This document shows, piece by piece, positions 1 to 64,000 of a stretch of 64,000 nucleotides of DNA. Every line of letters begins with the position of its first letter. Position 1 is the stretch's first letter. Source of the DNA: Leptolyngbya sp. SIOISBB (lineage in GTDB: Bacteria; Cyanobacteriota; Cyanobacteriia; Phormidesmidales; Phormidesmidaceae); NCBI GenBank assembly GCA_010671905.1, contig JAAHII010000001.1:7216026-7280025 (forward strand). The letters run 5' to 3'. The notes under the pieces are model-generated. The model saw nothing but the letters and a program-made list of their open reading frames with translations, did not search any database and was not told the origin of the DNA. The translations under genes and the position numbers were made by a program.

Positions 1-2577
1 CTGTTTGTTGGCGCTAGGTCGGAGGGTGGGGTGGACGGGGTCGCCGTTGCCGCAGGGCACCATGCTAGCGTTCACGGTGGTTTCAGTCGGGCCATAGGCG
101 TTGATAAAGCGCCGTCCCTGGCTCCAGGTGTTGATCAGCTCTGGCGACGGGGCTTCACCGCCAACAAGCACCATGCGCAGGTCAGGAAAATCGCCATAGG
201 GGACGCTGACTAGCGCGGAGGGTGTGATGGTGATGTGGGTGACGCGATGGCGACGCAGCAGATCAGCCAGGTCCGGACCGGGCAGCAGGGTCTCGTTGGG
301 GGCCAGCAGGAGGCGGGCTCCGGTGGCCAGAGCCATGACAATTTCGGGGATGCAAGCGTCGAAGCTAAAGGAGAAAAACTGCAGCACGCAGTCGCCCGAT
401 CGCACGTCGCAAACGCGAATTTTGTCTTCGGTCAGATTGGTCAGCCCACCGTGGGAAACCAAGACGCCTTTGGGGGTGCCAGTGGAGCCGGAGGTGTAGA
501 TCAGGTAGGCGAGGGCGTTGGGAGAGTAGGGAAGTAGGGGGGTGGGAGAGTGGGTGGGTTGAGCAGTGATGTCGGCGCGATCGCGTGTCAAATCCACCAT
601 CTGCACCGTAGGGTGGGCACTGCCCACGACAGCCTGACTCGTTGCCAGCAAAGCACTCGTGGTAATCAGTACCGCTGCTTGAGAGTCTGCCAGCATAAAG
701 GACAGCCGCTCAGGTGGATAAGTAGGATCAAGGGGCAAATAAGCGCCCCCGGCTTTCAGCACAGCCAGCAACGCCACGATCATGTCGGGCGATCGCGCTA
801 GGCAAATCCCAACAATCATTTCGGGGCCGACGCCAAGGGCTTGCAGATGGTGGGCGAGTTGGTTGCTGCGGTGATTGAGTTCAGCGTAGGTGAGCTGTTG
901 CGGTTCGAGGTCGTCGAAGACTACCGCGATCGCGTCGGGGGTGCGAGCGGCCTGAGCCTCAAACAGGTGATGGAAGCCGCGATCGTGGGCGTACGGCATT
1001 TGGGTATTGTTCCACTCAACCAGCTGCTGGTGCTGCTCGGCGGTAGTTAGTAAGGGCAGTTCGGCGATGGACTGATGGGGCGTGGCGGCGATCCCAGCCA
1101 GCAGGGTTTGAAAATGAGCCACCATTCGGCGGATGGTCTCAGGCTCAAACAAATCGCGATTGTACTCAAAGCCACCAACGATGCCGTCTGGGGTTTCGTA
1201 AAGATCGACGCTGAGATCGAGCTTAGCGGTGGAATACGCTTGAGGCAGCGGTTTTAAGGTCAGCCCCGGCAGCGAAATCGCCGACTGGGGAGCATTCTCC
1301 AGACGAAACTTGACCTGAAACAGGGGGTTATAGCTCAGATCGCGCTCGGGCTGTAGAACTTCCACCAGCTTCTCGAAAGGCAAATCTTGATGTTCATAGG
1401 CTTGGTAAGTGGTGACCTTGAGCTGTTCCAGCACATCGAGAAAGGTTGCTTCGGGGATGAGGCGAGATCGCAGCACCAGAGTGTTCACAAAGAAGCCGAT
1501 TAGCCCTTCGACCTCAGCGCGGTTGCGATTAGCGATGGGCGTGCCCACGAGCAAATCTCGCTGTCCGGTATAGCGAAATAGCAACACCTTGAAGGCCGCC
1601 AGTAGGGCTACAAACAGCGTGGTGGATTGTTGCTGCGCCAGAGCTTTCAAGCGATCGCTCAGGTCTGCTGATAGCGCAAAATTTTCCACCGCGCCGCGAA
1701 AGGTCTGTACTCGCGCCCGAGGGAAATCCGTCGGCAGTTGCAGCACCGGCAGGTTGCCAGAGAGCTGCTCTCGCCAGTAGCTCAGCTGTCGTTCCAGCAC
1801 CTCGCCCTGCAGCCACTGGCGCTGCCACACCGCAAAATCTCCGTACTGAATGGGCAAGGTGGGCAGGGCCGGATCAGCCCCAGTCAGATGGGCGCGATAG
1901 AGCCAGGCCAGTTCCTGCAGTAGCACCTCCATCGACCAGCCGTCAGCAATGATGTGGTGCATCGTCAACAGCACCACCGATTCCAGCTCTGCCAACTGCA
2001 GTTGCGTGACCCGCAGCAGCGGTGCCTGGGCCAAATCAAAGCGGGTCTGGGCTGCCGCGATCGCCTGCTGCCGCACCTCAGTTGCCTGCTCGGAGGAGGC
2101 CAGCGATCGCAAATCTCGCTGCTCAATAGTGATGGGTTCAGGGGCGATCACCGCCTGCATGGGCTGTCCATCAATCGTGATGAACCGGGTTCGCAAAGCT
2201 TCGTGACGCTCAATCAGGTCGTTAAAGCTCCGATTAAAGGCAGTTTCGTCTAAAAATCCCTCCACCTGAATCGCGAGGGGAATGTTAATGTTGTAGACCG
2301 CCCCCTCCTGCTGCATCTGCTCCAAAAACCACAGGCGCTGTTGGGCAAACGACACCGGCAATGGCCCCGTCCGAGGCCCCGGCTGCATGGTGGCGGGGGC
2401 CGTTGGCTCGTGCTGGCGCAAAAACGCCAGAATTTCTGCCTTCCGCGCCTGGAGTTGAGCACTCAAATCATCGGTCAGGACCGCTTCTGGAGCATTGCAG
2501 CGCAGGCGATCGCCCTCAGCCCAGAGCTGCACTTCCTGCTGATAGAGATCCGATAAAAATTGCTCGATGGTCTTCAT
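1..2577 (-). CDS. NRPS, TubC-type docking domain-C-A (3'-truncated by window edge)
   Basis: An uninterrupted frame of 859 codons running off the left edge. Residues 1-55 (MKTIEQFLSDLYQQEVQLW, EGDRLRC, KAEILAFLR) form a TubC-like N-terminal docking domain, which binds the C-terminus of a partner synthetase. The C domain follows (about 70-510) with SFAQQRLWFLEQ and HHIIADGWS, of the L-accepting type, in line with the Ser module before it having no epimerase. The A domain (from about 530) has LKAGGAYLPLDP, YTSGSTGTPKG and NAYGPTETT. The specificity positions read D-A-P-T-L-G-A-V-N, which I cannot assign to an amino acid. The A domain is cut before motif A6. A PST-rich repeat (537-556) precedes the ATP loop. 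No frameshift. ATG 2577 overlaps the upstream stop (ATGA). Confidence 0.9.
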   Translation of the reverse strand, partial: MKTIEQFLSDLYQQEVQLWAEGDRLRCNAPEAVLTDDLSAQLQARKAEILAFLRQHEPTAPATMQPGPRTGPLPVSFAQQRLWFLEQMQQEGAVYNINIPLAIQVEGFLDETAFNRSFNDLIERHEALRTRFITIDGQPMQAVIAPEPITIEQRDLRSLASSEQATEVRQQAIAAAQTRFDLAQAPLLRVTQLQLAELESVVLLTMHHIIADGWSMEVLLQELAWLYRAHLTGADPALPTLPIQYGDFAVWQRQWLQGEVLERQLSYWREQLSGNLPVLQLPTDFPRARVQTFRGAVENFALSADLSDRLKALAQQQSTTLFVALLAAFKVLLFRYTGQRDLLVGTPIANRNRAEVEGLIGFFVNTLVLRSRLIPEATFLDVLEQLKVTTYQAYEHQDLPFEKLVEVLQPERDLSYNPLFQVKFRLENAPQSAISLPGLTLKPLPQAYSTAKLDLSVDLYETPDGIVGGFEYNRDLFEPETIRRMVAHFQTLLAGIAATPHQSIAELPLLTTAEQHQQLVEWNNTQMPYAHDRGFHHLFEAQAARTPDAIAVVFDDLEPQQLTYAELNHRSNQLAHHLQALGVGPEMIVGICLARSPDMIVALLAVLKAGGAYLPLDPTYPPERLSFMLADSQAAVLITTSALLATSQAVVGSAHPTVQMVDLTRDRADITAQPTHSPTPLLPYSPNALAYLIYTSGSTGTPKGVLVSHGGLTNLTEDKIRVCDVRSGDCVLQFFSFSFDACIPEIVMALATGARLLLAPNETLLPGPDLADLLRRHRVTHITITPSALVSVPYGDFPDLRMVLVGGEAPSPELINTWSQGRRFINAYGPTETTVNASMVPCGNGDPVHPTLRPSANKQ

Positions 2578-5500
2578 AGCTCAATCTCCTTACGCCCCGC
2601 CGCCGCGACGGGGGGATTCAAGGTCATCTGCATGGCATCAATGTGAACAGCTAGATCAGCGATAGTGGGGCGTTCAAACATCACCCGCAGCGGAATATCT
2701 AGCTCAAACGCTTTTCTTAATCGCGTATTCACCCGTGTGGCGCTCAGGGAATTGCCCCCCAGCTCAAAAAAGTTATCGGCCACACTCACCGTCTCCAACC
2801 GCAGCACGGCCTGCCAGATATCGGCGATGCGCCCTTCCGTAGCCGTTTTCGGCGATCGCGCCGTAGCTCTTGCAGGGCGATCGGGTGCTGGTAGGGCTTT
2901 GCGGTTGACCTTGCCATTGGGCAATAGCGGTAGTGCCGCGAGGGTGACAAATTGACTCGGCACCATATAGGGGGGGGAGGTGGTCAGTGAGGTAGGTACG
3001 GAGTGGGGGAGTGGGGGCCTTTTGAGTTTTGAGTTCTGAATTCAAAATTGATAATTCAAAATTCAAAACGACATAAGCGATTAGCTGTGGCGCTTGTGGA
3101 CTGTCTTCTCGCAGCATGACAACTGCTTGCGACACGTCGGGGTGCTGAGTGAGAACAGCTTCAATTTCGCCGAGTTCAATGCGGAAGCCGCGCAGCTTCA
3201 CCTGATGATCAATGCGGCCTAGATATTCGAGGGTGCCGTCGGGGCGGTAGCAGGCGCGATCGCCGGTTTTATACAGTACCGACCCGGTAGGGGCGCAGGG
3301 CTCTGCGCCCAGGGCAAGATCTTGATGATCAGGTAAAGATACGGCATTGGGCGTACCGCCGTCCGCCCCTACCGTAAATGGATTCGGGATAAACCGTTCT
3401 GCCGTCAGATCGGGTCGATGCCAATAGCCACGGGCGACGCCGACGCCGCCAATGTAGAGTTCGCCAGGAATGCCGGGGGGCACGAGGCGCTGCTGGGAGT
3501 CGAGCAGGTAAATCTGGGTGTTGGCGATGGGCCGACCGATCGGGATGGTGGTGCCGGGAGCTAGGTTGGGTTGGCAGGCCCAGGCAGTGACGTCGATCGC
3601 GGCTTCGGTGGGGCCGTAGAGGTTGTGGAGTTCTACACTGGGCAGGGTCTGGAAGAATTGGGTTGGCAGGCTGGAGGGCAGGGCCTCGCCGCTACAAATG
3701 ACCTGCTTGAGGCTAGTACAGTCGGCCACGTTGGGAGCTTCTAAAAAGGCGGCTAGCATGGCAGGCACGAAGTGGAGCGTCGTGATGTGTTCCCGTTGGA
3801 TCAGCTCGACTAAATAGGCGCTGTCTTTGTGGCCTGCGGGACGGGCCAGTACCAGGCAGGCTCCCGTCATCAGGGGCCAAAAACATTTCCCAAGCGGAGA
3901 CATCGAAGCTGAGCGGCGTTTTTTGCAAGACGCGGTCAACGGCGGTCAGCGGGTAGGCGTCTTGCATCCAACAGAGACGGTTGACTAGGCCGCGATGGGT
4001 GTTGATGACGCCTTTGGGACGGCCAGTGGAGCCGGAGGTGTAGAGGAGGGAGATGGGTTGTTGGGGAAGGAGTGGAGTAGGGGAGTGGGGAAGTGGGGGG
4101 AGTAGGGGAGTGGGGGAGGAGTTCACTAAGGTTGATGCAATGAGGACTGGAGGTCAGAAGATCGGTGAGAGTCGCAGTGAGATCTTGAGTGGGGGAGTGG
4201 GTGATTATGACGGGGGGCGCGGCGTCTTGGAGCATCCAGGCGAGGCGATCGCGGGGATAGCTAGGGTCGAGGGGCAGGTAAGCACCCCCGGCTTTGAGAA
4301 TGCCAAACAGGGCCACGACGAGGTCGAGAGAGCGATCCACGCAAACGGCGACAGGCACTTCTGGGCCGACGCCGAGGCTTTGTAAATGGTGGGCGAGCTG
4401 CTCAGCTCTGGCGTTGAGATCGCAGTAGGTCAGGGTTTCGTCTTTAAAGCGAACGGCGATCGCCTCGGGGGTGCGATCAACCTGGGCTTCGATCAAGGCG
4501 GGGAGGGGGCAATCGCTAGGATAGTCGGTGGCGGTTTGGTTCCAGTGGTGAATTTGGGCCTGTTCTGTAGGGGTGAGCAGGGGTATGTTTCTGAGCCAAT
4601 TGTGGGTCGTCAGCCCCATCAGCAAGCTCTCCAGGTGGGTCAGCAGGCGATGAATGGCGTCTTGAGGGAAGCGATCGCTGCGATATTTGGCCGTCAGCGA
4701 CAGGTGTTCTCCCGTTGAGACCAGCAGGGTCAGCGGAAAGTGGGTCCATTCGATGAATCTCACGTCTGCTAGGGCCAGATCCGATTGTCTGGCGAGCAGG
4801 GCGGCATTGACGGGGTAGTTTTCCATCACCAGCAGGCAGTCGAAGAGCGCTTGTCCAGGGGGCAATTCGCTCCAGGTCTGGACATCCATCAGGGCACTGT
4901 ATTCGTAGGTGGAGGCACTGGCGCGATCGCGCTGCAGCTGCTGTAACCAAGGAATCACCTCAGCGGCTGCGGGTACTTGCACCCGCACCGGCAAGGTATT
5001 GATAAAGAGGCCCACCATGGTGGCGGCACCGGGTATGGCAGGTGGACGACCAGCACCGGTGGCTCCAAAGACGACATCGTCGCGATCGCAGTAGCGGCTC
5101 AGGAGCAAGCCTAAAGCCCCCTGAATGAGGGTGTTGAGGGTGAGCTGATGTCGTTGACCAAAGGCCCGCAGTTGAGCGGTTTGTTCGGCAGACAGCAGGC
5201 ACTGTTGTTCGGTGGGGGCAGCAGCTGGGGCGGCCGGGGGTGTACCCATGGGCAGGGGCGTGGGTTCGCTAAAGCCCTGGAGATAGCTTTGCCAAAAGGT
5301 CTGGGCAGCGGCCAGATCTTGGGCTTGCAGCCAGGTGAGGTAGTGGGCGTAGGGAGGGGGAGCGATGGGGGGATGGGGGGATGGGATGGAAGAGGAGAGC
5401 GATGGGGTGCTTTCGAGTGACCGAGTGATAGCGAAATATTGGCTAAAAACAGTTTTGAGTAGATTGGCGGCGGACCAGCCATCGAGGATGAGGTGGTGAT

Positions 5501-5928
5501 AGGCCCAGATCAGGTGATGGGTGCGATCGCCCACTTGCATCAGGGCCAGCCGCATGAGCGGTGGGGTGTGCAGGTCGAAGGGGTTGGGTTTGGTTGCAGT
5601 CCAAAAAGACTTGCAGACGGGTAGCCTGAAGTTCCGGGGATTGACCGCGCCAGTCTTGCTGCACCCAAGACAGTTCGACTTGGCGATACACCACCTGAAA
5701 GGGATCGTCGCGCTGCTCCCAATAAAAGCCAGTGCGGAGCACGTCATGGTGAGTCACGGCCTGCTGCCAAGCCCGGTGTAGCGCTTCTGCATCCAGTTCT
5801 CCCGTCAGGGTCAAGACGATTTGCGGCACGTAGACGCCGGACTCGGGGGCCAACAGCGTGTGGAACAAGATTCCCTGCTGCATGGCCGACAGGGGGTAAA
5901 TATTCTCGATATTTTTGCGTTTATCCAT
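2574..5928 (-). CDS. NRPS module C-A(Ser)-PCP, four apparent frameshifts
   Basis: Reads as 1116 residues after removing four extra bases (5580-5583, 4095-4100, 3879-3883, 2970-2977). C domain (5920-4640) of the D-accepting type (LSAMQQGILFH, HHLILDGWS), matching the D-Ala expected upstream. A domain (4500-2900): code D-V-W-H-I-S-L-I-D(-K) is the usual Ser code. PCP (2860-2620) with NFFELGGNSLS, then a short tail ending in GRKEIEL. The A domain holds a GGGAGTG tract before the ATP-binding loop, the 86-base palindromic insert between A6 and A7, and a TTTTGAG cassette between A8 and A10. The C domain has a proline/serine insert near 5400. It has the densest set of frame breaks in the window. ATGA overlap with the next gene. 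Confidence 0.87.
2970..2977 (-). other. Apparent +1 frameshift, A-PCP linker of NRPS 11
   Basis: Eight G where seven give DHLPPYMVPSQFVTL. Confidence 0.88.
2986..3075 (-). repeat. Repeat cassette, A8-A10 loop of NRPS 11
   Basis: A GAGTGGGGG stretch followed by TTTTGAG units and GAATTCAAAA. In frame it gives LNFELSILNSELKTQKAPTP between the AYVV strand and LRTYLTDHL. Confidence 0.8.
3286..3373 (-). repeat. Palindromic insert in A6-A7 loop, copy in NRPS 11 (Ser)
   Basis: Bounded by inverted ends GGTAGGGGCG and CGCCCCTACC, with an internal hairpin GCGCAG-GGCT-CTGCGC. Read in frame, it encodes the peptide between NPFTVGADGGTP and APTGSVLYKTGD. Confidence 0.85.
3879..3883 (-). other. Apparent +1 frameshift, substrate-code region of NRPS 11
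   Basis: Five A (plus strand) where four give SAWEMFWPLMTGACL. Confidence 0.9.
4060..4200 (-). repeat. GGGAGTG-type tract before the ATP loop of NRPS 11
   Basis: Many irregular GAGTGGGG/GAGTAGGG units. They encode a Pro/Ser/Thr/His-rich linker ahead of YTSGSTG. Confidence 0.75.
4095..4100 (-). other. Apparent +1 frameshift, upstream of the ATP loop in NRPS 11
   Basis: Six G in a GGGAGTG tract; five connect ELLPHSPTP in frame to QQPISLLYTSGSTG. Other runs in the tract could be the true site. Confidence 0.75.
5580..5583 (-). other. Apparent +1 frameshift, C domain of NRPS 11
   Basis: Four G where three give NQTQPFDLHTPPLMR. Confidence 0.87.
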
Positions 5929-5934
5929 TAGTTA

Positions 5935-5940
5935 CCCCTT
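5935..5940 (-). promoter_or_regulatory. Ribosome binding site of NRPS 11
   Basis: AAGGGG on the minus strand, 6 bases before ATG 5928. It overlaps the stop codon of NRPS 10 and fixes the start of a C domain with a short COM-type leader. Confidence 0.65.
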
Positions 5941-8900
5941 AAAGATCGGCCAAAAGATCGTCGAGTTCGTCCTGGCTGAGTGACATTTGTGGAAAATCGG
6001 ATGGCGTGTAGCCGACATCCTCATCGGCGGTGAGACAGTGCTCGATCAGCCGTCGCAGCGCCTCAATAAAGCCCTCGGCCAGAGGGGCGATCGTCACGCG
6101 GCGGTGAATGGCGGTGCTGTAGGTCCAATGCAGGTGTAGCTGTCCGCGGCTGACTAGACCATCAATTTCGAGCAGGGTGGGGCGCGCATCCTCGGGGCTG
6201 CGAGCAGCACCGGTCGGTTCTGAGGCCGGGGCGAAGCGCTCATCCGCCGCCCACACCTGATCGAGCTGTCCCAGATAGTTAAAGCGCACCTCTGCTGGGG
6301 CCAACGGCAGGGACTCCGGGTGCAAATAGCGCCCTATGCCATAGCCCAGGCCCCGATGCGGCACTGCTCGCAAGGTTTCTTTCACCTGCTTTAGCGCCAT
6401 GCCCAGGGTGGGCGCAGTCGTCAGGTCTAAATCGATGGGAAAGAGCGTCGTAAACCAGCCCACCGTACGAGTCAGATCGAGGTCGGTAGCCTCGACACCG
6501 GGGAGCGCTTCTCGCCCATGGCCTTCCAGTTCTAGCCGCAGTCGCCGCGTCCCCGTCCAAGATTCAAAGGCCAGCACCAGAGCCGTCAACAGCAAGTCGT
6601 TGATCTGCGCTGGATAAGCCCCTGGCACCTCCTGTAACAGGCGGCGCGTATCCGCCTCGCTGAGGCTAACCGTTACTCGGTCAGCGATCGCCAGCCGATT
6701 GTCGGCACTCGCAAAATCCCTGGGCAAGGGCACCATCGGGGTCGCCGCTAGGTTTTGCCAGTAGGCTCTCTCGGCTGCCAGCGCGGGGGGACGGGCATAG
6801 GTGTTGAGCTGCTCGGCCCACTGCTTAAAGGCCGTCGTCTTAGCTGGCAGCTGTGCCGTCTGGCCCTGCTCCAACTGCCCGTAAACGAGTCGTAAATCTG
6901 CCAGCAGAATCCGCCAGGATACCCCGTCAATTCCTAAATGGTGGCACACGAGCAATAGGCGGTGCTCTTCCTCAAAGCCGAAATAAGCTGCTTTTAGCAA
7001 TGGCCCTGTCGCCAGGTCAAAGCCAGTCTGTAACTCTTGGGCAGTGTCCGCGATCGCCCCTGGTAAATCTGCTGCTGGACCGCTGACCACCGTCAGTGGT
7101 ACTGGCCCCAGGGCCTGCCACTGCTGCTGCCAGCCTGCATCCGTCCGCACGAAGCTAGCTCGCAGGGCATCATGATGCTCTAACAGTCGCGCCAAGGCTT
7201 GCTCTAACAACAATGGACTCATGGGTTGACGCACCGTCAGCAATACGGCCTGATTCCAGTGGTGAGGATGCTGTAGCCCCTGCTCAAAAAAACCAGTGCT
7301 GGATCGGCGTCAACCCCCCAGTGCCCGTCACCAGCCCCTGCTCTGCGAGTATCTCAGTCCGACGCGATACCACCGTCGCCAGCCGAGCGATCGTCTGATG
7401 CTGAAACAAATCCTTTGGCGTCAGGTGCAGCCCCTGCTGATGGGCCTGAGCGATCGCCTGCAGCACTAAGATCGAGTCGCCCCCCAGCGCAAAGAAATTG
7501 TCCTGTATCCCCACCTGAGCCACTGGTAGCAGCTCGGTCCAAATGGTCGCCAGCGTCGCTTCTGTCGCCGTCATCGGCGCACTGTCCTGAGCTGCCGCCG
7601 CCAACACTGTTGGGATGGGCAACGCCTGCCGATCAAGCTTGCCATTCGGTAGACGCGGCAAGTCATCCAGCGGTATGAAGAAACTCGGGAGCATGTAGTC
7701 AGGGAGTTTGTCGGCGAGGAAGGAGCGGAGGGTGGAGGAGAGTGGATGGGGCGATAGGCTTCGGCGTGAGCGCTCAGCCGAACGGGAGATGGGGGGCGGG
7801 GGGGATGAGTTTTGAGTTTTGAGTTTTGAGTTTTGAAGGGCATCGAACTGAGAATTCAAAACTGAGAATTCAAAACTCTCTGCTTCTGCCTGTTCCCTGT
7901 TCCCTATTCCCTGTTCCCTATTCCCTGTCCCCTTCCGCACCACATACGCCACCAATCGCTGCGTCCCGTTTTCGTCTGTCCAGGGGTTGACGACGGCTTG
8001 GTCAATGTCAGGGTGGCTAAGCAGGGCAGTCTCGATTTCGCCCAGCTCGATGCGGAAGCCGCGAATTTTCACCTGATTGTCCAGGCGACCCAGGAATTCG
8101 ATTGTGCCGTCAGGACGGGTGCGGACGCGATCGCCAGTTTTGTACAAAATTTGCCCTGTAGGGGCGTCGGGCTCTGCGCCCAGGGCAAGATTCGGGTGAT
8201 GTGGCGAGGATTCTGCCTTGGGCGTACCACCGTACGCCCCTACCGTAAACGGATTTGGAATAAACCGTTCAGCGGTCAAATCCGGTCGATTCAGGTAGCC
8301 GCGCGCCACCCCTGCACCGCCCAGGTACAGCTCACCAGGCACGCCGATGGGCACGGGTTGCTGGTAGGCATCCAGAACGTGGGCTTGGGTATTGGCGATT
8401 GGACGACCGATGGGGGCGATCTCAGCCTGTGCATCCATGCGGGCATAGGTGGAGTAAGTGGTGTCTTCGGAAGGCCCGTAGAGGTTATAGACGTGCTGGA
8501 TATGGGGTAGCTGGTAGAGCTGCTGCACGAGTGTGGGCTGCAGGGGTTCGCCCGCTAGGTTGATGGTGGTGACGCTATTGGGGATGCCGTCGGTCCGCAG
8601 GAGGGCAGCGATCGCCGATGGGACGGTATTCACCAGCGTGACTTTGCTGGCTGCTGGTAACTCAGGGAGTTGGAGCACATTTTCTGCCAGGATGACGGTA
8701 CCGCCGCCGCTCAACGGCACAAAGAGTTCAAAAATGGAGAGATCGAAGCAGAGGGATGTACCGGCCAGGACGCCGCTGAGCTGTTCTGGGGAAAATACTG
8801 TCTGCGCCCAGCTACACAGGGCTACCGGGCTGTGATGCTCAATGGCCACCCCTTTGGGCTTGCCGGTGGAGCCGGAGGTGTAAATGACGTAGGCTAAATG

Positions 8901-11900
8901 GTTGGCGCTGCCCTGGCCAGTGGGATTGGTCATGGGGAATTCGGATAACTTGTCCCCTAGGACTTCTAGCGTGAGCTGGGGCAGAGACACGGGAGCCGCG
9001 ATCGGAGTGGTTTGGCTGGTTAGAAGGAGCGCGACCTGGGCGTCTTGGAGAATGAAGGCCAGGCGCTCAGCCGGATAGGTCGGATCAAGCGGTACGTAAG
9101 CGCCCCCCGCTTTGAGAACCGCCAGTAGCGCCACCACCAGATCAGCCGTGCGCTCCAGACAGACCCCAACGAGGGTTTCAGGGCCGATGTGGTGAGCCTG
9201 GAGGTAGTGAGCTAGCTGGTTCGCCCGCTGATTGAGTTCCTGGTAAGACAGGCGTTGGTCGGTGGCCATGAGAGCGATCGCCTGCGGGGTCTGCTCGACC
9301 TGTCGCTCAAATAGCTGGTGTAGACCGAGATCTGCTGGGTAATCTGCCTGAGTCTGATTCCACTGCCAAAGTTGCTGCTGCTCAGCCTGAGTCAACAGTG
9401 GTAGTGCCGCAATTCGGCAGGTGGGCTGCTGGGGGATGACCTTCAGGAGTTGACGCAGATAGCCTGCCAACCGATGGATGGTGTCTGCCGTGAACAGATC
9501 GGTGCGATATTCCAACGTGCCCTGCATTCCCCGCTCATCTAGCCGCATCGACAAGGTGAGGTCAACCTTCGCGGTACTACTGTTGATGGAGAGCGGCTGC
9601 CACTCCAGCGTGGTGTCAAGCGAGGTGCTGAGCGGCTGCCCAGTGGCCGCGATCGCCTCGCCGGCGTTCTGCAATACAAACATGACTTGAAACAGCGGCG
9701 CATGACTCCAACTGCGCGGCACTTCTAGCGCTTCCACCACCTGCTCAAAGGGGACAGCCTGGTGGGCGTAGGCATCCAGCGCCACCGCTCGTACCCGACC
9801 CAGTAACTCGTCAAACCGGGGATTTCCAGACATCGCCGTCCGCAGCACCAGGGTATTCACAAACAGACCGATTAAGCCTTCCAGTTCGGCCTGAGGACGG
9901 TTGGCGATCGGCGTGCCGATGACCAAGTCTTCCACCCCGCTGTAGCGATATAGCAGCACCTGAAAAGCGGTCAGCAGCGTCATAAATAGCGTGACACCCT
10001 GCTGCTGACTGAGGGTCTGCAGCGCTTGCGTTTGGGTGCGCGAGAGTCGGAAGGTATACGCCGCTCCGGCAAAGGACTGCACCGCCGGGCGGGGATAATC
10101 CGTCGATAGCTCTAGCAGTGGCGGTACGTCTTGTAACTGCCCTTGCCAGTAAGCCAGTGACGTTCGCTGGTGTTCAGCTTGCTGTTGCTGCCACGCCGCA
10201 TAGTCCACATACTGAAGCGGTAAGGGCGGAAGTGCCAAGGGTTGAGCTGAGCGCAAAGCATCGTAGCTCTGAGCCAGTTCTCGCACCAAAATTCCCATCG
10301 ACCAGCCATCAGCGATGATGTGATGCAGACTCAGCAAGATGACATGGTCAGCCGTAGCCAACCGCAACACTTTCATTCGCAATAAGGGAGCCTGCCCTAG
10401 ATCAAACGGAGTGCGAGCTTCCTGCTGAATCTGCTCTCGCACTTGCTCTCGTTGGCGAGCTTCATCTAGACCGCTCAAATCAATAATGGGGATCTCCATC
10501 TCAACGTCAGCCTGAATCGAGATCGCGGCTTGACCCTCTCGATCGATGAATCCGGTGCGCAGCACTTCATGGCGCTCAATTAGGTGCGCCAAACTCTGTT
10601 GCAGCTGGTCTATCGACAAATCGCCCTTGACTCGCACTGCGGTCGGAATAATGTAGAACGGGCTCTCTGGTTCCAACTGCGCCAACACCCACTGTCGCCG
10701 TTGCGCATCGGAGAGCGGCAGCGCACCAGAACGCTCAATCGGTACGATCGGTTCCAGAGATTGCGACGTATCACCCGCTTTGAGGGAGTCGATTTCGGCA
10801 GCGAGTTGAGACAGAGTGGGGTGTTCAAACAGCGATCGCACCGGCAGCTCGACCTCAAACACCTGCCGCACCTGGGCCGCCACACGTGTCGCTAACAGCG
10901 AATGCCCTCCCAGCTCAAAGAAGTTATCTTCACGACTGACCTCAGGCTGGTTCAGCACTGCTGCCCAGATATTGGCGAGTAGTTCCTCCGTCAGAGTGTG
11001 AGGAGCCGTCGAGCCGTGACTACTCTCCGGAGACTCTGGCACTGGCAGAGCCTTGCGATCGACTTTGCCATTGGGCTTTAGGGGCAGGGCATTGAGCACG
11101 ACGAATTGAGTCGGCACCATGTAGGCGGGGAGGTGCTGGGAAAGGAAGTGGGGGAGTGAATGAGGGTATGAGGGGGATGGGGGGATGGGGGGATGAGTTT
11201 TGAGTTTTGAGTTTTGAGGTTGGAATGTGTTCTTCGTGAGCGGCTCTTGGTTTTGCGTTCTTCACAAAGTAGGCCACCAACTGGGGATTGGCTGCGGCCT
11301 TCTCTCTAAGGACGACTACCGCTTGTTTCACGTCGGGATGCTGAGTGAGGACGGCTTCGATTTCGCCGAGTTCGATGCGGAAACCGCGCAGTTTGACCTG
11401 ATGGTCAAGACGACCCAGGTATTCCAGGGTGCCGTCTTCACGGGTGCGGACGCGATCACCAGTTCTATACAGTACCGACCCGGTAGGGGCGCAGGGCTCT
11501 GCGCCCAGGGCAAGCTCCAGGTGATGCGACCAGGATGCAGCATGGGGCGTACCGCCGTCCGCCCCAACGGCAGAAAACGGATTTGCCACAAACCGTTCTG
11601 TCGTTAAATCCTGACGCTGCCAATAGCCCGGACTGAGGCCCAAACCACCAATGTACAATTCGCCAGGGACACCGAGGGGCACCGGGCGCTGCTGGGCATC
11701 GAGCACGTGAAACTGGGTGTTGGCAATGGGTGGTCCGATGGGGACGAAGCCGTCCGCTAACGTCGCCGCTTCTAGCTTCCAGGGCCGCCGACCAAATAGT
11801 GGTTTCAGTGGGGCCATAGAGGTTCCAGAGTTCGGCTCCAGAGTTCAGCAGTCGCTGAGCCAGAGTAATCTCCAAAGCTTCGCCGCCGCAAAGCAGTTTC

Positions 11901-14168
11901 AAGTTGGCTTTACCAGACCAGCCGCTTTCGAGGAGCAGTCGCCAGGTGGCGGGGGTAGCCTGCATCAGGGTGACGTCATGATGCTCTAGTTGGGCTGCCA
12001 AACTTTGTGGATCTCGAACCGTATCCTGGCTAGCAACGACCAGAGTGCCACCTACGGTGAGCGGCAAGAACAGTTCCAAAGCAGCAATGTCAAAGGCGGG
12101 GGGTCGTGACGGCAAGCAGCGTATCCTGAGCCGTCATGCCAGGAGCCTGGGCCATGCTGTTGAGCAGATTCGTCAGACTCTGATGCTGGATAGGAACGCC
12201 TTTGGGGGTGCCGGTGCTGCCGCTGGTGTAGATGAGGTAGGCGGGGTCATTGGAAGTGGGGGAGTGGCTGGGTAGCTGGGTGACGGGGTAGCTGGGTTGG
12301 GTGGTGATATGAGCTTGGTACTGCTGTAAATCTAGAATCGGAATGGTCATCTTCTGGTCTATTCCCGCTGTCTCACCTTGCGTCGTAATTAGCAGCGATA
12401 CCTGGGCATCCTCCAGAACGAACCGCAGTCGCTCAACGGGATAGGTCGGGTCGAGGGGGACGTAGACGGCACCGGTCTTAAGGACGGCGAGTAGGGTGAC
12501 CACCAGTTCGGCAGAACGGTTCAGGCATAGGGCGACGCGACTACCCGGCTGGATACCTTGCTGCATTAAGTAACAAGCAAGCTGATTGGCCCGCTGGTCG
12601 AGTTGCTGATAACTAAGGACCGTGTCCTCAAAAATGAGGGCTGTGGCGTTAGGGTTGGTAGTGGCCTGGTCAGCAATCAATTCATGGACGCAGCGGTTTG
12701 GAATGAGTTGCTCAGTTTGATTCCAACTAATGAGTTGCTGTTGCTCGGTGGGGGTAAGCAGGGGCAGGGTACCGATCTCACTGTCGGGATTTTCCGCGAT
12801 CGCCCCCAACACCTTCTGAAAATGGCCAACCAGCCGCTGGATCGTGGTGGGCTTAAAGAGGTCGGTGTTGTACTCAAACACGCCGGTCAGACCGTCGGGG
12901 GTTTCGTACATGTCGAGGCTGAGGTCAAACCGAGCGGTCGTGGTCTCGGGTTCCAGAGCAGTGATCTGTAAGTCGGGCAGAGTAAAGCTCTGGGTAGGCG
13001 TGTTGTGCAAGATAAACATCACCTGGAAGAGCGCGTTATGGCTGAGGTGACGATCAACCTGGAGAGCATCGACGATCGCTTCGAAAGGCACATCCTGGTG
13101 GGAGTAGGCATCCAGGGCGGTTTCGCGTACCTGTTGCAGAAGCTGGGAGAAGGGTTGATCGCCAGATACCTGAGTGCGAAAGACGAGGTTGTTAACGAAG
13201 AGGCCGATCAGGTTTTGAGTTTCGCGGCGATCGCGATTCGTCACGGTTGAGCCGACCCAAATATCCGACTGGTCGGTGTAGCGATAAAGCAGCGTTTGGA
13301 ATGCCGCCAACAGCAGCATAAAGGGTGTGGCCTGATGCTGCTGAGCCAACGCTTTGAGACGGTCACTGAGCGCGGGAGAGAGGGCAAATGACTGCCGCGC
13401 GCCGCGAAAGGTCTGGACGGCGGGCCGAGCATAGTCGGTGGGCAACTCTAGTAGCGAGGGCGGATCGCTGAGCTGTCGCAACCAGTAGGCCAATTGCTGG
13501 TCTACCCGAGTCGGCTGATCCGCCTGGTCTTGAGCATTAAGCTGCTGCCGTTGCCAGGTGGCGTAGTCGGCGTATTGAATCGGCAGTTCCGGCAGGGGCG
13601 CGGGGTGCTGATGCACCTTTGCTGTATAGAGAGCAGCCATTTCTGTCATCAGTAGCCGCAGCGACCAGTAGTCCGCAATGATGTGGTGAATCGCGACCAC
13701 CAGTAGATGGCTCTGGCGGTCGCGCCGGAGTAGATGACACCGCAGTAGGGGCGCTTGAGACAAATCGAAGGGAGTCGCCAAGAGCCGCTGAATCTGGGTC
13801 TGAACGGCGGCTTCTGACTCTTGGCTCAGGTCTAGCACGGGCAGCGGCCAATCGATGTCGGGGGCCACCTGCTGATAGGGCTGACCATCGATCTGAATAA
13901 ACTGAGTGCGGAGGATATCGTGGCGCTGAGCGATCGCCTGCAAACTGTGATGCAGCGTCTCTATCTGCAACGGCCCCGTCAACCGCAGCACCGCTGGAAT
14001 GACGTAGACCGAGGTACCGGCCTGGAGCTGTTCAATAAACCACAGCCGCTGTTGCGCATAGGAGAGGGGCCACCGTTGGGAGGATTGCTGTCGGGCTTGC
14101 TTTTGCAAAAGCTGAGAGAGGAGCTGCCGCTTTTGTTCTGGCGTGAGATGGGCAATGGGTTGGCTCAT
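5939..14168 (-). CDS. NRPS bimodule C-A(Gly)-PCP-C-A(Ala)-PCP-E, four apparent frameshifts
   Basis: Reads as 2741 residues after removing four extra bases (12098-12103, 11779-11780, 11172-11176, 7286-7292). First C (14130-12800) receives the thiazole chain and has HHIIADYWS, Tyr where Gly is usual. A1 (12720-11110) carries Gly code D-I-L-Q-L-G-L-I-W(-K) and is almost identical in DNA to A1 of NRPS 6. PCP with FFELGGHSLL. Second C (10770-9460) with HHIIADGWS. A2 (9330-7650) carries Ala code D-L-F-N-N-A-L-T-Y(-K), like A1 of NRPS 9. PCP with NFFALGGDSI. E (7320-5990) with [13 protein letters not shown], so D-Ala is expected. The C-terminus TPSDF...LSQDELDDLL resembles a COM donor. The next gene's C domain is of the D-accepting type, which agrees. 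Confidence 0.9.
7286..7292 (-). other. Apparent +1 frameshift, start of the E domain in NRPS 10
   Basis: Seven A (plus strand) where six read PIQHWFFEQGLQHPHH. As written, TGA follows WFF. Confidence 0.9.
7720..7932 (-). repeat. Compound repeat cassette, A8-A10 loop of NRPS 10 (Ala)
   Basis: From right to left in reading order: TTCCCTG heptamers ([14 protein letters not shown]), a TTTTGAG/GAATTC snap-back, then a Ser/Pro stretch. It adds roughly 70 residues between AYVV and LRSFLADKL. Confidence 0.85.
8158..8243 (-). repeat. Palindromic insert in A6-A7 loop, copy in NRPS 10 (Ala)
   Basis: Ends GTAGGGGCG and CGCCCCTAC. The internal hairpin is weakened (GGGCGTCGGG instead of GGGCGCAGGG). It encodes FTVGAYGGTPKAES and LALGAEPDAPTG. 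Confidence 0.85.
11112..11225 (-). repeat. Repeat cassette, A8-A10 loop of NRPS 10 (Gly)
   Basis: TTTTGAG units plus GATGGGGG tracts, encoding [15 protein letters not shown]. Contains a +1 frameshift site. Confidence 0.8.
11172..11176 (-). other. Apparent +1 frameshift, A-PCP linker of NRPS 10
   Basis: Five G; four carry the frame through HFLSQHLPAYMVPTQF into the PCP. Confidence 0.82.
11483..11568 (-). repeat. Palindromic insert in A6-A7 loop, copy in NRPS 10 (Gly)
   Basis: The left end is intact; the right end has decayed to CGCCCCAAC. Shared with the NRPS 6 Gly copy. Confidence 0.82.
11779..11780 (-). other. Apparent +1 frameshift, Gly A domain of NRPS 10
   Basis: CTTCCAGGG here against CTTCAGGG in the near-identical copy at about 36.08 kb. 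The extra base breaks SAALKLEA. Confidence 0.9.
12098..12103 (-). other. Apparent +1 frameshift, Gly A domain of NRPS 10
   Basis: Six G here, five in the near-identical copy at 36400-36404. Five give VTTPAFDIAALE; six give VTTPRL and a stop. Confidence 0.92.
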
Positions 14169-17100
14169 GAGTCCTCCTCCGCTAGCATTTGACTCAACAG
14201 AGCATCGACGTCCTGTTCGGACAAATCATCCACCTGACTGAGCAACGCCTGGGGAGCGGTGGACTGAATGGGCTGAATTGTGTCTCCGGCTGCGGTGGAC
14301 GATGGCTCTGCCAGCAGCGATTCAACCACGGCGGCTTGCTCTGCTAAGGTTTGAGCGGTGAAAAACTGCCGAATCGAGAGGTCGATGGGAAAGGTCTGGT
14401 GCAGTTGCGAGAGGGCCTGCATCGCCGCTAAAGAATTGCCCCCCACCGCAAAGAAATTGGCGTGAAGGCTAACCGTCTCCAAATGGAGAACGTCTTGCCA
14501 AATGGTCGCGATCACCACTTCCACCTTGGTACTGGGGGCAACAAAAGGCAGTTCCGCCATCAAACTGCTGGGCAGCGGTAGCGCTTGGCGATCGACCTTG
14601 CCATTGACACTGAGGGGCAGCGCCTCTAACAGTTGATAGGTAGTCGGTACCATGTAGGTCGGAAGCTTTTGCGCCAAAAATTCTTGCAGGGCAGTGGTCA
14701 GCGAAGAGCCAGAGCGGGCCTGTTGGGGGGCTTGCCACTGCTGGCTCCAGCTTGGATCAATACCGCCGCCCGCCAAGCCGTGCAGAATTTCGTACTCGCT
14801 ATCCAGGCCGAGGGCCTGCTGCAGCGATTCCACACCAAATTTGCCCAAAGGACAAAGCCCCAAATCGCGGTCAGGAGCCGTTTCCATCAAGAGTTGGCTC
14901 ATGTAACCCGCTTCTAGCAGGCAGAAGTCACGGGCTTGATCCGCGTAGAGGGGCGCGATCGCCGCCAGGCATCCCACGAAGATCAGGGAAAACGCCGACT
15001 CTTCCACTAGGGCCTGATTGCTGCCGTAGAGCGTCGCGCTATCAAAAGTTTGAGCCTCCAATAACAGCAATCGATGGTTAGCCGGATGGTAATAGTAGAA
15101 GCCCGCTGCTAGTCCCTCAATCCGCCCCGGTTTGACGTGGACATAGGTCTGCACAGGATACAGGCTACCCGCCGACGCATAGCGATACTTGGGCAACGGT
15201 GACTCTGCTAGCTCAATGGATTTTAGGGGGCTGAGGAACTGACTGAAGGTTTTGAGAGCGATCGGCGCGGGCAGAAACTGTCGATAGCTCTGGCGTCGTA
15301 AATAAGGCTGCGGACTCTCTTCAGCTAGCGGCAAGTCGACGCTGATCGTCTCATCCGCGAAGCGCCGCAAACCCCGTCGTTCTTGTTTGAAGGCCAGCTT
15401 AGCCAGAGGATGGTGCAGCGCCAAATCCGCCGACGGTTCATCGGCTGATTGATCGCCAGCGCTCTCCGGCACGACATATGCCACCAACTGCTGCTGTGGC
15501 GCTGCGCCCACCGCTGTAACCACCGCTTCCCGAATGGCCGGATGCTGTGACAACGCCGCCTCAATCTCCCCCAGCTCAATGCGATAGCCGTTTAGCTTGA
15601 TCTGAAAATCTTCTCGTCCCAGAAATTCGATCGTGCCATCGGGACGATAGCGGCCTAGATCGCCGGTTTTGTAGAGAGTGGGATGGGGATGGGGGGATGG
15701 GGGATGGGGGCTCGGCGTGAGCGCTCGATTCGGCTGAGCTCATCGTCGAAGCCAGCGGAACAGTGGCTGGGTTTTGACCGGGTTCTGGGTTCTTCCTGTT
15801 CCCTATTCCCTGTCTCCTGTTCCCTGTTCCCTTCTCTAAAAGCGGATTCGGCACAAAGGCAGCGGCGGTTTTCTCCGGCTGTTGCCAATAGCCTTTCGCG
15901 AGTCCTGGGCCACCGATGTAGAGCTGTCCCGGCACCCAGACCGGGCAGGGTTGCTGGTTGTCGTTGAGGACGTACCATTGCTGGTTGGCGAGGGGCCGAC
16001 CGTAGGGGATGCTATTCCAAGTGGGATCGATGCTTTGAATTGGGTGAAAGATTGACCAGATAGAGGCTTCAGTCGCACCGCCGAGGCTGATTACTTGGGC
16101 TCGGGGGCAGTGGCGGCGAACCTGGTCAGGCAGAGTCAGGGGGAGCCAGTCGCCGCTGAGGAGTACTTGCCGTAAGGAGCTGGCCTGCTTTGAGTGCTGC
16201 TCCAGTTCAGTGATTAAGAGGGACATCAGGGCGGGCACGGAGTTCCAGAGGGTAATGCGGTGGGTGTGCAGTAACTCGACCCAATGGGCGGGGTCGCGAT
16301 CGCGCTCTGGCGCTGGCATCACGATGGTGGCTCCGGCCGCTAGGGTGCCAAAGATGTCATATACCGACAGGTCGAAGTTCAGGGCGGAGAGGGCGAGGAT
16401 GCGATCGCTTGGCCCCACTTCAAACCGCTGATTGATATCCAGGATTGTATTTACTGCCCCACGATGGTCAATCATCACGCCCTTGGGCAACCCCGTAGAG
16501 CCAGAGGTGTAGATGACGTAGGCCAGATTGGTGGACGCAGGAGAGGGTAGGGGAGTGGGCTTCGACGTGAGCTCAGCCGTAGGCGTAGCCTTCCCAAAGG
16601 GAATACGGGAGTGGGGGGTGATGGGAATTTGGGTTAAGGCGTCGGGCCACGCTAGGTCAGCGAGATGGGGTTGGGTGAGTAGTAGAGTGGCTTGGGTGGC
16701 TTCGATCAGGTGCCAGCGCCGTTCTTGAGGCAGAGTGGGGTCGATCGGGACGTAGGCGGCTCCGGCGGTGAGGATGGCTAGAGTCGCGACGACAGATTCC
16801 CAGCCTTTGGTCATGGCAACCGCCACGAGTTGGTTGGGCTGCACGCCTTGCTGTCGCAGGTGATAGGCCAACTGCAGGACAGACTGATACAATTCGCCAT
16901 AAGTGAGGGTGAGATCGCGAGCAATGACGGCTGGATGATCGGGTTGCTGCTGTGCTTGCTCGAAAAACAAAGTGTGTAGCAGCGGTTCTGCGCCTGAGAA
17001 CAGCGCTTTTTCTGTCTGATTCAGTGCCTCGACGTGGGCCGTGGAACCGAGTTGGGGAGGCGTTTCCCACGTAGCTGCTTCGTTAGCCAACCGCTCTAGA

Positions 17101-20100
17101 AATTGCCCATACGCCTGGAACATTTCGTCTAGCAGTCCGGAGGGGAAAAGATCGGCGATCGCATCCCAATTAAAGACTAGTGCCCCCTCGATTTCGGATA
17201 CCTGATGATCAAGGTAGACCTGAGAAGTCTGACTGAGGCCATAAACCACCTCGGCTTGCCAGGGGCGATTGCCGGTGTCAGGCCGAGTTTGGTTCAAGGT
17301 ACTGGTAAACACGACGGGCATCAGCGCTGCGCCTGATCGCTGTTGCGTGCGCGCCAGCTCCCGTAGCACCTGTACGCCGCTGACGGTCCGATGCTGTAAG
17401 TCTTCCCACAGTTGGGCTTGCAGTCGGCGGGCTCGCACCACAAAGCTGTCACTGCCGAGGTTGTCCACCGCCAGCAACAGTGACGAGGTAAAGTCACCCA
17501 CTAGGCGATTCACGTCGGAATGCAGCGGCAGCCGATTAAACAAGGTCAGGTTGAGGGTAAAGCGCGGATGCCGACTCCACAGTGCCAGCACTTCGCTAAA
17601 CGCTGCCAGCAAAGCCCCTGAAGGGGTGAGTCCGGCTTGACTGGCCCGCTGCTTAAATCGAGCCCAAGCGGCGGTTGCTAGCTGACCGCTACGCCGCTCA
17701 AATCGGGGCTGCTCTAGCGTGCTGGGAGCCCCGGCCAGCGGCAGGTCAGGCGCTGGGGGCAGCTGCGGTAGGCGGTTCTGCCAATAGGCTAGGGCAGTTT
17801 GCCAGCCCGGTGACTGCCGCATCGCCTGCGCCGCCAGGACGTAATCCCGAAAGGTCAAGTCGAGCGGTGGTAGCGCCTGTCCTTGCAAGGTTTGGGCCAG
17901 TTCCCACCCCAAGAGCTGGAAGCTCCAGGCATCCCCGATGAGCACATCAAACCCGACAAAGAAACGCACTCGTTCGGCATCCAGCTGCGCAGCTTCGATG
18001 GTGAATAGGGGCCACTGCTCAACATCGTGAATTTCGTGGGAGAGGCGATCACGCATCGCTGCCAGTGCCTGATGCTGAGCATCTAGGGCGACTGTCTGCA
18101 AATCCGTCACGCGAATGGTGTAGGCAGGCACCTCGGGTAATACCCGCTGCTCACCGTCCGGGGTGATCACCACCCGCAGCATGTCATGGCGCTGAATCAG
18201 CGATCGCAGCGCCTTTGCCACCTGCACCACCGACAGCCCCACCGTCTCAATCTCTCGATAGCCGTGGGTCGCGATATTTCCTAATTCAAAAGCCTGAGAG
18301 CGCCCCAGCCAGTACGCTTGCTGAATGTCGGTCAGCGGAAACGGCTCATAGCGCGACTCTGGAGCAATCTCTAGGGTGGGTAAAGTGGGGGCGTGGGGGC
18401 GTGAGGGCGTGGGGGAATCGGCTTGCTCAATGCGAGCTGCTAAACCGGCAATGGTCGGTGCCTGGAACAGCCACTTGAGGGGCACCGGGCATCCCAACGC
18501 CTGTTCCGCCTGAGCCATCATCCGCATGCCCAGTAGCGAATGGCCGCCCAACTCAAAGAAATTGTCGTGCACGCTGATCTGATCTCGCGCCAGCTCCCGG
18601 CACCAGATGTCGGCCAACGCGACCTCGACCTCTGTTTGAGGCGCGACAAACAGCCTTGCTGCCCGCTGCTGCCCTTGATTTGGTTGGGGCAGCGATCGCC
18701 GGTCAATCTTGCCATTGGGGAGACGCGGCAGGGCATCCAACTCAATGATTTGATGGGGCACCAGGTAAGTGGGCAGCTTTTCTGTGAGGTGTTGGCGGAG
18801 CAGGGAAGTGGATGGGGGGATAGGGGGATGGGAGAGTGGGGGAGTGGAGGAGTTTTGAGTTTTGAGTTCTGAATTCAAAGTTAAAAATTCAAAATTCAAA
18901 ACGACATAAGCGATTAGCTGTGGCGCTTGTGGACTGTCTTCTCGCAGTACAACCACCGCTTGCGACACACCGGGGTGCTGGGTCAGAACGGCTTCAATTT
19001 CGCCCATTTCAATGCGGAAGCCCCGAATTTTGACTTGGTGATCAAAACGGCCCAAAAATTCGAGAATGCCGTCGGGGTGATAGCGGACGCGATCGCCAGT
19101 TTTGTACAAAATTTGCCCTGTCGGGGCGCAGGGCTCTGCGCCCAGCGCAAGATCCGGTTGATGCGACCAGGATTCTGCCTTGGGCGTACCGCCGTACGCC
19201 CCTACCGTAAACGGATTCATCACAAACAGTTCTGCCGTGAGTTCGGGGCGATGCAGATACCCTCGGGCGATGCCCGCACCGCTGAGATACAGTTCGCCAG
19301 GGATGCCGATGGGCACTGGATTGCTGTGGCGATCGCACACATACGCCTGAGTGTTGGCAATGGGTCGACCGATGGGGACGCGGTGAGCGTTGGCCGCCAG
19401 GTGGGTGACGTCAGCTCCGGTGGAGTAGGTGGTGTCTTCGGAGGGGCCATAGAGGTTGTAAATGTGCTGGATGTGGGGCAACTGCTGCAGTTGGTGGACC
19501 AGGGGTGGGGGCAGGGCTTCTCCCGCCAGGTTGACGGTTTGCACCGACGGGGGCAGTCCACCCAAGTTGAGCAATTCGGTTAGTACGCTGGGGACAGTGT
19601 TAACCAGGGTCACCGCCTCGGCGGCAGGCAGTTTGGGGAGGGCCAGGGCGTTTTCCGCCAGGATCACGCAGCCGCCCCAGCTCAGGGGCACAAACAGCTC
19701 AAAGACGGACAGGTCAAAACAGATGGAGGTAGAAGCCAGCACCCCGGCAAGTTCCGCCTCACTGAACTGTGCTTTTGCCCAGTGCAGCATGGCGACGGTG
19801 TTACGGTGCTCAATGGCCACTCCCTTGGGTTGCCCTGTGGAGCCTGACGTATAAATCACGTAGGCTAGGCTGTCAGGCGTTGGACGGGGGGAGTCTGCCC
19901 CACTGAATTCGCGGACCTCGACATTCGCGGGATTTACCACGGTCAAGTTGCGATCGCCCCGGTCAAAGGGCAACTCGCCGTCGGTTAGCAGCACTGTGAT
20001 CTCCGCATCGGCCACAATGAAGGCTAGCCGCTCAGTAGGATAGGCCGGATCGAGCGGCACATAGGCCCCGCCTGCTTTGAGCACGGCCAGCAGACTCACC

Positions 20101-22037
20101 ACCATCTCGACGGAGCGATTGAGGCAAACTCCCACCGGGACTTCGGGGCCGACACCGAGGGTCATCAAGTGGTCGGCGAGTTGGTTCGCGCGATCGTTCA
20201 ATTCGCGATAGGTCAGGCGCTGATCGGTCCAGATCAGGGCAGTGGCGTTCGGGGTGCGCTCGGCCTGGGCTTCAAACAGGTGATGGATGCAGTGGTTATT
20301 AGGGATAGGGCTTTGGGTTTGATTCCAGTCAATGAGCAGGGTGTGGTGCTCGGTGGCGCTCATCAGCGGCAGCTCTGACAACCGCTGGGCGGGAGCGGCC
20401 ACAATGCCGGTCAGCAAAATCTGAAAATGCTCAATCAGGCGGGCGATGGTGCGGGCATCGAATAGGTCGGTGCTGTACTCTACCTGCCCGGAGATCCCCG
20501 TCTCTGTATCCTGCAAGTTGAGGCGCAGTTCATATTTGGTGCTCGTTTCTGGAAGGGGATACCGCTCTAGGGTGAGGCCAGCCAGTTCTAAGGGCCGCAC
20601 CCGCGCCTGCTGCAAATCCAGCTTCACCTGAAACAGGGGCATCATTTGGCTCAGATGGCGATCGGGATTGAGCACTTCCACTAACTTCTCAAACGGCACG
20701 TCCTGGTGGGCCAGCGCCCCCAGCACCGTCTCCCGCACCTGCCCCAGCAGATCACAAAAACGCGGATTGCCGGAGAGATCGCTGCGGAGCACCAGGGTAT
20801 TCACCAGCAGCCCGATTAACCCTTCCGTTTCGAGGCGATCGCGGTTAGCCACATCACTGCCCACCACGATGTCGTCTTGGTCGCAGTAACGATGCAGCAG
20901 GACTTTAAATGCCGTCAGCAACAGGGTAAACAGCGTTGTGTTTGATTGCGTACTCAGGGTTTTGAGAGCCGCTGATAGCTCTGCCGATAGCGCGATCGGA
21001 TATTGTGCACCCTGGTAGGTGGGTATCGTCGGCTGGGGGCGATCGGTGGGTAACTCCAGCACGGGCAGTTCGCCGTCCAACTGCGCTTGCCAGTAGGCCA
21101 GCTGCGTTTCCAGGCGTTCTCCTTGGAGCTGCTGTTGCTGCCAGACGGCCCAGTCGCCATACTGAATCGGCAACGGCGGCAGGGGCGAGGTGTACCCTTG
21201 CCGAAAGGCATCGTACAGCACCGTCATTTCCCGCAGGAAGACCATCACCGACCAGCGATCGGAAATGATGTGGTGGGTAGTGAGCACCAGCAGATGCTCT
21301 CGTTCATCAAGCTGGAGCAGGGCCAGCCGCAGCAGGGGCTGAGTGAGGTCGAAGGGCTGCTCGGTCAGTGCAGCAATCCAGTCCTGAGCAATGTTTTCGG
21401 GATGGGGGGATGAGACGACATCCTCGGGATCGGTGTGGCTGGATGCTGGCCCCCTAAATCCGCCCATAATGGGGGACTTTGAACTTCCGACTCCGCCAGC
21501 ATTGGGAGCTGGGGAGCTATCAAGGATCACTGGTTTGAGAAGTGTCTGGGGATGCTGAATTTTTCCATGGGGATTAGGATTGGTGCTTGAGAGAGCCGGT
21601 TGGGACTTGTCAGATTTCGGTGTCGCCTGATCCAAACCACCGTTTTGAGGCTGACGCAAGTCAATCACCGGTAGCTCGACAGGCTGGAATGGTGGCACCA
21701 CCTGAATGGGTTGATTATCGGCAGTGGTCTCGAAGTGGGTGCGGAGGGTTTCGTGGCGCTCGATCAGGGCATTCAAGGTTTGCTCCAGCACGGAAACGTT
21801 CAAATCGCCCTGAAGCCGCAGCACGCTAGCCACGTTATAGGCGGTGTTGTCGGGCTCTAACTGCTGCACAAACCACAATCGCTGCTGGGCAAAGGATAGC
21901 GGTGCTTGTGCCGGGTTGGCGCGGGGGGAGATGTTGACGATTTGGGGCGATCTCAGCCCCCGTTCAGCCAGCTTTTGCTCAAATAACGCCCGCTGTTCTG
22001 GAGACAGAGTGGAGAGCTTGTGAAACAGGTTGGTCAT
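14165..22037 (-). CDS. NRPS bimodule C-A(Ala)-PCP-Cy-A(Cys)+Ox-PCP, one apparent frameshift
   Basis: Reads as 2623 residues after removing one base near 15691-15696. First C accepts the PKS-extended chain; its active site reads HHIISDRWS, with Arg where Gly is usual, and it carries an insert of about 90 residues. A1 code D-L-F-N-N-A-L-T-Y(-K) indicates Ala. PCP with FFELGGHSLL. The second condensing domain is a heterocyclase: HHxxxDG is replaced by DVLIGDAWS, the Cy signature. A2 code D-L-Y-N-L-S-L-I-W(-K) is the standard Cys code. Between motifs A8 and A10 (about 15440-14750) an FMN oxidase domain is embedded (YRYASAGSLYPV, FYYYHP, SLIFVG). The last PCP has NFFAVGGNSL. Together Cy, Cys and Ox make a thiazole from cysteine. 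ATGA overlaps at both ends. Confidence 0.93.
15680..15842 (-). repeat. Compound repeat cassette, A6-A7 loop of the Cys A domain (NRPS 9)
   Basis: TTCCCTG heptamers (EKGTGNRRQGIGNRK) and GATGGGG tracts between VPNPLL and LYKTGDL. This is the loop that holds the palindromic element in seven other A domains. Confidence 0.83.
15691..15696 (-). other. Apparent +1 frameshift, Cys A domain insert of NRPS 9
   Basis: A run of six G in a GATGGGG tract. Removing one base restores HPTLYKTGDLGRYRPDG. The neighbouring run at 15699-15703 is an equally possible site. Confidence 0.75.
18795..18905 (-). repeat. Repeat cassette, A8-A10 loop of NRPS 9 (Ala)
   Basis: GAGTGGGGG and TTTTGAG/GAATTC units, encoding LNFEFLTLNSELKTQNSS and a Pro/Ser stretch. 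Confidence 0.8.
19120..19205 (-). repeat. Palindromic insert in A6-A7 loop, copy in NRPS 9 (Ala)
   Basis: The left end is GTCGGGGCG (one change), the right end CGCCCCTAC is intact and the internal hairpin is intact. Confidence 0.83.
21395..21665 (-). repeat. Repeat-derived insert in the first C domain of NRPS 9
   Basis: About 90 residues inserted between IDLRQPQ and DWIAALTEQPFDL, partway through the N-terminal half of the C domain. Includes a CCCCCATTATGGG palindromic element with GGATTTAGGGGGC on the minus strand, encoding SPIMGGFRGPA. Confidence 0.75.
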
Positions 22038-25000
22038 GGTGTTTGCCCCCCAGTCTGTGGTGCTAACTGCTGCTGAATCTCTTCTGGCGAGAGGGTTTGA
22101 ATTTCCGCCAGGAGGGTGGCCATTTCGTCTAGCTCTTCGCGTTCTGGCAGATGTTCCCCAATCACGTCGGCAATGCCTGCCACGGTGGGTGCTTCGAATA
22201 GGAGGTTACGCATCTCCAGCGTCACCGGGAAAGCCTCCCGCAGGCGGGCAATCGCCTGAATCGCCAGCAGCGAATGCCCCCCCAAATCGAAGAAGCTGTC
22301 ATGAATGCCGATCGACTCAACCCCCAACAGGTCTTGCCAAATGGCGGCGACGGTTTGCTCAACTGAACTGCGCGGTGGGGCATAGGGGGTCGCCAGTGAT
22401 GGTCGCGGGTGGGCCGTTGCCGGAGACGCCTCACTCACAGGGGACGATTGAGGGGCCGGATGAATCCACTGGTCAATACGGGCAGCCAGATCCCCTTTAG
22501 AAACTACGAGCTGTCCGGGAGGCGCTATCGTCAGCAGACGTTCAGTCACGGCCCAGACTTCAGAGGGGGTCAGAGCAAAGTCGGCAAGCGCGCTGCCCAC
22601 GCCAGTCGGTTTAGGGGCCTCTGCGGCTAAGCAAGCATCCCAGTTGACGCTGAACCAGGGCCGCTCTCTCCGCTGATTTTGTTGGTGAATGAATGCATCC
22701 ATAGCGCTGTTGGCGGCGGCATAGGCAGCGAGCCCCACCCCGCCCAGCACCGCCGATAAGGAAGACTGCACCATACAGAAATCCAGGGTTTGGCCTGCAA
22801 GCACATCGGACAGTTGTAACAGCCCCTGTAGCTTGTGGCGGAAATTGTATTTCCAGTGAGTCGGTTGCATGAGCGCCAAGGGGGCGGCTGACTGCTCGTT
22901 GGTGGTCGGGGTGGAATAGAACACGCCATGAATTGGCCCCAGTTCTGCCTCTGCCTGTTGCATCGCCGCTTTCAGTTGGGCGGCATCTGTGATATCCAGA
23001 CTGAGTACCTGCCCCTCGCCCCCCGCCGGGAGCTGGGGTCGTGCTGTCTCCAAATCACCAATCAACAGCAGTTTGGCCTGCCAGTGCTCCGCTAATCCTT
23101 CCGCCCAAACCTGACCTAGCCCCTGCTCCAGATCGCCCAAAATCAGGTAAGTGCCGCCCTGCCGCAGTCGTCCGGCAGATGGCTGGGTGCTCGGGGGCAG
23201 CGATCGCGGCTGATAGGTTTGCTGCCAGCGATGGCGACCCCGACAGGCCACAGTCAAGGTGTCAGCGGGGGCCATCAGGGTTTGCCAGAGTGGGTCTAGG
23301 CCGTTATTGGTGATGGGTTGTTGGTTATGTGTTTGCTGTAGGTCTATCAAACGACAGCCTAGATGGGGATATTCTTGGTTGATGACGGGGGTAATGCCTG
23401 CGATCGCGGCCTGCATCGGCTGCAGAGCTTCCGTACCGACCACGTCGTACAGACCGGATGTGACCATGGTCAGTTGACAGGGATGCTGGGGCGATTGGGC
23501 TGTGAGGGCATTGATCAACCCGGTTAAGGTCGCGACCGACTCAAAGGCTGCCTGGGGATTTTCAGTGGCTTCCAGACTCCACAGGTAAACGATTTGCGTG
23601 GGCTGTAGCTCTCGTAGGTGCAGATCTTCTAGCAGCAGAGCATAATCTTGGGCCTGTTCAGGGTTGAGCGCAAACTGCCGATAGCCGGTTTGACCAAAGT
23701 TTGCACCAACGGCCACCATAATCACGTCTTGCCCGATCTGTTCTAGCCGCTGGGCTAATTGGGTGCCCAAGCCGCTACTATCAGCAAACAGCAGCCAGCA
23801 GTGACGTGCTTCTGGCACCGAAGAGTTCGTGGGTGACAGGCTCCGTTGCCAGGTGGGTTGGTAGAACCAATCGGCTAGATCGGCCTTTAGCGCCACTGGG
23901 CGGGCTGGGGGAGACTGGGCCAACGGCATGTCGTCTGGCTCAACCCAGTATCGCTGCGGCTCAAAGGGATAAGTCGGCAATGGCACTCGCCGCCGGGGAT
24001 TCTGATGCAGCTGTGGCCAATTTACCCTGATGCCCTGCACCCAGAGCTGACCCAACGTTTCTAGCAGATGAGCCGGTGCCGATTTAGGAGACTTGGGATG
24101 AGGCAAAGACGACAGAATCACTGGGGTGGGTGTCTGCATCTTTTCAGCTTTAATGCTGGTCGAAGTTGGCCCCCCTGGCCCCCCAATGTTGGGGGGAATA
24201 TCTGATTGAAGTCCCCCAGCATTGGGGGATTTAGGGGGCAATGTCACCGCATCGGCTCGCTTAGCCAGGGTGCTCAGAGCCGTCCCTGGCCCCACCTCCA
24301 GCAGCATGGCACTCATCTCACGCCGCACTGTCTCCAGACCCGCTGCAAACTGGACCGGCTGTCGGGCCTGCTGCACCCAATAGTCCGGGTTGGTAGCGGC
24401 CTCTGACGAAATCCACGTCCCCGTCACATTAGAGATAAACGGGATTTGTGGCGGCTGCAAGGCGACTTGCTGCACCGCCAGACGATACGGCTCCAGCATG
24501 GGCTCCATCAGCGGCGAATGGAATCCGTGTGAAGTCTGAAGCCGTTGGCAAGGGATATTTTTAGCGTCTAAAAGCGACTGAAAAGCAGCGATCGCCGCTT
24601 CCGTTCCTGATACCGCACAAAGCTCTGGCCCGTTTACCGCCGCAATGACAACATCCTCTGATAGCAGCGATCGCAATTCCGTCTCAGGGAGAGCCACGGA
24701 CAACATCGCTCCCGTGGGACACTGCTGCATCAGCCGTCCGCGCAGCGCCACCAGCCGCAACCCGTCCTCCAGCGAAAACACTCCGGCTAGACAAGCCGCC
24801 ACATATTCTCCCAAGCTATGACCCATGAACGCCTCAGGACGCATCCCCCAGGAAAGCCAGAGTTGGGCTAGGGCGTATTCGACAGCGAAGAGGGCAGGTT
24901 GGGCATAGGCAGTTTGGTGGAGAAGTAGTTCGTTCTTGGTTATTCGTTCTTGGCTATTCGTTCTTGGCTCTGCCTCCCTATTCCCTGTTCCCTGTTCCCC

Positions 25001-26821
25001 AGTCCCTTCTGCCTTCTTCCCATAGAGCACTGCCAATAGGTCAATCCCTTCTGCTGCCAGGATGGCCGCGCACTGATCTAAGGTGGCGCGAAAGACGGGC
25101 GCTTGGTCATAAAGCTGCTGAGCCATGCCGGGATGTTGGCTGCCCTGGCCAGGAAACATAAAGACGACGGATGGAGTACTTTCGGGTGCGGTGTGGGTAA
25201 GGTAGTTGCATGTTTGAAGCTGAGCGATCGCATCCAACCCCGATTGGCACACCAACACGCGACGATGATTGAATGGTCGCCGCCCTACCTGCAATGTGTA
25301 AGCAATATCCGCTAAATCTGGTCGCGGCTGTCGCTCTAAATAAGCTGTCAGATTAGCCGTAGCGGCCTCCAAAGCCGCCTCTGACTTTGCCGAAAGCAAC
25401 AGCAGTTGGGCAGGCAAATCGATGTCTGTTTCTAGCCATTGGTCATGGGTTATGGGTGGTTGGCTATTCGTGGCTAGTTCTTCCCTGTTCCCTGTTCCCT
25501 GCTCCCTGTTCCCTTTCCCCTCCGGTCCTTCCTCCAGCACCACATGCACATTTGTGCCGCCAATGCCAAAGGAACTGACTCCGGCGCGGCGCGACTGAGG
25601 GCCACTAGGCCAGTCGGTTAGCGCGGTATTGACGTAGAAGGGACTGTGCTCAAAGTTGATCTGCGGGTTGGGTTGCTGGAAGTGCAGGCTGGCCGGAATT
25701 TGTTGATGCTTCAGGGCGAGGACAGTTTTGATTAGGCTGGCAATACCGGCAGCGGCATCCAGGTGGCCAATATTGGTTTTTACTGAGCCGATGGCGCAAA
25801 AGCCTGGCTGCTCGGTCTCTTGCCGAAACGCCTGAGTAAGAGCAGCAATTTCGATGGGGTCGCCCAAAGCAGTGCCCGTCCCGTGGGCCTCGATGTAGGT
25901 GATGGAGTCGGGGGCCACTTCCGCCATGAGTTGGGCCGAGCGAATCGCCGCCGCCTGACTATCAATGCGCGGAGCCGTGTAGCTGACCTTCATGGCCCCG
26001 TCGTTATTGACGGCTGAGCCTTTGATCACCGCATCAATAGTGTCACCATCCTTGAGGGCATCTTCTAGACGTTTGAGCACCACGATACCGACACCATTGC
26101 CGCCCACCGTGCCCTGAGCCTGAGCATCAAAGGCACGACAGTGACCATCAGGGGAATAGATGCCGCCGTCTTGGTAGCGGTAGCCCTGCTGTTTTGACAC
26201 GGCTACGCCCCCTGCCAGCGCGATGTCGCACTCGCCACTGAGCAGGCTCTGACAGGCCGTATGCACCGCCACCAATGATGAAGAGCAGGCGGTCTGAATA
26301 TCCAAGCTGGGACCTTGCAGATTGAGCTTATAAGAAACTCGCGTGGTGAGAAAGTCTTTGTCGCTAGCCAAAAATAGCTCGTAGGGGCTGATCGACTCAC
26401 GGATATGGGCATTGGCATAAAGGTTAAACAGGTAGCCATTCATCCCAGCTCCGCCATAAATGCCAACGCTGCCGTCATAAGATTCGGTGTCGTACCCTGC
26501 CGTTTCCAGGGCTTCCCAAGCACATTGCAGAAACAGGCGCTGCTGGGGATCGAGCAATTCAGCTTCACGGGGACTGTAACCAAAGAACGCGGCGTCAAAC
26601 TGATCTACTCCCGCCAAAACACCCCCCGCATTGACATACTGCGGATCATTGAGCAGACTTTCATCCACGCCTTGTTGGCGAAGAGTCTGGGCATCAAGGT
26701 GAGCGATCGCCTCTCTCCCCTCCCGCAGCAGTTCCCAAAACTCATCTACTGAGGCCGCGCCCGGAAACCGCCCCGCCATGCCAATAATGGCAATCTCTAA
26801 TCCTGTGGTGTGGTTTGACAT
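22034..26821 (-). CDS. Type I PKS module KS-AT-KR(atypical)-ACP
   Basis: A 1595-residue module between two NRPS genes. KS 10-427 with QTACSSS, EAHGTGT and NIGHLD; AT 554-860 with GHSLGEY and HGFH (malonyl type); KR catalytic part 1224-1400; carrier 1484-1557 with DLGGHSLL; C-terminal tail with LSPEEIQQQL. It should extend the Gly-terminated chain by two carbons, giving a 4-amino-3-oxo or, if the KR works, 4-amino-3-hydroxybutanoyl unit. As in PKS 3, the KR keeps Ser (QSSLSAV), Tyr (AAYAAAN) and Lys (HKLQG), but its nucleotide loop is LGDLEQGLG. Inserts: heptamer repeats in the KS-AT linker and AT loop, and a palindromic repeat pair near the AT end. ATGA overlap with the next gene. No frameshift. 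Confidence 0.92.
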   Translation of the reverse strand: MSNHTTGLEIAIIGMAGRFPGAASVDEFWELLREGREAIAHLDAQTLRQQGVDESLLNDPQYVNAGGVLAGVDQFDAAFFGYSPREAELLDPQQRLFLQCAWEALETAGYDTESYDGSVGIYGGAGMNGYLFNLYANAHIRESISPYELFLASDKDFLTTRVSYKLNLQGPSLDIQTACSSSLVAVHTACQSLLSGECDIALAGGVAVSKQQGYRYQDGGIYSPDGHCRAFDAQAQGTVGGNGVGIVVLKRLEDALKDGDTIDAVIKGSAVNNDGAMKVSYTAPRIDSQAAAIRSAQLMAEVAPDSITYIEAHGTGTALGDPIEIAALTQAFRQETEQPGFCAIGSVKTNIGHLDAAAGIASLIKTVLALKHQQIPASLHFQQPNPQINFEHSPFYVNTALTDWPSGPQSRRAGVSSFGIGGTNVHVVLEEGPEGKGNREQGTGNREELATNSQPPITHDQWLETDIDLPAQLLLLSAKSEAALEAATANLTAYLERQPRPDLADIAYTLQVGRRPFNHRRVLVCQSGLDAIAQLQTCNYLTHTAPESTPSVVFMFPGQGSQHPGMAQQLYDQAPVFRATLDQCAAILAAEGIDLLAVLYGKKAEGTGEQGTGNREAEPRTNSQERITKNELLLHQTAYAQPALFAVEYALAQLWLSWGMRPEAFMGHSLGEYVAACLAGVFSLEDGLRLVALRGRLMQQCPTGAMLSVALPETELRSLLSEDVVIAAVNGPELCAVSGTEAAIAAFQSLLDAKNIPCQRLQTSHGFHSPLMEPMLEPYRLAVQQVALQPPQIPFISNVTGTWISSEAATNPDYWVQQARQPVQFAAGLETVRREMSAMLLEVGPGTALSTLAKRADAVTLPPKSPNAGGLQSDIPPNIGGPGGPTSTSIKAEKMQTPTPVILSSLPHPKSPKSAPAHLLETLGQLWVQGIRVNWPQLHQNPRRRVPLPTYPFEPQRYWVEPDDMPLAQSPPARPVALKADLADWFYQPTWQRSLSPTNSSVPEARHCWLLFADSSGLGTQLAQRLEQIGQDVIMVAVGANFGQTGYRQFALNPEQAQDYALLLEDLHLRELQPTQIVYLWSLEATENPQAAFESVATLTGLINALTAQSPQHPCQLTMVTSGLYDVVGTEALQPMQAAIAGITPVINQEYPHLGCRLIDLQQTHNQQPITNNGLDPLWQTLMAPADTLTVACRGRHRWQQTYQPRSLPPSTQPSAGRLRQGGTYLILGDLEQGLGQVWAEGLAEHWQAKLLLIGDLETARPQLPAGGEGQVLSLDITDAAQLKAAMQQAEAELGPIHGVFYSTPTTNEQSAAPLALMQPTHWKYNFRHKLQGLLQLSDVLAGQTLDFCMVQSSLSAVLGGVGLAAYAAANSAMDAFIHQQNQRRERPWFSVNWDACLAAEAPKPTGVGSALADFALTPSEVWAVTERLLTIAPPGQLVVSKGDLAARIDQWIHPAPQSSPVSEASPATAHPRPSLATPYAPPRSSVEQTVAAIWQDLLGVESIGIHDSFFDLGGHSLLAIQAIARLREAFPVTLEMRNLLFEAPTVAGIADVIGEHLPEREELDEMATLLAEIQTLSPEEIQQQLAPQTGGQTP
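24090..24245 (-). repeat. Palindromic repeat pair in PKS 8 after the AT core
   Basis: A perfect palindrome CCCCCCAA-TG-TTGGGGGG at 24179-24196, followed by CCCCCA-GCAT-TGGGGG with GATTTAGGGGGC on the plus strand. In frame it encodes PPKSPNAGGLQSDIPPNIGG. Confidence 0.82.
24905..25030 (-). repeat. Repeat insert in the AT loop of PKS 8
   Basis: Heptamers (GTGEQGTGNREAEP) and a TTCGTTCTTGGC-type repeat (TNSQERITKNE), between VLYGKK and LLHQTAYAQPALF. Confidence 0.8.
25430..25535 (-). repeat. Repeat insert in the KS-AT linker of PKS 8
   Basis: TTCCCTG heptamers and GGTTATGGGTGG units, encoding GKGNREQGTGNREELATN after VVLEEGPE. Confidence 0.8.
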
Positions 26822-26828
26822 GACCGTT

Positions 26829-26833
26829 TCCTT
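26829..26833 (-). promoter_or_regulatory. Ribosome binding site deciding the start of PKS 8
   Basis: AAGGA on the minus strand, 7 bases before ATG 26821. It favours 26821 over the in-frame ATG at 26839, which lies upstream of this site. Confidence 0.65.
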
Positions 26834-29800
26834 ATACATGCTGTCTGCCTCCCGCTGTCTGCTGGGGTTGGCGATGGCGCTGCTGACGGCGCTGCTGTAG
26901 CCGCTGCTTACCTGCCGCTAATTCCGGAGCGCGATCGCTGACCGGCCCCTCCGACGAACGCGATCGCAAATGCGCCGCCAACGTATTCACCGTGGGATAG
27001 CGAAACAGGTCTACCAAGGGAACCTCAACTGCCAACTGCTGCTGTAACTGACCGTGAACCCGCACCATCAACAGTGAATGTCCACCCAAATCGAAGAAGT
27101 TGTCGTGTAGCCCCACCTGCTCCCGGCCAAGTACCGATTGCCAGATGGCCGCGATCGACTTTTCGACCTGGGTTCGTGGCAAAGCCAGCGATTCGGGCCG
27201 CAGTGAACTTCCCGGTGTGGGCAGGGCGTTGCGATCGACTTTGCCATTGGGGGTTAGGGGCAGGGCATCGAGCCCGACAAACTGGCTAGGCACCATGTAG
27301 GCAGGCAGGTGCTGGGAAAGGAAGTAGGGGAGTGAATGCGGTGATGAGGGGATGGGGGGATGAGGGGATGAGTTTTGAGTTTTGAGTTTTGAATTCAAAA
27401 TTGATAATTCAGAACTCAAAACTACGTAAGCGACCAGTTGAGTCTCACCAGCGTTGTCCTCTCGCAGCACGACAATCGCTTGCGACACATCGGGATGCCG
27501 AGTGAGAACAGCTTCGATTTCACCTAGCTCGATGCGGAAGCCGCGCAGCTTCACCTGATGGTCGAGGCGACCCAGGTATTCCAGGGTGCCGTCTTCGCGG
27601 GTGCGGACGCGATCGCCAGTTTTGTACAAAATTTGCCCCGTAGGGGCGCAGGGCTCTGCGCCCAGGGCAAGCTCCAGGTGATGCGACCAGGATGCAGCAT
27701 GGGGCGTACCGCCGTCCGCCCCGACGGCAGAAAACGGATTTGCCACAAACCGTTCCGCTGTTAAATCCTGACGCTGCCAATAGCCCGGACTGAGCCCCAG
27801 GCCACCAATGTACAGTTCGCCAGGGACACCGAGGGGCACCGGGCACTGCTGGGCGTCAAGAACATGGAACTGGGTGTTGGCAATAGGTTGGCCGATGGGG
27901 ACGATACCGTCTGCCAGGATGGCGGCATCAAGCTTTAGAGCCGCCGACCAAATGGTGGTTTCAGTGGGGCCATAGAGGTTCCAGAGTTCAGCGCCGCATT
28001 CCAACAGTTGTTTGGCTAATGCGACATCCAGAGCCTCACCGCCGCAGAGTAGTTTTAGGTTGGGTTTGCCCTGCCAGCCGCTTTCGACCAGTAGTCGCCA
28101 AGTAGCAGGGGTGGCCTGCATCAGGGTGACGTCATGATGCTCCAGCTGCGTGGCTAATTGCTGCGGGTCGCGCACAACTTCCTGGCTGGCAATGACCAGC
28201 GTGCCGCCGACAGTGAGAGGCAAAAAGAGTTCCAACGCGGCGATGTCAAAGGCAGGAGTCGTGACGGCGAGCAGGGTATCCTGGGCCGTCATGCCAGGAG
28301 CCTGGGCCATGCTGGTGAGCAGGTTAGTGAGGCTCTGGTGCTGAATGGGGACGCCTTTGGGGGTGCCAGTGGAGCCGCTGGTGTAGATCAGGTAGGCGAG
28401 GTCATCGGAGGTCGGAGAGTGGGAGAGTGGGGGAGTGGGGGAGTGGGGGAGTGGGGGAGTGATGTGAGCCTGATTTTGCCGTACATCCAGAACCGGAACT
28501 GCCATCTTCTGGGCCATTCCCGCTGTCTCACCCGGTGCTGTAATTAGCAGCGATACTTTGGCGTCGTTGAGGATGAACCGCAGTCGCTCGATGGGATAGG
28601 TGGGGTCGAGGGGAATGTAGGTAGCCCCGGCTTTGAGGATAGCCAGCAGGGTAACCACCAGTTCGGCAGAGCGTTCCAGGCACAGGGCGATGCGATCGCC
28701 TCGCTGAACACCTTGCTGCACCAAGTGATGGGCGAGCTGATTGGCCCGCTGGTCGAGTTCCTGGTAGCTGAGAACCGTGTCTTCAAAAAGGAGGGCGGTG
28801 GCGGTGGGGGTAACGTTAGCCTGGTCGGTAATCAACTCATGGACGCAACGGTTTGGAAGCGCCTGCTTAGTTTGATTCCAACGGATAAGTTGCTGCTGTT
28901 CTTGTGTCGTGAGCAGTGGGATCTGGCTGAGGGGGGCTTCGGGAGTGGCCATAATGCCCGTTAGCACGGTTTCCAGATGCCCCAGCAAGCGTTCGATCGC
29001 AGCAACGGTAAAGCGATCGCAGTCATACTGCACCTTGAGTTCTAAGGTCTGGTCGGCGATCGCAAACAGCGCGAGGGGATAGTTGGTCTGCTCGGCAGTG
29101 GAGATGTCGTCAATGGCGAGGTCATGAACGCCTCGCTTTAAGGCCGGTTCAACCGGATAGTTTTCAAACACCACGACGCTTTCAAATAGCGGCAAGCTAC
29201 GAGGAATATCGCTGCTACCGTGAATTTGAACGAGGGGGGTGTATTCGTAAGGCTGCTGGTCGAGCTGCTGGTCTTGGAGCTGCTGGAGCCAGGCATGAAT
29301 AGGTTGCTCAGGGGGTGAGGCTGACCCGCAGAGGTAGGGTGTTGATGAACAGGCCGATCATCGTCTCAGTGCCCGGCAGAGTGGGGGGGCGTCCGGCACA
29401 GGTACTGCCAAAGAGGACTTCGGCTTCGCCGCTGTAGCGCCCTAGCACCAATGCCCAGGCTCCCTGCACCAGGGTATTGAGCGTGAGGCGATGGGTTTGA
29501 GCGTGCGATCGCAGCGCATCCGTCAGTTCAGACGATAGGCAACGGTGCTGCACAGCGTATTGAGCGGGACTAGCAGCTGCCCGCTGACGAGGTCGGTCAA
29601 TGCCCAGAGGCGTTGGGGCGCTGAGCCCCTGAAGGCAGTGCTGCCAAAATTGCTTGGCGGCGGCCATGTCCTGTTGTTGCAGCCAGGCAATGTAATTTCG
29701 GTAGGGGCGTGGCGTTCCCAATGCTGGCGTTTGGCCGCGCTCCAGCGCTTGATAGCTGACCAGCAATTCCTGCAGCAGTAGAGGAACCGACCAGCCATCC

Positions 29801-30246
29801 AGCAGCAGGTGATGGTACGTCCAAATAACGCGGTAGCAGTCTGGGGCCAGCTGCAGGATAGTTAGGCGCATCAGGGGAGCCGCCGAGAGGTCAAAGCCCT
29901 GGCGGCGATCGCACTCCAGCCAATCGGTCAGCGCCTGAGCCTGTTCCAGAGGCGATTGGGTCTGCCAATCCTGAATGCTGATCGGCAACTTAGCTTGCCA
30001 TCCCACCACTTGCAGCGGTTCTGCCAGAGACTCCCAGGCGAAGGCGGTGCGCAGTACCGGATGACGCTGAACTAACCCCTGCCAAGCCTGACAGAAAGTA
30101 TCCAGATTGAGAGTGCCCCGCACAGTAAAGCCCATCTGCACCACATAGACCCCCGAATCTGGCCCATAGAGACTGTGGAATAACAGGCCCTGCTGGGTCG
30201 GCGACAGGGGATACAAATCTTCGACGGCTGGTATGGTCGCGGTCAT
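26832..30246 (-). CDS. NRPS module C-A(Gly)-PCP, one apparent frameshift
   Basis: Reads as 1137 residues after removing one base at 29311-29315. C domain (30220-28950) of the D-accepting type (LSPTQQGLLFH, HHLLLDGWS), matching the D-Val expected from NRPS 6. The A domain (28850-27230) has Gly code D-I-L-Q-L-G-L-I-W(-K) and is closely related to the Gly domains of NRPS 6 and 10. PCP with FFDLGGHSLL (27180-26960). Past the PCP is an unusual tail rich in Arg and Gln (26832-26940) with no known docking motif. The chain is then extended by a PKS module, so this tail is a candidate NRPS-to-PKS docking element; that is inference. The A domain holds the palindromic insert and two repeat cassettes. 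Confidence 0.9.
27300..27425 (-). repeat. Repeat cassette, A8-A10 loop of NRPS 7
   Basis: GATGAGGGGATGG and TTTTGAG/GAATTC units, encoding SELSILNSKLKTQNSS. It is the intact-frame reference for the frameshift at 35509. Confidence 0.8.
27640..27725 (-). repeat. Palindromic insert in A6-A7 loop, copy in NRPS 7 (Gly)
   Basis: Left end GTAGGGGCG; right end decayed to CGCCCCGAC. Internal hairpin intact. Confidence 0.82.
28395..28465 (-). repeat. GAGTGGGG tract before the ATP loop of NRPS 7
   Basis: About six regular units encoding [16 protein letters not shown] just upstream of [11 protein letters not shown]. Confidence 0.8.
29311..29315 (-). other. Apparent +1 frameshift, C domain of NRPS 7
   Basis: Five G where four continue the frame from LRVSLTP into EQPIHAWLQQLQ. 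As written, TGA follows directly. Confidence 0.87.
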
Positions 30247-33200
30247 TAGTTGCCCCCTCCTTGAAATGTCACGCCGCCCAATACTGCTTCCAGCGTGGCC
30301 TGATCGAGCTCTACTAGGCTGAAATCTGCGGGGCTGTAATCGGGCGTGATCGCTGACTGGCTGCCCTCAATTAACTGCTGCAACGCCTGCATGTATTGAT
30401 GTGCCAGGGTTTCCAGCGTGGCTCGGTGGTGATGGTGGCGACTATAGGTCCAGGCCATCTGGAGCTGCCCCGCCCGAATCGAACCGTTGATATCGATCAG
30501 GTGCGATCGCCGCTGCTGCCCATCACGGGTGGCCACCGGCGTCTCCAATAAACGAAATCCTGTAGCCTCAGCTAGCAACCCATCAAACTGACCGAGATAG
30601 TTAAAGCTGATCTGGGGTGACCGGGCCAGCTCTGTTCGATCCGCTCCGTAGCACAGCAGGCCATAGCTCAAGCCCTCGTGGGGCAACCGTCGAAGTTGGG
30701 CCTTGATGGCCTGAAGTTGCTCACCAGGAGTATCTTCGGTGAGCTGTAGCGCGATTGGATGCAGACAGGTGAACCAGCCCATCGTACGGCTTAGATTGAG
30801 CTGATGCCCCAACTCTTCAGGATGTCTACCATGGTTTTCTAGGGTGAGTAGATGGGACGTGTGCCCCGTCCAGTCGGTCAATACTTGCATCAAGGCTGTT
30901 AGCAACACATCAGTGATTTCAGCCCGATAAGTCAACGGCGCCGTTTGCAGCAGCACCTGGGTAGACTGCCGCGATAGGGATACGGTCACTGTGTCTGCCG
31001 CTGCGACGGTATTATCCCCAGCGTTGTGATCCAGCGGTAACGGCGTTGCAGTCGGCAGGGCTTGCCAATAGGGCAGCGTTGCTTCTGCCTGCTGGGTCGC
31101 CAATTGTAGCCCGATGGCCCACTGTTGAAACGATTGAGTTTTGGCAGGAAGTGGGGCATTGAGACCCTGGGATCCCTGGCGATAGGCCGCCAGCAAATCT
31201 TCTAGCAAAATCCGCCAAGAGAGACCATCCACCACCAGATGATGCAGCACAATCAGCAGGCGACTGGGACGCTCAGCGCCCAGATCAAACCCGCCTACTC
31301 GCATCAGGGGGCCGTTTGTGAGATGGAGGCTAGCCTGTAGCACCTGTGCCTGCGTCGCCATTGCCCGCGCTTGAGCGCCCTCCGCCAGGGAGGACAGGTC
31401 ATACCAGGTAACCGGCTCAACCGCTGATGCCTCGGTATACCACTGCTGCCAGCCTGCCGCCATGCGCTCAAACCGCAACCGTAGGGCATCGTGATAACTG
31501 GTTATCTGCTGAAGCGCTTGATCTAAGCAATCGCGATCGCTCCCCAACGGCAGTTCCAGATAAACCGCCTGATTAAAGTAATGGGGATTCTCAAAATTGT
31601 GCTCAAAGAACCACTGCTGAATCGGTGTTAACGGCACCGCTCCGGTCGCCGCCATTGGTGCTGCCGAGATCGCTGCTGTTGTTTCAGCCACCGTGGCCAA
31701 CTCCGCAATGGTTTGATGCTGAAAAATCTGGCGGGGCGACAGCGATACGCCCGCCTGCGCCGCCCGACTCACCATCTGTAGCGCCAGAATCGAGTCACCC
31801 CCCAGTTCGAAGAAGTTATCCTGCACGCCCACAGTCTCTAATCGCAGCACCGCCGCCCAAATTTCCGCTAGCGTTTGCTCCATTGGTGTCTGAGGCCATT
31901 CGCCAGCCGTTTCGCTTTCCCAGGTTGGGGCAGGCAAAGACTGGCGATCGACCTTGCCATTGCTTGTGAGCGGCAGCGATGCTAGCTCGACAAAGACCGC
32001 CGGGAGCATGTAGGCGGGGAGTTGATCGGCGAGGAATTGGCGGAGGGTGGAGGAGAGTGGATGGGCTTCGGCGTGAGTGCTTAGCCGAACGGGGGATGAG
32101 TTTTGAGTTTTGAGTTTTGAGTTTTGAAGGGTATCGAACTGAGAATTCAAAACTGAGAATTCAAAACTCTCTGCTTCTGTCTGTTCCCTGTTCCCTGTTC
32201 CCTGTTCCCTATTCCCTTCTGTCTTCTGCACCACATACGCCACCAACTGCTGACGGCCAGTGTCGTCCTGCCAAGGATTGACGATCGCTTGCTCAACATC
32301 AGGATGGCTCAGCAACGCGGCTTCGATTTCACCTAGCTCAATCCGGAAGCCGCGAATTTTCACCTGATTGTCTAGGCGGCCCAGAAATTCGATCACGCCG
32401 TCGGGGCGGGTGCGGACGCGATCGCCAGTTCTGTACAAGATTTTCCCTGTAGGGGCGTAGGGCTCTGCGCCCAGGGCAAGATTCGGGCGATGTGGCGAGG
32501 ATTCTGCCTTGGGCGTACCACCGTACGCCCCTACCGTAAACGGATTTGGCACGAACCGCTCAGCGGTCAGATCGGGTCGGTTCAAATACCCTCGCGCCAG
32601 GCCATCGCCGCCCAGGTACAACTCACCGGGGATGCCGACGGGGACGGGCTGCAGGTTGTCATCGAGAACGTAGACCTGGGTATTGGCGATGGGGCGACCA
32701 ATAGGGGGAGAGCCTGCTGAAGCGGGGCTGTTAAGACTATCGGCAGTGATGGTGTGACAGCAGCTGAAGGTAGTGTTTTCCGTCGGGCCATAGCCGTTGA
32801 TCAAACGGGTGTGTGGCAACTGAGACAGTGCTTTGCGGACGTGCGCACCCGAGAGGACATCACCCCCGGCCAACAGTTGGCGCACAGGTTTTAGGGCCTC
32901 AATTTGCTCGTCTACCATCAGGTGAAATAATCCGGCGGTCAGCCAGAGGGTCGTGACCTGGTGCTGGGCGATCGCGTTCGCCAAATCCCCTAAAGTCGGG
33001 ATGGGCGTCGGCAGCAGCACTAGCTGACCACCGTTCAGCAAGGCTCCCCAAATCTCAAAGGTGGAGGCATCGAAGGATAGGGACGCCGCCTGGAGAAAGA
33101 CTTCGTGGGGGCCAAACTCAACATAATCAGTGTCTGTGACCAATCGCACCACGCCGCGATGGGGCGTACACACGCCCTTGGGCTGCCCCGTAGACCCGGA

Positions 33201-36200
33201 GGTATAGAGCACGTAGGCCAGGGTTTCTGCCGCGGTTGAGGTCGGTAGATTAGCGGTGCTTTGCTGGGCAATGGTCACTGCCTCAGTGTTCAGGGCCAGG
33301 AGCTGGCAGGCGGCAGACTCCAGCGGCAGGGTGATTGCTTGAGGCGTAATCACCAGGCTCAGTCCGGCATCCTCAATCATGAACTGGAGTCGCTCAGGCG
33401 GATAGTTGGGGTCGAGGGGCACGTAGGCACCGCCCGCTTTGAGAATCGCCAGCATCGCGACCATCGTTGCCGGACAGCGCTCAGCCCAGAGGCCAATCAG
33501 GGTATCGGGGGCAATCGCGGGCGATGCTCCGGAGGGGACAGCGAGGTGAGATCGCAAGTACCAGGCTAACTGATTAGCGCTTTCATTCAGGGCTTGATAG
33601 GTCAAGGACTGATCCCTAAAAATGAGCGCTGTGGCCGCTGGTGTCTTCTCCACCTGCTGCTCAAAAAGTTCGTGGATGCACAAGTGGCGCGGATAATCCG
33701 TCTGGGTCTGATGCCACTGCCAGAACTGACTGCGTTCAGCTGCTGACAGCAGCGGCAGCTCCGCGATCCGACTGCTGGGCTGCTCACAGATCGCGGCCAG
33801 CAAGGTGCAAAAGTGCCCTGCCATCCGCTGCATGGTGTCGGCCTCAAACAGGTCGGTGCGATATTCCAGCACGCCTTTTAATCCGGCGTGAGTGGGCCGC
33901 ATCGATAAGGTAAGGTCAAACTTGGCTGTCCCGCTTTCCAGAACGAGGGGCTCCCATTCCAGTCCCTCCATGGCCAGCGTGGGTAGTGGCGCATTTTGCA
34001 AGACAAACATGACTTGAAATAGGGGGGCATGGCTCCAACTGCGGGGCACTGCCAGCGCTTCCACTACCTGCTCAAAGGGGACAGACTGGTGAGCGTAGGC
34101 ATCCAGAGCCACCGCTCGCACCCGTCTCAGCAACTCCTCAAAGCGGGGATCGCCAGACAAATCGGTGCGCAACACCAGCGTGTTCACAAACATCCCAATC
34201 AAGCCTTCCAATTCAGCCTGGGGTCGGTTGGCGATGGGCGTGCCGATGACCAGATCCGTATAGCCGCTGTAGCGCTGCAAGAGCACCTGGAAAGCGGCCA
34301 GCAACGTCATAAACAGCGTCACCCCCTGCTGCTGACTGAGCTGTTCTAGCGCCTGGGTTTGCTCGATAGAAAGCTGAAACTCTGCGGTGGCTCCGGCCAA
34401 AGACTGCACTGCAGGGCGCGGCTGATCCGTCGGCAGTTCCAGCAAGGGGGGCGCACCCTGGAGCTGTTGTTGCCAGTACTCCAGTTGAGTGGGGGGCAAG
34501 GGCTGCTGCTGCCACGCCGCATAATCCACATACTGCAGCGGTAGCGGGGGCAGTTCAACCGCTCGGCCTGAGCGTAAGGCATCGTAAATTTGTGTCAGCT
34601 CCTGCACGAGAATCCCCATCGACCAGCCATCCGCAATGATGTGATGCAGGCACAGCACCACCACCTGGTCGAGCGCGGCAAGCCTTAGTACCCGGATCCG
34701 CAACAATGGCCCTTGACTCAAATCAAACGGCGTCCGCGCTTCCCGCTGCAGCTGTTCGCGAATTTGGGCCTGCTGCTGGGCCTGATCAAGCCCACTCAAG
34801 TCAATTGTGGAAATCGCGATCGCTGCCTCCGCCTGAATCGTGATTGCGGCTTGCCCCTCAACCTCTTTGAAGGCGGTTCGCAGCACTTCATGGCGCTCAA
34901 GCATCTGCGCCAAACTCTGTTGCAGCCGGTCGATTGACAAGTCTCCTTGGACTCGCACTGCGGTCGGAATGATGTAGAACGGGCTCTCCGGTTCCAATTG
35001 CGCCAACACCCACTGTCGCTGTTGGGCATCGGAGAGCGGGAGCATCCCGGCCCGCTCAATTGGCTGAATGGGCGCTAGGGTTGCAGGGCTGTCGCCTGCT
35101 TTCAATGTGTCGATTTCGGCAGCGAGTTGAGACAGAGTGGGGGATTCAAACAGCGATCGCACCGGTAACTCGACAGCAAAGGCCTGCCGTACCTGGGCCA
35201 CCACCCGCGTCGCCAGCAGGGAATGACCGCCTAGCTCGAAAAAGTTGTTATCGCGGCCAATACTGTTTTGCCCTAAAACGGCTGTCCAAATATTAGTGAG
35301 CAATTCTTCTGTGAGGGTGCGAGGAACCGTCGATGCCTGTGCGGTCTCGGTTTGTTCTAGCGCTGGCAGAGCGCTGCGATCGACTTTGCCATTGGGCGTT
35401 AGGGGTAGGGCATCGAGTACGACAAACTGGCTAGGCACCATGTAGGCCGGCAGATGCTGGGCGAGGAGGTGGGGGAGTGAATGCGGTGATGAGGGGATGG
35501 GGGGATGAGGGGGATGAGTTTTGAGTTTTGAGTTCTGAATTCAAAATTGATAATTCAGAACTCAAAACTACGTAAGCGACCAGTTGAGTCTCACCAGCGT
35601 TGTCCTCTCGCAGCACGACAATCGCTTGCGACACATCGGGGTGCTGAGTGAGGACGGCTTCGATTTCGCCGAGTTCGATACGGAAGCCGCGCAGCTTCAC
35701 CTGATGGTCGAGACGACCCAGGTATTCCAGGGTGCCGTCTTCACGGGTGCGGACGCGATCGCCAGTTCCATACAGTACCGACCCGGTAGGGGCGCAGGGC
35801 TCTGCGCCCAGGGCAAGCTCCAGGTGATGCGACCAGGATGCAGCATGGGGCGTACCGCCGTCCGCCCCAACGGCAGAAAACGGATTTGCCACAAACCGTT
35901 CTGTCGTTAAATCCTGACGCTGCCAATAGCCCGGACTGAGGCCCAAACCACCAATGTACAATTCGCCAGGGACACCGAGGGGCACCGGGCGCTGCTGGGC
36001 ATCGAGCACGTGAAACTGGGTGTTGGCAATGGGTGGTCCGATGGGGACGAAGCCGTCCGCTAACGTCGCCGCTTCTAGCTTCAGGGCCGCCGACCAAATA
36101 GTGGTTTCAGTGGGGCCATAGAGGTTCCAGAGTTCGGCTCCAGAGTTCAGCAGTCGCTGAGCCAGAGTAATCTCCAAAGCTTCGCCGCCGCAAAGCAGTT

Positions 36201-38403
36201 TCAAGTTGGCTTTACCAGACCAGCCGCTTTCGAGGAGCAGTCGCCAGGTGGCGGGGGTAGCCTGCATCAGGGTGACGTCATGATGCTCTAGTTGGGCTGC
36301 CAAACTTTGTGGATCTCGAACCGTATCCTGGCTAGCAACGACCAGAGTGCCACCTACGGTGAGCGGCAAGAACAGTTCCAAAGCAGCAATGTCAAAGGCG
36401 GGGGTCGTGACGGCAAGCAGCGTATCCTGAGCCGTCATGCCAGGAGCCTGGGCCATGCTGTTGAGCAGATTCGTCAGACTCTGATGCTGGATAGGAACGC
36501 CTTTGGGGGTGCCGGTGCTGCCGCTGGTGTAGATGAGGTAGGCGGGGTCATTGGAAGTGGGGGAGTGGCTGGGTAGCTGGGTGACAGGGTGGCTGGGTTG
36601 GGTGGTGATGTGAGCCTGGTGTGGTCGTACATCTAGAACTTGAACTCCCATTGAATGGACTATTTCAGCCGTTTCAATAGCACTGTCCACCGTCTCACCT
36701 GGTGCTGTAATTAGCAGCGACACCTGGGCGTCTTTGAGGATGAACCGCAGTCGCTCGACGGGATAGGTGGGGTCGAGGGGGACGTAGACGGCACCGGTCT
36801 TAAGGATGGCTAGTAGGGTGACCACCAGTTCGGCAGAGCGTTCCAGGCAGAGGGCGAGGCGATCGCCTGGCTGAACGCCCTGTTGCACCAAGTGATGGGC
36901 AAGCTGATTGGTCCGCTGGTCGAGTTCCTGGTAGCTGAGGGAGATTTCCTCAAAAATGACGGCGGTGGTGGCGGGGGTAACTTGAGCTTGGTCGGCAATC
37001 AACTCATGGACGCAGCGGTCTGGGATAGGTTGGTCAGTTTGGTTCCACGCTTGGAGCTGCTGCTGAGTGGGAGTGAGCAGGGGAAGCTGGCCGGTGGAGG
37101 CTTCGGGAGCGGCCATGATACCTGTCAGCACCGTTTCCAGATGGCCTAGCAGACGTTGAATGGCAACACGAGGAAAGCGATCGCGATCGTAATTCACCCT
37201 TAACGCCAAGGTTTCACCCGGTATGACGACCAGGGCTAAGGGATAGTTGGTCTGCTCAAACCCCTGGCCTTCTTGAATGATGAGACCACTGCTGTCATCG
37301 GTGAGAGCCGCAGTCAAGGAAACGGGATAGTTCTCAAACACCAGCAGGCTCTCGAATATAGGCGTGCCGTGGGGCACTGCACTCCAAGATTGGATATCAG
37401 TGAGGGAACTGAAGGCGTAGGTTTCGCGATCGCGCTGAGCTTTTTGAATCTGCTGAAGCCAAGACAACAATGGCATCGCTGGGGACAACGCCACCCGCAC
37501 CGGCACGGTGTTGATGAACAACCCCACGATAGAGTCTGAGCCTGGCAGGGTCGGAGGGCGTCCAGCCACCGTGGCCCCAAACACCACCTCTAAAGTGCCA
37601 CTGTAGCGGCTCAGCACTAGTGCCCAGGCTCCTTGGAACAGCGTGTTCAGGGTCAGGTGGTAGCGCTGGGCAAAGGCATTCAAATCAGCCGTCAGGGTTT
37701 GGGACAGCGTATGCCACTGATTGTAGTGTTCTGAGTGAGGGGTGTTCGGGGTGGGTCGTGAGCGATCGATGCCCAGCGGCGTGGGCGCGTGGAAGTCAGC
37801 CAGAGCCTGCTGCCAGTAAGTCTGGGCGGCCTGCTGATCTTGTTGCTGTAGCCAGAGAATGTAGTCCCGATAGGGGCAGGGTGAGGGCAGGGTGAGGGCT
37901 TGCCCCTGACGCTGAGCGGTGTAGAAAGCCAGGACTTCTTTGATCAGGAGGGCATTGCACCAGCCGTCCATCAGCAGGTGATGGTGGCTCCAGACAAAGC
38001 GATACCGTTCGGGGCTGAGCTGGAAGAGGACACAGCGCATCAGGGGCGGCTGATCGAGGCGAAAGCCCTGGGTGCGATCGCTCTGCAAAAATGCCGCCAG
38101 CTTTGCTTCCTGTTGCGGCTCCGATAGGGTCTGCCAATCGGCCTCAATCCACGGCAGTTCGGCGCTAGCGTAAACCACCTGCAGGGGTTTATCTGCCTCC
38201 TCCCAGTAGAAGGCCGTGCGTAGTACGGCATGGCGTTCGACGACGGCTTGCCAAGCCCGTTTGAAAGCGGCAACATCCAAAGACCCAGCCAGCAGACAGC
38301 TACGCTGCTCGAAATAGACGCCCGACGCCGGTGCATACAGGGTGTGAAACAACATGCCCTGCTGCATCGGGGAGAGTTCGTAGATATCCTGTACAGTCGT
38401 CAT
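30246..38403 (-). CDS. NRPS bimodule C-A(Gly)-PCP-C-A(Val)-PCP-E, one apparent frameshift
   Basis: Reads as 2718 residues after removing one base at 35509-35513. First C (38380-37080) is of the D-accepting type (LSPMQQGMLFH, HHHLLMDGW), matching the epimerase upstream. A1 code D-I-L-Q-L-G-L-I-W(-K) is the standard Gly code. PCP with FFELGGHSLL. Second C (35080-33770) has LSDAQQRQWVLAQL and HHIIADGWS, an L-accepting type. A2 code D-A-F-W-L-G-G-T-F(-K) indicates Val. PCP with [10 protein letters not shown], then E (31660-30300) with HHLVVDGLSWRIL, so D-Val is expected. It starts 4 bases after the upstream stop. A1 is nearly identical in DNA to A1 of NRPS 10. Both A domains carry the 86-base palindromic insert and repeat cassettes. 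Confidence 0.92.
30256..30262 (-). promoter_or_regulatory. Strong ribosome binding site of NRPS 7
   Basis: AAGGAGG on the minus strand, 9 bases before ATG 30246. It lies inside the last codons of NRPS 6, whose TAA shares its final A with this ATG (TAATG coupling). Confidence 0.8.
32040..32225 (-). repeat. Compound repeat cassette, A8-A10 loop of NRPS 6 (Val)
   Basis: Heptamers plus a TTTTGAG/GAATTC snap-back, very similar to 7720-7932 although the two A domains activate different residues. Confidence 0.83.
32449..32534 (-). repeat. Palindromic insert in A6-A7 loop, copy in NRPS 6 (Val)
   Basis: Both ends are intact (GTAGGGGCG and CGCCCCTAC). Found here in a Val domain whose core is otherwise unlike the Gly and Ala domains. 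Confidence 0.85.
35445..35572 (-). repeat. Repeat cassette, A8-A10 loop of NRPS 6 (Gly)
   Basis: Same arrangement as at 27300-27425, with one extra G that breaks the frame. Confidence 0.8.
35509..35513 (-). other. Apparent +1 frameshift, A-PCP linker of NRPS 6
   Basis: Five G where the homologous linker at 27.36 kb has four. With four, the frame runs through LAQHLPAYMVPSQF; with five it ends at a stop after GLHGA. Confidence 0.88.
35640..36605 (-). repeat. Segmental duplication, copy 2 (Gly A domain of NRPS 6)
   Basis: Intact-frame partner of 11340-12300. A third, more diverged Gly A domain lies at 27480-28500. Confidence 0.9.
35786..35871 (-). repeat. Palindromic insert in A6-A7 loop, copy in NRPS 6 (Gly)
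   Basis: Left end intact, right end CGCCCCAAC, the same decay as in the copy at 11483. Confidence 0.82.
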
Positions 38404-38407
38404 CGCG

Positions 38408-41400
38408 CTAGTTCCCCCGAATCTTGCTGAAGAGCTGATCCAACTGCGCTTGGTTCACCCGCGCTGCCGCAAAATCGGACGGGGTATAGTTGGCGGCGGT
38501 CGTGGGCTGGGCCGGTGGGACCAAGTATGACCGCAGCGTGGCGAGATATCGTTGAGTCAAGGTTTCGAGAGTGGCGCGGCGATGCACGGATTGACTGTAG
38601 CGCCAGATCACCTGCAGCTGGCCCTCTCGAATCAGGGCAATCACCTCTAGCAAATAGCGACGGTCTCCTAATGGACTGCGGAGTGGCCCCACCGACTCAG
38701 TGGCCAGGGACTGAATCAACCCTTGGGAATCAGGTGCAGCGTCGAGCCGCACCTGGCCCAAATAGTTAAAGCTGATGGCAGCCGGGGAAACTAAAGTCGG
38801 ATCCGGCTCGGTAGCTAGATAGTGCAGCATACCGTAGCCCAAGCCTTGATGGGGCACTGCCCGTAACTGCTCTTTTACTGACCGGAGCTGCTCGGCCATG
38901 GTCCCCGAGGGCATGGCTAACCGCAGCGGATAAATAGTCGTCAACCAACCCACGGTGCGAGACACATCCCAGGCCGATGAGTCTTGCAAACTTTGCAAAT
39001 CCAGGTCGCGACCATGACCCTCTAGATCAATCAGCACGTTAGCAGACTGCGTCCAGGGCTTCAGCGTTTGGCCCAGAACGGTTAGCAGCACCTCATTGAC
39101 CTGAGTGTGGTAAGTCTGGGTAGCCATCGCCAACAGCGCTTGGGTTTGCGTGGCATCCAGCCCGATGGAAATTTTCTCCATTGATGCCACGGTGTTGCCG
39201 TCGGCACTGGCCGCAAAATCTACGGGAATCGCTGCCGTGGGGACGCACACGTCTCGCCAGTAGGAGCGCTCAGCCTCAAAGTGGTCGGACTGCGCCAGCG
39301 CTACCAATTGCTGCGCCCAAGCCTGGATGGAATGGGTCTTAGGCGGCAGCCGGACTTCACTTCCCGCCGCCAATTGTTGATAAGCCGTCACCAAATCAGT
39401 CAGCAGAATGCGCCACGAGACTCCATCCACGATTAAATGATGGGCAATCAGGAGCAGGCGATCGCCCCGTTCCCCCAGTCGCACCCGCACCGCCCGCAAT
39501 AGCGGCCCGACCGATAGATGCAAGCTCGCCTGCCAATTAGCTGCTGCTGTAGCCCATGCGGCAGCCTGAGCATCGGCAGGCAAGTGAGATAGATCGCACT
39601 CATCGAGCGCTACAGTGACGGCATCCGGGCTCTGAATGACCTGCTGCCAGGTCCCTGCTTCGCAAAAGAAGTGCGATCGCAAACCGTCATGATGCACCGC
39701 TAACGCCTGCAAAGCCTGGGCCAGTAGCTCCGACTGTGCTTCCGAGTTCACCGTCACGATCACTGCTTGATTGTAATGATGGGGCTCTGGCTGTGCTTGG
39801 GCAAAAAAGTCTCGCTGAATCGGCAGCAGCGGCACCGTTCCTGTCACCGGCTCTTGGGAAATAGCAGAGAGGGCTCGTACTTCTGCGACTATCGCTAACT
39901 CCGCCACCGTCTGATGCTGAAACAGCTGACGCGGTGCCAGATGTAGCCCGATCTGGTGGGCTCTGGCAATAATTTGCATCGCCAGAATCGAATCCCCACC
40001 CAGTTCAAAAGAAATTGTCGTGAATACCCACAGCATCGCGCTGCAGCACCTCAGCCCAAACGGCTGCTAACTGCTGTTCGGCCTCTGTTGACGGCGCATG
40101 CTCAACACCATTCGCGATCGCCTCGATTTGCGGTAGCGGCAACGCCTGTCGATCCACCTTGCCATTCACCGTCAGCGGCAGCGCCTCCAGGATGACAAAG
40201 TGATCGGGGCGCATGTAAGCGGGGAGTTTGTCAGCAAGAAACTGATGTAGGCGGTTGGAGAGTGGATGGGCTTCGGCGTGAGTGCTCAGCCGAACGGGGG
40301 ATGGGGGGACGAGTTTTGAGTTTTGAAGGGTATCGAACTGAGAATTCAAAACTGAGAATTCAAAACTCTCTGCTTCTGCCTGTTCCCTATTCCCTATTCC
40401 CTGTTCCTTAATACCTGCTACCTTTTCCACGACATAGGCAACCAACTTGGCAGCTGCGCCTAAATCTTCACGCCGTATCACAACGGCTTGCTCCACATCG
40501 GGATGCTGACAGAGAGCGGCTTCAATTTCGCCCGGTTCGATTCGGTAGCCGCGCAGTTTGATCTGGTCGTCCATACGGCCCAGATATTCGAGAATGCCGT
40601 CCGGGCGGTAGCGAACGCGATCGCCGGTCTTGTAAAGAGGGGATGGGGGGATGGGGGGATGGGGGGGATGAATAAGAGGTTTGAGTTTTAAGGTTTGAGT
40701 TTTGAATGGCACCGCATTGAGAACTCAAAACTGAGCATTCAAAACTCTTTGCTTCTGCCTTCTGCCTTCTGCCTTCTGCCTTCCCATAAAACGGATTCGG
40801 CACAAACCGTTCGGCGGTCAGCTCGGGTCGGTTTAGGTAGCCGCGCGCGACGCCTGCGCCACCGATATAAAGTTCGCCAGGGACGCCGATCGGGACGGGT
40901 TCTAAATCAGGGGCAAGGACGTAGAGCTGCACATTGGCGATGGGACGACCAATGGGGACAGTGTCAGCGGTGAAATCGAGGGGCACATCGTAGACGCAGC
41001 AGCCAACAACGGCTTCGGTAGGGCCGTACTCGTTAACAAGACGCAGTTGGGGAAAGTTCTGTCGCCAGGGAGCGATGTTGTGACCAGAGAGGGCTTCGCC
41101 GCCGAGGATGAGGGCTTGGGTGGGGGAGTGGGGGAGTGGAGGAGTGGGAGAGTGGGGGAGTGGGGGAGTGGGGGGAAGGACTAAAGGTTCGAGGGCCTTG
41201 AGGTGGGCGGGGGTGAGTTTAACCAGGCCAAAAGCATTGCTGCCATGAAGGGCTTGACTGAGGGCTTCAAGCTCGTGGGTTTCGGGTAGGAGGGTGACAG
41301 TTTGGCCCACTAACAAGGGCGTGAACAGGCTGGTGATGGTGGCGTCAAAACCGATGGCGGACTGTACGGGCGCACCGCCCGCCGCGACGGGGTAAGTCTG

Positions 41401-43480
41401 GATTGCCCAGTTCAGGTAGTTGCTCAGTCCCTGATGGGTTAGCAGGGTCCCTTTCGGCTGGCCCGTAGAACCGGAAGTGTAAATGACATAGGCCAAATTT
41501 TCAGGATCAAGGCTGATATTGGGATTATGGTCAGGGGCTTGAGCAATGCGATCGCGATCGCGGCTCAAATCTACCATTGGATGGGCACCGCCCACGATTT
41601 CTGCTAACGTCTCGGCCCGTGACGTCACCACCAGCGCCACTTGAGCATCGGTCAGCAGCCAGTGCACCCGTTCTGCAGGCAGACTGGGATCGATGGGCAC
41701 ATAGGTTCCCCCCTGCCTTGAGCACCCCGAGCAGGGCCACCATCAACTCAACGGAGCGAGAGAGATGAATACCGACCAAGGTCTCAGGGCGAATACCTTG
41801 GGCTTTGAGAATGTGAGCGAGTTGATTGGCGTGGCGATTGAGCTGGCGATAGGTGAGCTGCTGATTGGGATCCGTGACCGCGATCGCGTCTGGCGTTTGG
41901 GTTACCTGTTGCTCAAATCGCTGGTGGAAGCACTGGGGGGGCTGAGAGACGGAGGTCTGATTCCAGGTCACCAACAGCTGATGCCGTTCCGCTGGACCCA
42001 GGAGGGGTACTTCGGCCAACGGGCGATCGGGATAGGCGAGAATACCTGCCAGCAGGGTCTGAAAATGCCCCAGCATGCGCTGAATGCGGGCTTCGTCAAA
42101 CAAGTCCACGCGATATTCCACCGCCAGTAGCAGGCCGTCCTCCCGTTCGATGCCGTGCCAGGTCAGATCAAACTTGGTTTGGCCCGGATCGAGCCAGGTC
42201 TGCTGAACGTCCAAACCTGGCAGATTCAGGTCAAGATTTGCCGCGTTTTGTCTTTGATAGCCGCTTTGCAACTGAAACATCACCTGAAACAGCGGATTCT
42301 GGCTGAGGTCGCGATCGGGCTGCAGGGCTTCGACGACCTGGGCAAAGGGAACTTCCCCATGCTGGAAGGCATCGGCGGTGACTTGTCTGACCTGTCTCAA
42401 CAGCTCCCGAAACGTCATCCTGCTGGTGAAGCGAGTCCGCAGCACCAGGGTATTGACGAAAAAGCCAATCAGCGGTTCGACCTCGGGATGGTTACGGTTG
42501 GCCACGGGCACCCCGACCCCGATATCCGCTTGGGCAGTGTAGCGGTGCAGTAACAGCTTAAACGCCGCTAATAGGGTCATGAAAAGAGTCGTCCCACTCT
42601 GCTGACTGAGAGTTTTCAGCGCCGTGACGCAGTCTGATGAGAGGGTGTCGGTGCAGGTGCGGCTGGTGAAATTGGGCACCGCCGGACGTGGGCGATCCGT
42701 CGGCAGTTCTAACGCTGGCAACCCCGAAAGTTGCCGTCGCCAGTAGTTAACTTGGGTATGGCAAGCCTCACTCTGCAGCCATCGCTGTTGCCACAGGGTA
42801 TAGTCGGCGTACTGAATGGGGAGTGGTGGCAGAGAGGGGATAGCAGAATTCGTAAAATCCCGATACAGGGTCGCCAGTTCCCGCATTAGCACCCCACGGG
42901 ACCAACCATCCGCCACGAGATGATGCAGCACCAGCAGCAAAATGGCTGTCGTTTCATCCAGCCGCAGCAGACGACTACGGAGTAGCGGGTCGCGACTAAG
43001 ATCGAACGGCTGCTTGACACATTGTTCCGTGAGTCGCTTGACTTCAGCAGCGATCGCGGCCTTTGGCAACAAGCTCAAGTTAGTCACCGATAAGGGTGCC
43101 GCTAAGCCGTGAGACAGAATCTGTTGATAGGGCTGCCCTGATGGCGCGACAAACTGCGTTCTCAGACTTTCGTGACGCTGGACGATGGCACTCAAGCTGT
43201 GCTCCAAAGCTTTGATATCAAGGGCTCCGGTTAACTGCCAAGAAAGCCCGATGTGATAGGCCGAACTCTCGGGAGCAAGCTGATGCAGCACCCAGAGATT
43301 TTGCTGCGCCGGCGATAGGGGCACGATCGGGGGGCGGGGCTGAGGTACCAAGGGAGACACCGCAGCCACTGGTGACAAACCCTGCTGCTGCAACCGCTGC
43401 GCCAACAACGCTCGCCGCTCTGGGGAGAGGGCGGCGATACGCTGCTGCAAAGCTTCAAAATTGGGTCGCGGGTCTGTCAT
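38408..43480 (-). CDS. NRPS module C-A(Asn-like)-PCP-E, three apparent frameshifts
   Basis: A single module of 1689 residues after removing three extra bases (41708-41713, 40661-40667, 40007-40010). C domain (43350-42000) with HHLVADGWS, accepting the polyketide chain. A domain (41930-40170): the specificity positions read D-A-T-K-I-G-E-V-G(-K), closest to the Asn code DLTKLGEVGK. PCP with the NFFELGGDS motif, which itself contains a frameshift. E domain (39850-38450) with [13 protein letters not shown], so the residue should be released as the D form. The C-terminal helix resembles a COM donor. The chosen start is ATG 43480, which gives a normal NRPS N-terminus ([16 protein letters not shown]); GTG 43573 is an in-frame alternative. 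The A domain carries three different repeat inserts, one of them next to the substrate-code region. Confidence 0.85.
40007..40010 (-). other. Apparent +1 frameshift, PCP of NRPS 5
   Basis: Four A (plus strand) where three would read DNFFELGGDS, the phosphopantetheine attachment motif. As written, the frame ends in a stop after FF. Confidence 0.88.
40250..40430 (-). repeat. Compound repeat cassette, A8-A10 loop of NRPS 5
   Basis: Heptamers, then TTTTGAG/GAATTC units, encoding [19 protein letters not shown] and FDTLQNSKL. Confidence 0.8.
40636..40795 (-). repeat. Repeat cassette, A6-A7 loop of NRPS 5
   Basis: CTTCTGC heptamers ([10 protein letters not shown]), a TTTTGAG snap-back and GATGGGGG runs, in place of the palindromic element found here in other A domains. 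Confidence 0.8.
40661..40667 (-). other. Apparent +1 frameshift, A domain insert of NRPS 5
   Basis: A run of seven G inside a GATGGGGG tract. Removing one G joins the insert in frame to [15 protein letters not shown]. The exact run is uncertain because the tract has several similar ones. Confidence 0.75.
41112..41180 (-). repeat. GAGTGGGG tract in the A domain core of NRPS 5
   Basis: About seven units encoding [19 protein letters not shown] between [13 protein letters not shown] and ALILGGEA. This is inside the substrate-pocket half of the domain, so less expected than the linker sites. Confidence 0.8.
41708..41713 (-). other. Apparent +1 frameshift, A domain of NRPS 5
   Basis: A run of six C (plus strand). 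Five restore [12 protein letters not shown]; six give [11 protein letters not shown] and leave the frame. Confidence 0.85.
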
Positions 43481-43578
43481 ACCAGTGGGTAATAGGTGGT
43501 CAATAGAACCGCCATTGCTTTGGTCGGTTCTATCGTTGAGATTGAAATCTGGATCTTGGGATGCCTCAGGCACCGAGG

Positions 43579-44658
43579 TTAATAAGCGCTACCAGCCATC
43601 GCTGTTTCTGACAGATGAATCGCGCAATTATCTTTAAGTTGCTTGAGATAAGGCAGGGCATTCATGACGACATCAAAGTCTTGGACAAAATCGATTAAAC
43701 AAGCCACTTCAGTGATACCAGTCTGAGCCAGTTCTTGGATGAATGGCAAACAACTTTCAGGGGTGCCAATTAAAGAGCGATCGTTCATGAATCCTTCCAC
43801 TCCAAATGATAGCAGGCTATCTAAGTCATCGTCAGAAAAATCTGACAAACTGATGGATAAACCCATGCCTTTAGCAAGATTTTCTAGCAGTCCATAATGA
43901 GTTTTTAGATATTCACAGAAGGGCTGACGGACATCATCCTTGACTTGATCGATATCGTGACCCAAAAACGTATGCAGCATCAGTGAGATCGTTTTTGAAT
44001 TGACGTCATGACCATGCTTACTTAAGGATTGCTGATAAGCCTGAATCTTTGGGGTTAATTGTTCTAATGATCCGCCCAGCAGCGAGATGAGGATGTTGGC
44101 TCCCAGTCGTCCGGCTTCGATGAAAGTTTCAGTCGACTGGCAGGTTACCCAGGTGGGCAGCTGGGGCTGCAGGGGGCGGGGTAAAGACTGGGCTGCCACC
44201 GATTTACCGGCGGCGTCTTGAAAGTCAACGGCGGCTCCCTGCCAGAGTTGCTGCACTTGCTGAATGCCTCGCCACATCTGGGCTTTACGGCTGGCATGGG
44301 GAGTGGGCGACAAGATGAACTCATCCATCGTCCAGCCAGAGGCAAAGGCGATCGCGGCTCTCCCGTTAGAGAGGTTATCCACCACGGCCCAGTCTTCTGC
44401 GATACGCACCGGATGGTGCAGCGGTACCACTACGCTCCCGGCCCGCAGTTGCAGGTTTTCTGTCGCCATGGCTAGGGCCGCACTGGTCACGCAAGGGTTG
44501 GGATAAAGACCCCCAAAGGCATGGAAATGGCGCTCTGGAGTCCACACGGCAGTGAAGCCATTTTGGTCGGCAAATTTGGCACTCTCGATCAACAGTTGAT
44601 ACTGGTTGGGACGGGCCACGGAGCCGTCACCGTCGAAATAGAACAGACTGAAATCCAT
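43579..44658 (-). CDS. Luciferase-like flavin-dependent monooxygenase (MupA/Atu3671-type), stand-alone
   Basis: A 359-residue protein with a TIM-barrel bacterial-luciferase fold. It begins MDFSLFYFDGDGS and has WTPERHFHAFGG, SVVVPLHHPVRIAEDW, AFASGW and a C-terminal IGTPESCLPFIQEL. These are features of the MupA/Atu3671 family found in PKS/NRPS clusters, either free or fused as an oxidase domain. Related fused domains in cyanobacterial lipopeptide pathways (microginin, puwainaphycin) have been linked to hydroxylation next to the chain carbonyl. By inference it acts on the chain bound to the ACP of PKS 3 or the PCP of NRPS 5, between which it sits. It has no carrier domain, so it must work in trans. 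It is the only gene here without a repeat insert, and its 3' half is more AT-rich than the cluster. Confidence 0.88.
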   Translation of the reverse strand: MDFSLFYFDGDGSVARPNQYQLLIESAKFADQNGFTAVWTPERHFHAFGGLYPNPCVTSAALAMATENLQLRAGSVVVPLHHPVRIAEDWAVVDNLSNGRAAIAFASGWTMDEFILSPTPHASRKAQMWRGIQQVQQLWQGAAVDFQDAAGKSVAAQSLPRPLQPQLPTWVTCQSTETFIEAGRLGANILISLLGGSLEQLTPKIQAYQQSLSKHGHDVNSKTISLMLHTFLGHDIDQVKDDVRQPFCEYLKTHYGLLENLAKGMGLSISLSDFSDDDLDSLLSFGVEGFMNDRSLIGTPESCLPFIQELAQTGITEVACLIDFVQDFDVVMNALPYLKQLKDNCAIHLSETAMAGSAY

Positions 44659-44805
44659 GTTGACTTCCTGATTTTAGGGAACGAAAGAGAACTTGACCAA
44701 AAGAGAACTTGATGCATTAAGCATGATGGAGTTGTCTCAGCACTCATTAGAGAATGGTTCATCATGCCAGCATTTATGACTGGAAAAACTGATTCCAAGT
44801 AAATT
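44659..44805 (-). other. Intergenic gap between PKS 3 and the flavin monooxygenase
   Basis: This 147-base gap is the longest non-coding stretch in the window and is AT-rich. On the minus strand it holds a direct repeat of CAAGTTCTCTTT (two copies near 44690-44725, about 15 bases apart). A weak TTGGAA and TAAATG pair about 16 bases apart (near 44773-44799) could be an internal promoter; I cannot support it further. I see no clear terminator hairpin. Confidence 0.5.
44664..44669 (-). promoter_or_regulatory. Ribosome binding site of the flavin monooxygenase gene
   Basis: AGGAAG on the minus strand, 5 bases before the ATG at 44658. It supports that start for a gene that does not overlap its upstream neighbour. 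Confidence 0.7.
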
Positions 44806-47800
44806 TTAGAGGCGAAGATTAACTTGTTTCTCGACCTCCTCATTAGGCATAGATTCAATATTATTCAAGAGATCAGTGATAGCAGCTTGATCGGTATCTT
44901 TGATTTGATTCTCTTCAATTGTTTTAGCAATTCCAGCTACGGTCGGCGCTTCAAATAAAAAGGCCCGCATGGGGAGTTCGACTTGGAATTCTTTGCGCAG
45001 TCGCGTGACAGCTTGAATAGCTAGCAATGAATGCCCGCCTAATTCAAAGAAATTATCATGAATGCCGACTTTTTCTATGCCTAATAGCTCTTGCATGGCG
45101 GCCGCTACTGCCGCTTCAATCGCGTTGCGAGGGGCGACATACTCACTCGTGAGCGGCGATCGCTGGATCTGATCGCCGCTGACCGTCGGGGGGCTGGCCG
45201 ACAAGGTTTCAGGATGGTGAATCCACTGGTCGATGCGATCGCGAAGCGGCCCCGGCGATACGGCCACCTGGCTCAGGTGAGGTTGGGCCAGCACTCGCTG
45301 CGTTACCTGCCACACTTCGGCTGGCGTCATGGCAAGATCGAGCCAGGTTGATCCCGTGGTCTGGGGTGAGTCATCCTGGCGGCAGGCATCCCAGTTGATA
45401 CTGACCCACCGAGGGGTGTGGCCCCGATACTGGGTCGCGAGACTATCGAGATAGGCATTGGCGGCCGCATAAGCCCCAAACCCCACCCCACCCACGACTG
45501 CCGATAGCGACGACTGGAGCAGAACAAAATCCGGATTTTGTCCCGCCAATGCCGCCATCAGGACTTGCATCCCTTGCACTTTCGGGTAAAGAGTCTGCTC
45601 GCACGCCTGCGGGGTCAAATCGGGCATCGGGCAACTGGCGCGATCGCCCATCACCCCGGCATGAAACACCCCGTGAATTTCGCCAAATTGGGCCAAGCCC
45701 TTGGCCACCGCCGCGTTCACCAGTGCGGCATCCCCCAGGTGGGCACTGAACCACAGATAGTCGATGCCGACGGTCCCCAGACTCTGCAGCTGATGAATCA
45801 GGCGACTGACCTCATGCTGGGGGCCGTGGGTGACCAGCCACTGCTCCCAGTGCTCCGCAGGGGGTAAACCCGGCCGCCCGATCAGCACCAGTCGCGCCTG
45901 AAAGTCTTGCCGTAGGGCTTGGGCATATACCATCCCCAGGCCCTCAACCAGATCCCCGGCAATCAAATAGGTGCCCTGTGATTGCAAGGGGGGGTGACCT
46001 GCTGGTAGCGGTAGTGGCTGGTAAGTCTGCACCCAACGATAACCATCGCGATAGGCCACGATCGGGGCGGTTGCCGCTAACTCGCGATATAGACTATCCA
46101 GTAGTGACTTACTCGGGGCAGTCTCTCCAGCGACCACAGGGACATCCAGGCAGCGGCAGCGCAGGTGCGTCGCCTCTTGGGGAATTACCTTACACAGCCC
46201 GGATAGCATCGCCTGCTGAGGATTGACCACATCCGTCCCCACCACCGCGTCGGCACCGGGCGTCATCACGGTGAGGGTACTGACCGTCGGGCGATCGCAA
46301 GCCATCAGCGCTTGCGCCAAGTGCAGCACGTTGTCAAACTCCGTGTAGAACTCCGTGGCTCCATCGGCGGCGGCTAGGTTCCAGCCGTAGACCCAATGGA
46401 TTGACTGCTCATCCTGAGTGGCCAGTGCTTGTACCAGCGATCGATAATCTCCAGGATTTTGCGGATTCAGTGTGTAGGTGTGCCCCTGCTGGGCGAACTG
46501 GGAGCCGGGTTGCACCGTCATCACTGTTTGCCCAGTTGCCGCTAAACGCTGGGCTAGGGCCACCCCAATGGGGTCAGCCGTAAACACCACCCAGCAGTCA
46601 CTAGTCGGGGGCTCCAACTGCGGCAGAAATGAGCGCTCCCAAGCGGGGATATAGAACCAGTCGGCTAAATCGGCGGCTTTAGCCGACTGAGGATCTGGAG
46701 TAGCGGGAACGGCCATTTCGGCGGGATTAAGGGTGACCCAGTGCCGCTGCCGTTCAAAGGGATAGGTGGGTAACGGCACCCGTCGCCGCAGGCCGTGGGC
46801 AGAGACGTTTGACCATGGCACCGGAGTGCCCTTCAACCATAGTTGGCCGAGACTGCCCAGCATCACGGCGCGATCGCCCATATCTTCCTGCGGGTGAGGC
46901 AAGGAGTTCAGCACCATTGCGGGGGCGGCTTCAGCCCGCGTGATGGCCTGCTGGGCCAGGGTCTTGAGGGCGCGCCCCGGCCCGACCTCTAGCAGCATGG
47001 CACCCGGCAACTCTAACAGGGCTTTCACGCCGTCATAAAACCGCACTGGCTGCCGGAGGTGTCTGGCCCAATAAGCCGGATCAGTCGCCTCGGCTGCCGT
47101 CAGCCAGGTACCCGTTACATTTGACAGTAGGTCAATTTGGGGTGGGTGCAGCGTCATTTGTCCGACGAGTGTCGCCAACTCGGCCGCGGCGGGTGCCATC
47201 AGCGGCGAGTGAAATCCATGGGAGGTGTGCAACGGTCGATAGCCGATATTTTTAGCCTCCAGTTGGGGTTGGAACGCCGCGATCGCCGCCGCCGTTCCCG
47301 AGACGGCACACAACTCCGGTCCATTCACCGCCGCGATCACAATATCGTTTGGCAACAGCGCCGCCAAAGCCGCTTCTGATCGGGCCACCGACAGCATCGC
47401 TCCGGTGGGGCAATCTTGCATCAGCTGCCCCCGCGCGGCCACTAATTGCAACCCGTCTTCCAGCGAAAATACCCCCGCGATGCAGGCCGCCACGTATTCA
47501 CCGATGCTGTGGCCGATTAGCGCCTGCGGCTCAATGCCCCAAGCGCGCCAGAGCTGGGCGAGGGCATATTCCAGGGCGAAAAGGGCGGGTTGGGCCAGGG
47601 CGGTGGAGTGGATGGGGTGGTGGGGTGGTGGGGTGACTTTTGGTTGTTGGTTGTTGGTTGTTGGTTGTTGGTTGTTGGTTGTTGGTTGTTGGTTGTTAGT
47701 TTTCAGTTCTGCCGTTCTATTCCCTATGCCCTGTTCCCTATGCCCTGATTCCCCATAGAGCACCGCCAGCAGATCGATGCCTTCCGCCGCTAAAATCTCG

Positions 47801-49656
47801 GCGCACTGGTTCATCACCTGTCGGAAGACGGGTTCAGTGTCGTATAGTTCACGACCCATGTGAGGGTACTGGCTGCCCTGGCCCGAGAACATGAAGGCGA
47901 TCGCGGGAGCCGCCGTCTCCGCAACTTGGGTAGGCAGATTGCCAGCAGCCAACTGTTGAATGGCATCCGCCGGAGTTTGGCAAATACAAATCCGGCGATA
48001 GGACAAGGCCCGACGCCCGACCTGAAGGGTGTAAGCCACATCCGCCAAATCGAGGTCGGGATGTGTTTCGAGGTGCTCGGCCAGATTCACCGTCATCGTG
48101 TCCAGCGCCGTCGCCGTTTTTGCTGAAAGCAGCAGTAAGTGACTAGATGGAGTGGATTTTGGCTGTTGGTTATGGGTTATGGGTGGTGGGCTATTCGTTA
48201 CGGCTGCTTCCCTATTCCCTATTCCCTGTTCCCCGTTCCCTATTTCCCGTTCCCTATTCCCTGCTCCCTTAAGTCCCGGCGCTTCCTCCAAAATCACATG
48301 AGCATTCGTCCCCCCCATGCCAAAGGAGCTGACGCCAGCGCGGCGAGGGGTGCCGTTACGGGGCCAGTCACTCAGCTGACGTTGAACGGTGAAAGGGCTG
48401 TGGGCGAAGTCAATTTGAGGATTGGGCTGTTGAAAATGCAGGCTCGGGGGAATTTGCTGATGCTTGAGAGCCAGGGCCGTTTTAATCAGTCCGGCAATGC
48501 CAGCAGCGGCATCCAGATGGCCCAAGTTGGTTTTGACAGAACCGATCGCACAACCGCCGGGATGATTGGTCAGGGCTTTCGTCAGGGCAGTAATCTCGAT
48601 GGGATCACCGAGGGCCGTACCGGTGCCGTGAGCTTCGATGTAGCTGAGGCTGGCGGGTTCCACCTGGGCTTGCTCTAGGGCAGCGGTAATGACGGCCGCC
48701 TGTCCGGTGACGCTGGGGGCGGTGAGGCTAACTTTTTCGGCTCCGTCGTTGTTGATGGCAGAGCCTTTGATCACGGCGTAGAGGGTGTCACCGTCAGCGA
48801 TCGCAGCTGACAACCGCTTCAGCACGACGATCCCGACGCCGTTGCCAAAGACTGTGCCCTGGGCAGCGGCGTCAAAAGCGCGACAGCGCCCATCAGGAGA
48901 CGCAATGCCATCGCTCTGATAGGTATATCCCTGAGGGGCCGTATTGCTGACCGTTACGCCTCCTGCCAGGGCCAGGTCGCATTCCTGTTGGAGCAAGCTC
49001 TGGCACGCCTGATGCACTGCCACCAGGCCGGTTGAGCAACCGGTTTGGATGCCACAGCTCGGCCCTTTGAGGTCAAGCTGGTAAGAAACCCGAGTGGTCA
49101 TCAACCCCATGACATTGCTGACCACGGCTTGCACCGTGTCTGTGGACTCTCGCAGTTGCGGGTCAGAAAACAAGTTGACCAGATAGCTATTGAGGGCGGC
49201 ACCGCCATAGACACCAATGCGACCGGCATACTGGCGGCTGTCGTAGCCCGCATCTTCCAGTGCGGCCCAGGCACATTCTAGAAAGGCCCGATGCTGGGGA
49301 TCAATGAGTTTGGCCTCTCCGGGGGAGTAGCCAAAGAAGGCCGCGTCGAAGCTGTCGGCCTCGGAAAATCCGGCGTAGGCACGAACATAGTCGGGCTGCT
49401 GCCAGGTTTCCGGCGCAACCCCAGCCGCCGCCAGTTCCTGCTCAGAGAGCATCCGAATGCCAGACTGGCCCGCTGTCAGTAACTGCCAGAGGGCGTCAAT
49501 GTTGTCCGCACCGGGAAACCGACCGGCCATGCCGACGATCGCGACCCGCTCATTTTTAGCTTGCTCGATGGCTTCCAGCTGCGATCGGGCCTCTCGCAAG
49601 GCGCGCAGGATGCGCTCGTCAGTCGATTGTGGGGGGTGGGATAAATGCTCTGTCAT
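44806..49656 (-). CDS. Type I PKS module KS-AT-KR(atypical)-ACP
   Basis: A 1616-residue elongation module. Rough positions: docking coil 1-35; KS 37-455 with Cys in QTGCSTG, EAHGTGT and NLGHLD; AT 585-890 with GHSIGEY and HGFH (malonyl type); KR structural part from about 990 and catalytic part 1225-1420; NRPS-like carrier 1512-1575 with ELGGHSLL. No DH, ER or MT. The KR keeps the Ser (QSSLSAV), Tyr (GAYAAAN) and Lys (PKVQG), but its nucleotide loop reads AGDLVEGLG instead of TGGLGGLG. The product may therefore stay a beta-ketone, or this may be an active variant. It extends the polyketide once and hands over to the Asn-type NRPS. Large repeat inserts lie in the KS-AT linker and AT loop. The C-terminal 250 bases are much more AT-rich than the rest. 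ATGA overlap with the upstream gene. Confidence 0.93.
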   Translation of the reverse strand: MTEHLSHPPQSTDERILRALREARSQLEAIEQAKNERVAIVGMAGRFPGADNIDALWQLLTAGQSGIRMLSEQELAAAGVAPETWQQPDYVRAYAGFSEADSFDAAFFGYSPGEAKLIDPQHRAFLECAWAALEDAGYDSRQYAGRIGVYGGAALNSYLVNLFSDPQLRESTDTVQAVVSNVMGLMTTRVSYQLDLKGPSCGIQTGCSTGLVAVHQACQSLLQQECDLALAGGVTVSNTAPQGYTYQSDGIASPDGRCRAFDAAAQGTVFGNGVGIVVLKRLSAAIADGDTLYAVIKGSAINNDGAEKVSLTAPSVTGQAAVITAALEQAQVEPASLSYIEAHGTGTALGDPIEITALTKALTNHPGGCAIGSVKTNLGHLDAAAGIAGLIKTALALKHQQIPPSLHFQQPNPQIDFAHSPFTVQRQLSDWPRNGTPRRAGVSSFGMGGTNAHVILEEAPGLKGAGNREREIGNGEQGIGNREAAVTNSPPPITHNQQPKSTPSSHLLLLSAKTATALDTMTVNLAEHLETHPDLDLADVAYTLQVGRRALSYRRICICQTPADAIQQLAAGNLPTQVAETAAPAIAFMFSGQGSQYPHMGRELYDTEPVFRQVMNQCAEILAAEGIDLLAVLYGESGHREQGIGNRTAELKTNNQQPTTNNQQPTTNNQQPKVTPPPHHPIHSTALAQPALFALEYALAQLWRAWGIEPQALIGHSIGEYVAACIAGVFSLEDGLQLVAARGQLMQDCPTGAMLSVARSEAALAALLPNDIVIAAVNGPELCAVSGTAAAIAAFQPQLEAKNIGYRPLHTSHGFHSPLMAPAAAELATLVGQMTLHPPQIDLLSNVTGTWLTAAEATDPAYWARHLRQPVRFYDGVKALLELPGAMLLEVGPGRALKTLAQQAITRAEAAPAMVLNSLPHPQEDMGDRAVMLGSLGQLWLKGTPVPWSNVSAHGLRRRVPLPTYPFERQRHWVTLNPAEMAVPATPDPQSAKAADLADWFYIPAWERSFLPQLEPPTSDCWVVFTADPIGVALAQRLAATGQTVMTVQPGSQFAQQGHTYTLNPQNPGDYRSLVQALATQDEQSIHWVYGWNLAAADGATEFYTEFDNVLHLAQALMACDRPTVSTLTVMTPGADAVVGTDVVNPQQAMLSGLCKVIPQEATHLRCRCLDVPVVAGETAPSKSLLDSLYRELAATAPIVAYRDGYRWVQTYQPLPLPAGHPPLQSQGTYLIAGDLVEGLGMVYAQALRQDFQARLVLIGRPGLPPAEHWEQWLVTHGPQHEVSRLIHQLQSLGTVGIDYLWFSAHLGDAALVNAAVAKGLAQFGEIHGVFHAGVMGDRASCPMPDLTPQACEQTLYPKVQGMQVLMAALAGQNPDFVLLQSSLSAVVGGVGFGAYAAANAYLDSLATQYRGHTPRWVSINWDACRQDDSPQTTGSTWLDLAMTPAEVWQVTQRVLAQPHLSQVAVSPGPLRDRIDQWIHHPETLSASPPTVSGDQIQRSPLTSEYVAPRNAIEAAVAAAMQELLGIEKVGIHDNFFELGGHSLLAIQAVTRLRKEFQVELPMRAFLFEAPTVAGIAKTIEENQIKDTDQAAITDLLNNIESMPNEEVEKQVNLRL
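47600..47760 (-). repeat. Heptamer arrays in the AT loop of PKS 3
   Basis: A GGTTGTT array (47638-47700, about nine units, giving NNQQPTT repeats), then TTCCCTG-type units (HREQGIGNRTAE), between VLYGES and TALAQPALFALEY. Confidence 0.88.
48150..48275 (-). repeat. Repeat insert in the KS-AT linker of PKS 3
   Basis: TTCCCTG-type heptamers with variants, encoding GAGNREREIGNGEQGIGNR after VILEEAPG. Confidence 0.82.
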
Positions 49657-52600
49657 GAGGATTGGTTGAGTAAGCGTTCGAGGGCAGCGAGTTCTTCAGC
49701 CACGGGATCGGCGGGTGCCTCTGGGGCGCTGGACGGTTCTGGCTCTACCAAGGTGGCGGGCGGCGATGAGGGAGCGTTTGCTGAGATGGGCAGTGGACTC
49801 CCCCGCTTTGCCACTTCTGAGCGCCTTGGTAGCTCAGGTTCTCCTCGGCTCGGGGGCGGCAGCGGCTCGGGGAGTAAGACCGTCGCCAAGTGCTGCGCCA
49901 GCGCGGCAATAGTGGGATGTTCAAAAATGGCTGTGGACGAGACTGTCGTGCCCAATTGCCCCTCCAGGCGATTTTTGAGCTCTACCGCCATTAGCGAATC
50001 GAGACCCAGGTCAAAAAAGCCCAGTTGTGGATCGGGCAGTTGACTGGCGGCTCGCCCCAGCACCTGAGCCACCTCCTGCTGCAGGGCTGTGGTGAGAAAA
50101 CTCAGACGCTGGGGCGGCGGTAAATCCTGCAGCCGAACTCGCCAATCCGCCGTTGGCTGCACGGCTGGAGTCGACGGCTGAAACCGTTCAAAGAAGGCAT
50201 CGGACCATCCCTGACGCAGGAACTGAGCCCAGCGAATGGGCACCACCCCGACCTGGGCCTCACTGGGCTGAGCCAGCAATTGGGAGAGAATTTGGATTCC
50301 CTGATCGGGGGCGATCGCCTCGATGCCCCTGGTCTGCATCTGCTGATCGACCTGACGTTGAGCGGCCGCCCCGATCCCTGACCAGGCCCCCCAATTAATA
50401 CTCAGGCTCGGTAGTCCCAGCGCCTGACGGTGATGGGCGAGAGCATCCAAAAAGGCATTGGCTGCGACGTGGCTCCCCTGCCCCGGCGACCCCAGCAGCG
50501 ACGCCGCCGAGGAAAACAGCACGAAAAATTCTAGCGGTTGATCTTGGGTCAGCTCGTGCAGATGCCAGGCGCCGTAGGCTTTGGGCGCCAACACCGACTC
50601 CAAGCGCTTCCAGGTTAGTTGCTGCAGCACTCCATCATCCAGCACCCCCGCCGCATGAATGACTCCCTGGATGGGCGAATCGATCGCCGCGATCGCCGCT
50701 GCCAACTGCTCCCGCTGAGCCACATCCGCCTGGATGTGGGTGACCTTGGCCCCTTTAGCTTCCAGTGCCTGAATTTGAGTGTGCGTCTCCGGCGGGTGTT
50801 CGGCCAGCGATCGCCGACTGATCAGCACCAGATGACACGCCGCTTGGTCTGCCAGCCAGTCAGCCATCAGCAGACCGAGGCCCCCGAGACCGCCCGTGAG
50901 GAGGTAGGTGGGGAGTGGGGGAGTGGGGGAGGAATTTTGAGTTGTAAGGTTTGAGTTTCGAATGGCATCAAACTGAGAACTCAAAACTGAGAATTCAAAA
51001 CTGTCTCCTTCTGCCTTCTGCCTTCTGCCTTCTGCCTTGCCTTCACCTTCTATCTTCAGCACAATCTTGCCCACATGTTTGGCCTGCTGCATCGTGCGAA
51101 AGGCACTGATGGCGGCGGTCATGGGAAATACTCGGTGGGGCAGGGGTTGGAGCGGTCCGGTTTCAAATAAGGGGACGAGGGCTTGCAGCATTGCTTGGAT
51201 CTGCTGCGGGGCCTGTTGGGTCAAGGACAGGAGATCGACGAGGTGATAAGCCACCTGGGGCTGTACAGCGGCAACTTGCTCAGCCGACCACACATCGCGT
51301 TTGCCGATTTCGATGAACCGTCCTTGGGGCTTGAGGACAGCCAGACTCTGGGGAATAAACTCGCCGGATAGGGAGTTGAAGACGACATCCACCCCAGCGC
51401 CGTCGGTAGCCGTGAGGATTGCCTCAGCAAAGTCCAGGGTGCGGGAATGCATCACCTGGCGAACGCCCATGCGCTTTAGGATCTCCCACTTGGCCGGGCT
51501 GGCGGTGGCAAAAACTTCGGCCTCGCGACTCAGGGCAATCTGCACCGCTGCCATCCCCGTACCGCCAGCGGCGGCGTGAATCAGCACCCGTTCCCCCGAT
51601 TGCACTTGAGCTATCTCAACCAGTGCGTAGTAGGCTGTGAGAAAGTTGGCGGGAATGGTGGCAGCAGCCACCGTGCTGAGACCCTGGGGCCGCGGTGACG
51701 CGAGGATAGCAGGCACCGTGACGTACTGGGCAAAACTGCCTGCTGCTAGCGCCATGGCGCGATCGCCGACCTGGAGATGGGTGACGCGATCGCCCACAGT
51801 GACGACAGTTCCCACACATTCCACCCCCAGCCAATCGCGCTCAAAGGGCAGCAGACCCAGGGTATCCAACACGTCAATGAAATTCAGACCGGCAGCGTCT
51901 ACCCGAATTTCGATTTCCTCAGGGCCCGGAAAACGACGGGGACAAGGCTGGATTTGCAGCGCGTCGGGGGTGCCTTTGGCCGCGATCGCCAGCCGGAAGG
52001 CCGTATCCTGGCCATGCTGATTAGGGATTGCTAGCGACGGGGATAAGCTGACTGGCTCTAGTCGGGCTACCCACCGCTGAGCTTGACGATAGGCCACGGT
52101 GGCAGCGGTCGGTTCGGTATCGAGTTCCCTGGCTAGATCCAATCGCTGTTGCTGGGGCGATGACTGGGGATCTAAATCCAGCCGACAACAGCGCAGGGCC
52201 GGATGCTCCAGAGCGATGACGCGCCCCAACCCCCACAAGGGTGCTTGCGCTGGATTCATCACGGGCGGTCGGGTCACTCCCTGGGTGACCAAGTAAAGTG
52301 CGGGCGGTTGGGACACCTCAGCTAGAGTCTGAACCAGATGTAAGAGGCCGCTACAACTCCGTTCTAGCGCTGGTGGGTTGAGCGTTTCTCCGGAGCTGGC
52401 AAGATAGATCACCTGGGTCGGCAAGGTATTAGCTGTGGTCAAAGCCTGCCAGAGCTGCTGCAAATCCTTAGCTTGCAAAGGGTTGAGGATAAATCGGTCA
52501 GGGGCCAACTGGGAGTAGCGATCGCTCCACGCGACCCCCATGACGCGACGCCCCGGTTTTTCCAGCGTGGTGATGACCGCCTCGGCTTCATCCTGACTAG

Positions 52601-55600
52601 TGGCTAAAACCAAACAGGTTGCGGTTTGACCGGGCTGAATGGACAGCTGATCTCGCTGGGCCACGATCACCGTCTGGGGCAGGTTGAGGTGAGGGGGCGC
52701 GGGATTCAATTGATCCGCCACCGCCACTGGCTGCAGGATAGCCGGGGTAAATCCACTTTCCGCTAGCAAGGTTTGCCATTGGGCTGCCGACAGTAAGGGA
52801 TAGTCGGGACGCAAATCGCGATCGGTGAATTTCCACCAGCCCTCAGTGAGACCAAAAATCAGATCGAGCCAGAGCAGAGGCTGAGTGCTTTCCAGCAGAA
52901 TTAATTCCCCGCCGGGGGCCAGCAGCTCCTGCACATGAGTTAACGTTTGCCGCAGATCCGCCGTGGCATGGAGCACATTCGCTGCGATCACCAGATCAAA
53001 AGGCTGTTGGAATCCTTGTGCGGCAGGCGATCGCTCGATATCCAATAACTCATAGCGCAATCCATCATAGTTCTCAAACCGTTCCCGAGCCTTGGCGAGG
53101 AACAGCGGCGACACATCGGTGAAGACATATTCCCCATTCGGCAGCTGAGGCAGTAGATGAGCTGTTGTTCCCCCCGTACCTGCGCCAATTTCCAAAATGC
53201 GCAGGGGACGAGGCGATCGCGCAATTGCCGCCATCACCACTCGCTGCACCAGCGAATTCATCACCTGTGCCCCGACGGAGGATTCATAGAGACGGGTCAG
53301 GTCACTCAGGTCGCCATACGGAAAGAGCAGCGTCAGGGGATCAATTTCGCCTTGCAGGACAGCCGCCAGGTTTTCGCCACAGCGGCTGAGGAGGGTGAGT
53401 TCGGGTTGTAGATGAGTAGGGGAATGGGGGAGTGGGGGAGTGGGGGTAGGAGAATTTTGAGGGTTGAGGGTTGAATTTTGAATTGAGTCGATCTGAGAAC
53501 TTAAACCTGAGAATTGCTCATAGGGAGACGCTCCGCGAACAAAATTCTCTGCATCTTCCTTCTGTCTTCCTTCTTCTGCCTTGCTTTCGCCTTCTGCTTT
53601 TTCTAAGAGTCGTTGCCAGAGGGCTGCGTGCTGGGGTGGGATGTTGTCAGCTGTGGAAAATTCTCCCAGGGCAGCGATCGCCCGCTTTATGTAGTCCAGG
53701 CTTAGGGCTTCTAGTTCTGGTAAGACGTGCTGATAGGCGGCGACCTCAGGCTGATTGAGTAAGTCGGCAAAGGCGGGAGCAACCTGATGACAGATGGCTG
53801 CCGGTGACAGGAGAAACTCCGCTGGGATCGCGGCCTGCGGGAGAGGCTGGGCCTGCCAATCAATTTGGTAGAGCCAGTCCTGGAACTGAGCAGTTCCCAG
53901 TATTCGATCGGAGGTGGCGGGACGCAGTTTTAATCCGATCAAGGTACCGACGGGCTGACCATCGTTGAGGAAAAGTTGCAGGTTGGCAGTGATGTCGCGA
54001 TCGCCAGGTTGCACCTGAGCATGACACCAAAGCTGGTAATTGGCCTGCACCCAATCAATCCCTGGCTGGATGTGAACTTCAGTGACCCCCGCCGGGAGAT
54101 AGGTATCGGAGCGGGGTTGATCGAGAAAGATCGCCGCCAGACTTTGCAAACAGGCATCCAGCAGCACGGGATGGAGCTGATACACCGCTGCCGTTGAGTG
54201 CAGTACTTCCGGTAATCGCAGCTGACTTAATACCTCAGAATTCCCTTGCCAAAGCTTTTTGATCGCGCGGAAGCGATCGCCATAGGTAACGCCCTGATCG
54301 GCCAGCCGTTGATAACAAGCTTCTACAGCAACGAATTCACCACAGCGAGATTGCAGCTGGGCTAAATCTGCCGTTTTTTCCAACTCTTCTCTAATCACCT
54401 GCCCACTGGCGTGGAGCACCCAGTCGGCGTCAGCCAAGCTGAGAATTTCGAATTGATATAACTGGTCTTCCCTCGGTAGCAGGAGCACCTGAACCGTTTT
54501 GGGCTGGTTGAGCACCAGCGCCTGATGAATGTTGACAGCTTTTAGCGCCAGAGCTTGGTTCGGTTGGGTGAATCGCAGAGCAGCGATCGCCATTTCTATA
54601 AACCCAGCCGCTGGCAACACCACGGCACCAAACACCTGGTGGTCGGCGAGGTAGGCAGGTGTGTCAGCACTAATGTGGCTTTCGAAATGGCGGGTATGGG
54701 TGCGGGGAAGGTTGAGTTGAGTTCCCAAGAGGGGATGAGGAGATGAGGAGATGGGGGGATGGGGGGATGGGGATTTACGTGTATCCGCTTGAGTTGAGTC
54801 AATATCGGCCCAGTAGCGCTGTCGTTGGAAAGGATATGTAGGTAGGGAGACCCGCTGGCTGGGCACAGCCTGGTCTAGGGCCGTCCAGTTAATGGATGTG
54901 CCTGCAACATATAGCTCTCCCAAGCTGGTGAGTAAGGTTTGCCAGTCAGCATCTGGACGTAAACTCGGTAACCACAAAGCTGCGAGTTCCGGCAAACCGA
55001 TCCGCCCCATCGCTAATAAAACGGGTTGGGCTCCAATTTCGATAAAGGTGTTGTAGCCCTGAGTTGCTAACGTTTTCATCCCGGCAGCAAACTGCACTGG
55101 CTGGCGAACGTGGCGCACCCAATAGTCGGCAGTGGCCACCTCGGCAGCAGCGACTTGTCCGGTCACGTTAGACACCAATACTCCTTGAGGCAAGGCGTAA
55201 TTTACCTGATCGGCTACGGCTCGGAACTCCGCCAGCATCGGCTCCATCAGAGCTGAGTGAAAAGCGTGGGAAACATTCAGAGACCGTGTTTTAATCCCTT
55301 GCTCCGTCAACCGGGTCACGACAGATTCCAATGCCTCCAGCTCGCCAGAAATCACTGTTGCTTCTGGCCCGTTCATGGCGGCAAGGGTCACTCCCGCAGG
55401 CAGCAGTTCGGATAGATGCTCAGCCGACGTCATCACTGCCACCATGCCGCCGCCTGCGGGCAATGCCTGCATCAGCCGACCTCGGGCAGCGACCAGTCTC
55501 AGCCCGTCTTCTAGGCTAAAGACTCCGGCCACACAAGCCGCGACGTATTCCCCCAGACTGTGACCCATCACGCCATCCGGTTCAATCCCCCAAGAGCGCC

Positions 55601-57680
55601 AGAGTTGCGCTAAGGCATATTCCAGTGCGAAGAGGGCGGGTTGAGCGAGCTGGGTTTGGTGAAGGGGGTGAGTGTGAGGGTCTGAGGGTGGGTTTTGGTT
55701 CTTCCCCGTTCCCTGTTCCCTGTTCCCTATTCCCTGTTCCCTATTCCCTGTTCCCTGTTCCCTATTCCCTGTTCCCTGTTCCCTGTTCCCTACTCCCTGT
55801 TCCCTATTCCCTGTCTCCCCATAGAGCACGGTCAACAAATCCACGCCTTCTGCGGCTAATATCTCAGCGCACTGGTCGATCGCTTGCCGAAAAATGGGTT
55901 CGGTGTCGTACAGTTCGCGGTCCATGTGGGGGTATTGAGAGCCTTGCCCGGTGAACAGGAAGGCAATTTTGCGGGGAATGCGAGGTGGTGGGGTGAGCGA
56001 GGGGGCGGGTTGATCAGCGATCGCGCGGAGCTGGCTTTGAACGTCCTCTAGGGAGTGAGCCACGATCGCGAGGCGATGGGAGAAGTGCGATCGCGAGTGA
56101 TGCAGACTCCAGCAAATGTCGGCTAACGTTCCCTGGGTCTCGGGCAACCAGTTAGCGTATCTTTGGGCCAGCGATCTCAACGCCACCGCATCCTTTGCCG
56201 CCAGCGTCAGCAACTGCCAGGAACGTTTTGCGCTCTTCGTTCTGCTTCGCGCGGGCCAAGCCCTACGTTCTTCGTTCTTGGCTTTTGGGTCTACTGCTGC
56301 CGCCAAAATTACATGGGCATTCGTGCCGCTAAAGCCGAACGAACTGACTCCGGCAAAGCGGGGTGATTCTCCCGACTGCCAGGGCTGGGGCTGCTGTGTG
56401 ACTTTGACAGGCAACTTGGCCCAAGGGATGTAGGGGCTGGGCTGATGGTAGTGCAGGTGAATCGGCAGAGTTTCATGCTGCATGGCCAGCACAACTTTAA
56501 TCAAACCAGCGATGCCAGCAGCGGCTTCGAGGTGACCAATGTTGGTTTTCACAGAACCGATGTACAGCGGTTCCTCAGGGGTGTGGCTGTCGCCAAAAAC
56601 GGCTCCCAGGGCTCCCACTTCGATCGGGTCACCCAGGGAGGTGCCGGTGCCGTGGGCTTCGATGTAGCTGATTTGATCGGGTTGGATACCAGCTTGTTCC
56701 AGGGCTTGCCGAATCACCGCTTGTTGAGCGGGGCCATTGGGCACGGTCAGTCCGCCGCTGCGACCATCCTGATTAATCGCAGAGCCGCGAATTAGCGCCA
56801 AGACAGTATCGCCATCCGCGATCGCATCGGCTAATCGCTTCAGCACCACCACGCCACCGCCTTCGCCACGAGCAAAACCATCTGCAGCAGCATCAAAGGT
56901 TTTGCAGCGACCATCGGGAGCCAGCATGCGCGCTTGGGAAAAGTTGATGCTGAATTCGGGAGCCAGTAGCCGGTTGACACCCCCAGCGAGGGCTGCATCG
57001 CACTCTCGATTACGTAGGCTCTGGCAGGCCAGATGCACCGCTACTAAAGAGGAAGAGCAAGCGGTATCGACCGCTAAGCTCGGGCCAGTCAACCCCAGGC
57101 TGTAGGACAATCGCCCCGCTGCCGCACTGTGGGAATTGCCCGTTGCCAGATAAGCGTCAATATCTGTCTCCGGTCGCTGTAGCAGGTGTCGCGAATAATC
57201 ATTACTGCTGATGCCCACGAAGACGCCGACGGGATGACCCGACCACTGTTCCGGTACCACGCCCGCGTGTTCCATGGCTTCCCAAGCCACTTCTAGCAGC
57301 AGCCGCTGCTGGGGGTCGAGGCTGACGGCCTCCTTCGGAGCAATGCCGAAAAAGTCCGCATCAAATGCCTGGAGATGATCGATAAAGCCACCATAGCGGG
57401 TAACAATTTTGCCGGTCGTGGCGGGCTCGGGATGGTGATAGGCGTCAGCATCCCAGCGATCGCTGGGCACTTTGGAAATGGCATCTCGTCCCTGGTGTAA
57501 AAGCTGCCAAAAGGCGGCTGGACTATCCGCTCCACCGGGAAAGCGACAGCCTAACCCGACTATGGCGATCGGCTCGGTGCTCGCCTGCTGCAGTTCGGTG
57601 ACTTTGGCCTGCAGTTTTTCGATGGCCTGAAGCGCTCGGGCCATCCGCTGGTTATTTGAGGTGGAGTTGTTGTTAACCAC
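49653..57680 (-). CDS. Reducing type I PKS module KS-AT-DH-MT-ER-KR-ACP
   Basis: A complete 2675-residue module. Rough positions: N-terminal docking coil 1-32; KS 35-455 with DTACSSS, EAHGTGT and NIGHLE; AT 573-910 with GHSLGEY and HAFH (malonyl type); DH 980-1265 with DHQVFG and LLDACLQ; C-methyltransferase 1427-1627 with LEIGAGTGG; ER 1893-2203 with HAAAGGTGM; KR 2260-2493 with TGGLGGLG and LDD (B-type); ACP 2533-2603 with DLGLDSL. It should add an alpha-methylated, fully reduced unit after the upstream module. As there, the KR Tyr is His (GSHVAAN, codon 50469-50471). The start is uncertain: GTG at 57680 follows the upstream stop, and ATG at 57644 is an alternative. The AT carries a roughly 15-unit heptamer insert. 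The stop overlaps the next start as ATGA. No frameshift is visible over 8 kb. Confidence 0.94.
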   Translation of the reverse strand: MVNNNSTSNNQRMARALQAIEKLQAKVTELQQASTEPIAIVGLGCRFPGGADSPAAFWQLLHQGRDAISKVPSDRWDADAYHHPEPATTGKIVTRYGGFIDHLQAFDADFFGIAPKEAVSLDPQQRLLLEVAWEAMEHAGVVPEQWSGHPVGVFVGISSNDYSRHLLQRPETDIDAYLATGNSHSAAAGRLSYSLGLTGPSLAVDTACSSSLVAVHLACQSLRNRECDAALAGGVNRLLAPEFSINFSQARMLAPDGRCKTFDAAADGFARGEGGGVVVLKRLADAIADGDTVLALIRGSAINQDGRSGGLTVPNGPAQQAVIRQALEQAGIQPDQISYIEAHGTGTSLGDPIEVGALGAVFGDSHTPEEPLYIGSVKTNIGHLEAAAGIAGLIKVVLAMQHETLPIHLHYHQPSPYIPWAKLPVKVTQQPQPWQSGESPRFAGVSSFGFSGTNAHVILAAAVDPKAKNEERRAWPARSRTKSAKRSWQLLTLAAKDAVALRSLAQRYANWLPETQGTLADICWSLHHSRSHFSHRLAIVAHSLEDVQSQLRAIADQPAPSLTPPPRIPRKIAFLFTGQGSQYPHMDRELYDTEPIFRQAIDQCAEILAAEGVDLLTVLYGETGNREQGVGNREQGTGNREQGTGNREQGIGNREQGTGKNQNPPSDPHTHPLHQTQLAQPALFALEYALAQLWRSWGIEPDGVMGHSLGEYVAACVAGVFSLEDGLRLVAARGRLMQALPAGGGMVAVMTSAEHLSELLPAGVTLAAMNGPEATVISGELEALESVVTRLTEQGIKTRSLNVSHAFHSALMEPMLAEFRAVADQVNYALPQGVLVSNVTGQVAAAEVATADYWVRHVRQPVQFAAGMKTLATQGYNTFIEIGAQPVLLAMGRIGLPELAALWLPSLRPDADWQTLLTSLGELYVAGTSINWTALDQAVPSQRVSLPTYPFQRQRYWADIDSTQADTRKSPSPHPPISSSPHPLLGTQLNLPRTHTRHFESHISADTPAYLADHQVFGAVVLPAAGFIEMAIAALRFTQPNQALALKAVNIHQALVLNQPKTVQVLLLPREDQLYQFEILSLADADWVLHASGQVIREELEKTADLAQLQSRCGEFVAVEACYQRLADQGVTYGDRFRAIKKLWQGNSEVLSQLRLPEVLHSTAAVYQLHPVLLDACLQSLAAIFLDQPRSDTYLPAGVTEVHIQPGIDWVQANYQLWCHAQVQPGDRDITANLQLFLNDGQPVGTLIGLKLRPATSDRILGTAQFQDWLYQIDWQAQPLPQAAIPAEFLLSPAAICHQVAPAFADLLNQPEVAAYQHVLPELEALSLDYIKRAIAALGEFSTADNIPPQHAALWQRLLEKAEGESKAEEGRQKEDAENFVRGASPYEQFSGLSSQIDSIQNSTLNPQNSPTPTPPLPHSPTHLQPELTLLSRCGENLAAVLQGEIDPLTLLFPYGDLSDLTRLYESSVGAQVMNSLVQRVVMAAIARSPRPLRILEIGAGTGGTTAHLLPQLPNGEYVFTDVSPLFLAKARERFENYDGLRYELLDIERSPAAQGFQQPFDLVIAANVLHATADLRQTLTHVQELLAPGGELILLESTQPLLWLDLIFGLTEGWWKFTDRDLRPDYPLLSAAQWQTLLAESGFTPAILQPVAVADQLNPAPPHLNLPQTVIVAQRDQLSIQPGQTATCLVLATSQDEAEAVITTLEKPGRRVMGVAWSDRYSQLAPDRFILNPLQAKDLQQLWQALTTANTLPTQVIYLASSGETLNPPALERSCSGLLHLVQTLAEVSQPPALYLVTQGVTRPPVMNPAQAPLWGLGRVIALEHPALRCCRLDLDPQSSPQQQRLDLARELDTEPTAATVAYRQAQRWVARLEPVSLSPSLAIPNQHGQDTAFRLAIAAKGTPDALQIQPCPRRFPGPEEIEIRVDAAGLNFIDVLDTLGLLPFERDWLGVECVGTVVTVGDRVTHLQVGDRAMALAAGSFAQYVTVPAILASPRPQGLSTVAAATIPANFLTAYYALVEIAQVQSGERVLIHAAAGGTGMAAVQIALSREAEVFATASPAKWEILKRMGVRQVMHSRTLDFAEAILTATDGAGVDVVFNSLSGEFIPQSLAVLKPQGRFIEIGKRDVWSAEQVAAVQPQVAYHLVDLLSLTQQAPQQIQAMLQALVPLFETGPLQPLPHRVFPMTAAISAFRTMQQAKHVGKIVLKIEGEGKAEGRRQKAEGDSFEFSVLSSQFDAIRNSNLTTQNSSPTPPLPTYLLTGGLGGLGLLMADWLADQAACHLVLISRRSLAEHPPETHTQIQALEAKGAKVTHIQADVAQREQLAAAIAAIDSPIQGVIHAAGVLDDGVLQQLTWKRLESVLAPKAYGAWHLHELTQDQPLEFFVLFSSAASLLGSPGQGSHVAANAFLDALAHHRQALGLPSLSINWGAWSGIGAAAQRQVDQQMQTRGIEAIAPDQGIQILSQLLAQPSEAQVGVVPIRWAQFLRQGWSDAFFERFQPSTPAVQPTADWRVRLQDLPPPQRLSFLTTALQQEVAQVLGRAASQLPDPQLGFFDLGLDSLMAVELKNRLEGQLGTTVSSTAIFEHPTIAALAQHLATVLLPEPLPPPSRGEPELPRRSEVAKRGSPLPISANAPSSPPATLVEPEPSSAPEAPADPVAEELAALERLLNQSS
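50905..51050 (-). repeat. Repeat insert in the ER-KR linker of PKS 2
   Basis: CTTCTGC heptamers ([11 protein letters not shown]), a TTTTGAG snap-back and a GAGTGGGG tract, between KIVLKIEGE and PTYLLTGGLG. Confidence 0.83.
53408..53610 (-). repeat. Repeat insert in the DH-MT linker of PKS 2
   Basis: CTTC-rich units, TTTTGAG-type units and GAGTGGGG units, together adding about 65 residues before LTLLSRCGENLA. Confidence 0.8.
54720..54785 (-). repeat. GATGGGG tract in the AT-DH linker of PKS 2
   Basis: Encodes KSPSPHPPISSSPHPLLG, running directly into the DH start. Confidence 0.7.
55690..55822 (-). repeat. Longest TTCCCTG heptamer array, AT loop of PKS 2
   Basis: About fifteen tandem units of GTTCCCT/ATTCCCT. 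In frame they encode NREQGTG repeats between VLYGETG and HQTQLAQPALF. Because 7 is not a multiple of 3, only changes by three units keep the frame. Confidence 0.92.
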
Positions 57681-57688
57681 AGGATTGC

Positions 57689-60600
57689 CTAGTTCATTAA
57701 GTCTTCGAGATCGGCCAGTTTTTGGTCTAGTTGAGCCGCGAGATCCGCTTCTGCCCAAGGGGGGGCAGTGCTAGCAATATCGGATGTCGCTTGTTGAGAC
57801 TCCGGTTCCGAGCGCATGGGCGCAGCCTGCAGCGGTGCCGTCAACTGCTCAGCCAAATAGTCCAGTAGCCGGTCCACCGTGGGATAGTCGAAGGCCACCG
57901 TAGCGGGTAACGAACAGCCCAGGCTCGCTTGCAGACTATTCTTCAGCTCCATCGCCGTGAGGGAATCCAGACCAAGGTCAAAGAAGCCTGCTTGTCGATC
58001 CAGTTCTTCTGGAGCAAACCCGAGAATCTGACTAATCTGGGTACAAACATGGTCATCTAGCAAGGCCCGCTGCTGCTCTTGGGGCGTCGCTGCCAGCTGC
58101 TGACGGAAAGCTGCCTGTTCCACCTTTGGCGAATGATTTGAGCCAGTTGATCCCGGATCTGAATGGGAATTCTCCTGGCAAAAGTTTTCCAAAAATGGCG
58201 ACTGATAGAGATTGCCCTGGCGCAGCAAGGCTGACCATTCAATGGGCACGATGCCAATTTGTGGGCTGGGCTGGGTCCAGACCTGGGCCAGTTTTTCGAG
58301 TCCCTGCTCAGGTGAGATCAGGTTCACGCCCGGTAGCCCGGTCAGCGCCTGGCCCTGCTGGTACTTCAAGGCTGAGCCGATGTCTGACCAGGCACCCCAG
58401 TTGAGACTGAGCGCCGGTAGCCCGTGCGATCGCCGATAGTGCGCCAGCCCATCTAAAAAGGCATTCGCTGCCGCATGATTAGCCTGTCCCGGTGAACCCA
58501 ACAGAGACGCCGCTGAAGAAAACATGACGAAAAAGTCTAGTGCCATATCTTGCGTGAGCTGGTGCAAATTCCAGGCGCCCTCAACTTTGGGGGCCAGTAC
58601 ATGCTCAAACTGCGGCCACGCTAACCGCTCTAATCGACCATCGCTCAATACCCCCGCCGCATGAATGACGCCTCGCAGTGGCGTCTCCAGGGAAGCGATC
58701 GCCGCTGCCAGCTGATCGCGATCAGCGACATTAGCTTGCAAAACCGTCACCTTGGCCCCCTTGGCCTCTAATGCTCGAACTTGCGATTGTGTAGCAGCTG
58801 AGGTCTCTGCCAGCGATCGCCGACTCAGCAACACCAAGTGACAAGCGCCTTGATCAACAAGCCAGTCAGCCGTGAGCAAGCCCAGCCCCCCGAGACCACC
58901 GGTGATGAGGGTGGTGGGGAGTGGGAGAGTGGGAGAATGGGAGAGTGGGAGGAATGACTCGGGTCTGAGTCCTGGGTTCTGGATTCTGGGTTCTTCCGGT
59001 TCCCGGTTCCCGGTTCCCGGTTCCCTACTTCCTTCTACCTTGACCACAATCTTGCCAACATGCCGCCCTTGCTGCATGGTGCGGAATGCCTGGATAGCTT
59101 CACTGAGAGGGAACGTGGTGTGAGGAATCGGGCGGAGGACACCGGACTCAAACTGCTGATGCAGGATTTGCAGCATGGACTGAATCAAGTCAGGCTGTTC
59201 TTGACAAAGGGCCACTAGGTTGACGGGAAAGTAGGCTTTGTCGGTGGGAATGGACAGGTCACCTGACCCCAGTTCAATAAATCGCCCACCGGGGCGTAAC
59301 ACCTGAAGGCTACGATCGCGGAACTCGCCAGCTAGGGAATTGAGCACGATATCGACGCCGCTTCCCTGAGTTAGAGCCGTAATTTCGTCCGCAAATTCAA
59401 GACTGCGGGAATTAAAGATATGGGTGATGCCGAGCGATCGCAGCGCTTCCCACTTGCTAGGACTCGCCGTTGCGATGATTTCCGCCCCGATCGCTTGAGC
59501 AATCTGAATCGCGGCTTGCCCCACTCCACCCGCTGCCGCATGGATGAGAACGAGATCGCCCGCTTTAAGCTGAGCGCACTCCACCAGGCTGTAGTGAGCA
59601 GTCAGAAAAGCGACCGGAATCGTCGCAGCAGTTTCTAGAGAGAGACCTTCTGAAAGGGGGATCACCATAGCGCGATTGACGGTGACAAACTGGCTAAAGC
59701 TATCGGCGGCAATGCCCATGACCCGCTGCCCGACTGCTAAATCCTGAACCGCATCACCGACTGCGACCACTTCACCCACGCATTCGCAGCCCAGCACGGG
59801 TTCACCCGGATACTGACCCAGCGCTGTCAATACATCACGAAAATTCAGCCCAGTGGCCGCCACTTGAATTTCGACTTCGTCAGCCGCCGGAGAACGACGA
59901 TGGCTGGGCTCAAAGGTAAGATTTGTCAGCACGCCGGGCTCGGAAATCACCAGGCGAACGGGGGCAGCAGTCGTTCCCTCAGCCGGAGTGTAGGGCTGCA
60001 AGCGAGCGACTCGTCGCTGCTGGGATTGCAGGCCAACCTGCTGCTCGGGAGAATCTGCCAGTAACTCTGCAACCAGCGGCTCGACCTCCTCTTCCAGGTC
60101 TACGCAGGTGCAGCGGAGTTCAGGATGTTCGAGAGCAACCGTTTTCGCTAATCCCCACAGCGGCGATCGCGCTAACCCAGCAGGTGTTAGGTGCAGCGGT
60201 GTTGCCCCTGGGGTTACCAGGTAAAGGCGAGGTGCCGGAGTTTGCTGGGTTTGCAGCAGTGCTTGAACCAGATGCAAAGTCCGACGGCAGGTTTCTTGAG
60301 CGATCGCGGGAATGGCCTCGTCTTTTTCAGGTGATGCCGTCAAATAGACCACGCCTTGCCAAGTTGATGCCATTTGCAAAATTTGCAAGAGTTGGGCCTC
60401 TAAACCAGAGACCGACTGATCAAGGAGAAGCGCAGTTTGCAAGTTGCCAGAAGGGGCAAACATAGCGAGCTGGGCCGATTGCCCTTGCTGTTGCAGACTG
60501 TCTGTCAGCAGTTTCCCCATCTCTGCCGATTCGGACAGGATTAGCCAGTTGGCATGGGTCACGGCCGCCGCTGCTGGGTGTTCATCGCGCTGAGCCACGA

Positions 60601-63600
60601 CCACAGCTTGCGGCAGGTCGACGCAGGATTCCAGAGGCTCTGGCTGCAGTACCGTAGCCGTAAATCTACTTTCTGCCAGTAAAGCGCACCATTGGTTCGC
60701 TGCCAGCAGTGGATGATGGGGCCGCAAATCGCGATCAGTAAACTTCCACCAGCCCGCCGTTAAGCCAAAAATCAGATCGAGCCAGACAACGGGTTGCGTC
60801 CCCTCTAGCAGAATCAGCTCACCGCCTGGGGCCAACAGCTCTCGCACATGGGTCAGCGTTTGTCGCAGATCGGCAGTGGCATGCAGAACGTTGGCCGCAA
60901 TCACCAAGTCAAAGGGCTGCTGGAAGCCTTGCTCAGCAGGCGATCGCTCGATATCCAATAGCTCATAACGCACGCCAGGATAGGCCCCAAAGCGCTCTTG
61001 AGCTTGCTTGAGAAACAGCGGTGAAACGTCTGTGAACACATATTCCGCATCCTGCAGCTGGGGCAGCAAATGGGCGGTCGTGCCCCCTGTGCCTGCGCCG
61101 ATTTCCAGAATGCGGAGGGGCCGTTGGGCTTGGGCGATCGCGTTGATCATCGCCCGCTGCACCAACGTATTCATCACCTGAGCGCCTGGCGATCGCTCAT
61201 AGAGCTGCGTCAAGTCGCTGAGATCGCCATTGGGGAATAACAGCGTCAGCGGATCGACTTCTCCCTGGAGCACGGCTGCCAGATTTTCGCCACAGCGGGT
61301 CAAGAGGGCAAGTTCGGGAGAGGGCGGATAAGGGGATGGTTGTTCGTTCTGGGTGATTCGTTCTGGGTGGTTGGATTCTAGGTTCTGGGGTCTGGGTTCT
61401 ATCTGTTCCCTATTCCCTATTCCCTGTTCCCTGTTCCCTTCTACCTTGCTCAGGAGATATTGAAATAACTGCCGTTGCTGGGGTGCGATCGCCAACTGCT
61501 CGTCAAGGCTTTTGGGGGCCAACGTTTTACTCAGGCGGGGTGACCAGCCCAGTTTTTCCAAGGCTTGAGTAATGTAGCTGAGGCTCAGGGCTGCTAGCTG
61601 GGGTTGCCGTGTTTGATAGTCGACAAACGTTGATTGAGCCAGTAACTGAGTAAAGTCGGCAGCTAGGCGATCGCGAATGATTTCTGGCGATCGGAGAAAG
61701 TCTATAGGCTGAGTTGGCAGGGGCTGGGGTTGCCAAGCGACTTGATACAACCAGGTGGTGTCAGGATCAGAGGTGGGCTGTGAGTCGCCCCACAACAGTT
61801 CAGGAGACACCTTCTGCAGGCGTAACCCTTCGATGACAGCGATCGCCGTACCATCGGCTGCCAGCAGCGAGATATCCATCACCGGCTGGGACATGGCCGT
61901 TCCCTGGGGATGCCGTTTGGCATAGATCCATTGCGGGGATTGAGCTGCGTTTGGGTGCAGGCAGAAGCACTGAATCTCGATCGGTAAGTAGGTCGCTGAG
62001 TCGGTTTGTGGCTCCAGGGTAACCCCCGCCAGCTGCAAACCAGCGTCTAACAAAATGGGATGCAGGTGATAGAGCTGCGCGTCGGCGAGTAGCTCATCGG
62101 ATACTTGAATCTGCGCTAAGGCTTCCCCCGCCCCGAGCCAAATCTCTTGAAGCATGCGGAACTGGGGACCGTAAGTGAGTCCCCGCTGCTGGTAAGTGTC
62201 GTAAACCTGATCGGCGGCGATCGACTTTACGAGTTCCTGCTGTTTGTCGGCCAGCGAAAATGGCTTGGCCGGGGGCGTGCCAGGTTCAATCCGACCTTTG
62301 GCATGACGCTGCCAAGTGTCAATTGCAGGGGCAGCGGCGCTAAAGATCTCGAACTCAGCCCCCGCTGCCGATAATTGCGTAACGGCGGTTTGAACAATTA
62401 CGGGCTCCGCTGTGGGTAATCTGAGCGCCTTCAGCAAGGAGACATCGCGCAGCACGGGTGTTGGGTATTGACAGGCATGGGCCGCCGCGATCGCGCCTTC
62501 CAGATACCCGGCAGCAGGCATCACGACGGCACCCAACACCTGATGATCTTTCAGATAGGCGGGCGTATCGGGATGGAGTTGAGCTTGAAAGTATCGCGCT
62601 GTGGTTCCGGCCAGAGGTAAGGGGGCGCCAAGCAGAGGATGAAGGGGAGAAGTGGGGGCGTAGGGGAGTGGGGGAGTGGGGGAGTGGGGGAGTTCGACCC
62701 AATAGCGCTGGTGCTGGAAGGGATAGTTAGGCAACTTGACCATTTGCCGGGGATGCGATCGCTCGCAGCCAGCCCAGTCAATCGTGGCCCCTGCCACATA
62801 GAGTTTGCCGAGACTCGTCAGTAGGGTTTGCCAATCGGCATCGGGGCGCAGGCTGGGCAACCACAGAGCCTCGATTGCAGGCAAACAAGCTTGGCCCATA
62901 GCCGCCAGTACAGGTTTCGGGCCAATTTCGATAAAGGTGTCGTAGTGTTCTGCCGCTAACGTGGCCATCCCGGCGGCAAACTGCACCGGCTGGCGAACGT
63001 GATTGACCCAATAGTCAGCGCTGGCAACCTCGGCGGTGAGGGGTCGCCCCGTGACGTTGGACACCAGAACTATCTGAGGTGAGGCATAGTTCACCTGATT
63101 CGCCACGACTTCGAACTTCGCCAGCATCGGTTCCATCAGAGCGGAGTGAAAAGCATGAGAAACCTCCAGTACCTTGGTTTTGATGCCTTGTTCTGTCAAC
63201 AGGGCCACGACAGATTCTAAGGCTGCCAGTTCGCCAGAAATCACCGTTGCTGCCGGGCCATTGATGGCGGCGATCGCGACCCCTTCTGGCAGTATTCCAG
63301 ATACTTGCTCAGCAGCGGCCCTCACCGCGACCATGCCACCCCCGGCCGGTAAGGCCTGCATCAAGCGACCGCGGGCCGCTACTAGCCGCAGTCCGTCTTC
63401 CAGAGAAAAGACTCCGGCCAGGCAAGCCGCCACGTACTCGCCAATACTGTGACCTAGGACGCCGTCGGGTTCAATGCCCCAGGAAAGCCAAAGCTGAGCG
63501 AGGGAGTATTCCAGGGCGAAGAGGGCGGGTTGGGTATAGGCGGTGGGGTGGATGGGGAGATGGGGAGATAGGGAGATGGGGAGATGGGAAGGGTTTTCTC

Positions 63601-64000
63601 CTGTTTCCTGTTCCCTATGGTCTATTCCCTTGCCACCATAAAGCACTGCTAACAAGTCAACTCCCTCATCCGCCAGAATCTCGGCACAGTAGTTGATTGC
63701 CTGCCGGAAGACCGGTTCGGTGTCGTACAGTTCACGGCCCATGTGGGGATATTGAGAACCTTGCCCGGTGAACAGGAAGGCAATTTTACGCTGTGACTGG
63801 CTGGGAGCAGTCGCTGCCTTCGCCGCAGAAGAGCCACTACTTAAATAGTGTTTTAGCTGCTGGTGCAATTGAGGGAGGTCGGCGGCGACTAGCGCGAGGC
63901 GGTGGTTGAAGTGCGATCGCCCCACCCCGGCAGAAAAGCAAATATCGGGCAGGGTCTCGGTGACTCCGGCCTCTAGCCAATCGTGGTACCGCTGTACGAG
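57689..64000 (-). CDS. Reducing type I PKS module (KS outside window)-AT-DH-MT-ER-KR-ACP, 5'-truncated
   Basis: The frame is open to the right edge, so the start and KS lie outside; 2103 residues are visible. Rough positions: KS-AT linker 1-70; AT 73-385 with GQGSQ, GHSIGEY and HAFH, which together indicate malonyl-CoA; DH 450-750 with DHQVLGAVVMP and LLDAGLQ; C-methyltransferase 900-1130 with LEIGAGTGG; ER 1335-1650 with HAAAGGVGQ; KR 1700-1950 with TGGLGGLG; ACP 1970-2050 with DLGLDSL; acidic C-terminal docking helix. One round should add a malonate, methylate its alpha carbon and reduce the beta carbon fully. Oddity: the KR Tyr position reads NHAAAN (His codon at 58475-58477), as in the next gene. 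Repeat-derived inserts sit in the AT loop and in the AT-DH, DH-MT and ER-KR linkers. The stop is 8 bases before the next gene's chosen GTG. Confidence 0.93.
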   Translation of the reverse strand, partial: LVQRYHDWLEAGVTETLPDICFSAGVGRSHFNHRLALVAADLPQLHQQLKHYLSSGSSAAKAATAPSQSQRKIAFLFTGQGSQYPHMGRELYDTEPVFRQAINYCAEILADEGVDLLAVLYGGKGIDHREQETGENPSHLPISLSPHLPIHPTAYTQPALFALEYSLAQLWLSWGIEPDGVLGHSIGEYVAACLAGVFSLEDGLRLVAARGRLMQALPAGGGMVAVRAAAEQVSGILPEGVAIAAINGPAATVISGELAALESVVALLTEQGIKTKVLEVSHAFHSALMEPMLAKFEVVANQVNYASPQIVLVSNVTGRPLTAEVASADYWVNHVRQPVQFAAGMATLAAEHYDTFIEIGPKPVLAAMGQACLPAIEALWLPSLRPDADWQTLLTSLGKLYVAGATIDWAGCERSHPRQMVKLPNYPFQHQRYWVELPHSPTPPLPYAPTSPLHPLLGAPLPLAGTTARYFQAQLHPDTPAYLKDHQVLGAVVMPAAGYLEGAIAAAHACQYPTPVLRDVSLLKALRLPTAEPVIVQTAVTQLSAAGAEFEIFSAAAPAIDTWQRHAKGRIEPGTPPAKPFSLADKQQELVKSIAADQVYDTYQQRGLTYGPQFRMLQEIWLGAGEALAQIQVSDELLADAQLYHLHPILLDAGLQLAGVTLEPQTDSATYLPIEIQCFCLHPNAAQSPQWIYAKRHPQGTAMSQPVMDISLLAADGTAIAVIEGLRLQKVSPELLWGDSQPTSDPDTTWLYQVAWQPQPLPTQPIDFLRSPEIIRDRLAADFTQLLAQSTFVDYQTRQPQLAALSLSYITQALEKLGWSPRLSKTLAPKSLDEQLAIAPQQRQLFQYLLSKVEGNREQGIGNREQIEPRPQNLESNHPERITQNEQPSPYPPSPELALLTRCGENLAAVLQGEVDPLTLLFPNGDLSDLTQLYERSPGAQVMNTLVQRAMINAIAQAQRPLRILEIGAGTGGTTAHLLPQLQDAEYVFTDVSPLFLKQAQERFGAYPGVRYELLDIERSPAEQGFQQPFDLVIAANVLHATADLRQTLTHVRELLAPGGELILLEGTQPVVWLDLIFGLTAGWWKFTDRDLRPHHPLLAANQWCALLAESRFTATVLQPEPLESCVDLPQAVVVAQRDEHPAAAAVTHANWLILSESAEMGKLLTDSLQQQGQSAQLAMFAPSGNLQTALLLDQSVSGLEAQLLQILQMASTWQGVVYLTASPEKDEAIPAIAQETCRRTLHLVQALLQTQQTPAPRLYLVTPGATPLHLTPAGLARSPLWGLAKTVALEHPELRCTCVDLEEEVEPLVAELLADSPEQQVGLQSQQRRVARLQPYTPAEGTTAAPVRLVISEPGVLTNLTFEPSHRRSPAADEVEIQVAATGLNFRDVLTALGQYPGEPVLGCECVGEVVAVGDAVQDLAVGQRVMGIAADSFSQFVTVNRAMVIPLSEGLSLETAATIPVAFLTAHYSLVECAQLKAGDLVLIHAAAGGVGQAAIQIAQAIGAEIIATASPSKWEALRSLGITHIFNSRSLEFADEITALTQGSGVDIVLNSLAGEFRDRSLQVLRPGGRFIELGSGDLSIPTDKAYFPVNLVALCQEQPDLIQSMLQILHQQFESGVLRPIPHTTFPLSEAIQAFRTMQQGRHVGKIVVKVEGSREPGTGNREPEEPRIQNPGLRPESFLPLSHSPTLPLPTTLITGGLGGLGLLTADWLVDQGACHLVLLSRRSLAETSAATQSQVRALEAKGAKVTVLQANVADRDQLAAAIASLETPLRGVIHAAGVLSDGRLERLAWPQFEHVLAPKVEGAWNLHQLTQDMALDFFVMFSSAASLLGSPGQANHAAANAFLDGLAHYRRSHGLPALSLNWGAWSDIGSALKYQQGQALTGLPGVNLISPEQGLEKLAQVWTQPSPQIGIVPIEWSALLRQGNLYQSPFLENFCQENSHSDPGSTGSNHSPKVEQAAFRQQLAATPQEQQRALLDDHVCTQISQILGFAPEELDRQAGFFDLGLDSLTAMELKNSLQASLGCSLPATVAFDYPTVDRLLDYLAEQLTAPLQAAPMRSEPESQQATSDIASTAPPWAEADLAAQLDQKLADLEDLMN
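58910..59035 (-). repeat. Repeat insert in the ER-KR linker of PKS 1
   Basis: TTCCCGG heptamers (REPGTGNREPEE) and GAGTGGGA units between KIVVKVEGS and TTLITGGLG. The same linker is occupied in PKS 2. Confidence 0.82.
61310..61445 (-). repeat. Repeat insert in the DH-MT linker of PKS 1
   Basis: TTCCCTG heptamers ([15 protein letters not shown]) plus GGTGATTCGTTCTGGG units, before LALLTRCGENLA. Confidence 0.82.
62640..62700 (-). repeat. GAGTGGGG tract in the AT-DH linker of PKS 1
   Basis: Four to five units, encoding [16 protein letters not shown] before HPLLGAP. Confidence 0.78.
63535..63640 (-). repeat. Repeat insert in the AT loop of PKS 1
   Basis: GGGGAGAT units and a short TTCCCT stretch, encoding DHREQETGENPSHLPISLS at the same loop as in the other three AT domains. 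Confidence 0.8.

Follow-up and report, generated by a model that had tools for sequence, protein, structure and literature searches.

In-frame REPIN-like and other dispersed repeats in the A6-A7 loop of cyanobacterial NRPS adenylation domains

The loop between motifs A6 and A7 of the adenylation (A) domains in an NRPS cluster of Leptolyngbya sp. SIOISBB holds repeats that are read in frame, and this loop is probably a permissive site that acquires such repeats and, through recombination, hands them on from module to module. In the window (the whole stretch of 64,000 nucleotides analyzed), an 86-bp element lies between A6 (GELY.GG) and A7 (LYKTGD or a variant) of seven A domains, as in the peptide NPF-T-VGAYGGTPKAESSPHHPNLALGAEPDAPTG-QI-LYKTGD. 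The seven copies all have a single orientation and a stop-free coding frame when read on the minus strand (7/7), and A6, A7, and A8 share one frame around each. The loops are listed here with the handles of their domains; G003 is a same-genus genome with orthologous genes, and G000 is the genome of the window.

3287-3372, minus strand: REPIN-like element, A6-A7 loop of Ser-like A domain (3k); the G003 ortholog loop is a heptad repeat instead
8158-8243, minus strand: REPIN-like element, A6-A7 loop of Ala-like A domain (8k); the G003 ortholog has the element too (99%)
11483-11568, minus strand: REPIN-like element, A6-A7 loop of Gly-like A domain (11k); right end mutated; the G003 ortholog has heptads
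15674-15836, minus strand: heptad-filled A6-A7 loop (16k); frame broken in the assembly but intact in the G003 ortholog
19120-19205, minus strand: REPIN-like element, A6-A7 loop of Ala-like A domain (19k); left end mutated
27640-27725, minus strand: REPIN-like element, A6-A7 loop of Gly-like A domain (28k); right end mutated
32449-32534, minus strand: REPIN-like element, A6-A7 loop of Val-like A domain (32k); its loop shares 96% identity with that of 8k, the A cores 53%
35786-35871, minus strand: REPIN-like element, A6-A7 loop of Gly-like A domain (36k); right end mutated
40635-40836, minus strand: A6-A7 loop with GGCAGAA / AAAACTC / CATCCCC type repeats (41k); out of frame in the assembly

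The preliminary description of this DNA had reported seven in-frame 86-base copies in A6-A7 loops, and all are present, the first starting at 3287 rather than 3286. Pocket motifs are Ala-like in 8k and 19k, Gly-like in 11k, 28k, and 36k, and partial only in Ser-like 3k and Val-like 32k, by a motif-to-substrate key that we take to be correct; the set agrees with the Ser, Ala, Ala, Gly, Gly, Gly, and Val domains named earlier, but the order along the coordinates differs. An eighth copy, more diverged (80-85% identity to the others), starts at window position -226 in an adjacent A domain. When one copy was used for a BLAST search of its own genome, the seven loops matched at E values of 8e-39 to 3e-17 and nothing besides them at E < 0.6; the match at E 0.6 was the reverse strand of one loop, and the E value of the eighth copy was as high as 7.6. 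The seven copies are not due to chance. The different repeats at the same place in the other two A domains of the window with an A6-A7 loop (16k and 41k) had been overlooked at first.

By its anatomy (GTAG plus an 8-bp stem, a 38-nt spacer, and an inverted second GTAG-REP), the element looks like a REPIN, an inverted dimer of GTAG-tagged REP hairpins. Three of the seven copies (3287, 8158, and 32449) have perfect forms of both inverted ends reported earlier, GTAGGGGCG and CGCCCCTAC, each of the other four having one mutated end (the left at 19120, the right at 11483, 27640, and 35786). The hairpin was borne out, as single-strand DNA folding gave z values of -3.05 to -3.86 in all seven window copies, with minimum-energy structures that include both two-hairpin and one-long-hairpin folds. 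Two further candidates (L002 and L003) were rejected as REPINs, as their ends are alike but form one long inverted repeat that failed the two-REP pattern.

Loops have been replaced between orthologs. Across five G000/G003 module orthologs, identity in the 45-nt windows that border the loop is 80-98%, and in three of the five G003 has a heptad repeat in place of the REPIN, with loop identities of 21% (3k), 36% (0k), and 34% (11k). The 8k loop has the REPIN in both genomes (99% identical), and the 16k loop has heptads in both (80% identical). The replaced loops have undisturbed flanks at either side, so those events moved the loop alone. No empty ortholog was found.

Structural prediction points to a tolerant site. 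In an AlphaFold model of the 8k domain, 370 of 581 residues have pLDDT values of at least 90, and pLDDT falls below 50 only at residues 373-397 and 477-534, so that very low confidence is confined to the A6-A7 loop and the A8-A9 linker; in a phmmer search, linear gramicidin synthetase (6mfy) matched residues 4-370, 398-472, and 540-579. The modeling proposed earlier as a check on whether the loop lies on the surface gave very low confidence at the insert; surface exposure and functional neutrality of the loop are presumed.

We infer the following course. The element would be a REPIN, one of the non-autonomous REP-hairpin dimers whose movement is attributed to RAYT transposases. Carried by a RAYT, it probably inserted just once in this cluster, in frame, at the A6-A7 loop of a single A domain; the loop is flexible, and 25-30 additional disordered residues there would be harmless. 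It would then have spread to A domains with other specificities by two routes, replacement of the A core with the loop and A-sub kept, and transfer of the loop alone from one module to another by way of the conserved A6 and A7 flanks, with gene conversion as the presumed copying mechanism. The A6-A7 loop, plus the A8-A9 linker in this genus, would be a permissive landing place in which the small dispersed repeats of a cyanobacterial genome (a REPIN, a heptad array, or a MITE-like palindrome) turn up repeatedly in frame and give way to others on the time scale of species, the neighboring sequence probably being under stronger purifying selection.

Heptads also lie in A8-A9 linkers of the window, as follows.

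3039-3068, minus strand: A8-A9 linker heptads, 3k A domain
7806-7933, minus strand: A8-A9 linker heptads, 8k A domain; they fill the linker and encode ...LKTQNSS
11160-11218, minus strand: heptad/octad repeats in the A8-A9 linker of the 11k A domain
18872-18901, minus strand: A8-A9 linker heptads, 19k A domain
27343-27392, minus strand: heptad/octad repeats in the A8-A9 linker of the 28k A domain
32097-32217, minus strand: A8-A9 linker heptads, 32k A domain
35488-35538, minus strand: heptad/octad repeats in the A8-A9 linker of the 36k A domain
40336-40407, minus strand: A8-A9 linker heptads, 41k A domain

The heptad GGGAAYAGGGAAYAGGGAA has 69 exact, partly overlapping matches in G000 and 58 in G003. 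It forms dispersed heptanucleotide tandem arrays in G000, which we take to belong to the short tandemly repeated repetitive (STRR) family of cyanobacteria. Of the 69 matches, 42 lie outside the NRPS cluster and 24 are concentrated in it, within 0.8% of the genome, a density in the window ~45-fold above the genome rate, though from only 8 arrays; this concentration is higher than expected from passive tolerance of intergenic repeats. Such enrichment would fit repeats selected as recombination handles, identity at A6-A7 and A8-A9 raising A-core/A-sub exchange and so diversifying the peptide, as would the near-identity over ~90 nt of the A8-A9 linkers in the otherwise dissimilar 8k, 0k, and 32k domains. 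The 8k and 32k domains are also alike in loop and A-sub and different over most of the core, with similarity rising ~135 nt upstream of the loop. We nevertheless think that selection of this kind is unlikely: 8k/32k is the single clear core difference of its kind, and although it is the clearest pair by identity, the core tree did not reject a grouping of 8k, 32k, and the ortholog (AU p 0.206), so that the tree test is not decisive; A-core exchange spans several bacterial phyla in the relevant passages of PMC8097286, whereas long loops are rare outside cyanobacteria in our sample; and the orthologous flanks are intact, so the replaced loops moved alone. The wider idea that dispersed repeats are a domesticated recombination system of cyanobacterial megasynthases and not passengers is similarly doubtful; if it were true, short identical joints supplied by arrays and palindromes at the A6-A7 loop and A8-A9 linker would let unrelated A domains swap cores or A-sub and thereby diversify the peptide.

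That the same REPIN transposed separately to an identical target in each of eight A domains is very unlikely. The identical site in all eight, the RAYTs in the genome, and the other repeat types found there are as expected from independent insertions; orientation, frame, and register to A7, however, are common to all copies, the copies form sequence groups common to sets of domains, and the own-genome BLAST search found no source copy elsewhere at E < 0.6. A wider search of the own genome, where all 15 candidates were scored, and of 114 relatives, with at most seven candidates scored in each, found no full-length copy outside A domains; at that depth, full-length matches in the 115 genomes were confined to NRPS A domains, and the longest partial match outside them was 41 nt. 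The REPIN pattern matched in 14 of the 115 genomes, the own genome included, and its reversed control in none. Ten of 12 placeable REPIN-pattern loci lie between ORFs of at least 100 aa (L051, L054, and L059, each cut at a contig end, were excluded from the 12). The own genome has 21 single-REP pattern matches (reversed control 0 and 1), of which 11 belong to the eight loops and the remaining 10 to six other places, and there is just one further REPIN-pattern match (L001), adjoining a broken RAYT-like ORF; because of this single match, the own genome is not REPIN-rich. RAYT family NF047646 scored above its cut-off in all nine genomes searched, with 12 matches in G000, one of them above the cut-off, but matches also occurred in 6 of 14 control genomes, one above the cut-off, and RAYT presence is thus not specific. 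The earlier proposal that a mobile intergenic repeat became coding sequence is partly supported, by the GTAG REP dimer, the REPIN-pattern loci mostly between ORFs, and the RAYT genes, and is weakened in that copies of the 86-bp sequence itself were found only in A domains at the search depth given above; the presence elsewhere that had been set as a test was seen for the family but not for this sequence outside A domains.

Highly improbable, in our judgment, is a function of the nucleic acid, with the hairpin acting at the level of mRNA or DNA (as a pause in translation, in the processing of mRNA, or as an IS target) and the peptide a by-product. The stable fold in 7/7 window copies, the two of 16 stem pairs changed on both sides, and the receipt of an IS element by REP-like palindromes of Planktothrix mcy, as given in the passages on those repeats in PMC4766695, would be in keeping with it, but covariation is barely above that of shuffles (as high in 41 of 500), some stem pairs are broken in some copies, and three of five orthologs have tandem heptads at the site.

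Least probable is insertion followed by whole-module duplication only, the eight domains descending vertically from one REPIN-bearing module, which fits the Gly group of 36k, 11k, and 28k (cores 81-96% and loops 93-100% identical) and the 8k + 32k clade that the core tree did not reject (p 0.206), but fits neither the other cores (48-63% identical, against 80-98% for the elements) nor a flank pS twice that of the loop nor the other repeats in three of five G003 orthologs. As A-core DNA identity is mostly ~50% and element identity 80-100% overall, module duplication alone, one of two routes suggested at the outset, fails, and exchange of the element between modules is likely from these comparisons. 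Sub-domain exchange, the other route, is supported by the lower divergence of the loop (pS 0.24, pN 0.13) compared with the flanks (pS 0.51, pN 0.15; 45 pairs, 10 loops), the loop pN/pS of 0.54 being relaxed, yet not 1. Separate loop and core trees, called for earlier, agree with exchange less firmly. For domain b_C52_8672, the core falls among the Gly domains (100/100) and the loop beside the Ser domain (85/91), a loop grouping rejected by the core (p = 9e-5) and by the downstream part (p = 0.004); the loop tree, from 90 columns, leaves its own grouping unstarred and does not reject that of the core (p 0.156). Loop-core incongruence is supported but not proved.

Long A6-A7 loops, many of them built from repeats, are in excess in cyanobacteria. 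First, loops of at least 31 aa occurred in 21 of 136 cyanobacterial and 2 of 102 other-bacterial A domains (Fisher p 3e-4) in a draw that favors A domains resembling the query at A7-A8, or, by unit, in 12 of 52 genomes with readable loops and 2 of 42 control loci (p 0.018). Second, HMM inserts of at least 10 aa at A6-A7 numbered 20 in 191 domains versus 2 in 141 (p 7e-4), compared with 24 versus 15 at all other sites combined (p 0.6). The phylum draw took 60 regions from 54 genomes among the best matches listed (at least 97 of 386 genomes). The 33 loci of group cyanoA, chosen by similarity to the insert-bearing query, were excluded from the rates; L132 and L143 (metagenome bins judged doubtful) and domains with motifs missed by the regular expressions were dropped, and L233 and L248 gave no loop. 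GCGATCGC sites in the genome of the window are in keeping with a cyanobacterium, and the G-numbered phylum genomes are presumed cyanobacterial from the G192/G437 loop, which in these two same-class genomes is nearly identical to that of the Microcystis aeruginosa record L135. Four loop repeats have copies genome-wide. The repeats counted, which were picked because loops showed them, are dispersed in their own genomes, mostly with tens to hundreds of exact matches, which overlap within arrays: CCCCCCTTGATAAGGGGGG has 131 in G321, 166 in G194, and 61 in G437; GGGGAGCAGGGGAGCAGGGGA has 170, 62, and 22 in the L128, L115, and L147 genomes, 697 in G462, and 0 in four others; and CCCTCTCCTTNNTAAGGAGAGGG has 86 forward and 88 reverse matches in the L113 genome, many at the same site. 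G340 has only 4 copies of its own loop palindrome, several long loops have no evident repeat (L228, L271), and palindromicity among phylum-wide inserts is modest (fold z < -2 in 7 of 37, versus 5 of 111 control windows).

In-frame REPs are already known. Passages of PMC3733652 describe REPs wholly within ORFs, over half being dimers or grouped repeats encoding 20-30 aa, and REPs in genes of one category at different sites, with Xanthomonas recB at about the same site. The GTAG tag, imperfect palindrome, inverted dimer, and RAYT genes found here resemble the GTAG-REP/REPIN and RAYT systems as outlined there and in PMC3116915; unlike those repeats, a single element here recurs at the same homologous site of eight domains within a cluster, a site where orthologs may hold unrelated repeats. 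Rickettsia palindromic elements (~150 bp) are likewise wholly within ORFs and read through in frame in ordinary genes, but in the sections of PMC10969869 that treat them they are spread over unrelated genes, whereas here one loop of one domain family takes several repeat classes in many genomes. Planktothrix mcyA and mcyD also contain palindromic repeats within cyanobacterial NRPS/PKS genes (GC-rich, REP-like, 43-45 bp, ISPlr1 insertion targets), and the portion of PMC4766695 devoted to them gives neither an A6-A7 position nor loop exchange. Interrupted adenylation domains carry in-frame catalytic inserts, typically at a8-a9 and sometimes at a2-a3 (PMC11355689, in its text on insert sites); ours are repeat-encoded, of very low model confidence, and mainly at A6-A7, and no folded auxiliary catalytic domain was seen, as the insert pLDDT is below 50 and the 8k ORF has only C, A, and carrier domains. 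Finally, A-core exchange, described in the excerpted account of PMC8097286 as sub-domain swaps that keep A-sub, fits the 8k/32k pair by identity, but here the loop alone also seems to have been exchanged, with orthologous flanks intact. A loop-specific, repeat-swapping hot spot at A6-A7 was not found in the literature searched.

If repeats are taken in and passed on as we propose, evolution would have used the A6-A7 loop repeatedly, giving a natural map of foreign-peptide tolerance in the NRPS A domain that is relevant to NRPS engineering and loop-scale markers for recombination between modules. Several classes of dispersed repeat would have become coding at one homologous site, with the repeat-to-protein step traceable in orthologs ~10% apart.

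Programmed frameshifting was considered for the two heptad loops that are out of frame in the assembly, at their poly-C tracts. Sequencing error is likelier, because the 16k loop keeps its frame in the G003 ortholog and several further frame breaks in the window coincide with homopolymer runs. In the heptads, the T that makes TAG occurs in 0 of 34 in the coding register versus 41 of 76 in other registers, a contrast that is partly circular, as ORFs are defined as stop-free.

The NRPS/PKS cluster on the minus strand within the window carries an 86-bp element in seven A domains, where, as the preliminary description had it, the element lies in frame in the A6-A7 loop between NPF and LYKTGD; it encodes about 29 residues. 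An eighth, more diverged copy occupies the A domain immediately left of the window, and the eight copies share 80-100% mutual identity. On the coding strand, GTAG and a hairpin (GGGCGTAC..GTACGCCC) are followed by a 38-nt spacer and a second hairpin ending in CGCCCCTAC, with mutated ends in some copies, and single-strand folding gave two hairpins or one long hairpin for 7/7 window copies (z -3.05 to -3.86). REPINs, dimers of GTAG-tagged REPs, have this anatomy. The remaining A domains with an A6-A7 loop in the window, 16k and 41k (named by approximate position in kb), hold heptad-type repeats, tandem repeats of 7 nt, at the same place.

Features of the region
Contig C1, 7216026-7280025: the window, in a genome of 8.3 Mb
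Window 14165-15553: nitroreductase-family domain, between part of the C-terminal part of an A domain and the carrier domain, an arrangement shared with NRPS modules that contain an oxidase
Window 43579-44658: MupA/Atu3671-family luciferase-like monooxygenase (TIGR04020), inside the cluster

Frame breaks occur near 3940, 7260, 11800-12100, 15570, 29200, and 40600, several at homopolymer runs; broken megasynthase frames here and longer intact ORFs in the ortholog from G003, a genome of the same genus, suggest assembly indel errors.

Across the genus, 4/6 genomes gave 61 A-domain matches, and 60 loops were read. The A6-to-A7 distance was 60-69 nt in normal loops; 44/60 loops were expanded, to 90-240 nt where measured.

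Expanded A6-A7 loops per genome of the genus, with classes assigned by hand
G000 (the window's genome): 16/22; 8 REPIN, 6 heptad, 2 unclassified
G003: 18/18; 2 REPIN, 16 heptad
G004: 9/19; heptad
G002: 1/1

An HMM insertion map of 83 domains from the genus placed 40 inserts of at least 10 aa at A6-A7 and 28 at A8-A9. Heptads also occur in the A8-A9 linker of 9/10 A domains of the G000 cluster, and in the tenth (16k) the nitroreductase-like domain follows. The window, 0.8% of the genome's bases, contains 24 of 69 overlapping heptad matches, in 8 arrays, a density that leaves room for a selected role. About 17 tandem TTCCCTG copies at 55702-55819, within the large ORF 49653-57758, show that heptads in the cluster are not confined to A domains, and outside the cluster heptads lie within the open frame of a histidine kinase ORF (L312, G000:C1:169888). 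In another cluster, L094 (G000:C2:190829-190987) is an interrupted A domain with a moderately expanded A6-A7 loop and an apparent methyltransferase between A8 and A9; its insert contains VLDLGCGTG, which we take to be a methyltransferase motif.

The preference for A6-A7 extends to the phylum. Among 60 regions from 54 genomes of the phylum and 45 non-cyanobacterial loci, A6-A7 loops of at least 31 aa numbered 21/136 versus 2/102 (p 3e-4), or 12/52 versus 2/42 per genome with readable loops (p 0.018). Inserts of at least 10 aa at A6-A7 numbered 20 in 191 domains versus 2 in 141 in the insertion map, whereas all other A-domain sites pooled showed no excess (24 versus 15). The phylum has many kinds of insert, including DPPLTPLDKGG encoded by CCCCCCTAACCCCCCTTGATAAGGGGGG, SPPSPLLTKERGVRQDG, and GSRGAGEQGSRGAEEQ encoded by arrays of GGGGAGCAG; some long loops (L228, L271) have no evident repeat. 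By copy counts, four loop repeats are dispersed in the genomes that carry them in the loop (reversed-pattern controls, 0). The exception is genome G340, with only 4 copies of its loop palindrome, two on the NRPS stretches examined, so transfer of an A domain may have brought this loop in. The A6-A7 loops of L281 and L257 hold the same peptide in different families (G340 and G437); its palindrome, rare in G340, is common in G437 (61 copies), and A-domain transfer could possibly account for the shared peptide. At the non-cyanobacterial loci L187 and L170, palindrome-like peptides (SPLAPLHKGGD, SPPFQGGTGG) occupy the A2-A3 linker, where the same process may act at another loop in other phyla.

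In a phmmer comparison with linear gramicidin synthetase (6mfy), the 8k domain was matched over residues 4-370, 398-472, and 540-579; neither the REPIN nor the A8-A9 linker with its heptads was covered. An AlphaFold2 model of this domain (52 sequences; mean pLDDT 83.9) dropped below pLDDT 50 only at 373-397 and 477-534, segments that we take as predicted disorder.

Loops have been replaced between species. G003 has an orthologous cluster with long, intact ORFs on contig C148, and the 45-nt windows adjoining the loop are 80-98% identical across five A-domain orthologs. Both 8k loops hold the REPIN (99%) and both 16k loops heptads (80%), whereas the 3k, 0k, and 11k orthologs pair REPIN with heptads (loop identity 21, 36, and 34%). 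Four more counterparts on contig C52, paired by similarity only, have unlike repeats at 32k and 36k (42 and 25%) and share a repeat kind at 28k and 41k (76 and 72%). A third species, G004, has yet another heptad array in the apparent 0k ortholog.

Exchange of loops between modules is also supported. The preliminary description offered insertion before module duplication as one origin of the shared loops, which fits the Gly group of the G000 cluster (36k, 11k, and 28k; core 81-96%, loop 93-100%), a true duplication set, but not REPIN-bearing pairs outside it, whose cores are 48-63% identical and loops 76-96% (11 pairs computed). First, 8k and 32k have loop and A-sub in common and differ over the greater part of the core, as described for A-core exchange in NRPSs (available text of PMC8097286); the core tree did not reject a clade of 8k, 32k, and the ortholog (AU p 0.206). 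Second, REPIN loops had pS 0.24 and pN 0.13, and flanks pS 0.51 and pN 0.15 (45 non-independent pairs from 10 loops), so the loops look younger and less constrained than their flanks; the exceptions, with loop pS above flank pS, were the three pairs of domain b_C52_8672 with the Gly group. Third, b_C52_8672 joins the Gly group by its core (100/100) and the Ser domain by its loop (85/91, unstarred). In the comparison of loop and core trees, proposed earlier, both the core (p 9e-5) and the downstream part (p 0.004) rejected the loop grouping, but the loop alignment, of 90 columns, could not reject the grouping seen in the core (p 0.156).

BLAST of one element copy against its own genome returned the seven loops (E 8e-39 to 3e-17) and no other match below E 0.6. 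REPIN-pattern matches occurred in 14/115 genomes, including this one (reversed pattern, 0), where the one extra match, L001, is intergenic and adjoins a broken ORF resembling a RAYT, the transposase family linked to REPs (NF047646, E 4e-6, under the cut-off). RAYT genes scored above the cut-off in 9/9 genomes searched; the family also matched in 6/14 control genomes, 1 above the cut-off. The element had been described as resembling a mobile intergenic repeat; the REPIN-pattern family lends this support, with 10/12 placeable loci between ORFs of at least 100 aa, but a full-length copy outside A domains was not found among the at most seven candidates scored per genome, where the sole other full-length match was a G003 A domain (99%) and the rest were partial (19-41 nt). 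The REPIN-pattern loci have interiors unlike that of the window element; the intergenic L025, from another genus, has the inner AGGGCAAGAT in common with it. The REPIN label is based on structure and family rather than on a donor copy.

Repeats would enter the loop by transposition or slippage, be tolerated rather than beneficial, and be copied between modules by gene conversion. In-frame REPs within genes, RPEs, and REP-like repeats in Planktothrix mcy genes are already known (available text of PMC3733652, PMC10969869, and PMC4766695, respectively); for the A6-A7 repeat hot spot and loop replacement between orthologs, we found no report in the open-access papers searched. In the same-genus genome G001, a GTAG-REP palindrome lies in the reading frame of a leucyl-tRNA synthetase ORF (L033:1001-3022).
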